This document shows positions 1 through 64,000 of a stretch of 64,000 bases of DNA, one piece after another. The DNA comes from Sporomusa sp. KB1 (GTDB taxonomy: Bacteria > Bacillota > Negativicutes > Sporomusales > Sporomusaceae): assembly GCF_007830295.1 (NCBI RefSeq), contig NZ_VLKC01000002.1, positions 2,203,776-2,267,775 of the forward strand. The letters run 5' to 3'. The notes beneath the pieces are model-generated. The model saw only the letters and a program-made list of their open reading frames with translations. It had not been told where the DNA came from and searched no databases. Made by a program: the position numbers and the translations under genes. The stretch's first letter is position 1, and each line of letters starts with the position of its first letter.

Positions 1-690
1 GCAGTTTCCACGGCCCTGACATTTATCATTCCGACAGGTGCTGCTGCTGCCAGTGTTACGACGTCGACAACAGCCATCCGTGTTGGTGATGCCAGTTTTT
101 ACAAGTCCGAAACTTATTCTGATAGCATGAGATTGGCCCACGCACTGTCGTCCTATTACGATCGTCCAATTCTAACGTCTGAAGTAGTTCGACTAACAGC
201 TAATTTTGATTTTGGTTTTGGTGATATATCAATGATGTATGCTGCTGCTGACTACGCTGGTTTACCTATTGATGATATTGTTGTTCTCCGTAAGAAGCAT
301 ATGGGCTGGGGTGAAATCGCTAAACTGCACGGACTTAAAGTTCAGGAACTAAAACACAGATATAATTTATTTGTCGATGAGGCGCATTTCTATAAGGTAG
401 CTATAAATTACATAGACGAATACGACAGCTATCCTGGTAACTATTATGAGCATGATCGTGGCAACAATAGAAATCATGATGAACGTTATGAAGGCCGGGA
501 GCCAAATAGAAATCATGATGAATATTATGAACAAGGCCGGAAGCCGGATCGCAGCAATGATGAATATTATGAGCATAAGCATGAACAAAATAGTAACAAG
601 GATAAACAGCAGCAAGATAAAGATGATAAGAAAGATAACAAAAAAGTTCTTGAGCATAATAAAGATAAAGGCAATGGACATAAGGAGTAG
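1..690 (+). CDS. Exported protein with charged C-terminal repeats (5' partial)
   Basis: The reading frame is open from base 1, so the start lies outside the window; the in-frame ATG at 127 is internal. The first visible residues are hydrophobic and end in Gly-Ala-Ala-Ala-Ala, like the end of a signal peptide, so the protein is probably exported. About 100 residues of mixed composition follow (Tyr/Asp rich, no family recognised). The last 75 residues are low-complexity and charged, with three degenerate 14-residue repeats of the pattern Asn-Arg-Asn-His-Asp-Glu-x-Tyr-Glu, then a Lys/Asp/Asn-rich tail. It ends before a hairpin terminator. Function unknown; the tail could bind metal or a surface polymer, but that is a guess. 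Confidence 0.75.
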   Translation, partial: AVSTALTFIIPTGAAAASVTTSTTAIRVGDASFYKSETYSDSMRLAHALSSYYDRPILTSEVVRLTANFDFGFGDISMMYAAADYAGLPIDDIVVLRKKHMGWGEIAKLHGLKVQELKHRYNLFVDEAHFYKVAINYIDEYDSYPGNYYEHDRGNNRNHDERYEGREPNRNHDEYYEQGRKPDRSNDEYYEHKHEQNSNKDKQQQDKDDKKDNKKVLEHNKDKGNGHKE

Positions 691-731
691 TGTGCTGATT
701 TACTAGGGCGCAATGAAGGAGTTATGGATAA

Positions 732-771
732 AAAGAAGGAATGTTCCTCTAAAAGGGGACATTCCTTCTTT
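732..771 (+). terminator. Rho-independent terminator after the exported repeat protein
   Basis: A 12-bp perfect stem (AAGAAGGAATGT pairing with ACATTCCTTCTT) is followed by a short T-rich tail. It separates the exported protein from the next gene. Confidence 0.75.
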
Positions 772-836
772 GATATTTTGATGCTATACTCAAAATGTCA
801 GTAATCAAAAGGCTTATTTGGAGGCGAGTGGGGGAT

Positions 837-1334
837 ATGGTACAGTCGTGGAAGAGTTTTGCAATAGGTGCTCTTGCTATGTTGGTAATCATAATAGTTG
901 GCTATATGTTATTTACAGGAACGGAAAAGCGCACCGCTATTCCTGAAAAAAACGTAGTAGATACCGAGGACTTTTCTAATAAAGTTACGATTACACCGCT
1001 GCCATCGTTGCGGATTGTTCGGGGAACAGAGGTACCTTTTGAAGGGAAAATAGAATTGCAGCAAGCCATTGCCGGCCAAGCTGCCCAGGACGTAGCTATT
1101 GTCAACTTCCAAGCGACCGGCGAGCATGCTGATAAATCAGTAATTATGATTGTATGGGAGAATGGTGAGGTCGAAAAAGTATATCCTGGGACAAAAAATA
1201 AAAAGTTTTCGCCAGATAGAAGAGCTGTGAAAATTTTGGTAATTGGGTACAGTATGCACGAAAGGAACATTTTTAGGGATGCTAGCCGTAAAGGCATGCT
1301 GACGTGGGAGATTCATTATGAACCAGTTAACTAA
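837..1334 (+). CDS. Membrane-anchored protein of unknown function
   Basis: 165 residues from the ATG at 837, which has GGAGG and GGGGG stretches just upstream; an in-frame ATG at 795 has no ribosome site. One hydrophobic segment (about residues 8-27) follows a short basic N-terminus, giving a single-pass protein with most of the chain outside the cytoplasm. The outer part is about 135 residues, beta-rich in appearance, with no motif I recognise. It stands alone between a terminator and the sigma-54 activator gene. Confidence 0.6.
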   Translation: MVQSWKSFAIGALAMLVIIIVGYMLFTGTEKRTAIPEKNVVDTEDFSNKVTITPLPSLRIVRGTEVPFEGKIELQQAIAGQAAQDVAIVNFQATGEHADKSVIMIVWENGEVEKVYPGTKNKKFSPDRRAVKILVIGYSMHERNIFRDASRKGMLTWEIHYEPVN

Positions 1335-1399
1335 AATAGGAACAGACAGAGTAATTCCTTGAATTTATTCCGGTATTAAGTGAACAAGATGGAGGTTGA

Positions 1400-3052
1400 A
1401 TGGAAATGCTTGATCTGATCATTAAACTTGACGTTGAACTTCGCATCAAGACGGTGCAGCGGGTTGGCGAACAAGCTGCGTTGTATGAAGATAATAGTTA
1501 TGCCGGATTGATAGATCAGGAAATTGACCATGTATTGGGCGGTGCTCTAATGGCGCACGGAACGGTAGAACTTAATAATAAATTTTACCGATATCAGTGT
1601 GTCGCTGAAGCGACGGGAAAAGTGTTATATTTGAGCAGTGATGGAATACTTCTTGATTTTTATAAGCAAATTTTTGATCATATGTCCGAAGGGGTTCAGA
1701 TATATGATCGTAACGGGTATTTTTTATTTGCTAATCCCGCCAGTGAGCTCTTGGAGGGATATGACAGCCGGGCCTATCAGGGAAAGCATCTGCTTGATAT
1801 TTACGATGTCAATGAAGAATATAGTACAGTTTTGACAATTCTAAGGACAAGAAAGCCGGTTGCCAACCGGTGTGACCGCTTTAAGACCAAGAAGGGCACA
1901 GCATTGACAACCATTAATTTTGGCTATCCATTGTTGGTTGACAACAATCTGTATGGAGCGATTGTATTTGAAAGCGACCTGTCGGTATTAAAACGGCTGG
2001 AAAAACGCACGTTCAATCTGGAAGCCTATATTGGAAGTACAGTGCCTGACGGCCAAGCCGCGATGTACACCTTTGATGATATTGTGCACCAAGCGGACAA
2101 TATGAAAGATGTGATTCATTTTGCCAAAAAAGTCTCGCTTACTGATTCAGCAATCTTAATTGTGGGAGCGACTGGAACGGGAAAAGAGCTTGTGGCGCAA
2201 GGCATACATTCATTTAGCTCCAGAAGATATAGGCCCTTTATTGATATTAATTGTAGTGCTGTGCCCGGGAATCTGTTTGAAAGCATATTTTTTGGCACGG
2301 AAAAGGGGGCTTTTACAGGCAGTGTCAGCAAGCCGGGTCTTTTTGAAACTGCCAATGGCGGGACTATTTTTCTTGACGAGGTTAATTCCATTAGTCCGGA
2401 GATCCAGGTTAAGCTTTTGCGGGTATTGCAGGAAAAACGTTTTCAACGTATTGGCGGCAGCAAATACATACAATGTGATGTGCGAATTATTTCGGCAGCA
2501 AATGAAGATCTTAACGCGCTTATGCAGCAGCAAAAAATTCGTATGGATTTCTATTACCGGATATCGACCATTAAAATTGATCTTCCTGCGTTAAAGGATC
2601 GTAACCAGGATAGCCTTTTGCTGGCGCAAAATTTTTTGTGCGAATTGTGTAAACAGTATAGTAGGGAACAGCTAACGATTGCGGAAGAGGTGCTTGCTGT
2701 GTTTCAGCAATATGATTGGCCGGGAAACGTAAGAGAGCTTCATCATGTTATTGAATACGCCTTTAACCGCGCTGCTGATGATGCAAGTATAGTAACGCTT
2801 GAGTGCCTTCCTGACTATTTACGATCGCTGGAAAGGCTAGGGTGTATAACACAGCCGGAACTGGCTGCGAAAGTATATGCAACAGAAGGCACAGGGACTT
2901 TTGATGAACATATGGAACGGTTTGAATACGAATTAATCTTTCAGACGTTGGCAGCAAACAACGGAAACATTACTCATAGCGCTCAGCAACTGGGAATGAG
3001 TAGGCAAAGCCTACAGTACAGGATGAAGAAATTACAGCTATATGGCTCTTAG
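1400..3052 (+). CDS. Sigma-54-dependent activator, PAS + AAA+ + Fis-type HTH (RocR/NtrC-like)
   Basis: 550 residues. The N-terminal ~85 residues are not assigned. A PAS domain spans about 88-200, with the typical start in which a protein asks what the environment holds. The AAA+ sigma-54 interaction domain follows, with Walker A GATGTGKE at 256-263, the sigma-54 contact loop at 303-308 and Walker B (TIFLDE) near 330. A Fis-type helix-turn-helix closes the protein (about 515-545). The contact loop reads GAFTGS rather than the usual GAFTGA. There is no receiver domain, so a small molecule is the likely signal. A perfect -24/-12 promoter for the symporter gene lies about 300 bp downstream, making that unit the obvious target. 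Starts at 1400 and 1406 are both possible behind GGAGG at 1391; the second has better spacing. Confidence 0.93.
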   Translation: MEMLDLIIKLDVELRIKTVQRVGEQAALYEDNSYAGLIDQEIDHVLGGALMAHGTVELNNKFYRYQCVAEATGKVLYLSSDGILLDFYKQIFDHMSEGVQIYDRNGYFLFANPASELLEGYDSRAYQGKHLLDIYDVNEEYSTVLTILRTRKPVANRCDRFKTKKGTALTTINFGYPLLVDNNLYGAIVFESDLSVLKRLEKRTFNLEAYIGSTVPDGQAAMYTFDDIVHQADNMKDVIHFAKKVSLTDSAILIVGATGTGKELVAQGIHSFSSRRYRPFIDINCSAVPGNLFESIFFGTEKGAFTGSVSKPGLFETANGGTIFLDEVNSISPEIQVKLLRVLQEKRFQRIGGSKYIQCDVRIISAANEDLNALMQQQKIRMDFYYRISTIKIDLPALKDRNQDSLLLAQNFLCELCKQYSREQLTIAEEVLAVFQQYDWPGNVRELHHVIEYAFNRAADDASIVTLECLPDYLRSLERLGCITQPELAAKVYATEGTGTFDEHMERFEYELIFQTLAANNGNITHSAQQLGMSRQSLQYRMKKLQLYGS

Positions 3053-3067
3053 TGCAAAATTTTTCTT

Positions 3068-3099
3068 AAATAGACGCCGAATTATTTGGCGTCTATTTT
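3068..3099 (+). terminator. Terminator after first sigma-54 activator
   Basis: An 11-bp stem (AAATAGACGCC with GGCGTCTATTT) ends in TTTTG and closes the regulator's transcription unit. The rest of the 420-base gap to the symporter gene holds an inverted repeat at 3183 and a sigma-54 promoter at 3357. Confidence 0.8.
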
Positions 3100-3182
3100 G
3101 TTTGCGATACCAAGCATTTTGAGAAAACTAAAAAGAATAGTGCAGAAAAATTTGGCGGTACATAATTGCGAAATTTGAAGCG

Positions 3183-3201
3183 ATAGCAAATTGTTTGCTA
3201 T
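3183..3201. promoter_or_regulatory. Candidate upstream activator site for the first sigma-54 activator
   Basis: ATAGCAAATTGTTTGCTAT is a perfect palindrome with 8-bp arms and a 3-bp centre. It lies about 155 bp upstream of a -24/-12 promoter, the usual distance for a sigma-54 enhancer site. That the PAS/AAA+ protein at 1400 binds it is inference. Confidence 0.6.
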
Positions 3202-3356
3202 ATTAATGAAAAGTTCATGATAAGCTTACCAAAAATGATAGTAGACTTTAGTAAAATGGCAAATATTCTTCGAGCAAGCTATAGAAATAGCGGAAAAAGT
3301 GTTTTAATTCAGTATATTTAAATAAAATGTCTGCTAAATAAAGACGGTCTTGGATT

Positions 3357-3371
3357 TGGCACAAATCTTGC
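3357..3371 (+). promoter_or_regulatory. Sigma-54 (-24/-12) promoter for the symporter unit
   Basis: TGGCAC, five bases, TTGC: an exact match to the sigma-54 consensus with the GG and GC dinucleotides at the required spacing. It sits about 105 bases before the symporter start, and a sigma-54 activator gene is immediately upstream. Confidence 0.9.
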
Positions 3372-3475
3372 TATATATAAAAGTATAATAGAATATTCCT
3401 TCGAAGGAGGTGGGGGGAAGCTAGACATAGCAAGGGACATAAAGAAAATATATTAATTTCAAAAGGCAGGTGCTT

Positions 3476-4882
3476 ATGTTGTTGTTGTCGACATTTGACA
3501 ATGTAGTTATTGGAGTATTTACTATTTTTATTGTAGGCATTGGGGTGTATTTCTCGAGAGCGGTTAAAGATATGGAAAGTTTTTATCTGGGCAGCCGTAA
3601 TCTTCCTTGGTCTTTAATTGTAGGCGCTCTAGTTGCTACCTGGTATGGTGGGGTAGGCACTATCGGCACTGTGGAATATGGCGCTATATATGGACTTTCC
3701 GTTTGGGTAATCTGGTGTGTGACGGCTCATGCTGGACGGATGCCGCTAGCCTTATGGGTTGGACCGAAAATTCATATTAGAACTGATATTACAGTGCCTG
3801 ATCTTTTAGAAAGTACTTATGGGAAAGGTGTGGCTGTTCTTGGTGCCCTTCTGATGTTTATATATTGCACACAGGTGGGAAATGTGACGGCCATGGGGTT
3901 TATTGGCGAAGCCGCTTGGGGGATTAGTAATGTGACAGCTGGTGCTCTTTGTGTTGGCCTGGTTGTAATCTTGGCGGTGTTAGGTGGACTTATGGGGGTT
4001 GCGGTAACAGATATGGTGTTTTTCTGGGCCATGTGTTTTGGTTTAACCATGGTTATGCCGGGACAATGGACAGATGTTGGTGGTTGGGCGGGGCTGCAGC
4101 AAGCTCTTGCCAGTACTCCCAAAATGCTAGAACCTCTGGGTGGACTTACGCCAATGAAAGCGTTTATGTTGGTCGTATTGTCTTTTGGGGTATACGCAGA
4201 TCCAACCTTTTACCAGAGATTTTCGGCAGCCGACTCTCCTAAAGCAGGCCGGCGGGCGTTATTGTCCTGTTTTGTCATCTGGATTTGTTTTGATATTGTA
4301 TTAACACTGGCAGGGTTGATTGTTAAGGTTAAATATCCTGATATGGCACCTGCCGAAGGTTATATTAAGCTTGTTTTGGGAAGCCTGCCGGAAGGTGTAA
4401 GAGCGTTGTTTATTATCGGGTTAGTGGGTGGAACAGTTTCGGCTCTAGATGGATATTTTCTTTCAGGTGGGGCGACACTTGCCAATGATCTTTATGCCAG
4501 ATTAAAGAAAGACAGTCTTACCCAGAAGCAATTAGTCACCGCTAGCAGGGTGGGTATTGTTATTGTTGCGGCATTGGCATTGTCGGTAGCTTTCCAATTT
4601 CCAACGGCCCAAGACGCTTTCATTTTTGTTAGCAGTCTTTGGATGGCTGCGGGGTTTGTCCCAATTGTAGGCGCACTGGTATGGCCGGGGCAGAAAACGG
4701 CCTTAGGTGGTTATCTGGGACTTATCACAGGCGCGCTGGTATTTTCATATTTCAAGTTTTTCCCACTGAAAGCCTTTGAACTGGAGCCACTGGTTGCAGC
4801 CTTGCCAGTATCATTTGTATTATGGATTATTGGCAATCAGTTTGGTAAAACTGTTCAAGAAAAATCAGAGGAGGCGGTATAA
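3476..4882 (+). CDS. Sodium:solute symporter (SSS family)
   Basis: About 468 residues with some 12-13 hydrophobic segments spread over the whole length. The N-terminal stretch with a Phe-Tyr-Leu-Gly-Ser-Arg-Asn-Leu-Pro-Trp sequence is typical of the SSS family, which couples solute uptake to sodium. The ATG at 3476 has an AGG five bases upstream; a GTG two codons earlier (3470) is also open. The stop overlaps the next start (TAATG), so it is co-translated with the small membrane protein. Sigma-54 control and the hut-like genes downstream point to an imidazole amino acid, urocanate or a related compound as substrate; the sequence alone does not fix which. Confidence 0.88.
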   Translation: MLLLSTFDNVVIGVFTIFIVGIGVYFSRAVKDMESFYLGSRNLPWSLIVGALVATWYGGVGTIGTVEYGAIYGLSVWVIWCVTAHAGRMPLALWVGPKIHIRTDITVPDLLESTYGKGVAVLGALLMFIYCTQVGNVTAMGFIGEAAWGISNVTAGALCVGLVVILAVLGGLMGVAVTDMVFFWAMCFGLTMVMPGQWTDVGGWAGLQQALASTPKMLEPLGGLTPMKAFMLVVLSFGVYADPTFYQRFSAADSPKAGRRALLSCFVIWICFDIVLTLAGLIVKVKYPDMAPAEGYIKLVLGSLPEGVRALFIIGLVGGTVSALDGYFLSGGATLANDLYARLKKDSLTQKQLVTASRVGIVIVAALALSVAFQFPTAQDAFIFVSSLWMAAGFVPIVGALVWPGQKTALGGYLGLITGALVFSYFKFFPLKAFELEPLVAALPVSFVLWIIGNQFGKTVQEKSEEAV

Positions 4883-5112
4883 TGTCTACTGCGAAAAAAA
4901 GTCTGGAGATATCCTGGTTAGGACTTGACGGCTTTTTAGTTGTACTTTATTTCATCGCTGTTGGTGTTATTTATTATGCCATTACAGCCCAAAATGATTG
5001 GATTGTCGGCCAGGCCATACCATATGGAATTATGATTACAGTGACAATCATATTTATCAATTATTTACTTATTGTTCTTAAATTTAACAAGTCACAGGAC
5101 AAGAATCTCTAG
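4882..5112 (+). CDS. Small two-helix membrane partner of the symporter
   Basis: 76 residues with two hydrophobic segments (about 17-35 and 46-66) and short charged ends. Its ATG shares a base with the symporter stop, so the two are translationally coupled. Small subunits of this layout accompany several SSS-type transporters; a role in assembly or stability of the symporter is inferred from coupling, not from a recognised motif. Confidence 0.75.
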   Translation: MSTAKKSLEISWLGLDGFLVVLYFIAVGVIYYAITAQNDWIVGQAIPYGIMITVTIIFINYLLIVLKFNKSQDKNL

Positions 5113-5153
5113 AGCGGAAATGATAAATCAGCGTAATTGGGAGAGTAAAGGCT

Positions 5154-5696
5154 ATGGATATTAAAGCTTTTTCTATTAAAATTGACAAAGAAGAAGCGAC
5201 TAAACTAGCGGAGTCTCGCGGAAAATGGTTGCGAAGATTGCTTTGCGGCGGTAAGACTATTTCTGAAGTCAGATTGCATTTTGTAGAGTGCAAACTCATT
5301 ACTTATGAAATTACGCATCGTCCAAGCTTTCTGGATAAATTTATATTCCGCAAATCACAGGAAAAAAAGCAGAAGATAACTATGCTGGCTGACGGAACCA
5401 ACGGTTCAGTAGCGTGGGTTGATAGTATGCCGGGAATGGTGATGATGGATAACGTAGCTGAAAGCCAGGTTCAGTATGTGGAGAAAGACGATGAATATAT
5501 AATCAATAAAGGACGGGGGATAGCGTTAAAGGTAGTGCACAGGCATGCTGGCGGAATTCCTGAAATTAAGATGCTTAACATCGATAGTGTGTTTAGGCCT
5601 TATTGGATTGCTTTTTTTGACGAAGTCATTGAGGGAAAGAAAGTACATTATTGCCCAGTTGCCGCCGATGGCTGTGGAATTCATAGAACAATTTAA
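5154..5696 (+). CDS. Cytosolic protein of unknown function in the symporter unit
   Basis: 180 residues, no signal peptide or membrane segment. The start at 5154 follows GGGAGAGTAAAGGCT. I see Cys at about 31, 46 and near the C-terminus (Tyr-Cys-Pro and Gly-Cys-Gly-Ile-His), but no recognised domain. It lies 40 bases after the small membrane protein and before a hairpin, so it belongs to the sigma-54-driven unit. It may be a sensor or accessory of uptake; this is unsupported beyond position. Confidence 0.65.
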   Translation: MDIKAFSIKIDKEEATKLAESRGKWLRRLLCGGKTISEVRLHFVECKLITYEITHRPSFLDKFIFRKSQEKKQKITMLADGTNGSVAWVDSMPGMVMMDNVAESQVQYVEKDDEYIINKGRGIALKVVHRHAGGIPEIKMLNIDSVFRPYWIAFFDEVIEGKKVHYCPVAADGCGIHRTI

Positions 5697-5716
5697 AAAA
5701 GCAGGGAATAGTTAAA

Positions 5717-5770
5717 CAAAAGGCTGTAGATGGGCCTTATTGATGATTAAAAGCCCATTAAAGCCTTTTG
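5717..5770 (+). terminator. Terminator or attenuator between symporter unit and HAL homologue
   Basis: Arms CAAAAGGCT...GGGC and GCCC...AGCCTTTTG form an interrupted stem followed by TTTG. It may end the sigma-54 transcript or allow partial read-through into the lyase gene. Confidence 0.6.
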
Positions 5771-5847
5771 TTTGTCGCAATGTTCTGTAAGTGTTTTCCA
5801 CCATTAAAGTATTGATAAAATTGAGCAATAGAACTAGCATTATGGAC

Positions 5848-5871
5848 GGGAAAGGCAAGCTGCCTTTTCCC
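5848..5871 (+). promoter_or_regulatory. Hairpin just before the HAL homologue ribosome site
   Basis: GGGAAAGGCA, three bases, then TGCCTTTTCCC form a 10-11 bp stem that ends about seven bases before the AGGAGG of the lyase gene. It could protect the 5' end of the mRNA, attenuate transcription or tune translation. Confidence 0.45.
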
Positions 5872-5892
5872 TTTCACTAGGAGGCAGTTGTT

Positions 5893-7443
5893 ATGGAAGA
5901 AAAAGGGAATATCGATAATGTACCACCTGTTGTATTGGGTGGACAAGTGACAATGGAGGACTTGGTGGCAGTGGCTCGGCAGGGAGCTCAAGTGCAGTTC
6001 TCTGAGGAATACTGCGAGCGGGTGAACAAATCCCGGAGACTTGTGGAGAAATGGGTTGGTGAGAGCCGGGTGATGTATGGCATTACTACTGGCTTTGGTT
6101 CGCTATGCACGCAGGTAATTTCACCAGAGGAAACGGCGCAGCTGCAACGTAATATCGTGTTATCACACGCTACTTCTGTAGGGGAGCCCTTATCAATTGA
6201 AGAGGTACGGGCGACGTTATTTATGGTACTGCAAAATGTAGGGCAGGGCTTTTGCGGCGCCCGACTGGAAACGGTAGAACTGTATCGGCAGTTTCTTAAT
6301 CGTGGTCTTACACCGTTTGCTCCCAAGGAGGGTTCGGTAGGCTATCTTAGTCCGGAAGCGCATATGGCGTTAGTTTTGATTGGTGAGGGACAAGCCTATG
6401 TGAATGGTGCGTTGCTGCCTGCTAGAGAAGCATTGCGGCAAGTGGGACTTTTGCCGACAGAACTGGCAGCCAAGGAAGGATTAACCCTGGTTTCCGGAAC
6501 TACCAGTGTGACTGCGCTAGGGGCGCTTGCGCTCTACGACATGTTAAATGCGGCAAAATGTGCTGACATTATTGGCGCTATGGCACTAGAGGTGCTAAAA
6601 GGGACTACGCGCGCCTTTGATGAGCGTCTGATGAGCGTCAGGCCGCATGAAGAGCAATGCAGTACAGCCGCCAATGTAAGAAGCATATTAAACGATTCAG
6701 AGATTGCGGCACACTTTTGCAATTATCGTTTGCAGGATGCGCTGTCACTGCGCTGTATACCCCAACTCCACGGTGCTGCCAAGAAAACACTGCAGGATGC
6801 AATGAAAACCATTGAGATAGAAATGAACTCTTGCTGTGACAACCCGATTTTGTGGCCAGAGGATGACGATGGCGAGGCTATCTCCGGCTGTAACGCCGAT
6901 TCTTCTTATGTAGGGATTGAGATGGACTCTGCCTGTATTGCGGCTACCGCGCTCGCTAAAATGTCAGAGCGCCGGAATAATCGCTTGGTGGATGGACAAC
7001 TTTCGGGATATTCCAGTTTTCTTATTAAAAACCCTGGGCTCAATTCGGGGTTAATGATACCGCAATATACACAGGCGGGTTTATTGAATGACATGAAAAT
7101 ATTATCGTATCCGGCAACTGTTGATGGGATACCTACCTGCGGCAATCAGGAAGACTACGTGGCGATGGGCTATAATGCTGCAAAAAAAGCTAGGCAGGTT
7201 GCCCAGAAGCTGGAGTTTATTCTGGCCATTGAGCTGCTGTCTGTCTATCAGGCACACCAATTTATCGAAGATGACAAAGCGCCGGCGACGGCTGTCCAGA
7301 CTGTTTTGAAGGAAATTGCCCGTACGGTACCTGTCATGAACGAGGATATTTACCTATATCCCCATATTAATAACCTAAGACACCTGATTCATACGCAAAA
7401 GCTAGTGGCGTTGGTTGAAGAAAAGATTGGCAGAGTGCTGTAA
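5893..7443 (+). CDS. HAL/PAL-fold lyase lacking the MIO triad (hutH-like)
   Basis: 516 residues, collinear with histidine ammonia-lyase over the whole length. Family residues kept: Tyr62 in YGITTGFG, His92 in LSHATSVGEP, Arg287 in LSLRC and Glu420 in NQEDY. Where active HALs read GSVG-Ala-Ser-Gly-Asp-Leu, this protein reads GSVGYLSPEAH (147-157): the Ala-Ser-Gly that cyclises to the MIO electrophile is absent and three residues are missing. The usual active-site Asn (NGT) is Ser201, Tyr280 of the Pseudomonas enzyme is Leu284, and Phe329 is Ala335. A normal MIO mechanism is therefore not possible. Known MIO-independent members of this fold include ergothionase, which eliminates trimethylamine from ergothioneine. 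Its place before hutU-hutI-ftcD suggests a urocanate-type product. Strong AGGAGG at 5879. Most tools would call it hutH; I am sure of the fold, not the substrate. Confidence 0.9.
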   Translation: MEEKGNIDNVPPVVLGGQVTMEDLVAVARQGAQVQFSEEYCERVNKSRRLVEKWVGESRVMYGITTGFGSLCTQVISPEETAQLQRNIVLSHATSVGEPLSIEEVRATLFMVLQNVGQGFCGARLETVELYRQFLNRGLTPFAPKEGSVGYLSPEAHMALVLIGEGQAYVNGALLPAREALRQVGLLPTELAAKEGLTLVSGTTSVTALGALALYDMLNAAKCADIIGAMALEVLKGTTRAFDERLMSVRPHEEQCSTAANVRSILNDSEIAAHFCNYRLQDALSLRCIPQLHGAAKKTLQDAMKTIEIEMNSCCDNPILWPEDDDGEAISGCNADSSYVGIEMDSACIAATALAKMSERRNNRLVDGQLSGYSSFLIKNPGLNSGLMIPQYTQAGLLNDMKILSYPATVDGIPTCGNQEDYVAMGYNAAKKARQVAQKLEFILAIELLSVYQAHQFIEDDKAPATAVQTVLKEIARTVPVMNEDIYLYPHINNLRHLIHTQKLVALVEEKIGRVL

Positions 7444-7570
7444 TTTGGTTAGATAAGATTGCTTTTCTGCTACCGCTCTTGGTGTCCAACAGGATTTATT
7501 ACTGTGTTTGTCGAAAAAATCTGTGATAAATGCACTGTGGCTAACGTATAGGGGTAAGAGGATTGCTGAA

Positions 7571-10500
7571 ATGAACGAGTTATATGCGGTTTTATTGGGG
7601 AGTCCTGAAGTTTACTGGAATGGCAAACGATTGTTTTTTCCTTTTTCTAAGGCCGAAGCCTTGTTGTATTATTTATTGGTGAGGAAGCATTCGTCGCGCG
7701 AAGAATTGGCAGCTTTGCTATGGCAGGATAAGGAGGAGGTGGCAGCCAGAAAAAATCTGCGCAATACCCTCTATTTGCTGAGAAAGCTGACAGCAGAGGA
7801 ATTGGTTGTAACACCCTCACGGGCGAAGGTGCTGCTAAATACTGATGCTGTCAGTATTACTACCGATATTCAGGAATTTAATGAGGTCTCTCAGGAAGAA
7901 TCGCTAGTGCTATACAGGGGCGATTTCCTGGCTGGTTTTGCTTGCAAGGACGCCGATTCTTTCGAAGACTGGGTAAACAGACAGCGCGACAGTTTTAAAG
8001 CGAATATAATTGACCGGCTTACCAAGGTTATTGTCAGCCGGTTAAATAATAAGGATTATAGTGCGGCGGAACGTTATCTCAAACAGTTACTCCTCTTGGA
8101 TGAGTATAATGAGAGTGCGTGCCGAACCTTGATGAAACTGTATGAACGCTCTGGAGCTTTTGCCAAAGCGATAGAGTTCTATGATTGTTTAGCAGGTAAG
8201 CTTAGCAGTGAATTGGCAATTAGTCCCCAAGGTAAGACGCAGGAAGTCTATGAACGTGTAAGGTCGAAACTGGTCAGCCGAGTGGCAGTAGTACCGGCAG
8301 AACAGTCGGCTGAAAGCTTTTTTGGTCGCGAGCGGGAACTAACCTGGCTGCGAAATAGGGTGACTGATTTCTGTGCAGAACGATCTCCCTGTGCGTGCGT
8401 TATTTTGAGCGGTGAGCAGGGTGTTGGGAAAACCATGATTGTTCAGCGAATGCAGGAGATGATGGCTGCTGAGAATGTAACAGTGTTACGGACTCAGTGC
8501 TATCAAGCGGAGCTGGATTATCCCTATAAAGCCTGGAACTCCATTATATGCCAGGTTATGGAGCTGCTTACTCAGCGTGGTGAACTATTGCCTGCTATCT
8601 GGTATCAGGTGATTGCGTATGTTTTTCCGGCAGTTCTCAATAATCCTGCGATGGCTGGCCGGAATCAGGCCGTAAGTGGTTATGCTATTCATTCCGGCAT
8701 AATTGAAGAGGTTATGTGCGGCATCATAGAAAAGATTGCCGCGCAAAGAAAAGTGTTGCTATTTATGGATGATATTCAATGGCTGGATCATCAGGGACGG
8801 TCAGTACTGCGGCAGCTATTGCGGACAGCACGGCGAACTATTTTGTGCATCGCAACCTGCCGGAGTGAATATCAGGACCAGGTAGACTTGTTAGCCGGGG
8901 ATTTTAGCCAGAATGATTTGGTAGAGCAGCTTACTGTTGAAAATTTCAGTAGGGCGGAAGTAATTCGGTTTTCTGAGCTAATGCTGCCGGCAGATAAAAT
9001 TACGACAGGACTGCAGCAAAAACTATATGAGTATACTGAAGGCAACGCCTTGTTCTTGGTGGAAAGCTGTAAGCTGATCAAAATGGGGCAAAATGTGAAC
9101 TGTTTGTCGCCGCGGCTGCGAAGTGTTTTGCAGGAACGGGTTAATGTGCTTTCCGATAATGCCAGAAAAGTGCTTGATGTCACTTCTGCCTTTTTTAGTA
9201 ATGTTGGCTATAATGAGCTGCTGGCTGTATGCGGGATGAATGAATTTGAAATTGTGGAAGCTATTGAGGAGTTGCAGCACAAGCGCTTGATTCAGGAAAT
9301 CAATGATTCACGCCTGGGACTACGGGCGCCGGTATATAAATACAGCCATATTCGCATTAGAAGTTATGTGTATGAGCAACTGTCATCGTCAAGGAAAACA
9401 CTGATTCATAAACGGGCAGGCAGTTATTTAGAAGAACTGATGGATAAGGATTCCTTTGGGCGGGATGTGTATTCTGAAATTCTTTATCACTACTCGCAGA
9501 TTAACGAAAAGAGCAAGGTGCTTGAATATACCATTAAGCTTGCGGAAAAATACTGTTGTCCGCAGTATGAATTATTTCCTGATTTGAGCAGAACATATAG
9601 TGGGTTTGTTTTTGAAAACAAATTGCAGATCATGGGCTATCTGGATAAAATTAAGGATTTGCTGGCGGCTTTAGCAGCCGAGCAAATGCCCTGGGAGCGG
9701 TTGAACCAATTTCAGGCGGCTTACCTGGAGATGTTGGGACGCTATCATATTTGGCGTGGGGATCACCACAGCGGTTTAAAAGCGATTCACCAGCTGCTAC
9801 GCCTTGCAGCGAAGAAAGGCTTTGCCGATTACTTTATTAAAGGTTGTCAGCAAGTTGTGTATTGTGCCATTCAGATTCGCAGACCCAGACTTATCGAGCT
9901 TTTTGCTAATAAGCTGCTAAACACGGCAAACGAAGCCAACCTGGAAGAAAAAAAAGCTGTGATGCAGCGGTTTATGGGCATTGCTTATGCCTTACGTCAG
10001 GAAAAAGAGCTGGCAGAACAGTATTACCGCCAATCAATTTCTCAGTACAAGCGTCTGAGTGAACGGCCAGATGAGTTTAGCCTGCATATTGCCGCCGGTT
10101 ATAATTATATTGGCGATTTAAGGCGTATGGCAGCTAATTTGCCCGAAGCGCTCTATTACTATGAACAGGCAATAAGGGTGGCCGGACGGGGTATTGGCAG
10201 TGCCGGGGTTGCTATTTTTCTGGTTAATGCCGGGTATACAGCCTATGATTTGCGGGAATATAGCAAGGCGGCTGCTTATTTGGAAGCGGCGCGGGCTATT
10301 GAAGGACAGCTTGGCGAGTATCAGGGTTATTGGTGCCTCAGAAGCTATTGTACATTACATTGTATTCTGGCCTTATTAGCCATTAGAGACAACTGCCTGC
10401 AACAGGGACGCCGTTATTTGGAAAAAGCGGCTGATTTTTCGGAGAAATACCACGATGCTTATCAGGCCGGGATTATTTTCAGGACAAAATTGGAGGTTCG

Positions 10501-10666
10501 TATCCAGATGCAGCAAGATTCCCTGATACAGGCAGCTTTTGCAGATTATATAAACTTATCCTGTGAGGAATATTATCGGCAAGGGAGCGAGCTTTTTAGT
10601 AAAATTGGAAATACAGTTGAACAAAACATGTTGGACAGTATCTATGCAGCAGCGAATAAGCAATAA
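7571..10666 (+). CDS. SARP-type regulator: winged helix, BTAD, AAA ATPase, TPR
   Basis: About 1031 residues from the ATG at 7571; an in-frame TTG at 7508 has a poor ribosome site. The N-terminal ~95 residues resemble an OmpR-type winged helix as in SARP regulators. A bacterial transcriptional activation domain (TPR-like, to about 235) follows. An ATPase of the STAND/AAA type has Walker A GEQGVGKT about 60 residues later and Walker B (LLFMDDIQWLD). The C-terminal ~400 residues look like TPR helices. Such proteins are cytoplasmic, ligand- and ATP-gated activators. It lies 130 bases after the lyase gene and before hutU, so it probably controls this catabolic block. A second regulator beside a sigma-54 activator is unusual for a hut locus. 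Confidence 0.88.
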   Translation: MNELYAVLLGSPEVYWNGKRLFFPFSKAEALLYYLLVRKHSSREELAALLWQDKEEVAARKNLRNTLYLLRKLTAEELVVTPSRAKVLLNTDAVSITTDIQEFNEVSQEESLVLYRGDFLAGFACKDADSFEDWVNRQRDSFKANIIDRLTKVIVSRLNNKDYSAAERYLKQLLLLDEYNESACRTLMKLYERSGAFAKAIEFYDCLAGKLSSELAISPQGKTQEVYERVRSKLVSRVAVVPAEQSAESFFGRERELTWLRNRVTDFCAERSPCACVILSGEQGVGKTMIVQRMQEMMAAENVTVLRTQCYQAELDYPYKAWNSIICQVMELLTQRGELLPAIWYQVIAYVFPAVLNNPAMAGRNQAVSGYAIHSGIIEEVMCGIIEKIAAQRKVLLFMDDIQWLDHQGRSVLRQLLRTARRTILCIATCRSEYQDQVDLLAGDFSQNDLVEQLTVENFSRAEVIRFSELMLPADKITTGLQQKLYEYTEGNALFLVESCKLIKMGQNVNCLSPRLRSVLQERVNVLSDNARKVLDVTSAFFSNVGYNELLAVCGMNEFEIVEAIEELQHKRLIQEINDSRLGLRAPVYKYSHIRIRSYVYEQLSSSRKTLIHKRAGSYLEELMDKDSFGRDVYSEILYHYSQINEKSKVLEYTIKLAEKYCCPQYELFPDLSRTYSGFVFENKLQIMGYLDKIKDLLAALAAEQMPWERLNQFQAAYLEMLGRYHIWRGDHHSGLKAIHQLLRLAAKKGFADYFIKGCQQVVYCAIQIRRPRLIELFANKLLNTANEANLEEKKAVMQRFMGIAYALRQEKELAEQYYRQSISQYKRLSERPDEFSLHIAAGYNYIGDLRRMAANLPEALYYYEQAIRVAGRGIGSAGVAIFLVNAGYTAYDLREYSKAAAYLEAARAIEGQLGEYQGYWCLRSYCTLHCILALLAIRDNCLQQGRRYLEKAADFSEKYHDAYQAGIIFRTKLEVRIQMQQDSLIQAAFADYINLSCEEYYRQGSELFSKIGNTVEQNMLDSIYAAANKQ

Positions 10667-10681
10667 GGATATGTCAAATGA

Positions 10682-10712
10682 CCAAAACCAGGGGAGACGG
10701 TTTTGGTTTTTT
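10682..10712 (+). terminator. Terminator after the SARP-type regulator
   Basis: CCAAAACC and GGTTTTGG form an 8-bp stem followed by six T. It implies that hutU has its own promoter. Confidence 0.8.
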
Positions 10713-10758
10713 GACTAATTTGCAGTAAAGAGATCTACAAATCGTGCTATTGATGGTT

Positions 10759-10790
10759 TTGACGTTTCGTAGACGCAAGCATGCTATAGT
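10759..10790 (+). promoter_or_regulatory. Probable promoter of hutU
   Basis: TTGACG and an extended -10 (TGCTATAGT) precede the gene by about 30 bases. The spacing between the two boxes is 20, too long for a strong sigma-A promoter, which fits dependence on an activator such as the upstream SARP-type protein. Confidence 0.5.
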
Positions 10791-10817
10791 AATTGCAAAA
10801 GGTAATTTGGAGGGGTA

Positions 10818-12860
10818 ATGATGTCCTTGAATAACAGCAAAGTTGCAAATGCTATGACAATTAAACTGGATAATGTGTTACCGGAAATGACAGTATTTCA
10901 AGAAGGAATCCGGCGTGCGCCCAACAGGGGGTTTCGCTTGACGCAGGCTCAGACCAAGGTGGCTTTGAAAAATGCGTTGCGTTATGTACCGGCAGAACTT
11001 CATGCCGTATTGGCACCGGAGTTTATGGAAGAGCTGCGCACCCGCGGACGGATTTACGCCTACCGGTATATGCCGAAGGGAAAAATCCAGGGCAAGTCAA
11101 TTGATGACTATCAAGGCAACTGTGTAGAGGGAAAAGCATTTCAGGTTATGATTGACAACAACTTAGACCCGGCGGTTGCCCTCTACCCGTATGAGCTGGT
11201 TACCTATGGGGAAACAGGCAGTGTCTGTCAAAACTGGCTACAGTATCAGCTCATTAAAAAATACCTTGAAGTTATGACTGACCACCAGACTCTTGTTGTG
11301 GAATCCGGCCATCCGCTGGGTTTATTCCCATCACGGCCGGAAGCGCCCCGGGTCATTATCACCAATGCACTGATGATCGGGATGTTTGACAACCAGGAAG
11401 ACTGGGAAATTGCCGAACAAATGGGTGTAGCCAATTATGGCCAAATGACGGCTGGCGGCTGGATGTATATTGGACCGCAGGGAATTGTTCATGGTACCTT
11501 CAATACATTGCTGAATGCCGGCCGTCAGCGGCTCGGTATACCGGCTGATGGCGATTTGAGCGGTCATTTGTTTGTTTCTTCCGGTTTAGGCGGCATGAGC
11601 GGCGCACAGCCTAAGGCCATTGAGATTGCCGGCGGAGTGGGGATTGTGGCCGAGGTAGACTATTCCCGGATTAAAACCCGCTATGACCAAGGCTGGGTCA
11701 GCAAGGTTTCGGCGAATTTGGAGGAAGTATTTGCCTGGACCGAGGAGTATTGCCTGAAAAAAGAAGCAGTTTCCATCGCCTATCATGGCAATGTGGTGGA
11801 TTTGCTGGAATATGCAGTTAAAAATAATAAGCACATTCCCCTGCTTTCTGACCAGACTTCCTGTCATGTTGCCTATGATGGCGGTTATTGCCCGCAGGGT
11901 CTGAGTTTTGACGAACGGACAAAACTTCTGGCAACAGATCGGCAACAGTTCCACGAATTGGTGAATAAGAGCTTACGGCGGCATTTTGAGCTGATTAAAA
12001 TATTGGCAGAGCGGGGAACTTATTTCTTTGATTACGGCAATGCTTTCTTGAAAGCGGTGTATGACGCAGGTGTTAAAGAAGTTTCCCGGAACGGATATGA
12101 CGAGCGTGACGGTTTTATTTTTCCGTCTTATGTCGAGGATATCATGGGACCGGAGTTGTTCGATTATGGTTATGGCCCGTTCCGTTGGGTCTGCCTGAGC
12201 GGCAAGCCAGAGGATTTGCACAAGACAGATAAGGCGGCTATGGAATGCATTGATCCCAACCGGCGCGGACAAGACCGGGATAACTATATCTGGATTCGTG
12301 ATGCCGAGAAAAACAAACTGGTTGTAGGGACACAAGCGCGGATTTTGTATCAGGATGCCGAAGGCCGTCTCAAGATTGCGCTGAAATTTAATGAGATGGT
12401 TCGCAATAAGGAAATCGGGACAGTTATGCTGGGACGCGATCATCATGATGTCAGCGGTACCGATTCACCGTTTAGAGAGACGGCTAATATTAAGGATGGC
12501 AGTAACGTTATGGCCGATATGGCGGTACAGTGTTTTGCCGGCAATGCGGCAAGGGGCATGAGCCTTATTGCCCTGCACAACGGTGGTGGTGTTGGTATTG
12601 GTAAATCGATCAATGGCGGTTTTGGCATGGTGCTTGACGGCAGTGAACGGGTTGATAGCATTTTGCGTCAGGCGATGCTGTGGGATGTTATTGGCGGTGT
12701 GGCCCGCCGGGCCTGGGCCAGAAATGAGCATTCAATGGAAACCATTGTGGAATTTAACCAACAGTACGCCGGTAAGGGGCACGCGACCCTGCCTTATATT
12801 CCGTCAGAAAGCCTGATTGACAGCATTGTTGATAAAGTATTTACCGCTAAGCAGCGATAA
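10818..12860 (+). CDS. hutU: Urocanate hydratase, long form
   Basis: 680 residues, matching the long urocanase form of about 670 residues found in Bacteroides and trypanosomes rather than the 555-residue Bacillus/Pseudomonas form. The NAD-binding region SSGLGGMSGAQP, the DQTSCH motif and the C-terminal LHNGGGVGIGKSINGG stretch are present. Urocanase adds water to urocanate with bound NAD+ to give imidazolone propionate in the cytosol. Start: ATG at 10818 (or the next ATG) behind GGAGGGGTA. It leads the unit hutU-hutI-ftcD-fchA. Given the odd lyase upstream, thiourocanate as substrate is an alternative worth testing, but the downstream genes fit urocanate. Confidence 0.95.
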   Translation: MMSLNNSKVANAMTIKLDNVLPEMTVFQEGIRRAPNRGFRLTQAQTKVALKNALRYVPAELHAVLAPEFMEELRTRGRIYAYRYMPKGKIQGKSIDDYQGNCVEGKAFQVMIDNNLDPAVALYPYELVTYGETGSVCQNWLQYQLIKKYLEVMTDHQTLVVESGHPLGLFPSRPEAPRVIITNALMIGMFDNQEDWEIAEQMGVANYGQMTAGGWMYIGPQGIVHGTFNTLLNAGRQRLGIPADGDLSGHLFVSSGLGGMSGAQPKAIEIAGGVGIVAEVDYSRIKTRYDQGWVSKVSANLEEVFAWTEEYCLKKEAVSIAYHGNVVDLLEYAVKNNKHIPLLSDQTSCHVAYDGGYCPQGLSFDERTKLLATDRQQFHELVNKSLRRHFELIKILAERGTYFFDYGNAFLKAVYDAGVKEVSRNGYDERDGFIFPSYVEDIMGPELFDYGYGPFRWVCLSGKPEDLHKTDKAAMECIDPNRRGQDRDNYIWIRDAEKNKLVVGTQARILYQDAEGRLKIALKFNEMVRNKEIGTVMLGRDHHDVSGTDSPFRETANIKDGSNVMADMAVQCFAGNAARGMSLIALHNGGGVGIGKSINGGFGMVLDGSERVDSILRQAMLWDVIGGVARRAWARNEHSMETIVEFNQQYAGKGHATLPYIPSESLIDSIVDKVFTAKQR

Positions 12861-12884
12861 TAGCGCAGAGGAAGGAGCAAAACG

Positions 12885-14147
12885 ATGGCAGGGGAAAAAT
12901 TACTTATTAAACATGCGGCTGAATTGGTTACCTGCGCCGGAGCTGCTCCCAAAATGGGGGCGGCGATGGCTGATATTGGCATTATTCCGGATGGTGCATT
13001 ACTTGCGGAAAACGGCAAAATTAGCTGGGTAGGACCTACCGCAGAACTGCCGGTACGCAGTGAGGCAGAGTGGGAGGTCATTGACGCTGCCGGGCAATGT
13101 GTTATGCCTGGATTTGTTGATTCTCACACCCATATGGTATTTGGCGGCTACCGGGCTGAGGAGTTTTTCTGGCGACTGGCAGGGACTCCCTATCTGGAGA
13201 TCTTAGAGCGCGGCGGCGGTATCTTGAATACGGTTCAGGCAACCCGCTCAGCTAGTCTGGCAGAACTAAAGGCAATGACTCTTGGGCGGCTGGACAATAT
13301 GCTGGCAATGGGCGTTACGACTGTTGAGGGTAAAAGTGGCTATGGCTTAGATAAAGAAACAGAATTGCGGCAACTGGCCGTAATGGCTGAACTCAACCGG
13401 GAACAGCCGGTTGAAATCGTGCCGACCTTTATGGGGGCGCATGCGGTGCCGCCTGAATATAAAGGCCGTACTGATGACTATGTTGATTATATGATAAAAG
13501 AAGTATTGCCTGCCGTAGTTAAGCAGGGGATTGCTGAATTCTGTGATGTATTCTGCGAGCAGGGAGTATTTTCGCTGGCGCAGTCCCGGCGTCTCCTAAA
13601 AGCCGCTCAAGCTATGGGTCTGAAAGCAAAGCTGCATGCCGATGAGATTGTCGCTTTGGGCGGAGCTGAGCTGGCTGCCGAACTAAACGCTTGCTCGGCT
13701 GACCACCTGCTGCAGGCCTCAGACGCAGGCATTGCGGCACTTGGGAAAGCGCAGGCGGTCGCTACGGTATTGCCTATGACGGCCTTTTGCCTGCGCGAAT
13801 CGTATGCACGTGCCAGAACCATGATTGACAGCGGGGCAGCAGTGGCCTTGGCGACAGACTACAATCCCGGCAGTTGTTTTAGTCATTCTATTCCGCTGGT
13901 AGCGGCGCTTGCGGCTATTCAATTAAAACTGGAACCCGCAGAGATTGTAACAGCGCTGACCATTAACGGGGCGGCTGCGGTAAACCGGGCAGATCGGGTA
14001 GGCAGTCTGGAAATCGGCAAACAAGCGGATATTGCCATTTTGGGATATCCGTCACATTTGTTTTTGGTGTATCACGCCGGGATGAATATTGTAGATAAAG
14101 TAATTAAACAGGGACGGCTTGCTTGGCGTAAGTCTGACCAAAAATAG
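12885..14147 (+). CDS. hutI: Imidazolonepropionase
   Basis: 420 residues, the usual size. It is an amidohydrolase with the metal-binding PGFVDSHTH motif (about 75-83), a conserved HADE segment around 245-248 and an ATDYNPGS segment near 325. The enzyme opens the imidazolone ring of 4-imidazolone-5-propionate to N-formimidoyl-L-glutamate. The start ATG follows GAAGGAG; the gene begins 24 bases after hutU and ends 21 bases before the transferase, so these are one operon. Confidence 0.96.
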   Translation: MAGEKLLIKHAAELVTCAGAAPKMGAAMADIGIIPDGALLAENGKISWVGPTAELPVRSEAEWEVIDAAGQCVMPGFVDSHTHMVFGGYRAEEFFWRLAGTPYLEILERGGGILNTVQATRSASLAELKAMTLGRLDNMLAMGVTTVEGKSGYGLDKETELRQLAVMAELNREQPVEIVPTFMGAHAVPPEYKGRTDDYVDYMIKEVLPAVVKQGIAEFCDVFCEQGVFSLAQSRRLLKAAQAMGLKAKLHADEIVALGGAELAAELNACSADHLLQASDAGIAALGKAQAVATVLPMTAFCLRESYARARTMIDSGAAVALATDYNPGSCFSHSIPLVAALAAIQLKLEPAEIVTALTINGAAAVNRADRVGSLEIGKQADIAILGYPSHLFLVYHAGMNIVDKVIKQGRLAWRKSDQK

Positions 14148-14168
14148 AGTTGAGAGGGGTTATTCGTT

Positions 14169-15062
14169 GTGGGAAAACTTGTAGAATGTGTACCGAATTT
14201 TAGTGAGGGACGGCGGCCGGAGGTAATTGCGGCAATTGTGAATGAAGTTAAAAATGTGCAAGGTGTTACGCTGCTGAATGTTAATTCCGATGCCAGTCAT
14301 AACCGTACAGTGGTTACCTTTGTCGGTGATCCCCAGGCTGCCAAGCTGGCGGCCTTTAATACCTGTGCGAAAGCAGCTGAGCTTATCGATATGGAACAGC
14401 ATCAGGGAGCACATCCCCGCGTTGGTGCCACTGACGTCATTCCGTTCATTCCTGTAAGTGACATTACGATGGAAGAATGCGTCCAGCTTGCCAATGAACT
14501 GGGCCAGGAAATTGGTGAAAAACTGAATATCCCGGTATATTTATATGAAGCTGCTGCCAAAACCCCTGCCCGTGTCAAACTGCCTGATGTCCGTAAAGGC
14601 GAGTATGAAGGGCTAAAAACAGCAATCACCACCCCTGAACGTCAGCCTGACTACGGCCCTGCCCGTATGCATCCGGCAGCAGGTGCTACAGTCGTTGGTG
14701 CCAGACAGTTTTTAATCGCCTATAACATCAACTTAAGCACCAGTGATGTCGCGATCGCTAAAAAAATTGCCGCCAGTATCCGCGAGGCCAAAGGCGGTTA
14801 TAAATTCTGCCGGGCTATGGGGGTCATGATCGAAGAACGGAATATGGCTCAGGTTACCATCAATATGGTGGATTATACCGGTACGCCGCTGCACCGGGTG
14901 TTTGAAACTGTTAAATCCGAAGCGGCGCGTTATGGCGTGAACATCATTGGCAGTGAAATTGTTGGTATGGTGCCGTTGCAGGCGCTTATTGATACAGCCG
15001 ATTTCTACCTGCGGCTGGAGGGCTTTGAGCGTAAACAGGTGTTGGAAGAAAACCTTGGGTAA
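14169..15062 (+). CDS. ftcD: Glutamate formimidoyltransferase
   Basis: 297 residues starting at GTG 14169 behind GAGAGGGG. The N-terminus (KLVECVPNFSEGRRPEVI) and the HPRVGATDVIPFIP motif mark glutamate formimidoyltransferase, equivalent to the N-terminal half of mammalian FTCD. It moves the formimidoyl group of formimidoylglutamate to tetrahydrofolate and releases glutamate. Here the two FTCD activities are separate neighbouring genes, as in Bacteroides. The pathway therefore saves the ring carbon as a one-carbon unit, which suits an acetogenic or folate-rich metabolism. Confidence 0.96.
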   Translation: MGKLVECVPNFSEGRRPEVIAAIVNEVKNVQGVTLLNVNSDASHNRTVVTFVGDPQAAKLAAFNTCAKAAELIDMEQHQGAHPRVGATDVIPFIPVSDITMEECVQLANELGQEIGEKLNIPVYLYEAAAKTPARVKLPDVRKGEYEGLKTAITTPERQPDYGPARMHPAAGATVVGARQFLIAYNINLSTSDVAIAKKIAASIREAKGGYKFCRAMGVMIEERNMAQVTINMVDYTGTPLHRVFETVKSEAARYGVNIIGSEIVGMVPLQALIDTADFYLRLEGFERKQVLEENLG

Positions 15063-15076
15063 AGGAGGCCAATAAT

Positions 15077-15703
15077 ATGTTAATGCAAATGAAACTGACC
15101 GAGTTTCTGGAAGAATTGGGTTCGAATTCCCCGGCACCGGGCGGCGGCAGCATTGCGGCGCTGGCTGGTGCGCTTGGCGGCGCTTTGGCGGCAATGGTCT
15201 GCCGGCTGACAGTCGGCAATAGCAAATATGCGGAGGTACAAAGTGAAATAACCGGGATTCTGTCTCAAGCCGATCAATTAGCCAGTGAGCTTGCTGGCTG
15301 TGTTGATGCCGATACGGAAGCCTTTAACAAGGTAATGGCGGCCTATAAGCTTCCGAAAGCAACAGAAAGTGAAAAAAACGCGCGCAGTGAAGCCATTCAA
15401 CAGGCCATGGTAGCTGCCGCCAGGTTGCCGCTGGGCGTTGCTGGCAACTGCTTAAAGGTATTATCCCTGGCAGTGCGGGTATTAGCCATTGGCAACAGCA
15501 ATGCCGCCAGCGATGCCTCTGTTGCCGGACTAATGGCTCATGCCGGGTTGCATGGTGCACTGTATAATGTCAAAATTAATCTAAGCAGTATAAAAGACCA
15601 AACCACTCAACAGGAAATGCAGGCAAAAGTAGCCGGTATTATTGCAGAAGACGAGCGTCTCCACAGAGAATTGCTAGCAGTAGCTAGTAAGGTTATTGGG
15701 TAA
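15077..15703 (+). CDS. fchA: Formimidoyltetrahydrofolate cyclodeaminase
   Basis: 208 residues, all-helical, with the family signature SPAPGGGSIAALAGALGGAL (about 16-35). It converts 5-formimidoyl-THF to 5,10-methenyl-THF and ammonia, completing urocanate breakdown. AAAGGAGG precedes the ATG at 15077, 15 bases after the transferase. It is the last gene of the hut-type operon before a hairpin. Confidence 0.95.
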   Translation: MLMQMKLTEFLEELGSNSPAPGGGSIAALAGALGGALAAMVCRLTVGNSKYAEVQSEITGILSQADQLASELAGCVDADTEAFNKVMAAYKLPKATESEKNARSEAIQQAMVAAARLPLGVAGNCLKVLSLAVRVLAIGNSNAASDASVAGLMAHAGLHGALYNVKINLSSIKDQTTQQEMQAKVAGIIAEDERLHRELLAVASKVIG

Positions 15704-15716
15704 TATTTTTCATTAC

Positions 15717-15753
15717 AAAGGACTGAACTCAAAATAACGAGTGTCAGTCCTTT
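15717..15753 (+). terminator. Terminator of the hutU-fchA operon
   Basis: AAAGGACTGAACTC pairs with GAGTGTCAGTCCTTT with one bulge. The T-run is short. Confidence 0.65.
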
Positions 15754-15844
15754 GACATATCAATATTCTTAATAAAGTTTGGCTGAAAGATGTTGAATAG
15801 CTATGGTGATGGACTGCTTGCTGTTCAAATGAGGAGGAATAGGG

Positions 15845-16663
15845 ATGACCCAACTAGAGGCCGCAATTCAATCGGCCACTCTTTACCAAAAGCTGAATAC
15901 CTCTGATTGTAGCATTCTGATTGCCGATGCAGCGGGAACTATTGTACATTTCCTTAATGCAGAAGGTTTTACCTTACAAACTAAAACTGGTGAAAAGATA
16001 GCCAGTGGCGGTGCTGTAGATGAATGCCTGAAAACAAAACGCAGTGTACAAAAATTGCTCCCTCAAGAATTATATGGCTTTCATGCTAAAGCATCCTGTG
16101 TGCCGATTTTTGAAGAAGGTCAACTGGTAGGGGCTATTTCGAGTGCTGTTAGCATTGAAACTCAACATGCTCTCCACGAAGCCTCACAGGCGATAGCAGC
16201 TACAACTGAACAATTATCTGCGACTTCAGAAGAAGTTGCAGATACAGCAACGCGGTTAGCTGGTGATTTGGCAAATATCCGTAGTAATGGGGAACATGTT
16301 CTTTCCGATATAAAAAAAACGGATGATATTTTGCGTTTTGTAAGCGAAGTAGCTGCCAATTCGAATTTACTTGGTCTCAATGCCGCCATTGAAGCCGCCC
16401 GGGCAGGTGAACATGGTAGAGGGTTTGCGGTTGTAGCCGAGGAAATTCGCAAAATGGCGGTAAATAGTGCAGAAGCGGTAACAAATATTAAAGAAATCCT
16501 CCAAAATATACAGAAGGAAACAAACTTGCTGGTCAGTACAGTTACTCATACTACCGAAGTTGGCGAGCGGCAGGCGGCAGCTACTGAGGAAATATCGGCA
16601 TCACTGCAACAGTTAGCTTCCTCAGCCAGTGAGGTTGAGCGAGTTGCCAACCTGCAGCGATAG
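15845..16663 (+). CDS. Soluble methyl-accepting chemotaxis protein
   Basis: 272 residues without membrane segments. About 100 N-terminal residues form a small sensor region, followed by a helical signalling domain whose hairpin tip (about 180-205) carries the conserved [20 protein letters not shown] sequence that contacts CheA and CheW. It should sit in the cytoplasm and sense an internal signal. It follows the hut genes by 140 bases and ends before a bidirectional terminator. A receptor reporting on the same substrate is a reasonable inference. The domain ends soon after the last coiled-coil heptads, with no tail for CheR binding. Confidence 0.9.
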
Positions 16664-16720
16664 CTGCACCCGGATTGAAGAACTAGATATTACGAAAAAC
16701 CATGGGTATTGCTTAACAAT

Positions 16721-16770
16721 TATAGTAAAAGGACCTGATCTCACAAATGAAATCAGGTCCTTTTACTATA
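16721..16770. terminator. Bidirectional terminator between convergent genes
   Basis: TATAGTAAAAGGACCTGAT and ATCAGGTCCTTTTACTATA form a 19-bp perfect stem with A and T tracts on both sides, between the chemotaxis gene (+) and the second activator gene (-). Confidence 0.9.
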
Positions 16771-16782
16771 ATAGAAGTATAA

Positions 16783-16825
16783 CCTTTTTAAGAACAGGAT
16801 AAGGGCACAGCGATTTGCGCGTTCT
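16783..16825. repeat. Copy A of a dispersed intergenic element
   Basis: Contains CTTTTTAAGAACAGGATAAG followed by GGCAC..CGATTTGCGCG. Closely related sequence occurs after terminators at 32722 and 52205. It lies directly beyond the bidirectional terminator. Confidence 0.5.
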
Positions 16826-16828
16826 TTA

Positions 16829-18223
16829 CTATACAGTAGAAAAATGTATGTTTTTGGTAATATGCAGTTTTTTTAGGCGAACCTGCAGGTTTTGACGGTG
16901 TATGCCAAGTGACAGAGCGGCTTTGGTAATGTTACCGTCGGTTGCGGTGAGGGCATTGATAATCAACTGGCGCTCTAATTCGTCAAGTGTCTGAGGTAAG
17001 GACTGGCTTTTCGTGTTATCCAGCGTTGCGGGCCGCATAGGGACTGAAGACTGTTTGTGAAAATAATCGGGAAGGTAGGCCGAAGTTAGGGTTGTTTCAT
17101 TGTCGGAAAAACTAACGGCATTTTCTAGCACATGGCATAACTCACGAACATTTCCCGGCCATGTATGCTGACATATGGTTTCTTGCAGATCAGGTGAAAG
17201 CTGGGTTATCTGTTTACCGTAAGCTTTGTTAAATTTGCTAATAAAGTATTGGGAAAGCAACAAAATATCTTCTTGCCGTTCGCGGAGGGGCGGGATATTT
17301 AAATTAACAACGGCTACGCGGTAATAGAAATCTTCCCGCATCTTATTTTCGGCTAGCAACTTGTGGCAATCGACGTTGGTAGAACTTATTATCCGGCAGT
17401 TAACAGGGTTTTCTTGGTTACCTCCAAGCCGGCGAAACTTTTTCTCTTCGAGGATTCGCAGCATTTTTGCTTGCAGCACCAGACTCATACTATTTATTTC
17501 ATCTAAAAACAAAGTGCCCCTTCCGGCCTGGGCCAGCAAGCCGGGAGTGTTTTCTGCGCCGGTAAAGGCTCCTTTGGCTGTGCCAAAAATCATGCTTTCC
17601 AGCAAGGTCTCGGGGATAGCCGCACAATTTAAGGCAACAAACGGATGGGAACTAGAAGGACCATAATTGTGAATGCTTTGGGCAAAAATTTCTTTTCCGG
17701 TACCAGTTTCGCCGGTTAATAATATGGGGGCAAAGCTGAATGCCGCTTTTTTTGCTTTGTCAATAACTGTAGACATTTGCGGGCTGCTACTAATTAAGCA
17801 TTCAAAGTTATAGTTGGTGCCGTTTTGTAAGTTATTTCTGTCATGACAGTAGTTTTGCAATTGCTCCTGCAGCTTGTATACTTTATTAAGCAAGTTAGTC
17901 ATTTCGGTAATGTTTTTGTTAATTGAGCAGACTGCCACAATTTCCCCTTGTTTTACAATGGGAATTATTGTGGATAACATATGTACTTCACGATGGTCTA
18001 CAGTAAGGTATTTATTATATTTATCAAATGACGGTTTGCCTGTAAGAAATACGCCGCGCAGTTCTTCAAGCATATGTTTTCGTTGAGAAGGTTCAAAGCG
18101 TTCTATTTTATTATTATAAAATAATTCGTTGCCTTGCTTGTCAATTACATATACTGCGTCTTGCATGTAATTGGCCATTGCCTGTAAATATAATGATTTT
18201 TCGATAACATCCATGTTTCCCAT
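16829..18223 (-). CDS. Sigma-54-dependent activator, PAS + AAA+ + Fis-type HTH
   Basis: 464 residues. A PAS domain covers about 8-110, with a linking helix to about 140. The AAA+ domain has Walker A GETGTGKE, a full GAFTGA sigma-54 contact loop and Walker B TLFLDE. A Fis-type helix-turn-helix (LTATDGNITKAALSLGIHRQ) lies near the C-terminus. There is no receiver domain, so it is probably ligand-controlled. It is transcribed away from the second HAL homologue, and the shared 418-base gap holds an inverted repeat and a perfect -24/-12 promoter facing that gene. It resembles the activator at 1400 in layout but is shorter at the N-terminus. Confidence 0.94.
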   Translation of the reverse strand: MGNMDVIEKSLYLQAMANYMQDAVYVIDKQGNELFYNNKIERFEPSQRKHMLEELRGVFLTGKPSFDKYNKYLTVDHREVHMLSTIIPIVKQGEIVAVCSINKNITEMTNLLNKVYKLQEQLQNYCHDRNNLQNGTNYNFECLISSSPQMSTVIDKAKKAAFSFAPILLTGETGTGKEIFAQSIHNYGPSSSHPFVALNCAAIPETLLESMIFGTAKGAFTGAENTPGLLAQAGRGTLFLDEINSMSLVLQAKMLRILEEKKFRRLGGNQENPVNCRIISSTNVDCHKLLAENKMREDFYYRVAVVNLNIPPLRERQEDILLLSQYFISKFNKAYGKQITQLSPDLQETICQHTWPGNVRELCHVLENAVSFSDNETTLTSAYLPDYFHKQSSVPMRPATLDNTKSQSLPQTLDELERQLIINALTATDGNITKAALSLGIHRQNLQVRLKKLHITKNIHFSTV

Positions 18224-18261
18224 TCACCGCCTAATGATAATAACAATAGTGTAGCTAATAG

Positions 18262-18287
18262 TTGCGTTAATGTAAAGAAAAACGCAA
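18262..18287. promoter_or_regulatory. Candidate upstream activator site for the second activator
   Basis: TTGCGTT and AACGCAA form a perfect inverted repeat with 12 bases between, about 130-150 bp upstream of the -24/-12 promoter and just outside the activator gene. Binding by that activator is inferred. Confidence 0.5.
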
Positions 18288-18416
18288 TAAAATGATGCGC
18301 AAAGTTTTGATGCAGTTGGCTCTTATAATGTATTATAACAACACCTAACTTTTGAGATTTAAACGTAAAAGGCAGATAAGGAAGGAAAAAAATTACTTAG
18401 CAAGAATAAACGCTTT

Positions 18417-18431
18417 TGGCACGAATTTTGC
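18417..18431 (+). promoter_or_regulatory. Sigma-54 (-24/-12) promoter for the second HAL homologue
   Basis: TGGCACGAATTTTGC matches the sigma-54 consensus exactly. It implies a start of transcription near 18443 and an unusually long leader of about 200 bases before the TTG start at 18641; I see no known riboswitch in that leader. Confidence 0.9.
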
Positions 18432-18640
18432 GAATATTAAGGTAGGCGCTAAGTTAACAGAATTACGATAATGGTGGTATATATATACTCGGCAGAAATA
18501 ATTTTGTAAAAATATTTAGTACGTTGGAGATAGTCGCAAGAATAATTTGACACCTTATGACAACAAACGCCGATAAAATTAAGAAATGGTAGGTAAGAGA
18601 TAATTATAATAATGCACAAAGACAGAGAGGGGCAGATATT

Positions 18641-20158
18641 TTGAATAATGACACAGTAGTATTAACAGGCAATAATCTTACTGTTGATGACGTGGCGCAA
18701 GTTGCCATCAACGGTGCGCGGGTAGTGATTGCTCCAGCGGCGCAACAGAAAATGGAAGACTCAAGAGAATTTGTTTATAAACTCGCTAACAGTAATGTTC
18801 CGGTTTATGGGTTTAATACTGGGGTTGGTGCCAATAAGGATAGAAAGATTGAGGCTGATTACTATAATCAGTTCAATGTCAATATGGTTAGGTCTCACTG
18901 CGTAGCTTTGGGTCCTGAAGCGTCACAGGCAGAAGTACGCGCCATGATCGTAATAAGGCTTAATACGCTGCTGCTGGGCTATACCGGTATGAGTCCGGCG
19001 ATTGCCTATATGTATCGTGATCTTCTCAATAACAATATTACACCTGTTGTACCGGAACGTGGCTCAATCGGGGAAGCTGACATCGCTTGCTTGTCACATA
19101 TTGCCTTGACCATGATTGGTGAAGGTGACGCCTATTATCATGGTGAAAAGATGCTTGCTAGAAACGCGTTGACTAAAGCTGGTCTTGAACCAATTACTTT
19201 AGGACCGAAAGATGGGTTGGCGCTTGTCAGTTCCAACGCTTTGGCGGCAGGTCAGGGTGCCTTGGTTTTATATGAACTGAAAAAATTGATTACGCTTGCA
19301 GACGTAATTTATAGTTTTAGCCTGGAAGCTTTTAAAGGCAATGTCAGCCCGCTTAATGAGGAAATCAACCGGATACGCCGCTTCCGCGGCCAAAATGAAA
19401 GTGCGGCCAATGTGAGAAATATTCTCAAAAACAGCTATATTTGGACGCCGAACATTGCCAATGCACTGCAGGATCCGCTTTGTTTTCGCTGTGCCTGCCA
19501 TATTCATGGCGCTGTTCGCGACTCGCTCTATTATCTCGAAGAACTTATGGACATCCAGATGAATTCGTCTGATGACAACCCTTGTGTACTAATGAATCAA
19601 AATGCAATCATGTCGTGTGGCAATTTTGAAGTTGTTAACTGGGCAGTAGGCTTTGAAATGCTGGGGATAGTACTCAGTCATCTTTCCCGGGCAGCCTGCT
19701 TTCGAACAATCAAGTTAAGCACTGGGAACTTTACTGGTCTGCCACGGTTTTTGACGCCTGATCAGGAACATGTTATTGCTTTTGGTACAATTCAAAAACC
19801 ATTTACCGCGCTAGATGCCGAGATCAGGCATCTGGCAAATCCGGTAAGTATGGATTTTTATGCTGTTGCCGGCGATATTGAAGATCATTGCAGCAATACT
19901 CCGTATGTGGTGCAAAAGACCCGGAAAATTGTTGATAATCTCTATTATATTCTTGGCATCGAAGCCATCCATGCTGCGCAAGCCTGTGATTTGCGGCAAG
20001 AAGCGGAATTCAGACTGGGTGATGCTGGTCAGGTTGTGCTTCAGAAGATCCGCGAGGTCATTCCTTTTTTAGCACAAGACCGCAATCTTACTATCGATAT
20101 TGCCAATGCCTATAAATTACTGAAATCCGGCGTCCTCTTAGACGTAATTAATAGTTAA
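18641..20158 (+). CDS. Second HAL/PAL-fold lyase lacking the MIO triad
   Basis: 505 residues from a TTG start behind GAGAGGGGCAG. It aligns with aromatic amino acid lyases throughout. Conserved: Tyr56 (VYGFNTGVG), His86 (RSHC), Gln277-Asp278-Pro279, Arg283, Phe329 (GNF) and Glu414 (DIEDH), many at the same number as in Pseudomonas HutH. The MIO region reads GSIGEADIACLSH (141-153): Glu-Ala stands where Ala-Ser-Gly should be and one residue is lost. Tyr280 is Leu and the Asn of NGT is Ser197. It shares the missing MIO with the lyase at 5893 but by a different change. Downstream are a porin, a BCCT transporter for trimethylammonium compounds and a molybdenum hydroxylase. Elimination of trimethylamine from a betaine substrate, as in ergothionase, is the best hypothesis. 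Confidence 0.9.
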   Translation: MNNDTVVLTGNNLTVDDVAQVAINGARVVIAPAAQQKMEDSREFVYKLANSNVPVYGFNTGVGANKDRKIEADYYNQFNVNMVRSHCVALGPEASQAEVRAMIVIRLNTLLLGYTGMSPAIAYMYRDLLNNNITPVVPERGSIGEADIACLSHIALTMIGEGDAYYHGEKMLARNALTKAGLEPITLGPKDGLALVSSNALAAGQGALVLYELKKLITLADVIYSFSLEAFKGNVSPLNEEINRIRRFRGQNESAANVRNILKNSYIWTPNIANALQDPLCFRCACHIHGAVRDSLYYLEELMDIQMNSSDDNPCVLMNQNAIMSCGNFEVVNWAVGFEMLGIVLSHLSRAACFRTIKLSTGNFTGLPRFLTPDQEHVIAFGTIQKPFTALDAEIRHLANPVSMDFYAVAGDIEDHCSNTPYVVQKTRKIVDNLYYILGIEAIHAAQACDLRQEAEFRLGDAGQVVLQKIREVIPFLAQDRNLTIDIANAYKLLKSGVLLDVINS

Positions 20159-20293
20159 TAAAGCCCGGATTGAACAATACTGTAGGCTCTCGGAAAGATA
20201 ATGCTAGAGATGGATAAAGGTCAATTGATAATCCGGGAGCGTACATAACGGGAGGGGGGAGTGTGTGCTGATTAGCAAATAAGGAGGTGAATA

Positions 20294-20365
20294 TTGAACA
20301 GGAAAATAAAAAAAGCGCCGCTTCTTACTCTGCGGCAACAGAGCAAAGCGGCAAATAAGAAATGA
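20294..20365 (+). CDS. Possible 23-residue basic peptide
   Basis: TTG at 20294 sits behind a perfect AAGGAGGTGA ribosome site and opens a 23-codon frame rich in Lys and Arg, ending in TGA at 20363. The coding part also folds: GCCGCTT pairs with AAGCGGC, with CTCTG/CAGAG inside. It could be a leader peptide, a small protein or a decaying remnant between the lyase and porin genes. Confidence 0.35.
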   Translation: MNRKIKKAPLLTLRQQSKAANKK

Positions 20366-20423
20366 ATAAATTCAATTACATTATATTAACAAATAATTAT
20401 GCAGAATTCAAGGAGGTAAATAG

Positions 20424-21674
20424 ATGAAGAAGAATATAGCAGCTACGTTAGCCCTGGTGTTTGGACTGAGCATTGCCGGGACAGCGTTTGCCGCTAATCC
20501 TTTCGCGGATGTTCCGGTAAAACATTGGTCGTATGACGCTGTTCAGCAGTTGGCTAACGATGGCATCATTACCGGTGGCGGCGATGGCAGTTATCAAGGT
20601 GAACGTGCAGTTAGCCGCTATGAAATGGCTGCCGTTGTTGCTAGCGCGATAGCTCATGCTGACAAAGCCAATGCGGCGGATAAAGCCCTCATTGAAAAAT
20701 TGGCTGTGGAGTACGAAGCTGAACTGGAAGGCCTAAATGTTCGACTGACTAAGGTAGAAAAGAAGCAGGGCAATATTAAGTTCTCGGGAGAGTTCCGGGA
20801 GCGCTATGAGTGGACAAAGGTTGATCCTAGTACAGGTACAGATTCCACTGCGATGAAAACGCGTGTACGTTTAAATATGTCTACTCAGATGTCAGATGAT
20901 ATAGCGTTTAATGCCCGGTTCCACAGTGAGTCAAAGAAAACTAACGAAGCTGGCGATGCATATATAGATCTTGCCTATTTATCAGGCAAACTTTTTGAGG
21001 GCGTGAATTTTACCGCAGGTCGTATGGTTTTGCCTGTTGGCAAAGGTCTTACTTGTGATACCTGGCATGACTGGGATGGAGCGAAGATTAGCTTTGGCAA
21101 TAAAGTAAAAGTTAGCGCAGGTGCCGCCAAGTATCATAGTACAACAGGCTGGGATTCGCCTAACTATGCATATGCTGATCTGAACTATGCATTTACTCCT
21201 AACTTCGACATGAGCTTAGCTTACTTTACAGATAGTCAAGACTATAATGAGTATAAGACGAAGGCCATTGGTTTCAGTTATGCCTTCAACAAATTTGTCT
21301 TAAAAGCTGAATATGGTAAAAACGGGGCTGAAAACGCAAAACAGGTAAATAATGGCTCTGAGGCCAAAGCTTGGTATAGCAATCTGAAATACATGGGAGC
21401 CAACGCGGCTAAAGAGCATTCCTATGGTGTCTGGGTAGGCTATAGAAAGGCCGATAAAGCCTTTGACCCAGAATGGTGGAGTACTCCGGAATCCAGCGAT
21501 GTAGCGGGAGGTCTTGCTGCTCTTAACGACACCAAAGGTTTTGAATATGGTGTTGAGTATACTGTATTTAAAAACGGTATTCTGACTGTACAGTACAATG
21601 ATATGAAAGACAAAAATGGTAATAGCCCAGATGGTAGACGCAATTTAATTACTAGCTTATCCTACTCCTTCTAG
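20424..21674 (+). CDS. SLH-domain outer-membrane porin (OmpM-like)
   Basis: 416 residues. A signal peptide (cleavage after Thr-Ala-Phe-Ala, about 23) is followed by one SLH domain (about 25-80) with NPFADVPVKHWSYDAV and the ITGGGDGSYQGERAVSRYEM segment. A coiled-coil stretch follows (about 80-115), then a beta-barrel of about 300 residues ending in an aromatic strand (LSYSF). In Negativicutes such proteins tie the outer membrane to the cell wall through SLH and form pores. AAGGAGG precedes the ATG. Its place between a lyase and a BCCT transporter suggests a substrate-related pore, co-induced with the pathway. Confidence 0.93.
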   Translation: MKKNIAATLALVFGLSIAGTAFAANPFADVPVKHWSYDAVQQLANDGIITGGGDGSYQGERAVSRYEMAAVVASAIAHADKANAADKALIEKLAVEYEAELEGLNVRLTKVEKKQGNIKFSGEFRERYEWTKVDPSTGTDSTAMKTRVRLNMSTQMSDDIAFNARFHSESKKTNEAGDAYIDLAYLSGKLFEGVNFTAGRMVLPVGKGLTCDTWHDWDGAKISFGNKVKVSAGAAKYHSTTGWDSPNYAYADLNYAFTPNFDMSLAYFTDSQDYNEYKTKAIGFSYAFNKFVLKAEYGKNGAENAKQVNNGSEAKAWYSNLKYMGANAAKEHSYGVWVGYRKADKAFDPEWWSTPESSDVAGGLAALNDTKGFEYGVEYTVFKNGILTVQYNDMKDKNGNSPDGRRNLITSLSYSF

Positions 21675-21729
21675 GTGAAAAAATAAGAAAATTACTATGA
21701 TGAAGAGCAAATGAGGAGGTAAAAAATTC

Positions 21730-23373
21730 GTGATTTCTGGAAAGAAGAAAATTCGTTGGGAAATCTTTGGTCCGATGACGGCAATTATTATTGCTTGTGT
21801 TATTGCCGCAATTACCATTCCACAGCAATTTTATAACGCTGAAAACGCTTTAGTTGAAAGCGCGATTCAAAACCTTGGCTGGCTGTTTGACCTGTTTGGC
21901 ATGTGCGCCGTGCTGTTCTGCTTTTATTTAATGTTTACCCGCTATGGCGATGTAAGGCTAGGCGGGCCGGATGCTAAACCGGAGTATTCCACCTGGAGCT
22001 GGTTTGTACTTACGTTAAAGTGCGGTATTGCAATTGGTATTTTATTTTGGGGTATTGCCGAGCCGCTTTATCACTTTTGTACACCGCCTAAAGTTCTCGG
22101 TATTGATCCTTACAGTGAAAAAGCAGCGATATTCTCGCTGTCAACGGCTACGCTGCATTGGACGCTGACACCATACGCTATGTATACATTGGCTGGCCTT
22201 GCCGTAGGGTTGGTTCATTATAACCTCAAGCTCCCTTATACCCAGGGTTCAACACTGTATCCTATTTTCAAAAATCGTTCCTTTGGTTTTATCGGCACTT
22301 TGCTTGATAATCTGTGTTTGTTCGCCATCGTGGGTGGTGTGGCCGCCGTTATGGGGGTTCTTGCCATGCAAATCGGCAGTGGTCTTCATATTCTGACAGG
22401 CGTTAACACCGGACCGCATATTTGGTCGATTGTCATTATAATAGCGACAATTGCCGCCGTCACCCTGAGTATTAGCGGCATCAAACGCGGTATTAGTATC
22501 ATGGCAAAAATTAATACGAGTATTTTTATTTTTCTGCTGTTGTTTGTACTCTTCTTTGGGCCAACAGCCTTCATTCTAAAGTTGGGAACAGCATCGCTGG
22601 GAGATTTTCTACAGAACTTTTTCACAAAATCGTTATTTCTTAGTCCGATTGACCAGTCTGACTGGCCGCGTTGGTGGACTGTTTATTACTGGGCAATTTG
22701 GCTTGCTTATGCACCGATGAGCGGCATGTTCTTTGCTCGGGTGGCCTATGGACGGACTATCCGTGAATTTATTCTGTGTAACCTTGTTGCTACTTCGCTT
22801 TTCAGCATGGTGTGGTTCTGGATTTTTGGAGGTTCAGCTGTATTCTTTGAATGGCAGACCAAGGGTCTCTGGACAATCATTTCTCAGCCGCAGGGCGGTC
22901 TTGAAGCTTCACTTTTTGCCTATTTACAAAATTTGCCGCTTTCGACTGTACTTAGCTGGGTCATGTTAGGTACCATCATTACTTCATTCAGCACTATGGC
23001 CGACTCTATGACGACCACGGTAGCCGCCATGAACACCACCGGGAACACTAAGGATGATCCGGAACCGCCTTCTTACATGAAAATCGTTTGGGGCGTGCTT
23101 ATGGGCGGCATGGCACTTATTACCTTAACCGTCGGTTCAGGTGGTAAAATTTCTGGTATTGACGCGACAAAAATGATTGCTACCGTAGCCGGTATACCTA
23201 TCCTGTTTTATGCTATCGCCCAATGCTATTCTGTTTTCGTCATACTCTTCAACCATAAAAAGTATGACGTAACCTATTATCCCGATACTGCAGAGAAAAT
23301 TGATATTCCGGCTCATCTTTGCGAGGCGGAAGAAAGTGAAGACAAACCGCTAACAAACAACGTCGGATCTTAA
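21730..23373 (+). CDS. BCCT-family betaine/carnitine/choline transporter
   Basis: 547 residues from a GTG behind GAGGAGG, with 12 expected membrane segments. Family marks include GILFWGIAEPLYH and the signature around 310-340 with WTVYYWAIW, Ala-Pro-Met-Ser-Gly and GRTIREF. BCCT carriers move quaternary or trimethylated ammonium compounds, by ion symport or by antiport of substrate and product. The usual Trp-Trp of the signature reads Ile-Trp here, a change in the aromatic substrate box. The gene lies 55 bases after the porin and ends before a terminator. Import of a histidine betaine or exchange for a product is inferred from the neighbouring lyase. Confidence 0.92.
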   Translation: MISGKKKIRWEIFGPMTAIIIACVIAAITIPQQFYNAENALVESAIQNLGWLFDLFGMCAVLFCFYLMFTRYGDVRLGGPDAKPEYSTWSWFVLTLKCGIAIGILFWGIAEPLYHFCTPPKVLGIDPYSEKAAIFSLSTATLHWTLTPYAMYTLAGLAVGLVHYNLKLPYTQGSTLYPIFKNRSFGFIGTLLDNLCLFAIVGGVAAVMGVLAMQIGSGLHILTGVNTGPHIWSIVIIIATIAAVTLSISGIKRGISIMAKINTSIFIFLLLFVLFFGPTAFILKLGTASLGDFLQNFFTKSLFLSPIDQSDWPRWWTVYYWAIWLAYAPMSGMFFARVAYGRTIREFILCNLVATSLFSMVWFWIFGGSAVFFEWQTKGLWTIISQPQGGLEASLFAYLQNLPLSTVLSWVMLGTIITSFSTMADSMTTTVAAMNTTGNTKDDPEPPSYMKIVWGVLMGGMALITLTVGSGGKISGIDATKMIATVAGIPILFYAIAQCYSVFVILFNHKKYDVTYYPDTAEKIDIPAHLCEAEESEDKPLTNNVGS

Positions 23374-23392
23374 TCCCACCATTATTGAAATG

Positions 23393-23434
23393 GCCCGACA
23401 ATCAGATAGGACATTTGATTGCCGGGCTGTTTTT
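23393..23434 (+). terminator. Terminator after the BCCT gene
   Basis: GCCCGACAATCA pairs with TGATTGCCGGGC, one mismatch, followed by TGTTTTTT. It separates the BCCT unit from the molybdenum hydroxylase genes, at least partly. Confidence 0.85.
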
Positions 23435-23482
23435 TCAACAAAAATTTTAAGAATATCAGTGATAGCTGAAGAAGGTGAAATA

Positions 23483-23959
23483 ATGATAATAGACTTTACT
23501 GTAAATGGGAAAAAACACACATTGGAGCTAGAACCGCAAGAAAGGCTGCTGGATACACTACGTCTTAGGCTAAAACTTACAGGTGCCAAGGAGGGGTGCG
23601 GTGAAGGTGAATGCGGCGCCTGTACGGTTATCATGAACGGGGAGGCTGTTAATTCCTGCATGGTATTGGCGTATCAGGCTAGGAATGCCGAGATATTGAC
23701 AATTGAGGGATTGGCACAAAACGGTGGGCTGGATGAGGTTCAGCAGGCTTTTGTCGATAGTGGTGCTGTCCAGTGTGGCTATTGTACTCCTGGTATGGTA
23801 ATGAGTACCAAGGCATTGCTTTTGAAAAAAAATAACCCAACAGAAGCCGAAATTAAAGAAGCTCTTGCTGGTAACCTCTGCCGCTGTACCGGCTATGTAA
23901 ACATTGTAAAAGCAGTTAGAGCTGCTGCTGACGCATTGAATGGGGGCCAAGCTAAATGA
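23483..23959 (+). CDS. Molybdenum hydroxylase small subunit, two [2Fe-2S]
   Basis: 158 residues from the ATG at 23483 (GAAGG upstream). The N-terminal plant-type ferredoxin domain has CGEGECGAC, and the C-terminal helical domain has CGYCTPGM and CRCTG. These are the two iron-sulfur centres that carry electrons from the molybdenum site to FAD in xanthine dehydrogenase and CO dehydrogenase relatives. An in-frame ATG at 23390 lies in the terminator region and is not the start. Its stop overlaps the next start (ATGA). Confidence 0.95.
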   Translation: MIIDFTVNGKKHTLELEPQERLLDTLRLRLKLTGAKEGCGEGECGACTVIMNGEAVNSCMVLAYQARNAEILTIEGLAQNGGLDEVQQAFVDSGAVQCGYCTPGMVMSTKALLLKKNNPTEAEIKEALAGNLCRCTGYVNIVKAVRAAADALNGGQAK

Positions 23960-24804
23960 CCGGCTTTAAAATTGCAGGTTTCTTGAAGTTGGATGATGTA
24001 TTACAGGCGCTGACACATACAAGTGCCAAAACGGCATTTATTAGCGGTGGTACTGATTTTATCAACAACGGTGAGGGTGAAAACGCCGAACTGGTAATAG
24101 ACCTCTCGCAAGTTGCCGATTTAAAATATATCAGAGACAGTGGCGACGAGGTTAGGATTGGTAGTGGAACGACCTTTGCCGCCCTTGCCGCCAGCCCGAT
24201 TATCGTGAGCAAAGTGCAAGCGTTGGCACAGGCTGCAGGCCAAATCGGCTCAGTACAAATAAGAAACAGGGCAACGCTTGGCGGCAATATTGCCAGTGCT
24301 TCCCCGGCCGGCGACAGTCTGCCTGTATTGGCGGCCTTCAATGCAAGTATCCACACTGCGGGTCCGCAAGGCAGCAGAGTATTGACAGTAGTAGAAGCTT
24401 TAACAGGGCTACAGGATAAAGAGTTAATAACAGAAATTGTGATTCCGGCTCCAGCCGGAAACCGCAGCGCTTTTGTGAAAATTGGCAGTCGGTCACAGGT
24501 GACTATCGCCAAGATTAGCCTGGCGGCCACGGTTGAATATGACAATAGTAAGAGGAAAATAATTGCTGGTAAAGCTGCGATGGGTGCATTGGGCAAAGCG
24601 CCAGTATGTCCGCTTACAGTGCAGCAATTCTTCAGTCAACGAGTGGTTGATGAACCTTTTGCTGCCGATTTATCACAGCTGCTTGCCGAAACGGTAGACG
24701 AGATGATAACAGGCCGGGCTTCACATCCGTACAAAAGGGCAGCCGTAAAGGGCCTGGCTTATGATTTGGCCGGACTATTATTTAACGCTTGCGAAAATAC
24801 TTAA
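23956..24804 (+). CDS. Molybdenum hydroxylase medium subunit, FAD-binding
   Basis: 282 residues. FAD-binding motifs include SGGTDF near the N-terminus and the RNRATLGGNIASASPAGDSL segment (about 108-127), followed by the C-terminal CO dehydrogenase flavoprotein domain. It passes electrons from the iron-sulfur subunit to an acceptor. The start codon overlaps the stop of the small subunit gene by four bases, so the two are translationally coupled. Confidence 0.95.
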   Translation: MTGFKIAGFLKLDDVLQALTHTSAKTAFISGGTDFINNGEGENAELVIDLSQVADLKYIRDSGDEVRIGSGTTFAALAASPIIVSKVQALAQAAGQIGSVQIRNRATLGGNIASASPAGDSLPVLAAFNASIHTAGPQGSRVLTVVEALTGLQDKELITEIVIPAPAGNRSAFVKIGSRSQVTIAKISLAATVEYDNSKRKIIAGKAAMGALGKAPVCPLTVQQFFSQRVVDEPFAADLSQLLAETVDEMITGRASHPYKRAAVKGLAYDLAGLLFNACENT

Positions 24805-24830
24805 TTACGATAGGGTCAGGAGGTAGCAAG

Positions 24831-27107
24831 ATGGACGATAAACCTGCGTGCAATTTCAAATATGTTGGCAGGTCCATACCCATTGAGGATGGAGCGGCTA
24901 AAGCAAGCGGTTGCATAAAATATACTGGGGACATGGTTGTAGATGGAATATTGTATGCCCAACTGGTATTTAGCCAGGTTCCCCACGGTCGAATCAAAAA
25001 TATTGACATTTCTGAGGCCATGGCTGTGCCTGGCGTTGTAAAAATATATCAGCATGACAACTCATCCCAGATAAAATTTAATTCGCAAATGTGGTTTGCC
25101 GGACAGAATGCAGTTGAAGACCAGGAGCTTTTTCCAGAAGTAGTACGGTATGTTGGAGATACGGTAGCAGCGGTAGTCGCAGAAACTAGAGAGGCTGCTC
25201 TGGCGGCGGCAGATCTTATCAAGGTTGAATACGATATTTTGCCATTTGTTATTGATCCAGAGGCCGCACTTAGTGGACAGGTTGTCCTTCATGATAGCGG
25301 CAATCCGTTTTTTACAATGGAAGTTAGCTGCGGTGATGTCGAAGCTGTTCTAAAAACAAATGCAGGAGCAGTGGTTGAAGACCGGGTGGAAACACCAAAA
25401 ATTCATCATGCGGCCATGGAAAACCATGTATGTATTGCTGTACCAGACCATCGGGGGAGAATGACAGTATACAGCCCCTGTCAGATTGTATATTCGGTGC
25501 GCCTCATTGTGGCTAAGGTATTGGGGGTGCCGTATCACAAGGTTCGAATTATCAAAACTCCCATTGGTGGGTCCTTTGGCGGCAAACAAGAGGTAACGCT
25601 TGAAACGTATTGCGCCTACTTTGCTAAAGATTTGAACAGGCCGGTAAAAATTGAGTTTGACCGGTGGGCAAGTATTATAGCCACCCGCACCAGAACGAAG
25701 ACGATCGGTTATGTAAAAACAGCGGTAAGACCTGACGGTAAAATCCTGGCGCGCGATATGCAACTCATTGTTGACACGGGAGCTTATACCTCTAATGGAC
25801 GGGCTATTTGTTATGCTATGACTAAAAAGCTGTTTAGGCTATACCGCATTCCTAACCAGCAGTATCAGGCCCGGGCTGTTCACACCAATACAACTATCGC
25901 GGGTGCTGCGCGGGGCTATGGTTCGCCGCAAGTTCAAACAATTGCTGAAATCAATCTGGATAATGTGGCAAGAAGGCTGAAAATGGACCCAGTCGAATTT
26001 CGCCTGAAAAACTTAGTGCATCCCTATGATGCCGACCCGGCCGGCGGGCCCAATCTAGGAAACGCCAGGATTATTGATTGCGTGCGCAAAGGGGCGGAGG
26101 CATTTGGCTGGAACGAAAAATGGAGCCAGCCAAAGCGCGGCGGACGGTGGCAAACAGGGGTCGGAATGGCCTGTGCTACCCATGGGAACGGTTATTACGG
26201 TGCATACCAGGAATTTGGTACAATGACGATTCGAATGCTGGAAGATGGTAGTATTATGCTTAATGCCGGGTTGCATGATTTGGGCAATGGTACGGTAACC
26301 GCCATGAAGCAGATCGTCGCCGAAGTCATGGACATCTCAATGGATATGATCGAAGCACCGGAAGCCGATACCGATGTCAGTCCGTACGATATCGGTTGCC
26401 AGGCCAGCCGGGTAATTCATGTTTGCGGTGCTAACGCTATGCGGGCAGCCGAAGAATTGCGCAGTCTGTTTATAAAAGAGGCTGCTAAGATTCTTACGTG
26501 CAGTGAGGCGGAGGTAGTGCTGGAGGACGGCAGGATCTGGCATAGCGGCGATTCAGGGAAAAGCATGAGCTATGGTCAAATGACGGCAATGATTCAACAA
26601 AGAAATCAGGTCGAGCTTATCTGTACTGTCACCTATCAAGCACCAGCAAATCCCGGTTCCTATGCAGTGAATTTCGTGGAAGTGGCCGTAGATACTTACA
26701 CTGGTTTTGTTAAGGTTGTGGACGTTATAGCAGTACATGATATTGGTCAGGCGATTAACACTGGCTTTGTCGAAGGACAGATTCACGGCGGTATTCAAAT
26801 GGGATTAGGTATGGCAATTGCCGAAGACATTGATTACGATGAAAAGTCAGGCATCGCCCGTGGCAGCCGTTTTAGCAAATATCATCTAGTTAATGCGCCA
26901 GATATGCCGCCTGTCCGGGTCATCTTAATTGAAAAAGGGGAAGAATACGGTCCATATGGAGCTAAAAGTGTAGGTGAAATTGCGACTATTCCAATTACCG
27001 CCGCTACAGTAAATGCTATAAACCATGCGTTGAATGCGAATCTCACTATACTGCCGGTTACACCAGACAAAATTATGGCAAGGCTTGCTGGTCGGCAGAA
27101 TAAGTAA
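24831..27107 (+). CDS. Molybdenum hydroxylase large subunit
   Basis: 758 residues from the ATG at 24831 behind AGGAGG. The N-terminal a/b hammerhead domain and the molybdopterin-binding domain are complete: GGSFGGKQE at 246-254, GAARGYGSPQ at 358-367 and the catalytic Glu716 in SVGEIA. Enzymes of this family hydroxylate an aromatic ring carbon or aldehyde with water. It lacks the CO dehydrogenase Cys loop as far as I can see. Substrate unknown: purines or nicotinate by family, an imidazole compound by neighbourhood. No maturation gene (xdhC type) is adjacent. Confidence 0.94.
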   Translation: MDDKPACNFKYVGRSIPIEDGAAKASGCIKYTGDMVVDGILYAQLVFSQVPHGRIKNIDISEAMAVPGVVKIYQHDNSSQIKFNSQMWFAGQNAVEDQELFPEVVRYVGDTVAAVVAETREAALAAADLIKVEYDILPFVIDPEAALSGQVVLHDSGNPFFTMEVSCGDVEAVLKTNAGAVVEDRVETPKIHHAAMENHVCIAVPDHRGRMTVYSPCQIVYSVRLIVAKVLGVPYHKVRIIKTPIGGSFGGKQEVTLETYCAYFAKDLNRPVKIEFDRWASIIATRTRTKTIGYVKTAVRPDGKILARDMQLIVDTGAYTSNGRAICYAMTKKLFRLYRIPNQQYQARAVHTNTTIAGAARGYGSPQVQTIAEINLDNVARRLKMDPVEFRLKNLVHPYDADPAGGPNLGNARIIDCVRKGAEAFGWNEKWSQPKRGGRWQTGVGMACATHGNGYYGAYQEFGTMTIRMLEDGSIMLNAGLHDLGNGTVTAMKQIVAEVMDISMDMIEAPEADTDVSPYDIGCQASRVIHVCGANAMRAAEELRSLFIKEAAKILTCSEAEVVLEDGRIWHSGDSGKSMSYGQMTAMIQQRNQVELICTVTYQAPANPGSYAVNFVEVAVDTYTGFVKVVDVIAVHDIGQAINTGFVEGQIHGGIQMGLGMAIAEDIDYDEKSGIARGSRFSKYHLVNAPDMPPVRVILIEKGEEYGPYGAKSVGEIATIPITAATVNAINHALNANLTILPVTPDKIMARLAGRQNK

Positions 27108-27164
27108 CCAAAGAAAGATGCACTAGCCAGTGATTTATTGACAAGCTAGTGCATCTTTCTTTGG
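27108..27164. terminator. Bidirectional terminator with a 20-bp perfect stem
   Basis: CCAAAGAAAGATGCACTAGC pairs fully with the sequence at 27145-27164. It lies between the convergent molybdenum hydroxylase and CsgG-like genes. Confidence 0.92.
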
Positions 27165-27217
27165 TAAAGTGTCTGATTATGTGGGATATATTTTTATTTA
27201 CGATATAGGAATAGGGG

Positions 27218-28123
27218 TTAAAATACGTGTTTTCCCGACCAGCCAAGGCCTAAAAATCCCCGGGGTTTTTTCCTTAATTTTTTGATCACGGCATCCCCGG
27301 ACTGGATAGAGCTCCGTACTTCCTTACCATCATCTTTAGTTTTTAGCCTGGTCACACACATAGTATCTAAAACCTCAATAACTTCCAGTTCACCGATATT
27401 CCTTTTCATTACCATCAGTTCACCGGTAACAGGATGTCTGATCGCATTGCTTGCGCCGTTGACTTCCAAGACGTCGCCGGTAGACACATTGTCATTTGTA
27501 CCCAAGTCAATGATATATTGGCCGCCTTCAACTTTAATCACGTAGCCCTGCAAGGGAATAAATTTATAGATTTTCCTAACAGAGTCATAGGCAGCTTCCG
27601 AAAGTGCAGTGTTAATATCTTCGTTATAGTTAGTAATAGCGGTTTGATCAGACCAGGCAATTTGCCCGTTCTTTACATTGACTAATTTAAGAGTTAAGGT
27701 AACATTGCAGGTTGTGGTACCTTCAATCCATTCGTTGCGTTGGTGCTTTTTATTATAATAATAGTGCCCTGGTTCTTTGGTAATATTGCTGTTTGCTGAT
27801 CCAAGCAGTAAGTAATCCAAGCCCAGAATACCACCTAGTTCGGTAGCAGTTGCTTCGTCAATGAAGCCTTGGGCGCTGCGCTTTTGTTCGGCAAATACGC
27901 GTGATAATTCAGTTCGCTCGACCACAGTGCAAGATTTTAAGTTTACCAAATCAGCAGTAATCATTTCGGCAGCCATTACCCCGAATTGATTATAAGGACT
28001 GTCATTTTTTAAAGGCAGAACACCAATTTTTTTAGAAGTATTCGCGCCAGCTGACGCTATGTTCGCAGACAGTGTAATAAAAACCAAAATCAATATGATT
28101 CCCAAAATACCTTTCCGTACCAT
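27218..28123 (-). CDS. CsgG/FlgT-like exported protein
   Basis: 302 residues from the ATG at 28123, which has GAGGAGG five bases upstream; an upstream in-frame ATG at 28141 is less likely. A signal peptide (about 1-25, ending Ala-Ser-Ala) leads into a CsgG-like domain with VVERTELSRVFAEQ and a LGLDYLLLGS segment. The C-terminal ~90 residues resemble the FlgT C-terminal domain (GYVIKVEGGQYIIDLG and a GDVLEV segment). It is probably periplasmic or attached to the outer membrane and related to export or assembly of surface structures. It diverges from the gene at 28339 with a 215-base AT-rich gap. Confidence 0.8.
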   Translation of the reverse strand: MVRKGILGIILILVFITLSANIASAGANTSKKIGVLPLKNDSPYNQFGVMAAEMITADLVNLKSCTVVERTELSRVFAEQKRSAQGFIDEATATELGGILGLDYLLLGSANSNITKEPGHYYYNKKHQRNEWIEGTTTCNVTLTLKLVNVKNGQIAWSDQTAITNYNEDINTALSEAAYDSVRKIYKFIPLQGYVIKVEGGQYIIDLGTNDNVSTGDVLEVNGASNAIRHPVTGELMVMKRNIGELEVIEVLDTMCVTRLKTKDDGKEVRSSIQSGDAVIKKLRKKPRGFLGLGWSGKHVF

Positions 28124-28338
28124 AAAAGCCTCCTCATCCAACGCTCCAAAATATGTAATATGTTGTTTTATATTGTGTTATATTTCATTTTTTTCAAACA
28201 AAATCCTTCATGCGACAGTCAATTTATTCTTGTAATCTGAATAAAATGCAAATATTTATTGCTTTTGTTGTTTTCTCGCGATACACTGACATTGGATTAG
28301 CAATACTTATTGGTATAGCTATTGCAGGAGGATATTGG

Positions 28339-29439
28339 ATGAATTTTCTTAGATTTTTTGTAGTGGCCGCGTTGTTTTGGGCAGTTCAATGTTCGGCTGT
28401 ATTCGCACAGGAAGTTGTAGTTGATGGTCGTGGTATTTCCCGTGAGGCGGCAATCCATGACGCGCTGCGCCAAGCTGTGGAACAAGCGGTCGGAACCCTT
28501 GTTAATTCACAAACACTAGTACAAAACTATATGGTACTCAGAGATGAAGTCTATACCAAGTCCCAGGGGTTTGTCAGTGATTATTCTGTTTTAACAGAAA
28601 AATGGCTAAATGGTGAGGTTGTTGTCCAAGCCAGGGTAACTGTTGATGCCCAGCCCAACTCTAATCTGATGACAAAATTGCAGCGCCTAAAGCTGATTGA
28701 TGTAGGTCTGCGTGACCCTCGCATTGGTGTTGTCATTACTGAGCATTACGTACGGCCGATCCCAGATCCGGCAGCCGAAACCGCGATTATAAACCAATTG
28801 GCTGAGGCCGGTTTCCGACGAATGGTAGAGCCCGGACAACTGGCTCGTATCCGCCACTCGGATGCGATTAAAGCGGTTATTAACCAGGGAGATGCTCTGG
28901 CTGCTGTTCGTCTGCTGTCCAATGAGCCAGTCGACTATTTAATTGTTGGGGAAGCGTTTGCCGAATATGCTGGGGCCGATTCCGGGTATAATGTGATGTC
29001 ATGCCGGGCACGGGTTGAGGCCAGACTGATTAAGGTTGATACTGGTGAAATTATTGCCGCGCAAGGGTTTCATAGTGGTGGGATTGATATAACTGAATTT
29101 ACAGCAGCCAAAAAATCCCTGAATAACGCCGGAAAAGCGGCAGGCAAGTTTTTTGTCGATAAGCTAATGGCATATGCTGCCAACCCAGAGAAAGGACTCC
29201 AGATTAAGGTGGTATCAGCTAATGATTATGCGGTAGTAAATTTATTAGGCCGCTTGCTCAGACAACAAACTGGTATTACCAATGCCTTTTTACGGGACTA
29301 TCAACAAGGAACAGCTATGTTTGATGTTAATTATTCCGGATCGCCGGATGTTCTGGCAGAGCAACTGGCGGGAATGACTGAGTTGCCGGTAAAAGTGATC
29401 GAAATTAGCAATAGTGTGATTGTGGTTAGTGTGAAGTAA
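28339..29439 (+). CDS. Exported FlgT-N/LPP20-like protein
   Basis: 366 residues from the ATG at 28339 (AGGAGG upstream); longer in-frame starts lack a ribosome site. A signal peptide ends near Val-Phe-Ala (24). The next ~100 residues (GRGISREAAIHDALRQAVEQ, then a repeated VVVQARVTV strand) match the pattern of FlgT N-terminal or LPP20-type domains. The middle part looks like a nucleotide-free Rossmann-type fold found beside CsgG. Together with the divergent CsgG-like gene it suggests a small envelope complex in this diderm. No enzymatic motif seen. Confidence 0.7.
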   Translation: MNFLRFFVVAALFWAVQCSAVFAQEVVVDGRGISREAAIHDALRQAVEQAVGTLVNSQTLVQNYMVLRDEVYTKSQGFVSDYSVLTEKWLNGEVVVQARVTVDAQPNSNLMTKLQRLKLIDVGLRDPRIGVVITEHYVRPIPDPAAETAIINQLAEAGFRRMVEPGQLARIRHSDAIKAVINQGDALAAVRLLSNEPVDYLIVGEAFAEYAGADSGYNVMSCRARVEARLIKVDTGEIIAAQGFHSGGIDITEFTAAKKSLNNAGKAAGKFFVDKLMAYAANPEKGLQIKVVSANDYAVVNLLGRLLRQQTGITNAFLRDYQQGTAMFDVNYSGSPDVLAEQLAGMTELPVKVIEISNSVIVVSVK

Positions 29440-29453
29440 AATTAGCGAGGGGA

Positions 29454-30110
29454 ATGGTCAAACTGAAACTATTTTTCAACAAGGAAAATGAAGTAGATAT
29501 TAGTGGCTTAAGCAATAGAGCCACAGTGCAGGAATTTTTCGATGCTGTCGATGAATTTTTCCTTGAAAATCCACTGCCATGCGGTACCTGCAAGCAACAT
29601 TGCTGTAAAGGCCGATTCAAAATCAATATGGACAGTATTAGTGCTAAAAAACTGTCTAAAGGAAAGCTTGAACGCATAATTCCCAAACTGTTTGTTGACG
29701 TGGGCCAAAATAAACTAGAGATATTTCTTCTTGCCGGGAAAAAGAAATGCCGCCACCTGGATGGATTGTCGAGATGTCTTGTTTACAATGAGCGACCGGC
29801 AAGCTGCCGAACTTATATATGCATTCCGCAAAGTCCGTGCTATAAAATCCTTGATGCGTCGATTGTTGCCGAGATGCATCATGCAATGCGCGCCGTATAT
29901 CTTGATGCGGTAATAAAAGACCCGGCAACGCCGCTGGCAGCTATTGAGCCGGCAAAAACATTGCGCGAAGAAATAGTAAGCGCCAGCATAGCCTACGGTT
30001 GCAACAATTATAGCGAAATTCTGATTAAGGATTGTGTAAGAGCTGATTTGGGGCATTCCAATGTGTCGCCAGAGGAAGTCCGTTTGTTTCATGAAATCAT
30101 CAATCAGTAA
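29454..30110 (+). CDS. YkgJ-type cysteine cluster protein
   Basis: 218 residues, start ATG behind GAGGGGA, 15 bases after the previous gene. The YkgJ pattern is present as Cys-Gly-Thr-Cys-x3-Cys-Cys near residue 44, with later Cys at KKCRH, SRCLVY, SCRTYIC and SPCYK. This family is thought to bind an iron-sulfur cluster or zinc. The function is unknown. It precedes the riboflavin riboswitch but is not in the same unit. Confidence 0.8.
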   Translation: MVKLKLFFNKENEVDISGLSNRATVQEFFDAVDEFFLENPLPCGTCKQHCCKGRFKINMDSISAKKLSKGKLERIIPKLFVDVGQNKLEIFLLAGKKKCRHLDGLSRCLVYNERPASCRTYICIPQSPCYKILDASIVAEMHHAMRAVYLDAVIKDPATPLAAIEPAKTLREEIVSASIAYGCNNYSEILIKDCVRADLGHSNVSPEEVRLFHEIINQ

Positions 30111-30129
30111 TTCTGAAAGACTGATTATA

Positions 30130-30157
30130 TTGACAAATAATGGTCGAAGAGTATAAT
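30130..30157 (+). promoter_or_regulatory. Promoter of the FMN riboswitch-ribB unit
   Basis: TTGACA, 16 bases, TATAAT. Transcription would start near 30164, a few bases before the aptamer. Confidence 0.85.
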
Positions 30158-30170
30158 AACAGATATGAGA

Positions 30171-30363
30171 CTTATTCTCAGGGCGGGGTGCAAGTCCCCA
30201 CCGGCGGTATCCCGGTTTTTTACCGGGGAGCCCGCGAGCGCTCTTCCTGCTTGGGAAGAGGTCAGCAGAACTGGTGAAATGCCAGTGCCGACGGTATAGT
30301 CCGGACGTAAGAGGATAAGGCGGTCAGCATCAATACAAGGAACCGGAGGTTCTATTGCCTTAT
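30171..30363 (+). promoter_or_regulatory. FMN riboswitch (RFN element) with expression platform
   Basis: The conserved RFN blocks are in order: TCAGGGCGGGGTGCAAGTCC, CCACCGGCGGT, GAGCCCGCGAGCGC, GGTCAGCAGA, CTGGTGAAATGCCAGTGCCG, ACGGTATAGTCCGGA and AGAGGATAAG. Stem P1 pairs CTTAT (30171) with ATAAG (30315). The same 3' strand can instead pair with GCCTTAT at 30357-30363, so the two structures compete. The hairpin around AACCGGAGGTT (30341-30351) lies in the switching part. FMN binding should reduce ribB expression. Confidence 0.96.
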
Positions 30364-30432
30364 CGTTCAGTCGCTGTCTGTCTATTGCCCTGATTTAGTA
30401 AGTCCTACTATTAGTTTAGGAGGCGCATTACT

Positions 30433-31074
30433 TTGAATCAGAATTTGTTAAGTCAATTTGGCAATGCAGAGGAGCGGGTGGCAAGGGCGCTTACTGCTCT
30501 CAGCAATGGTCAGGGTGTGTTAGTAACCGATAACGAACAGCGGGAAAATGAAGGTGATATTTTCTTTGCTGCCGAGTCGCTGACAACAAAGCAGATGGCG
30601 ATGTTAATTCGTGAATGCAGCGGTATAGTTTGTTTGTGTCTGCCGGAGGAAAAAACCCAGGCATTAGCATTGCCGTTAATGGTGGATAACAATACAAGTA
30701 GTTTTCAGACCGCGTTTACCGTTTCTATTGAAGCGGCTGCAGGCGTTACCACGGGTGTGTCAGCTGCTGACCGGGTTGCGACTATAAAAGCGGCAATTGC
30801 TGATAATGCTTGTTCCCAGGATCTGCGCCATCCGGGGCATGTTTTCCCTTTAAAAGCCAAGCCAGGCGGGGTATTAGAACGACCGGGACATACAGAAGCC
30901 AATGTTGACTTAATGCGGCTTGCCGGTCTCAAACCATATGGCGTACTGTGCGAACTGACAAATCCGGATGGAACCATGGCGCGCTTACCGGAAATTGTGG
31001 CTTTTGCGCACAAGAACCATATGCCAGTGGTCACAGTAGATGATTTGATAGATTACCGCAAATTGCGAGAATGA
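30433..31074 (+). CDS. ribB: 3,4-dihydroxy-2-butanone-4-phosphate synthase
   Basis: 213 residues from TTG 30433 behind TTAGGAGG. Catalytic motifs [11 protein letters not shown] (about 36-46), [11 protein letters not shown] and [11 protein letters not shown] are present. It makes the four-carbon riboflavin precursor from ribulose 5-phosphate. The length equals the single-domain E. coli RibB; there is no GTP cyclohydrolase II domain and no other rib gene nearby, so this is a solitary, FMN-controlled gene. Confidence 0.96.
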
Positions 31075-31096
31075 GGCATATTTTAAGAGACTAATC

Positions 31097-31128
31097 AGCC
31101 CTCCAGGTTTTTTACCTGGAGGGCTTTC
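31097..31128 (+). terminator. Terminator after ribB
   Basis: AGCCCTCCAGGT pairs perfectly with ACCTGGAGGGCT and is followed by TTTC. Confidence 0.88.
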
Positions 31129-31229
31129 TAATGCAATTCGTAAGAGTCTAGGTTAATGTATGAATTCATCTTGCTATTTACAGAAAATTGAGGTAGCTTT
31201 TACACTGAAAAAAGGAATATGGATAATCT

Positions 31230-31259
31230 GTGGCGAATTACTTTGTGGCGAATCACTTT
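31230..31259. repeat. Two tandem 15-bp repeats upstream of the stress protein gene
   Basis: GTGGCGAATTACTTT is followed directly by GTGGCGAATCACTTT, one base different. They lie about 34-63 bp before the GTG start and may be a regulator site. Confidence 0.6.
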
Positions 31260-31292
31260 AAGGTGTAAACTAATAATACGGAGGGTATTGCT

Positions 31293-31763
31293 GTGAAGAA
31301 AGATATTCTTGTTCCTTTTGATGGCTCAAAAAATGCCATTGAAGCATTACATTGGGCTGTTACTATCGCAAAAGCGCTGCAGGAAAAAATTATTGTTTTG
31401 AATGTTCAATCCAGCTTTCATACTGTTCATACTAAAATATTCTTCAATGAAAATACCATTCGTGACTATCAGCAACAACTTTTCCAAGAGATAATTGTGT
31501 CGGCCAAAAAGATATTGGAAGACTCAGGTGTAGCATATGAACTAAAACTAAGAATCGGTGATGCTAAGGATCAGATTTGCCAAGAAGCAGGGATTGACGA
31601 TACGGTCGAAGCAGGCAGTTGTTCACCAAATGGTGTGCGGATGATCATAATGGGATCCCGCGGAATGAATCCGATGCTGGGTGGGGTACTTGGCAGCGTC
31701 AGTTACGGTGTAGTTAATGTTGCTCAGTGTCCTGTGACCATTGTTCCGTATTCTTGTCTGTGA
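31293..31763 (+). CDS. Universal stress protein (UspA family)
   Basis: 156 residues from GTG 31293 behind CGGAGGG. The N-terminal ILVPFDGSKNA strand-loop and the C-terminal ATP-binding pattern GSRGMNPMLGGVLGSVS are typical of ATP-binding UspA proteins. It is cytosolic and usually induced by stress or starvation. It is a single-gene unit between hairpins. Confidence 0.93.
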   Translation: MKKDILVPFDGSKNAIEALHWAVTIAKALQEKIIVLNVQSSFHTVHTKIFFNENTIRDYQQQLFQEIIVSAKKILEDSGVAYELKLRIGDAKDQICQEAGIDDTVEAGSCSPNGVRMIIMGSRGMNPMLGGVLGSVSYGVVNVAQCPVTIVPYSCL

Positions 31764-31802
31764 ATAACCGGAAAAGTATAGCAAAATAGTACGAGTAGAA
31801 AG

Positions 31803-31840
31803 AAGCATTTCTTTGTTGCCAAACAAGATCTGCTTTTTTT
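31803..31840 (+). terminator. Terminator after the stress protein gene
   Basis: AAGCA...TTGTT pairs with AACAA...TGCTT with internal mismatches, followed by seven T. Confidence 0.6.
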
Positions 31841-31956
31841 GATAGGGTCAATCAATTGCTTCTGTGATTCTAATCACTGATAAATAGCTGGATTTGGTAT
31901 ATCCTCTATTTAGAGATAAAAAATATAGTTCAAATAAATTATGGAGGAGAAAAATT

Positions 31957-32667
31957 ATGCTACGGAAAATTGTTACAATCAATGAAGAGAAGTGCGATGG
32001 CTGTGGTCTTTGTATTGGCGCTTGTCATGAAGCGGCCCTGCAGTTGGTTGATGGAAAAGCTAAATTGGTATCAGACAACTTGTGTGATGGCCTGGGAGCC
32101 TGTTTGCCTGATTGTCCCCGCGGGGCCATCAATATCATTGAGCGAGAAGCACCTGCCTTTGATGAAGGAGCTGTTCAGCAGCATATTGCCGGCAAACTTC
32201 CGGCCAGTTCACCGCAAATGCCCTGCGGCTGCCCGGGAAGTATGGCCAAAGAGCTCAAAAAACCAGCCGTAACTAGCCGGAATGAGCCTGTTGCCGCTGG
32301 TTCCCAGTTGCGGCAATGGCCATGCCAATTGCAGTTAGTACCAGCAAATGCTTCTTATTTTAATGATGCCCACCTGCTAGTGGCGGCTGATTGTGCAGCT
32401 TATGCCTATGCAAATTTACATGCTGAGTTTATGCATAACAAGATTACTGTTATTGGTTGTCCAAAACTGGATAAGGTCAATTACGCCGCCAAGCTAACCG
32501 AGATATTGCAATTGCATAACATCAAAAGCCTTACTATAGTGAGAATGGAGGTTCCTTGTTGCGGCGGCTTAGAAAATGCCGTTAAAGAGGCATTAGTGCA
32601 GAGCGGCAAGATGATTCCTTGGCGTGTTGTGATAATTGGTACAGATGGTACTATTCAGGAAGATTGA
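31957..32667 (+). CDS. Ferredoxin-like 4Fe-4S protein with a C-terminal domain
   Basis: 236 residues from the ATG at 31957 behind GGAGGAG. A ferredoxin domain (about 1-60) has CDGCGLCIGAC with four Cys in the standard spacing. The second motif, CDGLGACLPDC, lacks one of the four usual Cys, so the second cluster may be incomplete. A middle segment has PCGCPG, and the C-terminal ~130 residues hold VPCCGGLEN. The general layout is seen in iron-sulfur proteins of anaerobes that pass electrons to a redox partner; the partner is unknown. Single gene between terminators. Confidence 0.8.
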   Translation: MLRKIVTINEEKCDGCGLCIGACHEAALQLVDGKAKLVSDNLCDGLGACLPDCPRGAINIIEREAPAFDEGAVQQHIAGKLPASSPQMPCGCPGSMAKELKKPAVTSRNEPVAAGSQLRQWPCQLQLVPANASYFNDAHLLVAADCAAYAYANLHAEFMHNKITVIGCPKLDKVNYAAKLTEILQLHNIKSLTIVRMEVPCCGGLENAVKEALVQSGKMIPWRVVIIGTDGTIQED

Positions 32668-32681
32668 TTAGGTGGCTATAA

Positions 32682-32726
32682 GTAGTGGGAATTTCGGCGA
32701 TGGCTGGAATTCCCACTACGTTTTTT
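32682..32726 (+). terminator. Terminator after the ferredoxin-like gene
   Basis: GTAGTGGGAATT pairs with AATTCCCACTAC, then G and six T. Confidence 0.88.
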
Positions 32727-32805
32727 CCCTAACAGAAAGGTTAGCTTTCTTAAAATCAGGATAAGGCCACCATCGACTTCCGCGCTCGCCAAGGGCTCGA
32801 CAAAA
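32722..32805. repeat. Copy B of the dispersed post-terminator element
   Basis: Begins in the T-run and reads TTTTCCCTAACAG, AAGGTTAGCTTTCTTAAAA, AGGATAAG, then a hairpin region (CGACTT...AAGTCG). It is about 80% identical over 48 bases to the element at 52205 and shares its second half with 16783. Confidence 0.6.
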
Positions 32806-32932
32806 GTCGTGTTTTCTTTAGCAGGATTTATTGGTGCAAGTAAAGAAATACTAGAATGAATGCTTGGTAGTTTAATAACGTAGCAGCTGTGGTTGCAGAA
32901 TTTAGGGGTATGTTTTCCAGGAGGTAAATGTT

Positions 32933-33283
32933 GTGGCCAAAATTCAAAAAAATCTTAGTGACAGCGATATGTTTAAAGGCTGGCATGAACAACCAACCTT
33001 TGAGACCGAGATTGATGATAAACCTGTTCGGCTGTCGGTCAAGCCGGCGAAGCAAGATTCAGCAGCAGACATTAACAGCGCCTACTTTACACCAGAGCTC
33101 CAAGAGTCGGTAGGCAAAGCGCTGCTTGAGCTCAAACTCAATCTTTACAAGCAGGGAATTGTGGATTATCAAATAAAGGTTTCTTGCCAGGGCAACCAGG
33201 TAATGTTAACAGCAGTACCGGCTAAAGCTAAAACTAAGCCGGAACCAAGTGGAAATCGGCCGGTACAACGCGGCGGTAAGTAA
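32933..33283 (+). CDS. Small cytosolic protein of unknown function
   Basis: 116 residues from GTG 32933 behind AGGAGG. It is hydrophilic, with a likely helix (about 55-78, LQESVGKALLELKLNLYKQG) followed by a beta-like VSCQGNQVMLTAV segment and a Lys/Pro/Gly tail. No family recognised. It ends in a terminator that it shares with the convergent ferritin-like gene. Confidence 0.65.
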   Translation: MAKIQKNLSDSDMFKGWHEQPTFETEIDDKPVRLSVKPAKQDSAADINSAYFTPELQESVGKALLELKLNLYKQGIVDYQIKVSCQGNQVMLTAVPAKAKTKPEPSGNRPVQRGGK

Positions 33284-33317
33284 AAAAGGATAGGCAAAAA
33301 CCTATCCTCTTTTACTT
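33279..33317. terminator. Bidirectional terminator
   Basis: AAGTAAAA-AGGATAGG pairs with CCTATCCT-TTTTACTT around a CAAAAA loop, between convergent genes. Confidence 0.88.
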
Positions 33318-33318
33318 A

Positions 33319-33927
33319 CTAGTCGTGTTCCAGTGGCGGTGGTTCATGGGTGAGATCAAATAATGCTGCAGTAAATACGGCAATATGTTCTTTTTCCTCG
33401 TTCATTAGGTGACAGAATAATCGTTGAACGGCAGGCGTTTCGGCAGCTTCCATGTATCGTTGATATTTATTAGTAGCCTGGAATTCATCATTGAGGGCTT
33501 TGGTCAAAAGAATTACGGTCGGCATCTTCTTGCGATCTGGTGGGTCAATATGGATATCGTCGGCTTCACTTTCTTTGAGGATGGCTGCCTTGGTTTTCGG
33601 TTTAAATAATGGCCGGGTCATTAACAGCATATCAAGACCCGCGTCGCTGAGCATTTGAGCCTGTACGGGGTCTAAACAGGAAATTTCCCGCATAATTTCC
33701 ACAAAGTGCTTCATTTCATCCTCAGCCACGTCCAGAAACAAACAGGGCAAACAGGAAGCCCGTGCGGCTTCCAGGTAAAAGGCAATAGCATTACGCTCGT
33801 CGGCGGCAGCATCCCGTAGCAGCAATAAATCCGGATGATTGGGGCAAACTTCTGTAGGACATTCCTGGTCGGCTGTTGTAAGAATTTTAGGTTTAGACGA
33901 TTTTTTATAAGCACGGAACAAAGCCAT
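33319..33927 (-). CDS. Ferritin-like (rubrerythrin-type) diiron protein
   Basis: 202 residues from the ATG at 33927 (GGGAGG upstream). Two halves of a four-helix bundle carry diiron ligands: ADERNAIAFY and EDEMKHF in the first, NDEFQATNKY and NEEKEHIAVF in the second. Both ExxH pairs are present. Similar proteins bind manganese or iron and act in oxidative stress defence or spore coats. The N-terminal ~45 residues include two Cys (Glu-Cys-Pro, Val-Cys-Pro), a possible extra metal site. It stands alone. Confidence 0.85.
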   Translation of the reverse strand: MALFRAYKKSSKPKILTTADQECPTEVCPNHPDLLLLRDAAADERNAIAFYLEAARASCLPCLFLDVAEDEMKHFVEIMREISCLDPVQAQMLSDAGLDMLLMTRPLFKPKTKAAILKESEADDIHIDPPDRKKMPTVILLTKALNDEFQATNKYQRYMEAAETPAVQRLFCHLMNEEKEHIAVFTAALFDLTHEPPPLEHD

Positions 33928-34197
33928 ACTACATGCACCTCCCAATATTCTTATATATTCTATGTCGGGAGGAATTAGAAGTAATCTTGGCAGGATATTA
34001 GGTAGTGGTATCAAAAATGATAAAGCAATAATGACTGAACAAATTCAAATACGGGAGCTATTTGCTATGCAGACAGCCATATGTATCAGGACAAGTATCC
34101 CCATGGTCAAGCCAGATGTGAACACATTATCAAGACGATAGCACATATCCGGGGAGTAAGAGTAAGCTAGCGGAGGCACCATCCAAGGGGGAGTAAT

Positions 34198-35886
34198 ATG
34201 CTAAAAATAGGTACAACAGGTAAGTACATAAAGTATCTGGTAGTTGCAGCTATACTGCTACCGTTAATTTTTATTGCTGAAATTGCTTATGTGGAAAGGC
34301 AACAGACACAAGACAGTAGTCAGGTACAGATTAAAAATCTTATCAACCGTAGAGCTGAGGCTGAAAATGCCTGGCTGTCAAGTCAAGCAGCTTATGTGAG
34401 AGGTATTGCAAAACTGAGTGCACGTACTGTTGATGAGCCGGAGATTGTGAATAACGAATTTCGCAGTTTTCTTACTGCTGAGTTTAGGGCCCTTGGTTAT
34501 GCGGGGAATGATGGGAGAATTAAGGTTGATACCAGTGGCAGTAGTGGTCGCGATATCTCTAGTCGAAGCTTTTTTGCGGAAGCGATTGCCGGGCGGGAAT
34601 TTACAGGCCGGGTATCAGGTGCTGACTGGCAACTGGACGAAGAAGTTATCGTGGTAGCTGTGCCTGTTACTGCTAGTGGAGCGGTAATCGGTGTCATTTA
34701 TGGCGTTATTCCCCAGGAGACAATTACGGCAGTGATCGAGAAGCTGGTACCTGCTGGTGGCGGTGAGCAGCAGGAGATTGGCCGCTGGCTGGCATGGCTG
34801 GGAGGAGTATATTTCTTAGGAGTCATACCACTATTACTGTTGGTCTACTTGCTGCGCCACCACCAGCCGGTTGCCAGCAATAAACGGTCAATAGGTAAAG
34901 CGCCTGTTAATAGGCCAAGACCGTCGCGTGCCGGGGACCAAGAACCGGCGGCAATAAGAAAAAAGTTTGCAGATGCAACAGCCGTGGAGACTCCGGAAAC
35001 CATTGCCGTCCGAAAAATAACGGAGATAATTGCTGCTGACAGGGCTGAGCCGATACCTGCCACGAAAGAAAAGCCTGTAGAGGCTACAACAGTAGAAACT
35101 GCTGCTGTCAAAAAAATAGCCGAGATAAATGCTGCGGAAATAGTTGAGGCGGCACCGGCTGCGATGATTGACAGAGTGCGGGCGGTCGCAGCCTACAAAG
35201 GAACAGGAAGAGAGTCCGCAACTAAAAAAGTTCCTGTTATTTCCCAGGAGCCTGAGAAAATAGCAGTACCTGTATCAGAGCTGGAGCCAAAACCGGAAGT
35301 AGAGCGAAGGTCGATGCCGGCTGTATCCTTGAAGGCGATTCCCAGTGAAGGACAAGAACCAGTACCAGAGCTTACGCCAAATTTGCCGGCTATTGATGAT
35401 CTGACAGGCTTATACACCCAAGCTGCATTTGAGAAAAAAATAGCTGCCCAACAAGAGCAGCCTGATAGTGCGATTATTGTACTTAGTATTGACGGGATGA
35501 AGGTAATTAATGATTTTTTAGGCAACCTGGCGGGTGATACTCTTATTAATGTGGCTGCTGACATTCTCAAAACAGTTGCCGGTCCTGCCTGTACAGCCGC
35601 CCGTATCGACGGTGACCGCTTTGCTGCGTTGCTTACCAATGTTTCGACAGAGGTGTTTGAGGATTTCAAAAAAGATATCAAATACTATATTGATCTTCAT
35701 AATTTACGTCAACCGGAGCTGCCACTGAGTATAACCACCGGAGTTGCTGCGGCCAAGCAGGGGGAAAGCCTTACGTCAGTCTGGGAGAGGGCTGACCGTG
35801 ATATGGAAACTCGCAAAGCCATTAACCGGGTCGAGGCCCGCAAATTTATTATGATGTCAATTAAACGACAGCGCCAAAAACCATGA
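34198..35886 (+). CDS. Membrane sensor with degenerate GGDEF domain
   Basis: 562 residues. A membrane helix (about 13-31), an extracellular sensor of about 160 residues with a single Cache-like look, then a second helix (about 202-222). A linker of some 180 residues rich in Ala, Glu, Lys and Pro follows, with imperfect repeats (ETIAVRKITEI, AAVKKIAEI). The C-terminal ~160 residues are a GGDEF fold starting at DDLTGLY, but the signature reads Ile-Asp-Gly-Asp-Arg-Phe, replacing the first Gly and the catalytic Glu. It is therefore probably not an active cyclase and may bind or sense instead. Start behind AAGGGGGAG. Confidence 0.85.
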   Translation: MLKIGTTGKYIKYLVVAAILLPLIFIAEIAYVERQQTQDSSQVQIKNLINRRAEAENAWLSSQAAYVRGIAKLSARTVDEPEIVNNEFRSFLTAEFRALGYAGNDGRIKVDTSGSSGRDISSRSFFAEAIAGREFTGRVSGADWQLDEEVIVVAVPVTASGAVIGVIYGVIPQETITAVIEKLVPAGGGEQQEIGRWLAWLGGVYFLGVIPLLLLVYLLRHHQPVASNKRSIGKAPVNRPRPSRAGDQEPAAIRKKFADATAVETPETIAVRKITEIIAADRAEPIPATKEKPVEATTVETAAVKKIAEINAAEIVEAAPAAMIDRVRAVAAYKGTGRESATKKVPVISQEPEKIAVPVSELEPKPEVERRSMPAVSLKAIPSEGQEPVPELTPNLPAIDDLTGLYTQAAFEKKIAAQQEQPDSAIIVLSIDGMKVINDFLGNLAGDTLINVAADILKTVAGPACTAARIDGDRFAALLTNVSTEVFEDFKKDIKYYIDLHNLRQPELPLSITTGVAAAKQGESLTSVWERADRDMETRKAINRVEARKFIMMSIKRQRQKP

Positions 35887-36150
35887 GTAGTATTATTAAA
35901 TACCCCGCCGCAGCGGGCTGGTTGTGCTGTGAACTTATCATAAAACGCTTGTTTTTCGATATTTAATTAGATCATAAAATGCAACAATTTCCTTGCTTGC
36001 AGTTTCCTAAAAACAGGCCAAGTTGTAGATACTATTAGGTAAGCAGGCAATAACCAATCTATGATTTTTGTCACAGACTCACCGGATTGTTGTAAAGTAT
36101 AATTAATGTAGGCCGTGGTAAGACGGCCGCAAATAAAAGGAGGGAAAAAT

Positions 36151-36324
36151 ATGGCCTATAAAATTAGTTCCGAATGTGTCAAATGCGGTGCCTGCGCGCC
36201 GGTTTGCCCGGTAGACGCTATTTCAGAAGGCGATGATCAGTATGAAATTGATCCGGATATTTGCGTTGACTGCGGTTCTTGTGCAGAAGTTTGTCCGGTA
36301 GGCGCCATTAGTTCAGGTGAGTAA
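36151..36324 (+). CDS. 2[4Fe-4S] ferredoxin
   Basis: 57 residues from the ATG at 36151 behind AAGGAGGG. Two standard motifs, CVKCGACAPVCP and CVDCGSCAEVCP, give the clostridial-type ferredoxin that carries low-potential electrons in the cytosol. The length and spacing are exactly those of the family. It is a single-gene unit and the likely electron partner of the kor enzyme encoded downstream. Confidence 0.97.
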   Translation: MAYKISSECVKCGACAPVCPVDAISEGDDQYEIDPDICVDCGSCAEVCPVGAISSGE

Positions 36325-36343
36325 TAGTTTTGCCTGATGTGAT

Positions 36344-36372
36344 AAAAGTCCAGCTTGCGAGCTGGACTTTTT
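36344..36372 (+). terminator. Terminator after ferredoxin
   Basis: AAAAGTCCAGC pairs with GCTGGACTTTT around TTGCGA, followed by T. Confidence 0.93.
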
Positions 36373-36464
36373 CATATATAATAACTATAAGTGAGTCTTT
36401 AAGCAACTTGGTCACCGGATAAATGTGAGTGGAATGCTTTGGAGATGCGAGAGGAGAGATTTAC

Positions 36465-37148
36465 GTGCCGGAGTTGGAATATTTGAGAAATATATCGATT
36501 TTTGAGGAATTGCCGCCAAATGATTTGGCGGCCATAGCGGAAGTTACTATTGAGCGGCGCTACAAGAAAAATATGATTATTTTTATGGAAGGCGAGCAAG
36601 GTGAGGGATTTCACTATATTAAAAGCGGGAAGGTCAAGATTGTCCAGATATCGCAGGATGGCAGAGAACATATTATTAATATTCTGGGACCAGGGGAGGT
36701 TTTTGCTGAAGTACTGCTATTTAACCACGGCTCCTATCCCGCTACTTCAGTTGCTATCGAGGACTCTGTTATCGGCATGATAAAAAATAATGACCTGGAA
36801 AACGTAGTGACCCAAAATAGCCGTATTGCACTGCATATTATCCGGGTGATGAGCAGAAAGCTAATTGATGCGCAAAGAAAGATAAAAACCTTAGCGCTGT
36901 CAGATACCCTTTCCCGTACCGCCCAAATTCTTGTTCGCTTATCTCAGCAGTATGGTCAGCCAGTTGCTGGTGGTGTTCAGATTGCTGTTGATATGACGCG
37001 TCAGGATTTAGCTAATTTGGTGGGAACAACCCGCGAGACTGTGAGCCGGGTACTGAGTTCTATGAAAAAAGATAAAGTTATTGACTTTGCTGAGCAGCAG
37101 ATTATTATTTTGGATGAAAAAAGGCTTGATCGTTATCAGGAAAGATAA
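36465..37148 (+). CDS. Crp/Fnr-family transcriptional regulator
   Basis: About 227 residues from GTG 36465 behind AGAGGAGAG; an ATG at 36429 in frame has no ribosome site. The N-terminal cyclic-nucleotide-binding fold (about 10-125) lacks the Cys cluster of Fnr. A long dimer helix follows, then a winged helix with MTRQDLANLVGTTRETVSRV. It is cytoplasmic and probably ligand-sensing, with unknown ligand. It lies upstream of the T-box leader with its own unit. Confidence 0.92.
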   Translation: MPELEYLRNISIFEELPPNDLAAIAEVTIERRYKKNMIIFMEGEQGEGFHYIKSGKVKIVQISQDGREHIINILGPGEVFAEVLLFNHGSYPATSVAIEDSVIGMIKNNDLENVVTQNSRIALHIIRVMSRKLIDAQRKIKTLALSDTLSRTAQILVRLSQQYGQPVAGGVQIAVDMTRQDLANLVGTTRETVSRVLSSMKKDKVIDFAEQQIIILDEKRLDRYQER

Positions 37149-37212
37149 TGCTTGTAAAAGACAAGGGAGACAAGGATAGTCTTACGGAAGAATGCCCTTG
37201 TGAAAAATACAC

Positions 37213-37241
37213 TTGACTTACAGTTTCACACACGGTATAAT
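37213..37241 (+). promoter_or_regulatory. Promoter of the T-box leader
   Basis: TTGACT, 17 bases, TATAAT. Transcription would start near 37249. Confidence 0.85.
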
Positions 37242-37249
37242 CATTTCAA

Positions 37250-37472
37250 CGTAATATTCAACATGATGAACAGGAAGCCAAATGTAAGGTGCTCAGAGAG
37301 ACGGCGGTTGGTGCGAGCCGGTCCACCGAACAGGAAGGTTCCGCCTGGGAGTGACTGGTGAAGAATCAGAATGGGATCCGCCCAATATAGCGGCTAAAGT
37401 TGGCCGAAAGGCAACATGGGTGGCAACGCGGGAATAGTTCTCGTCCCTGGAGGGATGGAGAACTTTTTTATT
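37250..37472 (+). promoter_or_regulatory. T-box leader of serA (first terminator)
   Basis: Stem I elements (CAGAGAGACGGCGGTTGGTG then GCGAGCCGG) are followed by the T-box GGGTGGCAACGCGGG at 37418. The terminator TTCTCGTCCCT/AGGGATGGAGAA with seven T ends at 37472. The TGGC of the T-box would pair with a tRNA whose discriminator base is G; tRNA-Ser fits, and the gene is serA. I could not fix the specifier codon with certainty. Confidence 0.93.
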
Positions 37473-37489
37473 TTCGCTTATGGTACACC

Positions 37490-37568
37490 TATATTGTTTC
37501 CACGGTCTAAGCTGGGTGGCAACGCGGGTTAAAAAGCTCGCCCCAATGTTCATGGGGTGAGTTTTTTA
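37490..37568 (+). promoter_or_regulatory. Second T-box antiterminator/terminator module
   Basis: A second T-box GGGTGGCAACGCGGG starts at about 37514, identical to the first. A terminator follows: GCTCGCCCCA pairs with TGGGGTGAG, flanked by A and six T. There is no second stem I in the 20-40 bases between the two. So two expression platforms lie in series behind one specifier stem, which should give tighter control. Confidence 0.85.
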
Positions 37569-37624
37569 TCTAACTAATGCAACAACAGGTCCCAAGGGCA
37601 GAGTATAAAAATGGAGGTAAGATT

Positions 37625-39205
37625 ATGAAAGTATTAGTTTCTGAACAGATTGCACAAAAGGGTATTGAAAAACTTACGCAAGAAGGTGTGAGCGTTGATG
37701 TAAAGGCAAACCTCTCGCGGCAGGAACTTTTGCAAATTATTGGTGAATATGACGGCCTTATTGTTAGAAGCAACACCAAAGTCAATGAAGAATTATATCA
37801 ACACGCTCCCAGGTTAAAAGTGGTGGGACGTGCGGGTAATGGTGTCGATAATATTGAAATGGAGGGAGCTACCAAACGCGGCATTGTCGTTGTTAATACC
37901 CCTGAATCAAATGTTGTGTCGGCGGCCGAACTTACTATTGGTCTGATATTTGCAACTTGCCGCAACATTCCGCAGCTCCATAGCCGCCTTAAAGAGCGGG
38001 TGTGGGATCGTGCCGGTCTGAAAGGTATGGAACTTCAGGGTAAAACAGTAGGTATTGTGGGCTTGGGACGGATTGGCTCTCTGGTCGCAACGCGAATGAA
38101 GTCGTTTGGAATGAATATTATTGCCTATGACCCGTATATCAGTGATGCCCGCTTTAAAAAATATGGTGTAGAGAAGAAAGAAAAACTGGAAGAACTGATG
38201 GCGCAGTGCGATATCCTTACTGTGCATACTCCTAAAACGGAAGAGACATATGGTATAATTGGCAAAGAACAATTTAAAGCCGCCAAAAAAGGGCTGACTG
38301 TTATCAATTGTGCCCGGGCCGGAATTGTGAACGAGGAAGCACTCATCGAAGCCATGAAAGAAAAGATCGTCAAACGGGCCGGAATTGATGTGCTAGAGGG
38401 AGAACCTCATGCCACTTCCCCGCTGCTTGATCTTGACAATGTCATTGTAACGCCTCACGCTGGCGCTGACACGGTGGAGGCGCAAGATAATGTTGGCATT
38501 ACTGTGGCGCAAGAGGTAATCTCCGCACTGCGGGGAGAAATAGTACCCAATGCTGTCAATCTTCCTACCTTGCCGATGCAGGAATTTGATACTGTAAAAG
38601 CGTATTTAAAATTAGGTGAGACACTGGGCAAGATGTACTATCAGCTGGAAAGAGAAGCCATTGAAAAAGTAGAGATTTTGTATCGGGGAGAAGTAGCGGC
38701 ACTGGAAACCTCGGTTATCACACTTGCCATATTGAAAGGTCTGTTTGAGCCTGTACTTAAAGAACGGATAAATTATGTAAATGCCAATGTCATTGCAGAC
38801 AGCCGGGGCGTTATTGTAACCGAAAGCAAAGAATCTACCGTCAAGAATTACCTGACATTGATTACGCTTAAGGTTATATCCAAGGATAAAGAGTTTACTA
38901 TTAGCGGCACCACCTTTGGCAAAGGGGAACTGCGAATTCTTGAAATCAATGGCTACGAATTTGATGTTAATCCCACCCCTTATATGGTGGTGGCCGAAAA
39001 CCATGATAAACCAGGTGTTGTCGGACAAATGGGAACCTTATTGGGGGTTGCCAAAGTCAATATTGCCACAATGCAGCTTGGCCGCAAGCTTACTGAACAA
39101 CAAGCCATGATGGTGCTGGCTGTTGATTCCGTGGTTTCCCAAGAGACTTTGGATTTCCTCGGTGGTGTGGAAGGTATTTTACGGGTGCGTTTTGTAAAAA
39201 TATAG
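37625..39205 (+). CDS. serA: D-3-phosphoglycerate dehydrogenase
   Basis: 527 residues from the ATG at 37625 behind GGAGG. The 2-hydroxyacid dehydrogenase domain has the NAD motif VGLGRIGSLVA near 150 and the catalytic His in VTPHAGADT; an intervening domain and a C-terminal ACT domain follow (ENHDKPGVVGQMGTLLG). It catalyses the first step of serine synthesis. Control by a Ser-type T-box fits this. In other bacteria SerA also reduces 2-oxoglutarate to D-2-hydroxyglutarate, which matters for the genes downstream. Confidence 0.97.
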   Translation: MKVLVSEQIAQKGIEKLTQEGVSVDVKANLSRQELLQIIGEYDGLIVRSNTKVNEELYQHAPRLKVVGRAGNGVDNIEMEGATKRGIVVVNTPESNVVSAAELTIGLIFATCRNIPQLHSRLKERVWDRAGLKGMELQGKTVGIVGLGRIGSLVATRMKSFGMNIIAYDPYISDARFKKYGVEKKEKLEELMAQCDILTVHTPKTEETYGIIGKEQFKAAKKGLTVINCARAGIVNEEALIEAMKEKIVKRAGIDVLEGEPHATSPLLDLDNVIVTPHAGADTVEAQDNVGITVAQEVISALRGEIVPNAVNLPTLPMQEFDTVKAYLKLGETLGKMYYQLEREAIEKVEILYRGEVAALETSVITLAILKGLFEPVLKERINYVNANVIADSRGVIVTESKESTVKNYLTLITLKVISKDKEFTISGTTFGKGELRILEINGYEFDVNPTPYMVVAENHDKPGVVGQMGTLLGVAKVNIATMQLGRKLTEQQAMMVLAVDSVVSQETLDFLGGVEGILRVRFVKI

Positions 39206-39251
39206 CAGCATTATCAGACGGAATTTCGGCAATGGAACTTATAGTCTAATA

Positions 39252-39287
39252 ACAAAGCAGCCGTACCGAAAGGTACGGCTGTCTTGT
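39252..39287 (+). terminator. Hairpin after serA
   Basis: CAGCCGTACC and GGTACGGCTG form a 10-bp stem; the T-run is weak (GTCTTGTG), so it may attenuate rather than stop transcription into the glc-type genes. Confidence 0.6.
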
Positions 39288-39348
39288 GAAAATAACTCAC
39301 CTGGAGTACTTACAGCGTATAGAAATAGCTCTTAAAGGAGGTATTCAC

Positions 39349-40512
39349 GTGAGTCAATCAGTATATCCTCAGTCTGTTGAGGAACTGCAGCTCGTGTTAC
39401 GGACGGCATCTGATACGGGAAGCCTGCTATATGTTTACAGGCAAGGTAAGCCGGAAGGAATAACCATCGACTTGTCAAAGCTAGATGAAATTTTAGAAAT
39501 TGATGCAGCTAACCTTGTCGCAACTGTCAGACCAGGTGTCAAATTAGGCATACTGGCCGGCAGGTTAGCCGAGCAAGGTCTGCGTTTTTTGCCTGCTGAC
39601 ACCCCATTTTACCAGGATAAAACAGTGGGACAATTATTTTATGAAGGCTGTTCTAACCTATCCAGCCTAAAGTACGGGAGTGCCAAGCATTTCCTGATGG
39701 GCTCAGAGGTTGTGCTGCCGACAGGTGAATTATTGAAAACAGGTGGAAAAACCGTCAAGAATGTTACTGGTTATGATTCCACCCGTTTTTTTAATGCCCC
39801 ATATACCGATTATGGCATAACGGTTGCGTTTCTGCTGAAACTGCTGCCCTTACCTGAGACGCGTAAAGGTATGTCGATTACCTTTGCCGGCGTGGAGGAA
39901 ATGCTGGGTTTTGTCAAAGAACTGAAGGAAAGCCAAATGGTTCCTGCCTACTTACTGTGGGTTGACCGCAAGGTGCAAGCTATATTTCAAAATGATCTGC
40001 AAGGGCAGCTTGTGATGCTGGAGTTTGATGGCGTGCAGGAAGACGCAGAAGAACAACAGCATAGGGCAATAAACCTTAGCAAGAAGTATCGCGGGACAAT
40101 CCGGGAGTCCTATGAGGGGGGCGGGCAAATGCCGGCCAAGTGGGGCGAGCTCTATCGCTCTTCAGACAAGTATGTGTTAACAGATGAATATAAACTCGCT
40201 TTTACCCGGCAGGCAGAATTTATTAAAGCATTTTACGATATAACTGACAGCAGTGGAGTTCAAGCCGGTATGTTTGGTCAGGTGTCAGAAGGCAAGCTCA
40301 ATATTGCTTTTGCAGCGGCTCGGCCAGACAATGCTTTTATTGAGGCAGTTGTTACAGCGGTTAAACACTCTGGCGGTATCTCTACCGGCAAATATGACCG
40401 TCTTACCGGCAAGGGCCCAAGCGGTATCCTAGCAGAACTTGAACAGCGGGCAAAAATTGCATTTGACCCAAAACAGATATTAAACCGCCTGATGTTACAG
40501 GAGGTCCAATAA
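39349..40512 (+). CDS. FAD-binding oxidoreductase, GlcE type
   Basis: About 387 residues from GTG 39349, which has AAAGGAGG upstream. A PCMH-type FAD domain covers the first two-thirds (VRPGVKLGILAGRLAEQGLR, then TVGQLFYEG and GKTVKNVTGYD). This is the pattern of GlcE, the second flavin subunit of glycolate oxidase. It should form a complex with the FeS subunit downstream and the GlcD-type subunit. Its stop overlaps the next gene's start. The natural hydroxyacid is not fixed by sequence. Confidence 0.85.
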   Translation: MSQSVYPQSVEELQLVLRTASDTGSLLYVYRQGKPEGITIDLSKLDEILEIDAANLVATVRPGVKLGILAGRLAEQGLRFLPADTPFYQDKTVGQLFYEGCSNLSSLKYGSAKHFLMGSEVVLPTGELLKTGGKTVKNVTGYDSTRFFNAPYTDYGITVAFLLKLLPLPETRKGMSITFAGVEEMLGFVKELKESQMVPAYLLWVDRKVQAIFQNDLQGQLVMLEFDGVQEDAEEQQHRAINLSKKYRGTIRESYEGGGQMPAKWGELYRSSDKYVLTDEYKLAFTRQAEFIKAFYDITDSSGVQAGMFGQVSEGKLNIAFAAARPDNAFIEAVVTAVKHSGGISTGKYDRLTGKGPSGILAELEQRAKIAFDPKQILNRLMLQEVQ

Positions 40513-41780
40513 TGGAGCACAAGTACGAAGAATGGCAACAACAACTGGTGAAGTGTATTCGTTGCGGCACGTGCCGCTCTGTCTGTCCGGTATTTCAAGC
40601 CGCAGATAATGAAAATACTACAGCCAGAGGCAAGGTTAAACTATTAGAAGCTGTTAGTGAAGGGAAACTGACGCTAACTCCGGAACTACAAGCCCGAATG
40701 TCCAAATGCTTACTGTGTAAGGCGTGTGCCGCAGGATGTCCGTCAGGCGTAAAAACAGACGAACTATTCTTAAGCGCCAGGAGAGCGTTGGCTGCCCAAA
40801 ATGGTCTGCCACTGGCGAAAAAACTGGCATTTACCGGTCTGACCTACCGCAAGCTATTTGATCTGGGACTCAAAATGGGTTCGTTATTCCAGGGTATTAT
40901 TTTTAAAGACGCTCCTGATGGCCGGGGCAAGTTGGCACGGATTCCTTTGCCTGGTGCCGGACTTGGACAGCGGCGAATCATCCCCCCTTTAGCTACCACG
41001 CCCTTACGAAGCCGGTTACCGGAAATCAATAAGGTAGCTTCACCTAAGGCCAGAGTGGCGTTTTATACAGGCTGTATGCTTAATTATGTCTATCCCGACG
41101 CAGGTGAAGCCATTGTCAAAATTCTTAAGGCCCATGATGTCGAGGTGATTATTCCTGCTAAACAAAGCTGCTGCGGTACACCGGCCTTTACCTCTGGCGA
41201 CTATCGGGTAGGACGGTATTTGGCCGAAGAAAATGTTAAGTTGCTAGCTGCCGGAAAATATGAAAATATCATCACCGGATGTGCGTCCTGCGGTGCGGCT
41301 TTAAAGCACGAGTATGGTGCGATAATTGAAGATCCGGAAGTAAAACAATTATGGGAAGAACTGTCGAAGAAAATAAAAGATATAACAGAGTTTGTTGTTT
41401 CTAGAGGAATCAAGCAGGATTTACGGGAGGTAAGAGCTAAAATTACTTACCATGACCCTTGTCATCTTGTTAGAGGTATGGGGGTGTCAAAGGAACCACG
41501 GCAGCTACTGCAGGCCATTCCAGGTGTAAACTATGTGGAAATGAAGGATGCTGCCAAATGCTGTGGTGCAGGTGGTACTTTCAGCATGGCTCACTATGAT
41601 GTTTCCCGTACTATCAATGATTGGAAACTAGACAACGCTGAAGGGACCGGGGCCACAATTCTGGCAACAGGCTGTTCGGCATGTCGAATGCATATTACTG
41701 ACGGCTTAGGTCAGCGGGGCAGCCACATGAAAGTAGTGCATACTGCCGAAATTATTGCTAAGGCTTATGGCCTGGATTAG
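40512..41780 (+). CDS. Fe-S subunit, GlcF type (2x4Fe-4S plus two CCG domains)
   Basis: 422 residues. Two cluster motifs at the N-terminus (CIRCGTCRSVCP, about 13-24, and CLLCKACAAGCP) are followed by two cysteine-rich domains with SCCGTPAF and CCGAGGTF. This is the GlcF/HdrB-like architecture that takes electrons from the flavin subunits. The start overlaps glcE by one base, and it ends 12 bases before the GlcD-type gene. Confidence 0.9.
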   Translation: MEHKYEEWQQQLVKCIRCGTCRSVCPVFQAADNENTTARGKVKLLEAVSEGKLTLTPELQARMSKCLLCKACAAGCPSGVKTDELFLSARRALAAQNGLPLAKKLAFTGLTYRKLFDLGLKMGSLFQGIIFKDAPDGRGKLARIPLPGAGLGQRRIIPPLATTPLRSRLPEINKVASPKARVAFYTGCMLNYVYPDAGEAIVKILKAHDVEVIIPAKQSCCGTPAFTSGDYRVGRYLAEENVKLLAAGKYENIITGCASCGAALKHEYGAIIEDPEVKQLWEELSKKIKDITEFVVSRGIKQDLREVRAKITYHDPCHLVRGMGVSKEPRQLLQAIPGVNYVEMKDAAKCCGAGGTFSMAHYDVSRTINDWKLDNAEGTGATILATGCSACRMHITDGLGQRGSHMKVVHTAEIIAKAYGLD

Positions 41781-41791
41781 GAGGCGAGAGG

Positions 41792-43168
41792 ATGCAGCAA
41801 CAAGTGATTATTGAGCTAAGACGTTTGGTCGGCGCTCAATATGTTATGGACCAGCTGGAAGATCGAATCTGTTACTCATTTGACGCCACCTTCCGGGACT
41901 TTCTCCCTGATGTAGTCGTTAAACCAGGTAACGTGGCCGAAATTGCAGCTATTGTCAAGTTAGCCGGGAGATATAATGTGCCGATAACGGCCAGAGGAGC
42001 AGCCACCGGCTTATCTGGTGGGGCAGTTCCGGTGAAAGGTGGAATTAGTCTTGTCCTAACCCGGCTTAACAAGATTATTGATATTGATACGGCAAACCGG
42101 GTGGCTGTAGTTGAGACCGGGGTGATTACCCAGGATTTTGTAAATGCCGTAACCCAGGCCGGTCTCTTTTATCCGCCTGATCCGGCCAGTGCTAAGACCT
42201 CAACCATCGGTGGCAATATTGCTGAATGTGCTGGCGGACCCCGCGGGGTTAAGTATGGCATTACCCGGGACTATGTGTTGGGGATGGAAGTAGTCTTGCC
42301 TGACGGCAGTGTAGTCGAATTAGGCAATAAATTTGACAGCGAGATGGCCGGTCCGGATTGGGGAATGCTGCTTGTTGGCTCGGAAGGAACTTTGGGTATT
42401 ATAACTAAAATTTATCTGAAGCTTGTTGACAAACCAAGTGCCAAACAAACCCTGCTGGCTGTTTTCACCAGCCTGGATGATGCTGCCCGCACAGTAAGTG
42501 AGATGATTGCCTCAGGGACTATACCAACTACGTTGGAGATTATGGATAATCTGACAATTCGCGCGGTAGAGGATTATCTTAAGGTTGGGCTGCCGGTGAG
42601 CGCGGAAGCCATTCTTTTAATTGAAGTTGATGGTAGTGCGAAGGCCATCATCAAACAGGCTGAACATGTCATTAAGGTGTGCCAGCAATGCGGCGCGACC
42701 GAGATTCAGACCGCTTCCACGCCGGAAGACATTGACAAGTTGTGGCAGGCCCGGCGGGCTATTTCTCCAGCCTGTGGCAAGTTAAATCCGACGAAAATTT
42801 CCGAAGATGCCACTGTGCCGCGAAGCCAGATTCCGACCATGGTTCGTTGTCTGCGGGAGATAGCCCGGAAATACAACTTGAAGATGGTTATTTTTGGTCA
42901 TGCCGGTGACGGTAATCTTCATCCCAATATTTTAAGCAATAAGCATGACCACGAAGAAATGGAGCGGGTAGAACAAGCGGTAGCGGAGTTGTTCAAGGTT
43001 GCTTTAGAACTTGGTGGCACGCTGTCAGGCGAACATGGCATTGGTTATATGAAAGCCCCATTCTTACAATGGGAGACAGGGGAAACAGGGTTCGCTGTTG
43101 GCAAAACCATCAAAAAAGTTATTGACCCGCAAGGGTTATTAAATCCTGGCAAGCTATTTAATGCCTAA
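41792..43168 (+). CDS. FAD-linked 2-hydroxyacid dehydrogenase, GlcD type
   Basis: 458 residues. The FAD-binding PCMH domain is in the first half (ARGAATGLSGGAV, PDPASAKTSTIGGNIAECAG), and the C-terminal half has the FGHAGDGNLHPNI metal-binding segment and SGEHGIG. Relatives oxidise glycolate, D-lactate or D-2-hydroxyglutarate. Operon position after a SerA gene and before 2-oxoglutarate-type ferredoxin oxidoreductase genes makes D-2-hydroxyglutarate worth testing. Confidence 0.92.
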   Translation: MQQQVIIELRRLVGAQYVMDQLEDRICYSFDATFRDFLPDVVVKPGNVAEIAAIVKLAGRYNVPITARGAATGLSGGAVPVKGGISLVLTRLNKIIDIDTANRVAVVETGVITQDFVNAVTQAGLFYPPDPASAKTSTIGGNIAECAGGPRGVKYGITRDYVLGMEVVLPDGSVVELGNKFDSEMAGPDWGMLLVGSEGTLGIITKIYLKLVDKPSAKQTLLAVFTSLDDAARTVSEMIASGTIPTTLEIMDNLTIRAVEDYLKVGLPVSAEAILLIEVDGSAKAIIKQAEHVIKVCQQCGATEIQTASTPEDIDKLWQARRAISPACGKLNPTKISEDATVPRSQIPTMVRCLREIARKYNLKMVIFGHAGDGNLHPNILSNKHDHEEMERVEQAVAELFKVALELGGTLSGEHGIGYMKAPFLQWETGETGFAVGKTIKKVIDPQGLLNPGKLFNA

Positions 43169-43207
43169 TTGCTGTTTGTCAGAAATTATTATATTGGAGG
43201 AACCAAA

Positions 43208-43393
43208 ATGCTAAAAACTGTGCCCAAATATTGTAAAGGTTGTGGAATATGTGTTGAGCTATGCCCCAAAAAGGTATTAAAGCTTGATGAACTTGGCAAG
43301 ATTGTCGTTAGCACACCTGACGATTGTGTTGCTTGTGGGCAATGTCAACTCAGATGCCCTGATTATGCTATCTATCTAACTACAGATAAATAA
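43208..43393 (+). CDS. korD: Ferredoxin subunit of 2-oxoacid:ferredoxin oxidoreductase (KorD)
   Basis: 61 residues from the ATG at 43208 behind TTGGAGG. Two cluster motifs, CKGCGICVELCP and CVACGQCQLRCP. It is the small electron-carrying subunit of a four-gene oxidoreductase and leads korA-B-C. Confidence 0.9.
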   Translation: MLKTVPKYCKGCGICVELCPKKVLKLDELGKIVVSTPDDCVACGQCQLRCPDYAIYLTTDK

Positions 43394-43419
43394 TTGATAA
43401 CGAACGGAGGAATGTACTT

Positions 43420-44556
43420 ATGGCAAAAGCATTACTTATGCAGGGAAATAGTGCTTGTGCAGAAGGCGCGCTTGCCGCTGGAGCCAGGTTTTTTGCCGGC
43501 TATCCGATAACACCATCTACTGAGGTGGCCGAGTTGTTGGCCAAACGGTTACCGCAGGTTGGCGGTACCTTTATCCAGATGGAAGACGAAATTGCCGGTA
43601 TGGCAGCTACTATTGGCGCAGCATTAACCGGAGTTAAGTCACTAACGGCTACTAGTGGTCCAGGATTTTCTTTAAAACAAGAATTAATCGGCTATGCATC
43701 AATGGCTGAGGTTCCTTGTGTCATTGTCAATGTGCAGCGGGTTGGTCCCAGTACAGGTCAGCCGACTTCACCGGCCCAGGCCGACATCATGCAGGCTCGC
43801 TGGGGGTCCCACGGCGACCGGGGTGTTATTGCGCTCAGTCCGTCCAGTGTGCCGGAATGCTACACGCTGACAGTAGAAGCATTTAATCTTGCCGAGCAAT
43901 ACCGTACACCAGTGGTACTGCTGCTTGATGAAATTGTAGGCCATATGCGGGAAAAAATCGAGATTCCCGACCAAGCTAGTCTGAAAATTGTCAACCGCAA
44001 AAAACCTACCTTGCCGCCAGGCGAGTTTCTTCCCTACAAGCCAGAGGCTGACGGTGTACCACCGATGCCGGCCTATGGTGATGGTTACCGCTTCCATGTT
44101 ACCGGACTGGCTCATGATTATACCGGTTTTCCTAGTGGCGCTAACAGCACCTCTCACGAATTGATTGCCAGACTGCATACCAAAATCAATGATCATGTTG
44201 ATGATATTGTTACTTTTGAAGAACAGAATCTTGACGATGCCAACATTGTCGTGGTGGCTTTTGGCGGCACTGCCCGTACAGCCTATGCTGCCATTGAAAT
44301 GGCGCGTCAGCAGGGGATTAAGGCAGGCTTGTTCCGGCCGATTACCATTTGGCCGTCGCCCGAAAAACAACTTAAAGCTTTGGCAAAAAAGGCTAAAACT
44401 ATCATTGTGGCCGAACTTAACTATGGACAATATGTTGGTGAGGTAGAGCGGATTGTTGCCGGTCAGGCCAAGGTTGTATCGTTAGCCAAATGGAATAACG
44501 AGCCAATCTCACCTGCTGAAATGTTAGCCGTTATTAAAGAGGAAAATGCCAACTAA
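43420..44556 (+). CDS. korA: 2-oxoacid:ferredoxin oxidoreductase alpha subunit
   Basis: 378 residues. N-terminal pyrimidine-binding domain (FFAGYPITPSTEVAE) and ATSGPGFSLKQE are the marks of the alpha subunit of KorA/VorB type; a C-terminal transketolase-like domain follows. With beta it oxidatively decarboxylates a 2-oxoacid, probably 2-oxoglutarate, to the CoA ester and reduced ferredoxin. It overlaps the upstream leader of the beta gene. Confidence 0.93.
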   Translation: MAKALLMQGNSACAEGALAAGARFFAGYPITPSTEVAELLAKRLPQVGGTFIQMEDEIAGMAATIGAALTGVKSLTATSGPGFSLKQELIGYASMAEVPCVIVNVQRVGPSTGQPTSPAQADIMQARWGSHGDRGVIALSPSSVPECYTLTVEAFNLAEQYRTPVVLLLDEIVGHMREKIEIPDQASLKIVNRKKPTLPPGEFLPYKPEADGVPPMPAYGDGYRFHVTGLAHDYTGFPSGANSTSHELIARLHTKINDHVDDIVTFEEQNLDDANIVVVAFGGTARTAYAAIEMARQQGIKAGLFRPITIWPSPEKQLKALAKKAKTIIVAELNYGQYVGEVERIVAGQAKVVSLAKWNNEPISPAEMLAVIKEENAN

Positions 44557-44569
44557 GGAGGGAACAACC

Positions 44570-45388
44570 ATGGAAGAATTATTAAAAAAATATTATCGTC
44601 CCAAACTGCCGCATATGTGGTGTCCTGGCTGTGGCAATGGTATTGTAACAGCCGCCATTGTCAAGGCAATTGATAAGCTTGGGCTTGATCAGGATAAAAC
44701 AACGATCGTTTCAGGTATCGGCTGTTCATCGCGGGCACCCGGTTACCTGCACTTTGATACGCTGCACACCGCTCATGGCCGGGCGCTGCCATTTGCTACC
44801 GGGATTAAGCTGGCTAAACCTGATCACAAAGTTATCGTTATCAGCGGCGATGGCGATGCAACTGCTATTGGGGGCAACCATTTCATCCATGCGGCCAGAC
44901 GGAATATCGATATTACGCTTATTGTATATAATAACAATATTTATGGCATGACTGGCGGACAATATTCACCATTAACGCCCCATATGGCTAAAGCTACCAC
45001 GGCACCGTATGGTAATGTTGACCGGGCCTTTGATTTAGCTCAACTGGCTAAAGGCGCAGGCGCTACTTTTGTTGCCAGGTCAACCACCTATCACGCCAAA
45101 CAGCTGTCCGAGCTTGTTGCCAAGGCCATCTTACATGAAGGGTTTTCGGTTGTAGAAGCAATGACAGGCTGCCCAATTTCTTTTGGCAGACAAAACAAGC
45201 TGGCAAAACCTGCCGCTCTCCTAGCCTGGCAGCGTGACAATACGATTTCCGTAGAAGCTGCCGCTAAGCTTCCACCTGAACAAGTGGCCGGTAAAATCCT
45301 CATTGGCCTGTTGCATGAGGAAGCTGCCCCTGAATATGTTACTGAATATGCCAAGGTCATCAAACAGGCGATGGGAGGGGGGCGTTAA
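44570..45388 (+). CDS. korB: 2-oxoacid:ferredoxin oxidoreductase beta subunit
   Basis: 272 residues from the ATG at 44570 behind AAGGAGGG. It has MWCPGCGNGIV near the N-terminus and the TPP-binding GDGDATAIGGNHFIHAARRN stretch with NNNIYGMTGGQ. This is the TPP-carrying subunit. It lacks an N-terminal CxxC beyond the CPGC motif, as is usual for KorB. Confidence 0.93.
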   Translation: MEELLKKYYRPKLPHMWCPGCGNGIVTAAIVKAIDKLGLDQDKTTIVSGIGCSSRAPGYLHFDTLHTAHGRALPFATGIKLAKPDHKVIVISGDGDATAIGGNHFIHAARRNIDITLIVYNNNIYGMTGGQYSPLTPHMAKATTAPYGNVDRAFDLAQLAKGAGATFVARSTTYHAKQLSELVAKAILHEGFSVVEAMTGCPISFGRQNKLAKPAALLAWQRDNTISVEAAAKLPPEQVAGKILIGLLHEEAAPEYVTEYAKVIKQAMGGGR

Positions 45389-45389
45389 T

Positions 45390-45911
45390 ATGATGGAAAT
45401 CAGATTAAGCGGCTCAGGCGGACAAGGCTTAATTCTTGCCGGCATCATCCTTGCCGAGGCAGCCATTGACGAAGGTAAAGAAGCGATACAGTCCCAGTCT
45501 TATGGACCGGAAGCCCGTGGTGGTTCTAGTAAATCCGAGGTTATCATCAGCGATAAACGCATTTATTATCCCAAAGTAACCAAACCCAATCTGCTGCTGG
45601 CTATGACCCAGGAAGCACTGAATAAATATGGTGCAGATTTACAGGATGAAGGATTGCTCATTGTGGATAGCACACTTGTCCGGGAAATACCGCAGCGGTT
45701 TAAAAATGTCCATACAGTTCCCATTACCTTATTAGCGAAAGAGACATGTGGCCGGGAACTGTTCGCCAATATTGTTGCATTAGGAACAATCGCCAAACTT
45801 ACGGGCGTTGTTAGTCTCGAGGCTATGGAAAAAGCCGTGCTTGCCCGCGTTCCTAAAGGTACTGAGGAAATGAACAAATTAGCTTTGCAAACAGGGTATC
45901 AAAAAGTATAA
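45390..45911 (+). CDS. korC: 2-oxoacid:ferredoxin oxidoreductase gamma subunit
   Basis: 173 residues from the ATG at 45390 (or 45393) behind GGGAGGGGGG. It starts with the conserved GSGGQGLILAGIILAEAA and has the SYGPEARGGSSKSEV segment, both typical of the gamma subunit. One base separates it from korB. It closes the serA-glc-kor region before a strong terminator. Confidence 0.93.
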   Translation: MMEIRLSGSGGQGLILAGIILAEAAIDEGKEAIQSQSYGPEARGGSSKSEVIISDKRIYYPKVTKPNLLLAMTQEALNKYGADLQDEGLLIVDSTLVREIPQRFKNVHTVPITLLAKETCGRELFANIVALGTIAKLTGVVSLEAMEKAVLARVPKGTEEMNKLALQTGYQKV

Positions 45912-45919
45912 AATAAAAG

Positions 45920-45958
45920 ACAATCTCCGGCAGGCTACCTGCCGGAGATTGTTTTTTT
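45920..45958 (+). terminator. Terminator after korC
   Basis: ACAATCTCCGGCAG pairs with CTGCCGGAGATTGT and is followed by seven T. Confidence 0.95.
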
Positions 45959-46165
45959 CTAAGTTTAGTTTTGGCCTGATAACGACAAACTAGGTATAAG
46001 CTATCATAGTAAGAGGTGTGACAAGAATCACGGCAGGCTGTGATATTTGGCAACGCAGGGGAGTCATTTTTATAATACAATGAACTCAAGTAATAAATGC
46101 ACCTTATAGTGGGTTAAAGAATCAGTCCTACATAATTAGGTAAAAATAATTGAGGAGGTGGCAGT

Positions 46166-47134
46166 ATGCTACCCAAAGGAGCAAACCTGCAAAAAATTCG
46201 GGAGGGAAATCGTACCTATGCTATAACCCCCCATCTTCCGGGCGGCTTTATCAAACCTGAGGTTATGCAAAAATACGTTGATGTTTCCAAAAAATATGGT
46301 GGGACAATGAAACTGACTTCTGGCCAGCGGATTATGATAACCGGGCTTAAAGCCGAGAATATTGAAAGTATCTGGGAGGAGCTGGGGATGCAGCCGGCCT
46401 TAGGCTTTGCCAATTGTGTACGCAGTGTCAAAATTTGCCCAGGCAATGCTTTTTGCAAACGTGGCAAGCAAGACAGCATTAAGCTGGGCTTAGAACTTGA
46501 CAAACGGTATATCAAAAAAGAAATGCCCAGCCGGATTAAATTGGGAGTATCAGGCTGTCCTAACTCTTGCTCCGAGTCGTTCGTCAAAGATGTCGGTGTC
46601 ATTGGCACCGATGCAGGCTGGGATGTCTACGTCGGCGGCAGCGCTGGTTCACATCCCCGTTTGGCCGATAAGCTCATTGAAAGCCTGGATTATGAGGATA
46701 CTTTACGGATTATTGACATAGTGATGCGCTACTATCAGAAACATGCGGACATTGAACGCATTGGCCAGTTTATTGAACGTATCGGCCTGGACAAATTCAA
46801 AACCGATGTGCTGGCAGAATTTTATGGTGAAAAAAGTGCTGCTATTGAGCCTAAGGTGTCACAGTCTGCAACGGGAGAAAAAATTGTACCACTACCGGGT
46901 GGGCTGACAGAAGGAAATTTGGTATTTGGCGATGCTATTACCGGCGACAGTGTTATTAGTGACATTATCCGGGTATATCCACAGACAATTCCCGTATTCC
47001 GGTCCTTCGGCATGGGTTGTCTTGGTTGCCCATCCTCAGCTGGTGAGCCTGTTACGCAAGCAGCGGAAATCCATGGTATCAACATGCCTGAACTGTTGGC
47101 CGCTCTCAATAAAGTAGTTCCAGCCAATGACTAG
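46166..47134 (+). CDS. Siroheme-type nitrite/sulfite reductase domain fused to DUF1858
   Basis: 322 residues from the ATG at 46166 behind AGGAGG. The first ~215 residues are a half-size nitrite/sulfite reductase: ferredoxin-like half domain with TSGQRIMITG, then CPGNAFCKRG and CPNSCSES, the four Cys that bind the coupled 4Fe-4S and siroheme. The C-terminal ~70 residues are DUF1858 (VISDIIRVYPQTIPVFRSFG, then CLGCP). The enzyme may reduce a small sulfur or nitrogen compound in the cytosol. It is co-transcribed with the next gene. The substrate cannot be read from sequence. Confidence 0.88.
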   Translation: MLPKGANLQKIREGNRTYAITPHLPGGFIKPEVMQKYVDVSKKYGGTMKLTSGQRIMITGLKAENIESIWEELGMQPALGFANCVRSVKICPGNAFCKRGKQDSIKLGLELDKRYIKKEMPSRIKLGVSGCPNSCSESFVKDVGVIGTDAGWDVYVGGSAGSHPRLADKLIESLDYEDTLRIIDIVMRYYQKHADIERIGQFIERIGLDKFKTDVLAEFYGEKSAAIEPKVSQSATGEKIVPLPGGLTEGNLVFGDAITGDSVISDIIRVYPQTIPVFRSFGMGCLGCPSSAGEPVTQAAEIHGINMPELLAALNKVVPAND

Positions 47135-47158
47135 TCAGAATATAAGGAGGAGAATAGT

Positions 47159-47827
47159 ATGAGCGCCTTTTTAGCGCCGATCCATTACTGGTTATATAAT
47201 AAAATCCGCGGTGTTATTGAACGTGAGCAATTTATCTTCAAGGCGGCAGAGAACCTCTGCGGCGGTACGGCAGAAGAAGCCCGCTCTCAGGCTTGGCAAA
47301 GCTATGGTGAGCCCTTGCCGGAAGCTGATTTACAAGAGCAGATTGACCACAGCAATATCCATGGCTGGCTGCAGCGGCAGATTAATGTGGCCGAAAGCCG
47401 GGAAGCCGCCTTTATCCAAGCACTAGTAGACAATTGTGGTGATGCCGCCATTGATGTAGCCCAAACAGCCTTCCGTGAGCATGGGGTCCATGCGGCTCGG
47501 CATGCTGATGCTCAGGGTAAATACGAAACATCTACCGCGCCCGGCATTTATAAGGCGATTAACGATTACTATCTGAATGGTATGCCTTGCGATCAGGCAG
47601 ATGCTGTGCTGGAAAACACTCCTGACAAGATGGTGTGGGAGAATGCGGGTTGTCTGCAGGAACCTAACTGGAAACGGGTTGGAGCTGACAGTAAAATCAT
47701 GCAAAAGCTTTATAATGAATGGTTGGCTGCCTTTGTCAATATTCTTAATCCTGGATTTGCCTTTAACCAAACTGCGGATACCCATGCTGGGGCTAAAAGT
47801 AACAGGTACGAAATTGTCCGGGTATAG
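47159..47827 (+). CDS. Unknown protein paired with the siroheme/DUF1858 gene
   Basis: 222 residues from the ATG at 47159 behind AAGGAGGAG, 25 bases after the reductase gene. It is soluble, largely helical, with His residues in the central part (HGVHAARHAD) and Cys at several positions (LCGG, DNCGD, MPCDQAD, GCLQEP). No family recognised. The close spacing suggests a shared reaction or an accessory role. Confidence 0.7.
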   Translation: MSAFLAPIHYWLYNKIRGVIEREQFIFKAAENLCGGTAEEARSQAWQSYGEPLPEADLQEQIDHSNIHGWLQRQINVAESREAAFIQALVDNCGDAAIDVAQTAFREHGVHAARHADAQGKYETSTAPGIYKAINDYYLNGMPCDQADAVLENTPDKMVWENAGCLQEPNWKRVGADSKIMQKLYNEWLAAFVNILNPGFAFNQTADTHAGAKSNRYEIVRV

Positions 47828-47900
47828 GGAGAGACTCAGAGCTTCCTATCGCGTCATTTCTATCTGAGAATAGACGCGGCAGATTTTTGGACACATTGAT

Positions 47901-47924
47901 AAAGCCCCTTGCTGGGGCTTTTTT
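47901..47924 (+). terminator. Terminator after the reductase pair
   Basis: AAAGCCCC and GGGGCTTT around TTGCT, followed by T. Confidence 0.9.
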
Positions 47925-47988
47925 GGCGTCCGGAAATTGGGGACAGGCTTCCATTTTGGTAAGGCTTTTTTAGAGGTTCATCAGGCAA

Positions 47989-48837
47989 CTATCTGTATTG
48001 GCTTACATGAGTTTCCAGCAGTTTAGCGCCGGCAGTGAGACGTTCCAATACCGCCGATATTTCTTGGGTGGTGGCTGCCTGTTCCTGGCTGATTGCTCCG
48101 GATGCTTCTATCGAAGTATTAAGCTCAGCAACAGCTTGAGTCATTTCCTGTAAATTGCGCTGGATATTCTTTGTGGCTTCCTGAGATTGGTCGGCAAGCT
48201 TTCTGACTTCTTCGGCAACAACGGCAAAGCCCCGGCCGTGTTCACCGGCCCGGGCCGCTTCAATGGCTGCATTTAAGCCTAGCAAGTTAGTTTGCGCTGC
48301 AATATTTTTAATGAATTCCAAAATCTCTGTAGAATGTTTATTTTTTTCTGCTAAATCGCTGGATAATTGGAATAGACGTTGCCCCGAGGAGGCGAGTTCA
48401 CTGGCACTGCCTGCGATTTGATGAACACTGTCAGCTGCCTGGGCGGTTGCGCTAACCATTTCCTCTACATTTTTAATCAAATCAAGGCTATGATTAAAAT
48501 CAATGCCTGAACTTAATGTTCCAATAATCTCCTTATTTACTCCATAAATCGGCGTAAAAATTGTTTTTATTGGGCGCCCGTAGACTTCAGGGGGGATATC
48601 GTCATAGGTATTGGTACTGGTACGGATACATTCTTCCACGGTATGTATTCCTTGAATAGGTTTGCCTGCAGGAAGATCTAGTTCGAATTTTTTGGCACGA
48701 TAATAACCGAGATATTCTTTTAAATCAGTAAGTCCAACAGCCATGTCTTCTCTAACTATTTGATTTAGGTATGGGAGAACCAGTTTAAAGGCAGCTAAAA
48801 TGGCCTCATTGGTTACGGGTTGATCCTCATGTTGCAT
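47989..48837 (-). CDS. Soluble methyl-accepting chemotaxis protein
   Basis: 282 residues, no membrane segments. A ~125-residue N-terminal sensor (possible PAS/Cache-like, with the [20 protein letters not shown] segment) is followed by a signalling domain whose tip reads [20 protein letters not shown]. It resembles the receptor at 15845 in size and layout, and both are orphan cytoplasmic receptors. It is a single-gene unit; the ligand is unknown. Confidence 0.9.
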
Positions 48838-48998
48838 AATTAACTCTCCTCGCCAATTTAATAGTTATTGTTTCGATAGTTCGTCATTTTTTTAGGATAT
48901 CCTTTTTAAAAAAAGTAGCTTTTTTGACAAGCAAGGCAAAGACTAGTTAATTATAGTCAAGCCTTTAAACGCAAAAGTTTAAATTGAATAAAATAGAA

Positions 48999-49038
48999 AT
49001 AAGATAAACTTACTGTACAATAGTAAGTTTATCTTATT
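48999..49038 (-). terminator. Terminator after the DUF1624 gene
   Basis: AATAAGATAAACTTACT pairs with AGTAAGTTTATCTTATT. It lies about 90 bases downstream of the minus-strand stop at 49131. The remaining 300-base gap shows nothing else clear. Confidence 0.8.
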
Positions 49039-49130
49039 TGTTGATTTTTGCTCTGTATTGTTTATCGGTTTGATAAGACTATTTATAAATAAAATAAATA
49101 GTTACCCGCGTTGATTGACCTGGAAAGAAA

Positions 49131-49826
49131 TTATAGATATATGAAAAGAAAGCTTAATACTGCTAAGATGATCGGCTGATGCACAAGATAAATAAGCAGC
49201 GACTGGCGGCCCAGCCAGCTTAGGGTGCGGATTGGGACGCAGGTGACGGCTGATGGCCACAGGGGTTGTCTGGCAGGATACAGCAGCTTGCCTGCCGCCA
49301 TACCATAGAGTACTACGCCCAACCAGGGCAGTAGTGGATAGTAGTCTAGTGAGGCAAAGCCAGTGGGGGTGATGCCAAGCGGCAGCAGCCAGGTTGTTGT
49401 TGCCGTTAGACTGGCAATCCAGTGGCTTGTGATAAGTAAGGTAGTGCCTGCCAGTGTCAGCAGTAGAGCCGATTGTTTGGCTAACCAGGGGGCGGTAAAC
49501 ATACTGAATCCCAACAGGTGTAATATCCCAAACCGGATATACATCGTTGGATTATAGAAATATGTTACCAGTGTAATAAGCATACCTGTGCCGAACACAG
49601 TAAGGCCACGGCGTATTGGCTGGCGACTGAGGGTATTGCTTATTCCGGATACCAGCATAAATAGAATAGCCGCAGTCTTGCCCTGGTAGTACCAAAAACC
49701 GTTTAGATAGTCGAGTGACCAGTTGTAAAAGTAGGCTAAGTCAAAAACGATATGAAAGAGTATCATTAACAGGATAGCAATTCCCCGTAAACAATCTAGT
49801 TCAGTGATGCGGGCAGCTTGCGACAA
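49131..49826 (-). CDS. DUF1624-family membrane protein (acyltransferase-like)
   Basis: 231 residues from TTG at 49826 behind GGAGG. It starts with ITELDCLRGIAILLMILFHI, the motif of heparan-alpha-glucosaminide N-acetyltransferase-type proteins, and has about seven membrane segments with a conserved His at the end of the first. The family is thought to acylate or acetylate a surface sugar, but this bacterial branch is uncharacterised. Confidence 0.85.
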   Translation of the reverse strand: MSQAARITELDCLRGIAILLMILFHIVFDLAYFYNWSLDYLNGFWYYQGKTAAILFMLVSGISNTLSRQPIRRGLTVFGTGMLITLVTYFYNPTMYIRFGILHLLGFSMFTAPWLAKQSALLLTLAGTTLLITSHWIASLTATTTWLLPLGITPTGFASLDYYPLLPWLGVVLYGMAAGKLLYPARQPLWPSAVTCVPIRTLSWLGRQSLLIYLVHQPIILAVLSFLFIYL

Positions 49827-50090
49827 TAGTGGCAGCCTCCTTCAAGCGGTAGCTTATCATACTCTAACAATAGATGACAATTGAATTGTCGTCAAGCGGT
49901 GGCTGTTGGGTGAGTTAATTTGCTGAAGAATGAAAATTTACGATAGATACGCGACATATTATATAATGGATATTGATCATGGGAAAAGGGATTTCATAAG
50001 TTGGCAGGAATACCTGCTTGTGAAGGGAATATACTAATTTAGAATACTTTAAATTTTGGCCAGCGGATTTGCAGGTAGGATGGTGTCAAC

Positions 50091-50435
50091 ATGAAAGAAC
50101 TATATGTAATATTACTTTCTGTCTTTATTGGTGCTGTGGGACAGGTTGGCTTAAAATACGGTGCTATGCGAATTCCTGACACCGGTTCCTTATGGGAAAA
50201 GGCGATAGCTGCCTGGCCGCTTATCGCGGGCTTGGCACTTTATGGTGTGAGTACATTGCTCTGGATTTATGCCCTCCGAACAGTGGAACTGAGTTACGCG
50301 TACCCACTGATTAGCCTTGGTTATATATTGGTATTTATTGCTTCGTATTTTATTTTTCATGAATCAATCAGTGTGCTTAGGCTGGGGGGACTTGTGCTTA
50401 TAGTAAGCGGCATAATATTGGTAGCTAAGTCGTAA
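50091..50435 (+). CDS. SMR/EamA-type small membrane transporter
   Basis: 114 residues with four hydrophobic segments. The sequence (GQVGLKYGAM near the start, RTVELSYAYPLISLGYILVF) resembles ArnE/EamA-type half transporters that act as dimers on lipid-linked sugars or small molecules. No partner gene is next to it. The start follows AGGATGGTGTCAAC, a weak ribosome site. Confidence 0.8.
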   Translation: MKELYVILLSVFIGAVGQVGLKYGAMRIPDTGSLWEKAIAAWPLIAGLALYGVSTLLWIYALRTVELSYAYPLISLGYILVFIASYFIFHESISVLRLGGLVLIVSGIILVAKS

Positions 50436-50442
50436 TAGCAAA

Positions 50443-50504
50443 TTAACTGAATATTAACATTTTTTTACAATTAGTTAACAAATGTCGGGGTTTTATGCTA
50501 TAAT
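50443..50504 (+). promoter_or_regulatory. PhoP-box-like promoter of the phosphate uptake genes
   Basis: Four direct repeats of TTAACA type (50443 TTAACT, 50454 TTAACA, 50464 TTTACA, 50475 TTAACA) lie 11, 10 and 11 bases apart. The last sits 18 bases before TATAAT at 50499. This is the pattern of a Firmicute PhoP box overlapping the -35. Confidence 0.75.
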
Positions 50505-50537
50505 CAGATCATATCCGACGAATTGAGGAGGCTAAGT

Positions 50538-51167
50538 ATGGGATTTGGCTTAAAACCGCGTGAAGAAAAATTTTACGGGTATCTCTTGGAAAACACGCAA
50601 CTGATTCGCGATGCGGCTGATGTACTACAGGTGGCTTTAAATCAAGAAGGTGATTTACCTGAATTAATGATTCAGATAGATGAGCTTGAGAAACGAGCGG
50701 ATGTCAATACTGCAAAAATTATCGGCTTGTTACATAAGACTTTTATTACACCACTTGATCGGGAGGACATTTATGCTATTGCCCACAAACTAGATGATGT
50801 GATTGACTGTATCCAGGGAGTTATTGAACGTATGGAGTTATATAATGCGGGCACTGCATCAGAAGGCGCCAGAGAACTGGGGGCACTTATTGTCAAAGCG
50901 TCTAAACAAATTGACAAGTCGTTTTCCTATTTGCCTGAAATCAAAAAGCAGCGGGAAAAAGTTGAAGAACGCTGTGCCAAGATTATTGAGTATGAAATCC
51001 TGGGCGACAAGCTGTATCGCCAGGAAATGGCTAAGTTGTTTCGGGAAGTCACTGACCCTATTGAGATCATCAAGTGGAAAGAAATTTTGCTTCAATTAGA
51101 AGAAACACTGGATATTTCCGAGGATATCGCGAATTTGCTAAAGGGAGTCATTGTAAAATATGCCTGA
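50538..51167 (+). CDS. DUF47 (PhoU-like) regulator of phosphate transport
   Basis: 209 residues from the ATG at 50538 behind GAGGAGG. It is all-helical; conserved charged residues (Glu and Asp in DREDIYAIAHKLDDVID) match the PhoU-like family that binds metals and pairs with PiT transporters. It overlaps the PiT start by eight bases, so the two are coupled. Confidence 0.93.
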   Translation: MGFGLKPREEKFYGYLLENTQLIRDAADVLQVALNQEGDLPELMIQIDELEKRADVNTAKIIGLLHKTFITPLDREDIYAIAHKLDDVIDCIQGVIERMELYNAGTASEGARELGALIVKASKQIDKSFSYLPEIKKQREKVEERCAKIIEYEILGDKLYRQEMAKLFREVTDPIEIIKWKEILLQLEETLDISEDIANLLKGVIVKYA

Positions 51168-52158
51168 TTTGACGTTACTCTACGTCGTAGTTTTTTTTGC
51201 CTTAGCATTTGATTATATCAATGGTTTTCATGATACGGCCAACGCTATTGCCACCTCAGTATCGACCCGGGCTTTGGAACCGCAATATGCTGTCATGTTG
51301 GCAGCTGTTCTCAACTTTGCCGGGGCGCTCTATAGTACTGGTGTAGCTAAAACTATCGGTGGCGATCTGGTGAAATCGGCCTCATTGGTTAACCAGCAGG
51401 TTATAATTTCGGCCCTGTTTGGGGCTATTGTCTGGAACTTGATTACTTGGTGGTTTGGTATTCCCAGCAGCTCCTCTCATGCGCTTGTAGGTGGCGTTCT
51501 GGGGGCGGTAACCGTAGGGGCAGGATTTGAAGCCATTAACGTCTTTGGTGTTGAAAAAATTGTACTGTCGCTAGTAGTGTCACCACTGCTTGCTATGGCC
51601 GGCGGTTATGTTATCATGATTGCCATGATGTGGATTTTCCGTAGGCACGAGCCGGGAAAACTAAATACCGGATTTAAAAAGATGCAGCTTTTATCTGCCA
51701 GTATGATGTCATTTTCGCATGGTTCGAATGATGCGCAAAAGGCTATGGGCATTATTACGTTGGCGCTTTTAAGTTCTGGACAGATACCGACATTGGAGGT
51801 TCCGTTGTGGGTGAAATTTTCCTGTGCGACAGCAATGGCTTGTGGTACGGCTGTTGGCGGCTGGAAAATCATTAAAACAATGGGGGGCAGGATATTTAAG
51901 CTTGAGCCGATTACCGGTTTTGCTGCTGACTTGAACTCATCACTTGTTATTTTTGCTGCTACTAATCTTCACCTGCCAGTAAGTACTACCCATGTGGTGT
52001 CTGGCTCAATTATGGGAGTAGGCTCATCTAAACGCTTGACGGCTGTACGGTGGGGTGTGGCGCAGCAAATGCTGTTTGCCTGGGTTTTAACCATTCCGTT
52101 CAGCGCGCTAACCAGTGGACTAATGTATAAATTTTTATCGCTATTCATGCATAGCTAA
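51160..52158 (+). CDS. PiT-family inorganic phosphate transporter
   Basis: 332 residues, about ten membrane segments. Family motifs: DYINGFHDTANAIATSVSTR at the N-terminus and SFSHGSNDAQKAMGII in the middle, plus VSTTHVVSGSIMG. It moves phosphate (with metal or proton/sodium). The PhoP-like box upstream suggests induction by phosphate starvation. Confidence 0.96.
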   Translation: MPDLTLLYVVVFFALAFDYINGFHDTANAIATSVSTRALEPQYAVMLAAVLNFAGALYSTGVAKTIGGDLVKSASLVNQQVIISALFGAIVWNLITWWFGIPSSSSHALVGGVLGAVTVGAGFEAINVFGVEKIVLSLVVSPLLAMAGGYVIMIAMMWIFRRHEPGKLNTGFKKMQLLSASMMSFSHGSNDAQKAMGIITLALLSSGQIPTLEVPLWVKFSCATAMACGTAVGGWKIIKTMGGRIFKLEPITGFAADLNSSLVIFAATNLHLPVSTTHVVSGSIMGVGSSKRLTAVRWGVAQQMLFAWVLTIPFSALTSGLMYKFLSLFMHS

Positions 52159-52177
52159 ACTTCAAATCATAAATTCC

Positions 52178-52210
52178 AAAGCAGCTCGGCGTAAGCGGGG
52201 CTGCTTTTTT
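52178..52210 (+). terminator. Terminator after the phosphate transporter
   Basis: AAAGCAGC pairs with GGCTGCTTT around a CG-rich loop, then T. It runs into the dispersed element. Confidence 0.88.
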
Positions 52211-52280
52211 CCCTACCAGCAAGGTTTTCTTTCTTAAAAGTAGGATAAGCCTTCATAGAAGGCATAACTTTCTTACAACT
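52205..52280. repeat. Copy C of the dispersed post-terminator element
   Basis: TTTTTTCCCTACCAGCAAGG, then TTTTCTTTCTTAAAAGTAGG and ATAAGCC match the element at 32722 closely (about 40 of 48 bases), followed by a CTTC...GAAGG hairpin. Both lie directly after a terminator T-run. Confidence 0.6.
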
Positions 52281-52308
52281 TGCCATTCAATTACCAACTC
52301 ATTATAAT
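52280..52308 (+). promoter_or_regulatory. Promoter of purL
   Basis: TTGCCA, 17 bases, TATAAT. Start of transcription near 52315 would leave a leader of about 115 bases. Confidence 0.75.
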
Positions 52309-52324
52309 GATAATAATATCCTGT

Positions 52325-52351
52325 CCAGATGGAAAGGATAACTTTCCCTGG
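52325..52351 (+). promoter_or_regulatory. Leader hairpin before purL
   Basis: CCAG-AT-GGAAAG, GATAA loop, CTTTCC-CTGG form a nested stem early in the transcript. It is not a purine riboswitch by sequence. Its role is unknown. Confidence 0.4.
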
Positions 52352-52431
52352 GTAGAACGACTAATGTAATATTCCAGGCTAAGAGTGGGTTTTCCTATAT
52401 TCTTTGCCTGTATTTTTAAGGAGGTATTGCC

Positions 52432-55400
52432 TTGGACACTGTTCGTCGTATATTTGTCGAGAAAAAACCAGGTTTTGCCGTTGAGGCTGAAGGAATATAT
52501 TCTGATTTAAAACACCATCTGGGGATATCTGGTTTGACGGAAGTGCGTGTTTTGCACCGGTATGATATTAGTGGGATAAGTGAAGCTGAATTCAACGCTT
52601 CCCTGCGGACTATTTTTTCTGAACCACCTGTGGACGGTGTTTATCTTGAGCAATTTGCTGTGCCTGCCGGGGCAAAAGTGTTTGCGATGGAATATTTGCC
52701 AGGCCAATATGACCAACGGGCGGATTGGGCGGCTCAGTCTGTCCAGATACTTTCTCAGAAAGAACGTCCGGAGATTCGTACAGCCAAGGTGCTGGTGTTA
52801 GGGGGGCAGCTTTCAGAAACAGACCTTACTAAAATCAAGGAATACTGTATTAACCCAGTTGAGGCCAGAGAAGCTTTATTGCAAAAACCGGCATCATTGG
52901 TGGTACCGGCTACTATGCCGGAGGATGTGGCTGTGCTAGATGGTTTTAACAACCTGCCTCAGGCGGCATTGACCCAGTTTTTACAGGAGCGGGGTCTGGC
53001 AATGAGTCTGGAGGATTTGGTTTTCTGTCAGGCTTATTTTCGTGATGTGGAAAAGCGTGATCCGACAATTACCGAAATAAAAGTCATTGATACCTATTGG
53101 TCAGATCATTGCCGTCATACCACCTTTCACACCAGGATTGGACAAGTTGAAATTGAGGCAGGCCATTATAGTCAGCCTATTACCAAGGCCTGGGAGGAAT
53201 ACCGCAAAGCCCGGAATTATGTTTATGGGGAAAAAGCGGCTGAACGTGATATCAATCTGATGGATATTGCCACAACTGCCATGAAAGAACTAAAAAAACA
53301 GGGGCACTTAACAGATCTGGATGAATCAGAAGAAATTAATGCCTGTAGTATTGTTGTGCAGGCAGATATTGATGGACAGGCAGAAGACTGGCTGGTTATG
53401 TTTAAAAATGAAACACATAATCACCCCACAGAGATCGAGCCCTTCGGGGGAGCGGCCACTTGTCTGGGGGGGTGTATTCGGGATCCTTTGTCAGGCCGCG
53501 CCTATGCCTACCAGGCGATGCGCGTTACCGGCAGCGCCGATCCGCGTGTGCCACTGGAATGCACGCTGCCAGGCAAGTTGTCACAGCGTAAGATTACTAC
53601 CAGTGCGGCGGCTGGCTATAGCTCCTACGGTAACCAAATTGGTTTGGCAACAGGTCAAGTGGCCGAAGTTTATCATGATGGATATGTTGCTAAACGTATG
53701 GAAATCGGTGCTGTTATGGCGGCTGTTCCCAAACACCAGGTTGTGCGTGAAGCGCCAGAGCCTGGCGATATCGTCCTATTAGTTGGCGGTCGTACCGGAC
53801 GCGACGGTTGTGGCGGTGCTACCGGCTCATCCAAAGCCCATACGGAAGAATCGCTGGAGACTTGCGGCGCGGAAGTCCAAAAGGGTAACCCGCCGACAGA
53901 ACGTAAAATCCAGCGGTTATTCCGTCATAGTGCGGTTAGCATGATGATTAAACGCTGCAATGATTTTGGTGCCGGTGGTGTGTCTGTGGCTATTGGGGAA
54001 CTTACCGATGGTCTGGAAATTAACTTGGATGCTGTCCCCAAAAAATATGAAGGGCTTGACGGGACAGAACTTGCTATCTCGGAGTCGCAGGAGCGGATGG
54101 CGGTAGTGGTTGCCGCTGACAATGCGCAAAAATTTATTGAATATGCGGATGCCGAGAATCTGGAGGCTACTCTGGTTGCTAAGGTATCTGATGATAATCG
54201 CCTGACTATGTTGTGGCGCGGTAAGGCAATTGTCAGCCTTAGCCGTGATTTCTTAAACACCAATGGGGCCAAGCAGCATACAAACGTACAGGTGACTGCG
54301 CCAGTTAGTAATAGTTATTTTGCAGGTACATCTATCGGGGGTGAGGTAACTGCGCAAAATATCAAAGACGTGTGGCTGAAGACTTTGCAAAATATCAATG
54401 TTGGTAGTCAAAAGGGTCTGGCAGAGCGCTTTGACAGCAGCATTGGCGCAGGCACTGTCTTGATGCCGTTTGGCGGCAAACACCAGGCTACCCCTGCCGA
54501 AGGCATGGTGGCTAAATTGCCAGTGGTATCAGGCAATACTACTACTGGCACAATCATGACCTATGGTTTTAATCCCAATCTTTCAAGCTGGAGTCCGTTT
54601 CATGGTGCTGTCTATGCTATTGTGGAGGCTGTAGCCAAGGTGGCAGCCTTAGGTGGTAATTTCCGGACCGTGCGGCTGACCTTGCAGGAGTATTTTGAAA
54701 AACTGGGACAAGACAACGTCAAATGGGGCAAGCCATTTAGTGCCTTGTTAGGCGCTTTCTACGCTCAGCAGCAGCTGGGTATTCCGGCAATTGGCGGTAA
54801 GGACAGTATGTCAGGCTCTTTTAATGAGCTTACTGTGCCGCCGACGCTGGTAGCGTTTGCGGTAACACCCGTTAATGTTAGGCAAGTAATCTCGCAGGAA
54901 TTTAAGCAAGCTGGCAGCCAAGTGGCCGTTATCCGCCTCAGGCGGGACAAAGAGGATTTACCTGATTTTACTGCTTTAGCAGCTACCTACGACAAAGTGA
55001 GGGAGCTTGCCCAAACTGGTAAAATAAGTTCAGCTTATACGATTAAAGCAGGCGGTATTGCTGAGGCCGTCAGCAAAATGGCCTTTGGTAATCGCATTGG
55101 GATTGAGTTTGCGAAACAAGTAGCTGTCCAGGATCTGTTTACTCCAGACTATGGCTCGCTGGTTCTTGAACTATCTGCCGGACTAGATCTTACCCAGGCG
55201 TTTGGCAATATAGAATATCAGTTACTTGGTCAGACAACGCCAAATCCGGTTATTTGCATTAATGAAGTTACGATAACTTTGGAGGAAGCGTTTGCCGCCT
55301 GGGAACAGCCATTGGAGAAGGTATTTCCTACTCGCCCGGAGCTTATTAGCGGCCGACCGCAAAGCTTCGCTGCTTATACGGAAAGAAATAAGCGGCGGCC

Positions 55401-56214
55401 AAGGGCAGCTATCGCTAAGCCACGAGTACTTATTCCAGTATTTCCCGGAACCAATTGTGAATATGATACCATCAAGGTTTTTGAGCAGGCTGGAGCCATT
55501 GCCGAATCACTGGTTATTCGTAACCTTTCTGGCACTCATATTGAAGAATCGATTACGGCACTTGCCAGAGGCATTGCTGGTGCTCAGATTATCATGTTGC
55601 CTGGCGGTTTCAGCGCTGGCGACGAGCCTGATGGTTCAGGTAAATTTATCGCCACTATGTTTCGCAATCCCCGGGTAAAGGAAGCGGTTACTGAACTGCT
55701 GCAACGACGGGACGGCCTGATGCTTGGCATCTGCAACGGTTTCCAGGCACTTATTAAATTAGGGTTGGTTCCCTATGGCGAAATTCAGGACTTAACTGAG
55801 CATAGTCCGACGCTGACGTTTAATAAAATTGGTCGTCATATTTCCTGTATGGTCAATACTAAGGTAGTATCTACCTTGTCACCATGGCTGAGTAATGTTG
55901 AGGCTGGTGAGGTATTTGCCATTCCTGCCTCGCATGGTGAGGGACGTTTTTATGCCACTGCTGAGGAAATTGCACAATTGGCAGCTAATGGCCAAATCGC
56001 GACTCAGTATGTTGATTTTGATGGTCTTGCTACCTATGACGCTAGTTTTAATCCCAATGGGTCCTTTCACGCTATTGAGTCTATCACCAGCCCAGATGGG
56101 CGGATACTTGGGAAAATGGCTCATTCTGAGCGTATTGGCAACCATGTTGCCATCAATATTCCGGGCAGCAAAGATCAGCGTCTGTTTAGTGCCGGTGTCA
56201 ATTATTTTAAATAG
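52432..56214 (+). CDS. purL: Phosphoribosylformylglycinamidine synthase, single-chain
   Basis: 1260 residues from TTG 52432 behind TTAAGGAGG. It combines N-terminal, two synthase (AIRS-like) and glutaminase domains as in E. coli PurL, unlike the three-part purSQL of Bacillus. Synthase residues DTYWSDHCRHTTFHT and KNETHNHPTEIEPFGGAAT are present. The class I glutaminase has Cys1101 in LGICNGFQ and the His-Glu pair in the ASHGEGRF region. It makes FGAM in purine synthesis. No other pur gene is adjacent. Confidence 0.97.
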   Translation: MDTVRRIFVEKKPGFAVEAEGIYSDLKHHLGISGLTEVRVLHRYDISGISEAEFNASLRTIFSEPPVDGVYLEQFAVPAGAKVFAMEYLPGQYDQRADWAAQSVQILSQKERPEIRTAKVLVLGGQLSETDLTKIKEYCINPVEAREALLQKPASLVVPATMPEDVAVLDGFNNLPQAALTQFLQERGLAMSLEDLVFCQAYFRDVEKRDPTITEIKVIDTYWSDHCRHTTFHTRIGQVEIEAGHYSQPITKAWEEYRKARNYVYGEKAAERDINLMDIATTAMKELKKQGHLTDLDESEEINACSIVVQADIDGQAEDWLVMFKNETHNHPTEIEPFGGAATCLGGCIRDPLSGRAYAYQAMRVTGSADPRVPLECTLPGKLSQRKITTSAAAGYSSYGNQIGLATGQVAEVYHDGYVAKRMEIGAVMAAVPKHQVVREAPEPGDIVLLVGGRTGRDGCGGATGSSKAHTEESLETCGAEVQKGNPPTERKIQRLFRHSAVSMMIKRCNDFGAGGVSVAIGELTDGLEINLDAVPKKYEGLDGTELAISESQERMAVVVAADNAQKFIEYADAENLEATLVAKVSDDNRLTMLWRGKAIVSLSRDFLNTNGAKQHTNVQVTAPVSNSYFAGTSIGGEVTAQNIKDVWLKTLQNINVGSQKGLAERFDSSIGAGTVLMPFGGKHQATPAEGMVAKLPVVSGNTTTGTIMTYGFNPNLSSWSPFHGAVYAIVEAVAKVAALGGNFRTVRLTLQEYFEKLGQDNVKWGKPFSALLGAFYAQQQLGIPAIGGKDSMSGSFNELTVPPTLVAFAVTPVNVRQVISQEFKQAGSQVAVIRLRRDKEDLPDFTALAATYDKVRELAQTGKISSAYTIKAGGIAEAVSKMAFGNRIGIEFAKQVAVQDLFTPDYGSLVLELSAGLDLTQAFGNIEYQLLGQTTPNPVICINEVTITLEEAFAAWEQPLEKVFPTRPELISGRPQSFAAYTERNKRRPRAAIAKPRVLIPVFPGTNCEYDTIKVFEQAGAIAESLVIRNLSGTHIEESITALARGIAGAQIIMLPGGFSAGDEPDGSGKFIATMFRNPRVKEAVTELLQRRDGLMLGICNGFQALIKLGLVPYGEIQDLTEHSPTLTFNKIGRHISCMVNTKVVSTLSPWLSNVEAGEVFAIPASHGEGRFYATAEEIAQLAANGQIATQYVDFDGLATYDASFNPNGSFHAIESITSPDGRILGKMAHSERIGNHVAINIPGSKDQRLFSAGVNYFK

Positions 56215-56233
56215 CAGCAGGGGGGAAACCTAT

Positions 56234-56602
56234 ATGTATAATGTCGCTCATATCGGGATAGTAGTTAAAGACATGGACAAATCCCTGGAATTCTATACCA
56301 CTGTTTTAGGATGTGCGTTAGAGGAGAGTTACCAGGATGAGCGTGTTCACCTGGCATTTGTCAAAGCAGGTCAGCAAACAATTGAGCTTATTCAACATCA
56401 GGAAGATAGTGTAAAGGTACGTGGTGCGGGTATCGTTGATCATATTGCCTTTGCGGTAACTGATATTGCTGCCGAAATGGACAAGCTCCGGCAGCATAAT
56501 GTGACGTTATTATTTGATCAGCCCAAGATGGTAAGCGGCAAAAAGATTCTATTTTTTGCCGGGCCTGATGATGAACGATTGGAATTTGTGCAAAATCTGT
56601 AG
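56234..56602 (+). CDS. VOC-family protein (glyoxalase/methylmalonyl-CoA epimerase-like)
   Basis: 122 residues from the ATG at 56234 behind GGGGGG; a longer open frame running into purL is not coding. Two beta-alpha-beta-beta-beta repeats carry the four metal ligands expected of VOC enzymes: His in AHIGIV, Glu in TIELIQ, His in VDHIAF and Glu in RLEFVQ. It could be lactoylglutathione-lyase-like or an epimerase; sequence alone does not decide. Position right after purL may be chance. Confidence 0.88.
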   Translation: MYNVAHIGIVVKDMDKSLEFYTTVLGCALEESYQDERVHLAFVKAGQQTIELIQHQEDSVKVRGAGIVDHIAFAVTDIAAEMDKLRQHNVTLLFDQPKMVSGKKILFFAGPDDERLEFVQNL

Positions 56603-56607
56603 GAACT

Positions 56608-56835
56608 TGTTTCAGCATAGCTGAAACATCGGTTTGTTCAGGTGAGGCTACCCCACCTGAACAAACGCCGCCTGCAGAGGAGGGAGTCTTAACTCGCCGC
56701 AAAAGATAAAAAGGAACGGTTCTTGCTTGTGCTGGTTTATGAATCCAGCAGACAAGAACCGTTCTTCACCGTCCCAACAGAAAGTACAGCTTCTGTTGGG
56801 ACCGGATACAGGCAACAGCGACTTTTGCTGTCGCC
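56608..56835. repeat. Array of five hairpins downstream of the VOC gene
   Basis: Stems: GTTTCAGC/GCTGAAAC (56609-56627), GTTTGTTCAGGTG/CACCTGAACAAAC (56632-56666), GAACGGTTCTTG/CAAGAACCGTTC with an inner TGCTGG/CCAGCA (56714-56764), GTCCCAACAGAA/TTCTGTTGGGAC (56771-56802) and GGCAACAGC/GCTGTCGCC (56811-56835). None has a clear T-run. Confidence 0.7.
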
Positions 56836-56870
56836 GAAAGCTTGGTGCAAATAGGTTTTTTTATTCACCG

Positions 56871-57092
56871 TTAGGCCGGGCCGATGCCAGGGGGATGTTT
56901 GGGCGCGTTTTCAGCAATTGGACATTTTTCTAAACCGCATTCATCGCTATAATCGCAGTCAATCTCTTCGATCTGGTAATGCGGTGCAGCTTGGTTTGGG
57001 ATATAGTTTTCACAGTAAATGGCAATAATGCTGTGGCGTTTTTTTAGATGAGGACAATCACCAGATAAAAGAGTGGGTGCGCGTTTGCTCAT
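56871..57092 (-). CDS. Small cysteine-containing protein
   Basis: 73 residues from the ATG at 57092 behind GGAGGTGAT. Five Cys in the patterns GDCPHL, YCEN, DCDYSDEC and EKCP suggest metal or iron-sulfur binding. No signal peptide. It diverges from the next gene and faces the hairpin array. No family recognised; the good ribosome site and composition support it being real. Confidence 0.6.
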   Translation of the reverse strand: MSKRAPTLLSGDCPHLKKRHSIIAIYCENYIPNQAAPHYQIEEIDCDYSDECGLEKCPIAENAPKHPPGIGPA

Positions 57093-57164
57093 TCTATCAC
57101 CTCCGTCTTTTGTTGCGTCTTGCTTGTAACTAGCATATAATAGAAAGTATTAATTAAAAATAAT

Positions 57165-58109
57165 ATGCAAATATTTCTGCTTAAATTAGCAGTATTGAAC
57201 ATATTGGGGGGTCTTAGTATCAACTTCCAGAATATTACGTTGGGGCAAAAAGCTTTGTTTGATAAGTGTTTTAGTCAGCGCCGTTACGAAAATGCTCATT
57301 ATAATTTCACTAATTTATATATGTGGCGCAATTTGTATTCCATTAAATGGGCGGAAGTAGATGGCTGCTTGGTTATTAAGGCTGGTCGCGGTGAGAAACA
57401 GTTTATGCTGCAGCCGTTTGGTCCTGATGCAGGGATAGAGAGAATCCTAACGGAGATGGCAAATTATTGTACAGAGAATAACCAGGTTTTTAGACTATCG
57501 GGGATAGAAAAATTTATGGTAGACATCCTCGAAAAATGGCGACCAGGGAAGTTTGCTATTACCGCTGACCGGGACAATTACGATTATGTTTATAATAGCA
57601 GGGATTTGATTGAATTAAAAGGCCGTAAATATCATAGTAAGAAAAATCATGTTAATAGTTTTCTCCGCAATTACAGTAACTATCAGTATATAGCGTTGAC
57701 GTCCGAGTGGGTGCCGCGCTGTGTTGAAACCCAAATAGAGTGGTGTAGAAAAAAAGGCTGTGATGATGATGCGATGCTAAAAGGAGAGCGGGATGCGATT
57801 ATTGAAGTGCTTACCCATTGGAACGAGCTTAAGTTGACTGGCGGTTTAATTTATATTAATGAAAAAGTGGAGGCTTTTAGCTTTGGTGAGCAACTAAACA
57901 GTGATACTGCAGTTATCCACGTCGAAAAAGCCAATCCGGATATTCGTGGTGTTTATCCGGTGATTAATCAACAATTTTGTGCCAATGCCTGGCGAAAACT
58001 GACATATATCAATCGGGAGGAGGATATGGGATTAGAGGGGTTGCGCAAAGCCAAGGAATCGTATTGTCCGGTGAAAATGGTAGAAAAATTTATTGCTATC
58101 CTAAAATAG
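57165..58109 (+). CDS. DUF2156 (LPG_synthase_C-like) protein
   Basis: 314 residues from the only canonical start, ATG 57165, which has no ribosome site. The family N-terminus (INFQNITLGQKALFDK) begins at residue 19, exactly seven bases after GGGGGG at 57206-57211, where the codon is ATC (57219). The real start may be that codon. The C-terminal GNAT-like fold (GGLIYINEKVEAFSFG, NREEDMGLEGLRKAK) matches DUF2156, related to the transferase part of MprF-type aminoacyl lipid synthases, without the membrane part. The substrate is unknown. Confidence 0.85.
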   Translation: MQIFLLKLAVLNILGGLSINFQNITLGQKALFDKCFSQRRYENAHYNFTNLYMWRNLYSIKWAEVDGCLVIKAGRGEKQFMLQPFGPDAGIERILTEMANYCTENNQVFRLSGIEKFMVDILEKWRPGKFAITADRDNYDYVYNSRDLIELKGRKYHSKKNHVNSFLRNYSNYQYIALTSEWVPRCVETQIEWCRKKGCDDDAMLKGERDAIIEVLTHWNELKLTGGLIYINEKVEAFSFGEQLNSDTAVIHVEKANPDIRGVYPVINQQFCANAWRKLTYINREEDMGLEGLRKAKESYCPVKMVEKFIAILK

Positions 58110-58138
58110 TAACCCCGCTAGCGGGTAAACTATTGTTA

Positions 58139-58167
58139 GAGACCTGTGGCTGTAGGCTGCAGGTCTA
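58139..58167 (+). terminator. Terminator after the DUF2156 gene
   Basis: AGACCTG and CAGGTCT arms with TGGCTGTAGGCTG between, then AAAAATTTT. Another small hairpin, ACCCCGC/GCGGGT, lies just upstream. Confidence 0.6.
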
Positions 58168-58323
58168 AAAATTTTGGTAAACCGCTATACTTTTAGCTTG
58201 GTTGTGGTATAATCGTTAAAGGATTTTTCGTTGCTCTTATTGGCGCAGACAGGTGTTTTATTTAAAACAATATGGTGCTTTTGGATATAGTCAATCATTT
58301 CAGTGAGGAGAAGGACGGTCAAG

Positions 58324-59169
58324 ATGGAAATTAAAGCAATTAAAAAACTAAAACTGTATGGTTTTAATAATCTTACTAAGACACTCAGCTTTAATATGTA
58401 TGATATCTGTTATGCGAAGACGCCGCAGCATCGTCATTCTTATATTGAGTATATTGATGAGGAATATAGTGCTGAACGGTTGACCAATATTCTAACAGAA
58501 GTGGCCAATATAATTGGAGCTAATATCTTAAATATTGCCAAGCAGGATTATGATCCCCAGGGCGCCAGTGTTACCATGCTGATTTCAGAAGAGCCGGTTA
58601 ATCAACCGGGAGAGCCCGTAACCAGCGAGGAGTGCGGGGAATGTGAGCTTAACAGTGAGCCTAAGTCAGAGGCTGTTGTCTGCCACCTGGATAAAAGCCA
58701 CATTACTGTCCACACCTATCCTGAAAGCCATCCGGATGAAGGCATCAGCACCTTCCGGGCAGATATTGATGTATCGACTTGCGGTCATATTTCGCCGCTC
58801 AAGGCCTTGAACTTTCTGATTAATACTTTCCAGCCTGATATTACGGCCATTGATTACCGGGTGCGAGGTTTTACCCGCGATGTGAATGGCAAAAAGTATT
58901 TTATTGATCATAAAATAAATTCTATCCAAAACTATATTTCCAGCGAGAATCGGGACATATACCAAATGATTGATGTTAATGTCTATCAAGAAAATATTTT
59001 CCATACTAAAATGTTGTTAAAAGAATTTGATTTGGATAACTATTTATTTGGAACCGCCAAAAAGGAACTCATGGCTGGCGAGAAGAAAAAAATTAAACAG
59101 CGCCTCAAAAAAGAGATGGCTGAGATTTTTTATGGGAAAAATATTCCCAAAGTCAATTTGAAATTATGA
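58324..59169 (+). CDS. speD: S-adenosylmethionine decarboxylase proenzyme
   Basis: 281 residues from the ATG at 58324 behind GAGGAGAAGG. It is the long E. coli-type SpeD. The self-cleavage site is [13 protein letters not shown], with Ser125 becoming the pyruvoyl group. [13 protein letters not shown] and [10 protein letters not shown] are conserved. It decarboxylates AdoMet for spermidine or related polyamine synthesis. No spermidine synthase gene is next to it. Confidence 0.96.
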
Positions 59170-59177
59170 GTACATTA

Positions 59178-59206
59178 AAATCCCCCAATTGGGGGATTTT
59201 ATTTTT
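59178..59206 (+). promoter_or_regulatory. Hairpin overlapping the cytochrome gene ribosome site
   Basis: ATCCCCCAATTGGGGGAT followed by TTTTATTTTT and the ATG at 59207. It looks like the speD terminator, but its 3' arm also provides the G-rich sequence before the next start. Confidence 0.7.
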
Positions 59207-59788
59207 ATGAAACTATTATTACATCCTTTGCCTGTGCGTATTTTTCACTGGATTATGGCTCTTACCATTAGCTATCTTGTTGCAACAGGATTGTATCTGC
59301 ATGACCCCTGGGGGACGCTATCTTATGGTGTAATGCGCAAAACACATACTATTGCCGGTATTATACTTGTTTTAAATTTATGGGGGCAGATTTACTACTA
59401 TCTTGTTACCGGCAAATATACCGAGATACTGTTTACGCCGCATGATTTTCCCAACCTGCGCAGCTTCTTTCGATACGCGTTGTTTATCACTGAGCATCAC
59501 CCGAATTATGGGCGCTATAACCCGGGGCAAAAGGTGCTGTTTACTTGCTGGGGACTTGCTGCCCTGCTAGCGGGAGCGGCTGCATTACCGTACTTCTTTC
59601 CTGAGTATGCTGATTGGCTCAGTCGGCCGCTTGGCGGTCTTGGAGGGATTCGGATTATTTTTTACGGCATTGCCATGTTTTTTCTGGCAACCATTCCGCT
59701 GCATTTGTATTTGGCGTTGACCGAAGAACCTGCCAAGCTGCAGGCGATGTTCTCGGGTTATATAAACAAAGAGCCTAAAGGGAAGTAA
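59207..59788 (+). CDS. Cytochrome b561-like membrane protein
   Basis: 193 residues with about four membrane segments. His residues suited to bind heme are seen in PVRIFHW, RKTHTIAG and PLHLYL, as in Ni/Fe-hydrogenase-type b subunits. It could pass electrons between quinones and a membrane redox partner. Start behind the hairpin at 59178. Ends four bases from the convergent Mur ligase gene. Confidence 0.85.
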   Translation: MKLLLHPLPVRIFHWIMALTISYLVATGLYLHDPWGTLSYGVMRKTHTIAGIILVLNLWGQIYYYLVTGKYTEILFTPHDFPNLRSFFRYALFITEHHPNYGRYNPGQKVLFTCWGLAALLAGAAALPYFFPEYADWLSRPLGGLGGIRIIFYGIAMFFLATIPLHLYLALTEEPAKLQAMFSGYINKEPKGK

Positions 59789-59792
59789 TACT

Positions 59793-61307
59793 TTACTGTG
59801 TTGCATCTAGATTTAAGGCAAACGTTGGCTGATAAACCTGGGGTTGACAGTGATTTTGCGTTTTGGCGGACTTGACCATTGCGGTCAACACTTGCCGGCC
59901 GGTATCCATACCTTGGGCACCGATTAATACAATAAGATCACCGCTGCGGGCATGACTGAGTGCAGCGGTGATCGCCGCAGATAAAGTGCTGGTGTGGGTA
60001 TAGCCGGTTTTTAGTGTGTTGAGTGTTGACAGAAAGGCCACCCTTTCTTCGGGGGTTACTGTATCAGGTGGACCAACCTGGTCGGCGCTGTCGGTAATAA
60101 TTAATTCAAACGGTAATTTTTTACTGAGACCGGCAAGGGTTGCGGCATTGGCGGCGTTAATTGCCGGACCGCGCTGACCGCGGATGGCATTAACAACAAC
60201 AAGCTGCTGATAGCGCAGCGTGTTTGTTGTATCGAAAACAGCTTCAATACTGCCTGGATTTAGAGCCGTATCATCAACAACAGTGAGTCCGTCGATATGG
60301 AAAATATCCATACGCCGTTCAACGCCCCGGAAATCGGCTAACGCCTGGGAAATGACTGCTGGTGTCAGGCCCTGTATTAGGGCGGCGGCAGCGGCCAATA
60401 GTGCATTTTCGATATTATGGCGTCCGGGAATGGCTAATGTCATAGCATATTGGCCGGCTGGTATTTGTTGGCCATTGAGTGCGATCAACGGGTTGCTGAT
60501 TGTAAGGATAAAGCCACTGCCATAGGCTGTCAGGTGGGTAATACCGGCGCAGATGTCGGCCGGGCTATTGACTGCAACGGTAATAAGCCTGCCGGTAAAA
60601 TGGGAAGCAATAACCTGGCAGTAGGGATCGGCGATATTGATAATCAGGGGAGCTTGGGGGGGAAGCAAGTCCAGAAACTTAGTTTTGGCCGCAAGATAGT
60701 TGGCAAAATTGCCATGAAAATCGAGGTGGTCGGCACATAGATTGCTAAATATGCCTGTTGAAAAACGAACATGAGTAACGCGATGCATATCAACGCCCTG
60801 TGCGGATACTTCCATAGCGGCATGGGTAACTTTGTTTCTAAGCATTTGTGCCAGATAGTGTTGAAGAGTAACCGCATCTGGTGTTGTCAGGGTACTGGGG
60901 ATAGCGTTTTTGCCGGTATTGACCCGGACGGTGCCGATAAGTCCAGTCTGGAAGCCATTACGGATAAAAATATGTTCAAGCAGGCAGGCAATAGTAGTTT
61001 TGCCATTAGAGCCTGTTATACCTACAAGGTTCAATTTGTGTGACGGGTTTTCATAAAAGGCCGCAGCCAGCTCAGACAGGGCCAATCTGGCGTTAGCTAC
61101 AACAAGTACCGGAATGGGCAGCGGTGGCAGATGGTCTGGGCAATCGCTCACAATCACCAGTGCTCCCCGGTCAGCGGCAGCTTGGGCAAACGTATTACCA
61201 TCGGCGGCGCGGCCACAGATCGCCACAAAAATATACCCTGGCTGTACCTTGTCAGAATGGCAGGTAATTCCTGTTGCTTTGCTAACCCAATTCTCAAGTA
61301 CCTGCAT
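59793..61307 (-). CDS. MurE-like Mur ligase without the diaminopimelate motif
   Basis: 504 residues from ATG 61307 behind AAGGAGG. N-terminal uridine-binding domain, ATP site GITGSNGKTT (96-105), a YLAAKTKF segment with the Lys that is carbamylated in Mur ligases, and a C-terminal domain. Compared with MurE, the DNPR motif that selects diaminopimelate is missing (the region reads TDSADQVGPPD), and the usual Asp-Tyr-Ala-His-Thr-Pro-Asp is Asp-Thr-Ala-Leu-Asn-Pro-Gly. So it is a paralogue that probably adds something other than diaminopimelate, or acts on another acceptor. A true murE would lie elsewhere. Confidence 0.85.
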   Translation of the reverse strand: MQVLENWVSKATGITCHSDKVQPGYIFVAICGRAADGNTFAQAAADRGALVIVSDCPDHLPPLPIPVLVVANARLALSELAAAFYENPSHKLNLVGITGSNGKTTIACLLEHIFIRNGFQTGLIGTVRVNTGKNAIPSTLTTPDAVTLQHYLAQMLRNKVTHAAMEVSAQGVDMHRVTHVRFSTGIFSNLCADHLDFHGNFANYLAAKTKFLDLLPPQAPLIINIADPYCQVIASHFTGRLITVAVNSPADICAGITHLTAYGSGFILTISNPLIALNGQQIPAGQYAMTLAIPGRHNIENALLAAAAALIQGLTPAVISQALADFRGVERRMDIFHIDGLTVVDDTALNPGSIEAVFDTTNTLRYQQLVVVNAIRGQRGPAINAANAATLAGLSKKLPFELIITDSADQVGPPDTVTPEERVAFLSTLNTLKTGYTHTSTLSAAITAALSHARSGDLIVLIGAQGMDTGRQVLTAMVKSAKTQNHCQPQVYQPTFALNLDATQ

Positions 61308-61366
61308 ATCATTTCCTCCTTGTCAGCAAATAAGATACTCCATGGTATTCCCACTACAGGCAGGAG

Positions 61367-62218
61367 GTGAACGAGATAAAAAATCTTTTGCAATTTCTGT
61401 TTCTCATGCTTATTATGCTACTGGCACTTAACGCCGGTTGCGGTCTAAAAACGCCTGCTCCCAAACCTGAAGTTCGCCTAGTAGCTGACCAGGTTACCAT
61501 TGAAGGACAGCCTGTAGGCGCTATGACGATGGAACAAGCCACCAGAGTTTTGGTTAACTTGGCCAAGGCCAAAGATGTGCCGGCCGTAAATGCCGGCTTT
61601 GCCCCTGAAACCGGCGAGGTTATTCCTGAACGTCCGGGTCAGCGTCTCAATGTGTCAGCCACTTTGAACGAATTGTTTGCTGCAGCGCCTGGCAGCAAGG
61701 TTACATCAGTCTATCAGCAGTTTGTGCCTGATATTACCCAAGATAAGCTTGCTCGTAGTCACAAGCTGGGGCGTTATACTACACAAATTTTGGATGATAG
61801 CCCGGGGCGTCTTGCCAATATCCGTCTGACAGCCAAATTAATCAACAACACAGTTCTTGAATCCGGGCAGGAATTTTCTTTCAACAGACTAACAGGCGAA
61901 CCGACGGCCGGCAGGGGTTTTCAACCAGCAGCAATATTTGGCGATAAGGGAAAAACGGAGCAGGGGCTTGGGGGTGGCATGTGCCAGGTGTCATCAACTC
62001 TATATAATGCGGTATTGGCTGCAAATCTTACAGTTACCGAGCGTCATCCTCATTCCCAACCGGTAAAATATGTGCCGCCAGGCAAGGATGCCACTACCTA
62101 CACAGATAAGGATTTTCGCTTTATCAACACCACGCGCCATCGCCTGATAAGCCGTGTTTTTACTGATGAGACAGGTTCTCAGCTAACAGTGGAACTATGG
62201 GGATTGCCTGACGTATAA
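61367..62218 (+). CDS. VanW-family lipoprotein
   Basis: 283 residues from GTG 61367, which overlaps AGGAGG. The signal peptide with a lipobox (Leu-Asn-Ala-Gly-Cys) begins at Lys-Asn-Leu-Leu, so the natural start may be the ATA at 61376, eight bases after AGGAGG. A peptidoglycan-binding-like region is followed by the VanW domain (SGQEFSFNRLTG, LGGGMCQVSSTLYNAVL, HPHSQPVKYVPPG). The family is linked to cell wall or spore envelope but its reaction is unknown. It diverges from the Mur ligase. Confidence 0.9.
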   Translation: MNEIKNLLQFLFLMLIMLLALNAGCGLKTPAPKPEVRLVADQVTIEGQPVGAMTMEQATRVLVNLAKAKDVPAVNAGFAPETGEVIPERPGQRLNVSATLNELFAAAPGSKVTSVYQQFVPDITQDKLARSHKLGRYTTQILDDSPGRLANIRLTAKLINNTVLESGQEFSFNRLTGEPTAGRGFQPAAIFGDKGKTEQGLGGGMCQVSSTLYNAVLAANLTVTERHPHSQPVKYVPPGKDATTYTDKDFRFINTTRHRLISRVFTDETGSQLTVELWGLPDV

Positions 62219-62260
62219 GCTTGAAACTTTCCAGCCATACTAAACACGAGGTGGGAGCGC

Positions 62261-63292
62261 ATGAAAAACAAGACATGGAATACCGCACTAGTCGTAGGAA
62301 TTTTGCTGGCATTTCTCACGGGAGCGTACACACTACTCAAGCCTCCCGCCCAAAAACCAACACCTGCACCAACACCGGCACCGACTGAGCAGGAACCGGC
62401 CCCGGCGCCACCTGCGCCGGTACCACAGCCGATTCCAGGAGTTGCGCCTTTTGATGCAGCTAAATATGCTAATGAACCACAAATAAAAGTCTATCTGGCA
62501 GACAAAGGCTCGATCGAGACTATGCCGCTAGAGAAGTACATTGAAGGGGTTATTGCCCAGGAGATGGAGCCGGATTGGCCGACAGAGGCCTTAGCGGCAC
62601 AGGCCATTGCCTCACGTACCCTGACAATCAGTGCCATTGAGGCTGGGACAATAAAAAAACTACATAATGCCGATGTCAGTACAGCGAAAGAAGAGCTTCA
62701 GGCTTTTGCTCCCCAGAAAGTCAACGACAGTGTGCGGCAGGCCGTGGCCCGGACACGCGGTGAAGTACTGTTATATGCCGGTGGACTTGTTAATGCAATC
62801 TATAGTTCCTGCAATGGGCAAATTGGTGCTACCAGAGAAGAAAGCTTCCCTAAAGAAATTCCTCATGACACGCCATATTTCCAGCCTGTCAAAGATAACT
62901 GCTTTACCTATGCCCCAGAACAAATAGAATCCTGGACAGTAAAAATTCCGGCTTCCCAGGTTGCAGCTGCCATCGGCTATACTGGTAACCCAGCCGATAT
63001 CCGTATTTTGGAGAAAGGGCCATCTGGTCGGATTCTCTATATTGGGGCTGGCAATAAAAAAATGTATGGTGCTGATTTCCGCAGAGCTATCGGCTATGAT
63101 GTTCTGAAATCCACCTTAGTTACGGAAATGAATGTGGAAGATGGTTACTTCATTTTTAAGGGCAACGGCTGGGGCAATGGTGTTGGTTTGTGCCAATGGG
63201 GCGCCTATACCTTTGCCAAAGAGGGCAAGCAGGCCGAGGATATTGTCAGGCATTATTATCCTGGCACGGAAGTGAAAAAACTATGGCAATGA
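62261..63292 (+). CDS. SpoIID/LytB-domain protein
   Basis: 343 residues: one membrane helix (about 7-24), a Pro/Ala/Thr-rich linker (about 27-62), then the SpoIID domain with EGVIAQEMEPDWPTEALAAQ and GNGWGNGVGLCQWGAY. In SpoIID the Glu of the first motif cleaves glycan strands. It is anchored on the outer side of the membrane. It follows VanW by 42 bases, so both likely act in wall or spore-cortex remodelling. Confidence 0.94.
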   Translation: MKNKTWNTALVVGILLAFLTGAYTLLKPPAQKPTPAPTPAPTEQEPAPAPPAPVPQPIPGVAPFDAAKYANEPQIKVYLADKGSIETMPLEKYIEGVIAQEMEPDWPTEALAAQAIASRTLTISAIEAGTIKKLHNADVSTAKEELQAFAPQKVNDSVRQAVARTRGEVLLYAGGLVNAIYSSCNGQIGATREESFPKEIPHDTPYFQPVKDNCFTYAPEQIESWTVKIPASQVAAAIGYTGNPADIRILEKGPSGRILYIGAGNKKMYGADFRRAIGYDVLKSTLVTEMNVEDGYFIFKGNGWGNGVGLCQWGAYTFAKEGKQAEDIVRHYYPGTEVKKLWQ

Positions 63293-63371
63293 TTTGTTAA
63301 AGAAAAGAAATTTATTCACTGACTTCATATTGGATGAATTTTATAGTAATTTCTGCATACATTAATTACGC

Positions 63372-63440
63372 GAGGTAGTATGGCGGCTACCTCCCGGGGA
63401 CTGCGCCGCTTGTCTGGTACGCACGGACAGGCGGCGCAAT
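63372..63440 (+). terminator. Terminator region after SpoIID gene
   Basis: Two hairpins: GAGGTAG/CTACCTC (63372-63393), then CTGCGCCGC-TTGTC pairing with GGACAG-GCGGCGCA (63401-63439) and a T-rich tail. Confidence 0.75.
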
Positions 63441-63480
63441 TTATTTTCTTGATTTTTTTGCAATATTGGTCTTATGAATA

Positions 63481-63509
63481 TTGGCAATAGCTTTCGACTA
63501 CGCTATAAT
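63481..63509 (+). promoter_or_regulatory. Promoter of the DUF1934 gene
   Basis: TTGGCA, 17 bases, TATAAT, about 18 bases before the likely start codon. Confidence 0.75.
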
Positions 63510-63526
63510 AATAAAGTTAAGGTTCT

Positions 63527-64000
63527 GTGAAGGGATTGAGTCTGATCGAACAGAGTAATACGGATATTAGCCATGTACTCATTTCTGTGAAGGGCTCACA
63601 ACAGGATGATCATGGCGAAGAAGATACAATTGAATTATTTACGCATGGGCGTCGGTATGCGAAAAATGGGGTCCACTACATCACGTATCAGGAAAGCGGG
63701 ATTAGTGGGATGGAAGGCGCCTCAACACTCTTAAAAGTCTACACAGATTATGTTATTCTGGTGCGTAGGGGCGGCGTTGACCAGCGGCAGGAATTTCGGG
63801 TTGGGCAGCGCTCACGTTCCAGGTATGTCACACCCTACGGCACAATGGAAATTAGTATACAAACAACCCGGCTGGCGATAACCCGTGCTGAGGATAATAG
63901 TCAGGTTACCGGAATACATATTGAGTATGAGCTGGAAATAGACGGACAGTGGCAAAGCACCAATAAACTTGCTGTCCTTATACAGGGGGATAAGAAGAAT
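63527..64000 (+). CDS. DUF1934 (YwiB-type) protein, 3' partial
   Basis: At least 158 residues, open at the right edge. GTG 63527 has TAAGG upstream; a TTG three codons later is also in frame. The sequence (VLISVKGSQQDD, then DTIELFTHGRRY, YQESGISGMEG, RYVTPYGTMEISI) is typical of the DUF1934 calycin-like beta-barrel, often found in Firmicutes near argS and pyrG. Role unknown. Confidence 0.88.
   Translation, partial: MKGLSLIEQSNTDISHVLISVKGSQQDDHGEEDTIELFTHGRRYAKNGVHYITYQESGISGMEGASTLLKVYTDYVILVRRGGVDQRQEFRVGQRSRSRYVTPYGTMEISIQTTRLAITRAEDNSQVTGIHIEYELEIDGQWQSTNKLAVLIQGDKKN

Follow-up and report, generated by a model that had tools for sequence, protein, structure and literature searches.

A candidate route to glutamate with two entries for histidine betaines in Sporomusa sp. 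KB1 and a predicted family of MIO-free betaine lyases

Gene content of the locus

The window, a stretch of 64,000 nucleotides, lies in the 6.06 Mb genome of Sporomusa sp. KB1 and contains two neighbouring gene blocks. Profile searches with Pfam and NCBIfam models recovered all genes named in the initial annotation, each at its given position. Block 1 (1400-15703) combines lyase 1 with the only urocanase gene found in the genome, hutI, ftcD and an fchA-like gene, and block 2 (16829-27107) resembles an ergothioneine module. The features are as follows.

1400..3052, + strand: EBP1, with PAS domain, sigma-54 activator domain and Fis-type HTH (PF00158, PF02954, PF00989)
3357..3372, + strand: predicted sigma-54 promoter, TGGCAC-N5-TTGCT; no other exact match occurs in the window
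3470..4882, + strand: SSS-family sodium:solute symporter (PF00474), candidate importer of block 1
4882..5112, + strand: hydrophobic small protein of 76 codons, possible transporter accessory, read from the sequence
5154..5696, + strand: 180-aa protein with no Pfam or NCBIfam match
5893..7443, + strand: lyase 1 (Lyase_aromatic), MIO-less and HutH-like, predicted hercynine (histidine betaine) trimethylamine-lyase from its motif, residue signatures and predicted HAL fold and the BCCT linkage of its relatives
7508..10666, + strand: BTAD/AAA/TPR (SARP-STAND-like) regulator (PF03704, PF13191)
10818..12860, + strand: HutU, urocanate hydratase, long form (TIGR01228, 437 bits, cut-off 375)
12885..14147, + strand: HutI, imidazolonepropionase (TIGR01224, 469 bits, cut-off 298)
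14169..15062, + strand: FtcD, glutamate formimidoyltransferase (TIGR02024, 441 bits, cut-off 221)
15077..15703, + strand: FchA-like cyclodeaminase/cyclohydrolase, FTCD_C (PF04961; NCBIfam FchA 199 bits, below the cut-off of 275)
15845..16663, + strand: methyl-accepting chemotaxis-type signalling protein (PF00015)
16829..18223, - strand: EBP2, sigma-54 activator (PF00158, PF02954)
18417..18432, + strand: predicted sigma-54 promoter with 1 mismatch, upstream of the ergothionase homologue
18641..20158, + strand: lyase 2, MIO-less ergothionase homologue (Lyase_aromatic; 6s7j, 485 bits)
20424..21674, + strand: SLH-domain porin (PF00395, PF13609)
21730..23373, + strand: BCCT carrier (PF02028), candidate ergothioneine importer
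23390..23959, + strand: [2Fe-2S] subunit of a xanthine-oxidase-family enzyme (PF01799, PF00111)
23956..24804, + strand: FAD subunit of the same enzyme (PF00941)
24789..27107, + strand: molybdopterin catalytic subunit (PF02738, PF20256), predicted reductive thiourocanate desulfhydrase

The ATG of the 76-codon gene (4882) overlaps the stop codon of the symporter gene, and counterparts of this small protein form a cluster in three loci, including that of Sporomusa sp. KB1 itself. The cluster of the 180-aa protein covers 6 loci, again including its own genome, and in several of them the relatives lie near an SSS gene. A gene 95% identical to that of the porin adjoins the ergothionase gene of a congener (L090).

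As the initial annotation had pointed out, both lyases lack the MIO triad Ala-Ser-Gly: the corresponding motifs are GSVGY-LSP in lyase 1 and GSIGEADI in lyase 2, versus GSVGASGDLAP in the HutH of the same genome. Its claim that canonical hutH is missing held for the window, in which no canonical HutH was found, but not for the genome, where the one copy found is located at C1:924532-926031 (708.7 bits, cut-off 539), approximately 1.28 Mb from the window start. Because of this copy, the hutU-hutI-ftcD-fchA genes presumably serve histidine as well. HutU, HutI and FtcD all scored above the curated cut-offs of the Hut pathway. HutU (602 bits with 6uek) failed the thiourocanate hydratase model (290.8 bits, cut-off 930) and was also far below the cut-off for S-methyl thiourocanate hydratase.

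Lyase 2 and the molybdenum enzyme

The best PDB match of lyase 2 was the ergothionase of Treponema denticola (6s7j, 485 bits), followed by a sequence with only 229 bits. The two proteins are similar in size and share a MIO-less motif of like type and the lysine at the TIQK site, which is present in 23/25 sequences of the ergothionase group. Lyase 2 is thus an ergothionase homologue, predicted to convert ergothioneine to thiourocanate and trimethylamine (TMA). A BCCT gene was located within 4 kb of 17/21 ergothionase genes examined.

The three-subunit xanthine-oxidase-family enzyme encoded at 23390-27107 appears to be tied to this activity. A homologue of its molybdenum subunit lay within 4 kb of the ergothionase gene in 16 of 21 loci and within 5 kb in 19 (4.6 kb in the window), and was absent from the examined stretch at the other two (L088 and L099). 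The nearest solved sequence was 4-hydroxybenzoyl-CoA reductase (276 bits). A thiourocanate desulfhydrase has been named in ergothioneine catabolism (PMC13405746), and a xanthine-oxidase-family enzyme has been reported to cleave the C-S bond reductively. Because the molybdenum enzyme fits this reported type, it is probably a thiourocanate desulfhydrase, so that the desulfuration step is probably present. Block 2 resembles a module for ergothioneine, which the island is likely to use as a substrate. The initial annotation had preferred hercynine over ergothioneine unless a desulfuration step was present; the identity of lyase 2 and the fit of the molybdenum enzyme speak against this preference.

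Sequence features of lyase 1

Lyase 1 is only distantly related to ergothionase, as its profile gave 244 bits with 6s7j versus 418 for the best HutH. It also carries a deletion of three residues versus one and lacks the lysine. The MIO triad was absent in 70/70 distinct sequences of the lyase 1 group (identity to lyase 1 of 55% or more, lyase 1 itself included). Since the same deletion occurred in all 70, a sequencing effect is unlikely. Residue counts given here omit four rows (three Ser-Ser-Gly lyases and one distant GSVGY protein), and the 22 triad rows are counted as 20 after removal of two duplicates. The equivalents of Glu414 and Arg283 were present in 70/70 sequences and His83 in 68/70, with Asp replacing His83 in two copies of one locus (L060). 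Residue roles follow the literature on HAL and ergothionase, including imidazole binding by the Glu/His pair. Asn195 was replaced by Ser in 63/70 (6 Asn and 1 Asp in the others) and Tyr280 by Leu in 68/70; the ergothionases showed the same replacements (22/25 and 24/25), whereas both residues were retained in 20/20 distinct lyases with the triad. A further 12 members, more remote from lyase 1, had Asn195 in 9 cases and Tyr280 in 3.

With regard to profile models, lyase 1 was below the cut-off of the hutH equivalog TIGR01225 (506.8 bits, cut-off 539) and above that of the broader subfamily NF006871, named histidine ammonia-lyase (531.7 bits, cut-off 524). Passing TIGR01225 does not demonstrate the presence of MIO, because a MIO-less protein of S. 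acidovorans passes it (543.7 bits). The predicted structure (pLDDT 85.6) has the HAL fold, with P. putida HAL as its closest PDB entry (TM 0.91); it is a monomer model of an enzyme whose active site is built from several subunits, and thus informs on the fold and not on the active site.

In phylogenetic analyses, a quick tree of 111 rows placed five triad lyases beside the lyase 1 clade. In a quick tree of 87 rows and a careful tree of 59 rows, both omitting one to four long-branch rows, lyase 1, ergothionase and the remaining lyases formed three sides (support in the careful tree 100/99, 100/100 and 81/52, respectively). The trees are compatible with one loss of MIO as well as with two, and convergence is not claimed. 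From the residue signatures and the BCCT linkage given below, we read lyase 1 as a putative hercynine trimethylamine-lyase.

Genomic context of lyase 1

A BCCT gene was found within 3 kb of lyase 1 in 42/58 loci versus 0/17 canonical HutH controls. Together with the BCCT linkage of the ergothionases, this shows relatives of both lyases to be linked to betaine-type carriers, in support of the initial model. In the window, lyase 1 adjoins an SSS symporter rather than a BCCT gene. Only 10/42 loci had HutU at a distance of 8 kb or less from lyase 1. Some genomes hold several lyase 1 paralogues.

We also surveyed 41 genomes, comprising that of Sporomusa sp. KB1 and 40 chosen from 80 loci, mostly isolates. 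Urocanase was present in 40/41 (the exception was G016). We rejected this co-occurrence as proof on its own, since 37/41 genomes also had a hutH match above cut-off and it could therefore reflect histidine use. All four genomes without such a match still contained urocanase, although in two of them (G011 and G020), which are draft genomes where lyase matches are partial, the absence of hutH is weak. In Acinetobacter sichuanensis, the genes for HutU, HutI, lyase 1 and a BCCT carrier share a stretch of 10 kb, and no lyase scores above the hutH cut-off. In a 300-genome sample of the class, 17 genomes had a hutH score in the lyase 1 range (465-535 bits); after two with a motif of another type were dropped, all 15 remaining genomes, most of them assigned by score rather than by motif reading, had urocanase, versus 63/300 overall above cut-off.

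Regulation

EBP1 probably regulates block 1 and EBP2 probably regulates block 2. Homologues of EBP1 adjoin many lyase 1 relatives, with 56-60% identity in several loci of Clostridium, Anaerosolibacter and Geosporobacter. Upstream of lyase 1 relatives, sigma-54 sites within 1 mismatch were detected in 28/68 cases versus 2.1% of random windows, which are mostly coding and thus control less strictly than matched intergenic DNA would. The BTAD/AAA/TPR regulator recurs near ergothionase or hut genes.

Proposed route and alternative explanations

As a whole, we consider it probable that the island converts histidine betaines to glutamate through two separate entries. In one entry, lyase 2 would split ergothioneine into thiourocanate and TMA, and the molybdenum enzyme would reductively desulfurise thiourocanate to urocanate and H2S; here we infer both the substrate and the direction of the molybdenum reaction. 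In the other, lyase 1 would eliminate TMA directly from hercynine to give urocanate, and may do so without MIO, as trimethylammonium leaves readily by itself. The two streams would join at HutU, HutI, FtcD and FchA to yield glutamate, with a one-carbon unit passed to tetrahydrofolate, consistent with the convergence on urocanate suggested before. The initial annotation assumed a single step of TMA removal; the removal itself is retained, but each of the two lyases seems to feed the route from a substrate of its own. TMA, like the one-carbon unit, could enter the methyl pathway of an acetogen, and cellular use of TMA, also proposed earlier, is plausible because the genome encodes PylS and has two MttB genes that contain an in-frame TAG. 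The blocks are probably switched independently, each by one of the two sigma-54 activators acting at a separate promoter.

Several other explanations need to be weighed. There is a small chance that the substrate of lyase 1 is a different imidazole betaine substituted at C2, for example S-methyl-ergothioneine or ergothioneine sulfonate, or that the enzyme is a second ergothionase. The literature includes a pathway that degrades ergothioneine sulfonate, NCBIfam has a model for S-methyl thiourocanate hydratase, and in one locus (L148) a different MIO-less lyase is clustered with a true thiourocanate hydratase. However, the scores of the window HutU against both hydratase models argue against such substrates, and 70/70 lyase 1 sequences have Tyr at the position of the ergothionase lysine, as do 13/20 distinct triad lyases. 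We hold it very unlikely that lyase 1 acts on an aromatic betaine that has no imidazole, such as tyrosine or tryptophan betaine, with the hut genes nearby by accident. Most BCCT-lyase 1 pairs indeed have no hut genes close by and some genomes have several paralogues, but the nearly invariant imidazole pair Glu414/His83, where three PAL/TAL-like proteins in the alignment have Gln, and the urocanase in nearly all lyase 1 genomes are at odds with it.

HAL chemistry requires MIO, and its absence from lyase 1 is one reason why we give very little credence to lyase 1 being a histidine ammonia-lyase that functions without MIO and serves the hut block locally. Moreover, a hutH match above cut-off is already present in most lyase 1 genomes, and the BCCT linkage, absent from HutH controls, points to a quaternary amine; these points are set against the HutH proteins being its nearest solved sequences and folds, the passing of the histidine ammonia-lyase subfamily model, the adjoining hut genes and the retained imidazole pair. 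As for the molybdenum enzyme, it is improbable that it is a xanthine-dehydrogenase-like enzyme unrelated to the route or an ordinary hydroxylase of urocanate or imidazolonepropionate. It does have all the subunits of a hydroxylase, and xanthine dehydrogenase profiles score high, yet below threshold (595, cut-off 780), but the proximity to 19/21 ergothionases, the reductive nature of its nearest solved relative and the C-S-cleaving homologue reported for ergothioneine catabolism favour the desulfhydrase.

Beyond this island, we lean cautiously towards lyase 1 defining a large family of betaine lyases that work without MIO and have so far gone unrecognised. Hercynine trimethylamine-lyase would form the core of this family, and paralogues would act on further amino-acid betaines. 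Carriers include Sporomusa, Clostridium, Blautia, Oscillospiraceae, Acidaminococcus and Acinetobacter; the family would often be BCCT-coupled and under sigma-54 control, and would represent an uncounted microbial source of TMA and urocanate. Hercynine occurs in mushrooms. Should lyase 1 prove to be a hercynine lyase, a number of gut Clostridia, along with some Acinetobacter, would release TMA from this betaine by an uncounted route; a further HAL-fold enzyme would function without MIO, whose dispensability is directly testable; and in acetogens a betaine would be joined to methyl-group metabolism and H2S release. Because lyase 1 passes a curated histidine ammonia-lyase subfamily model, name-based surveys would probably label the family HutH.

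Relation to known systems

Searches of the open-access literature returned nothing that describes a hercynine lyase or lyase 1. A recent survey reports that it found ergothionase in few bacterial genera, that its BLAST matches were named histidine, phenylalanine or tyrosine lyases, and that divergent homologues were unaccounted for (PMC13405746). The gut ergothioneine pathway (Feng et al., JACS 2025), as described in citing papers, likewise combines ergothionase with a xanthine-oxidase-family aromatic C-S cleaver; compared with these descriptions, the island adds a urocanate-to-glutamate block, a second MIO-less lyase, a porin, a chemotaxis-type protein and sigma-54 regulators. With the formimidoyltransferase branch of the Hut pathway it shares HutU, HutI, FtcD and an FTCD_C/FchA-like gene, but its linked lyase lacks the MIO triad and the canonical HutH is encoded far away. 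Ert-type utilisation (thiourocanate hydratase and hydantoin-5-propionate hydrolysis, as in NCBIfam models) also starts from ergothioneine, whereas the island HutU is no thiourocanate hydratase by the corresponding model, and no ErtD- or ErtE-type match was found among the annotated genes of the island. An Ert-type cluster is present in other members of the class (L148). Finally, 4-hydroxybenzoyl-CoA reductase belongs to the same xanthine-oxidase family as the molybdenum enzyme of block 2, but differs in substrate and linkage.

A predicted hercynine lyase in block 1

The analyzed window (G000:C1:2203776-2267775) lies in a 6.06 Mb genome of two contigs, with tabulated completeness of 100 and contamination of 9.49. 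The genes listed by the initial annotation were recovered across the whole island, and the Ala-Ser-Gly triad that forms the MIO cofactor was absent from both aromatic-lyase genes, as had been claimed:

5893-7443, forward strand: lyase 1, predicted hercynine (histidine betaine) trimethylamine-lyase
18641-20158, forward strand: lyase 2, ergothionase homologue

A scan of genome contigs with lyase 1 found 88 places. Among the best 80 of these, which were used as loci, relatives were present in Sporomusa, Clostridium, Blautia, Oscillospiraceae, Acidaminococcus, Acinetobacter and others, and the best named match was Sporomusa silvacetica DSM 10669. An alignment of 133 lyases contained 70 sequences (own copy counted) with at least 55% identity to lyase 1. 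In all 70, GSVGY---L replaces the MIO triad and the equivalents of Tyr53, Gln277, Arg283 and Glu414 are kept, as is His83 in 68. Asn195 is changed to Ser in 63/70 and Tyr280 to Leu in 68/70; matching changes occur in ergothionases (22/25 and 24/25, respectively), and triad-bearing lyases have Asn and Tyr in all 20 distinct sequences. The site of the ergothionase lysine is Tyr in 70/70. The roles of these positions are presumably those of the corresponding HAL and ergothionase residues; F329, Y280 and D145 are also named in PDB titles of HAL mutants. Judging from the alignment, lyase 1 looks like an enzyme with the HutH imidazole pocket, an ergothionase-like amine side and no sulfur contact, which is the pattern expected for hercynine. 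Lyase 1 is likely a hercynine lyase, an enzyme for which searching an open-access library gave no description. The residues vary more among 12 remoter members (Asn195 kept in nine, Tyr280 in three).

The careful tree placed lyase 1 and its relatives in one group (100/99), separate from the ergothionases (100/100), and fits either one or two losses of MIO. The predicted structure of lyase 1 has the HAL fold (pLDDT 85.6), with TM scores of 0.91 to P. putida HAL and 0.85 to ergothionase.

Several loci carry additional copies. Tandem relatives at L060:794-2605 and L060:2602-4155 carry Asp where lyase 1 has His83, the imidazole-binding residue, and are possibly used for another betaine. In Blautia and relatives (L036, L048, L057, L061, L062, L067 and L070), a second, diverged MIO-less copy with 51-56% identity to lyase 1 lies directly 3' of it, which suggests paralogues for other betaines. 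A distant lyase of Sporomusa acidovorans (L008:6047-7624), MIO-less with the GSVGY motif and adjoining lyase 1, still scores 543.7, above the hutH equivalog cut-off. A HutH-like lyase of genome G058 (L150) has Ala-Thr-Gly at the MIO site and was matched as two pieces in a 665-codon frame.

Gene neighbours and promoters

Linkage was examined in the 58 of the 80 loci where lyase 1 (at least 55% identity) was flanked by 3 kb in each direction. A BCCT carrier was within 3 kb of lyase 1 in 42 of them, and in none of 17 control neighbourhoods of canonical HutH (20 fetched, 17 with enough flank). A membrane-protein-like ORF of about 84 aa recurs near lyase 1 in 16 loci, mostly directly behind it (e.g. 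L019:12118-12375).

Regions of 419 bases were taken upstream of the units, which were BCCT-lyase, SSS-lyase or lyase alone. Of 68 such regions, 28 contained a sigma-54 site with at most one mismatch; among 2040 random windows the share was 2.1%. All but one of these 28 regions (27) belong to the 41 loci with a nearby sigma-54 activator. Predicted sites in the island include:

3357-3372: upstream of the symporter, the only exact match in the 64 kb window
18417-18432: upstream of the ergothionase, one mismatch

With up to two mismatches, the whole window showed no clear excess (54 matches vs 44.6 by chance; 10 of 100 shuffles reach 54).

A probable ergothioneine route in block 2

Lyase 2 matched the solved Treponema denticola ergothionase with 485 bits (next PDB sequence, 229). 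The TIQK-site lysine, which we take to be the residue holding the thiolate, is present in 23 of 25 sequences grouped with lyase 2. Ergothionase genes recur together with BCCT carriers and with a xanthine-oxidase-type enzyme of three subunits, one of them the Mo subunit. After removal of four stretches without a match of at least 38% and four with less than 4 kb of flank, 21 of 29 stretches remained for linkage analysis. A homologue of the Mo subunit was within 4 kb of the ergothionase in 16/21 and within 5 kb in 19/21 (in the window it begins 4.6 kb past the ergothionase), and BCCT was within 4 kb in 17/21. The closest solved relative of the Mo subunit is 4-hydroxybenzoyl-CoA reductase (276 bits; next 227), a reductive member of the xanthine-oxidase family. 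In PMC12771579, reductive cleavage of an aromatic C-S bond by a gut xanthine-oxidase homologue is described for ergothioneine catabolism, and PMC13405746 names an H2S-releasing thiourocanate desulfhydrase; both cite Feng et al. (JACS 2025).

Based on the lyase 2 match, the linkages, the relative of the Mo subunit and the reported C-S-cleaving homologue, it is most likely that block 2 converts ergothioneine to urocanate, trimethylamine (TMA) and H2S. Window HutU exceeds the urocanase model cut-off and falls far below that of thiourocanate hydratase, which agrees with urocanate as the product. The initial preference for hercynine over ergothioneine in the absence of a desulfuration step is not supported, since the island probably encodes such a step, and it likely includes an ergothioneine route of a kind already described.

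A cluster of the other known ergothioneine type (L148, same class) encodes a protein above the thiourocanate hydratase cut-off (1008.7 vs 930). This cluster (L148:1792-12761) also contains a third MIO-less HAL-like lyase at 11085-12761, with the motif GSLGVGDLQP and Val at the Tyr280 site, an OsmF-like betaine-binding protein and ErtD/ErtE-like amidohydrolases, the latter below cut-offs. By BLAST only, L149 is similar; the two clusters belong to genomes G049 and G067, both of the same class.

Two feeders or one pathway

In S. silvacetica DSM 10669, block 1 is present, with proteins from EBP1 to FchA each 95-98% identical to those of the window, and HutH and lyase 1 are the only hutH-model matches. 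In S. malonica, ergothionase, Mo enzyme and hut block are together (L089) and the BCCT-lyase 1 pair is at a separate place (L007). Blocks 1 and 2 are thus separable, and two feeders into one urocanate route fit better than a single linear pathway.

Urocanase was found in 40 of 41 lyase-1 genomes tested. However, 37 of the 41 also had a hutH match over the cut-off, so this co-occurrence alone does not decide the substrate of lyase 1. The four genomes lacking such a match, all with urocanase, are Pectinatus frisingensis, Natroniella acetigena, Pseudoflavonifractor sp. 60 and Acinetobacter sichuanensis; in Pectinatus and Pseudoflavonifractor the absence is weak because both are drafts with partial lyase matches. 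One 44 kb contig of Natroniella holds HutU, ergothionase and lyase 1. A. sichuanensis carries HutU, HutI, lyase 1 and BCCT inside 10 kb (L153), and it also has a distantly related lyase that retains the triad and in which Gln replaces Glu414 (L104).

Predicted histidine and trimethylamine use in the host genome

The reported lack of a canonical hutH holds within the window; elsewhere in the genome, HutH is encoded at C1:924532-926031. Since the sole urocanase found in this genome is window HutU, the hut block presumably serves histidine as well.

The genome has seven MttB-family matches and two PylS C-terminal domains over the cut-off. Two of the MttB-family genes are TAG-bearing:

G000:C1:243279-248588 (L126): a pair of neighbouring MttB-family genes, both containing one in-frame TAG at roughly two thirds of their length

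These TAG codons and PylS domains indicate that a pyrrolysine-type TMA methyltransferase is probably encoded. TMA could plausibly enter the methyl branch of acetogenesis, in line with the proposal that it feeds an acetogen, a lifestyle inferred here from the genus. At L126, visual inspection suggests a corrinoid protein for the gene just upstream of the MttB pair; PylS is encoded some 1.4 kb upstream, on the opposite strand. Outside the island, the window also contains an FMN riboswitch (RF00050, 30170-30320, 114.5 bits).
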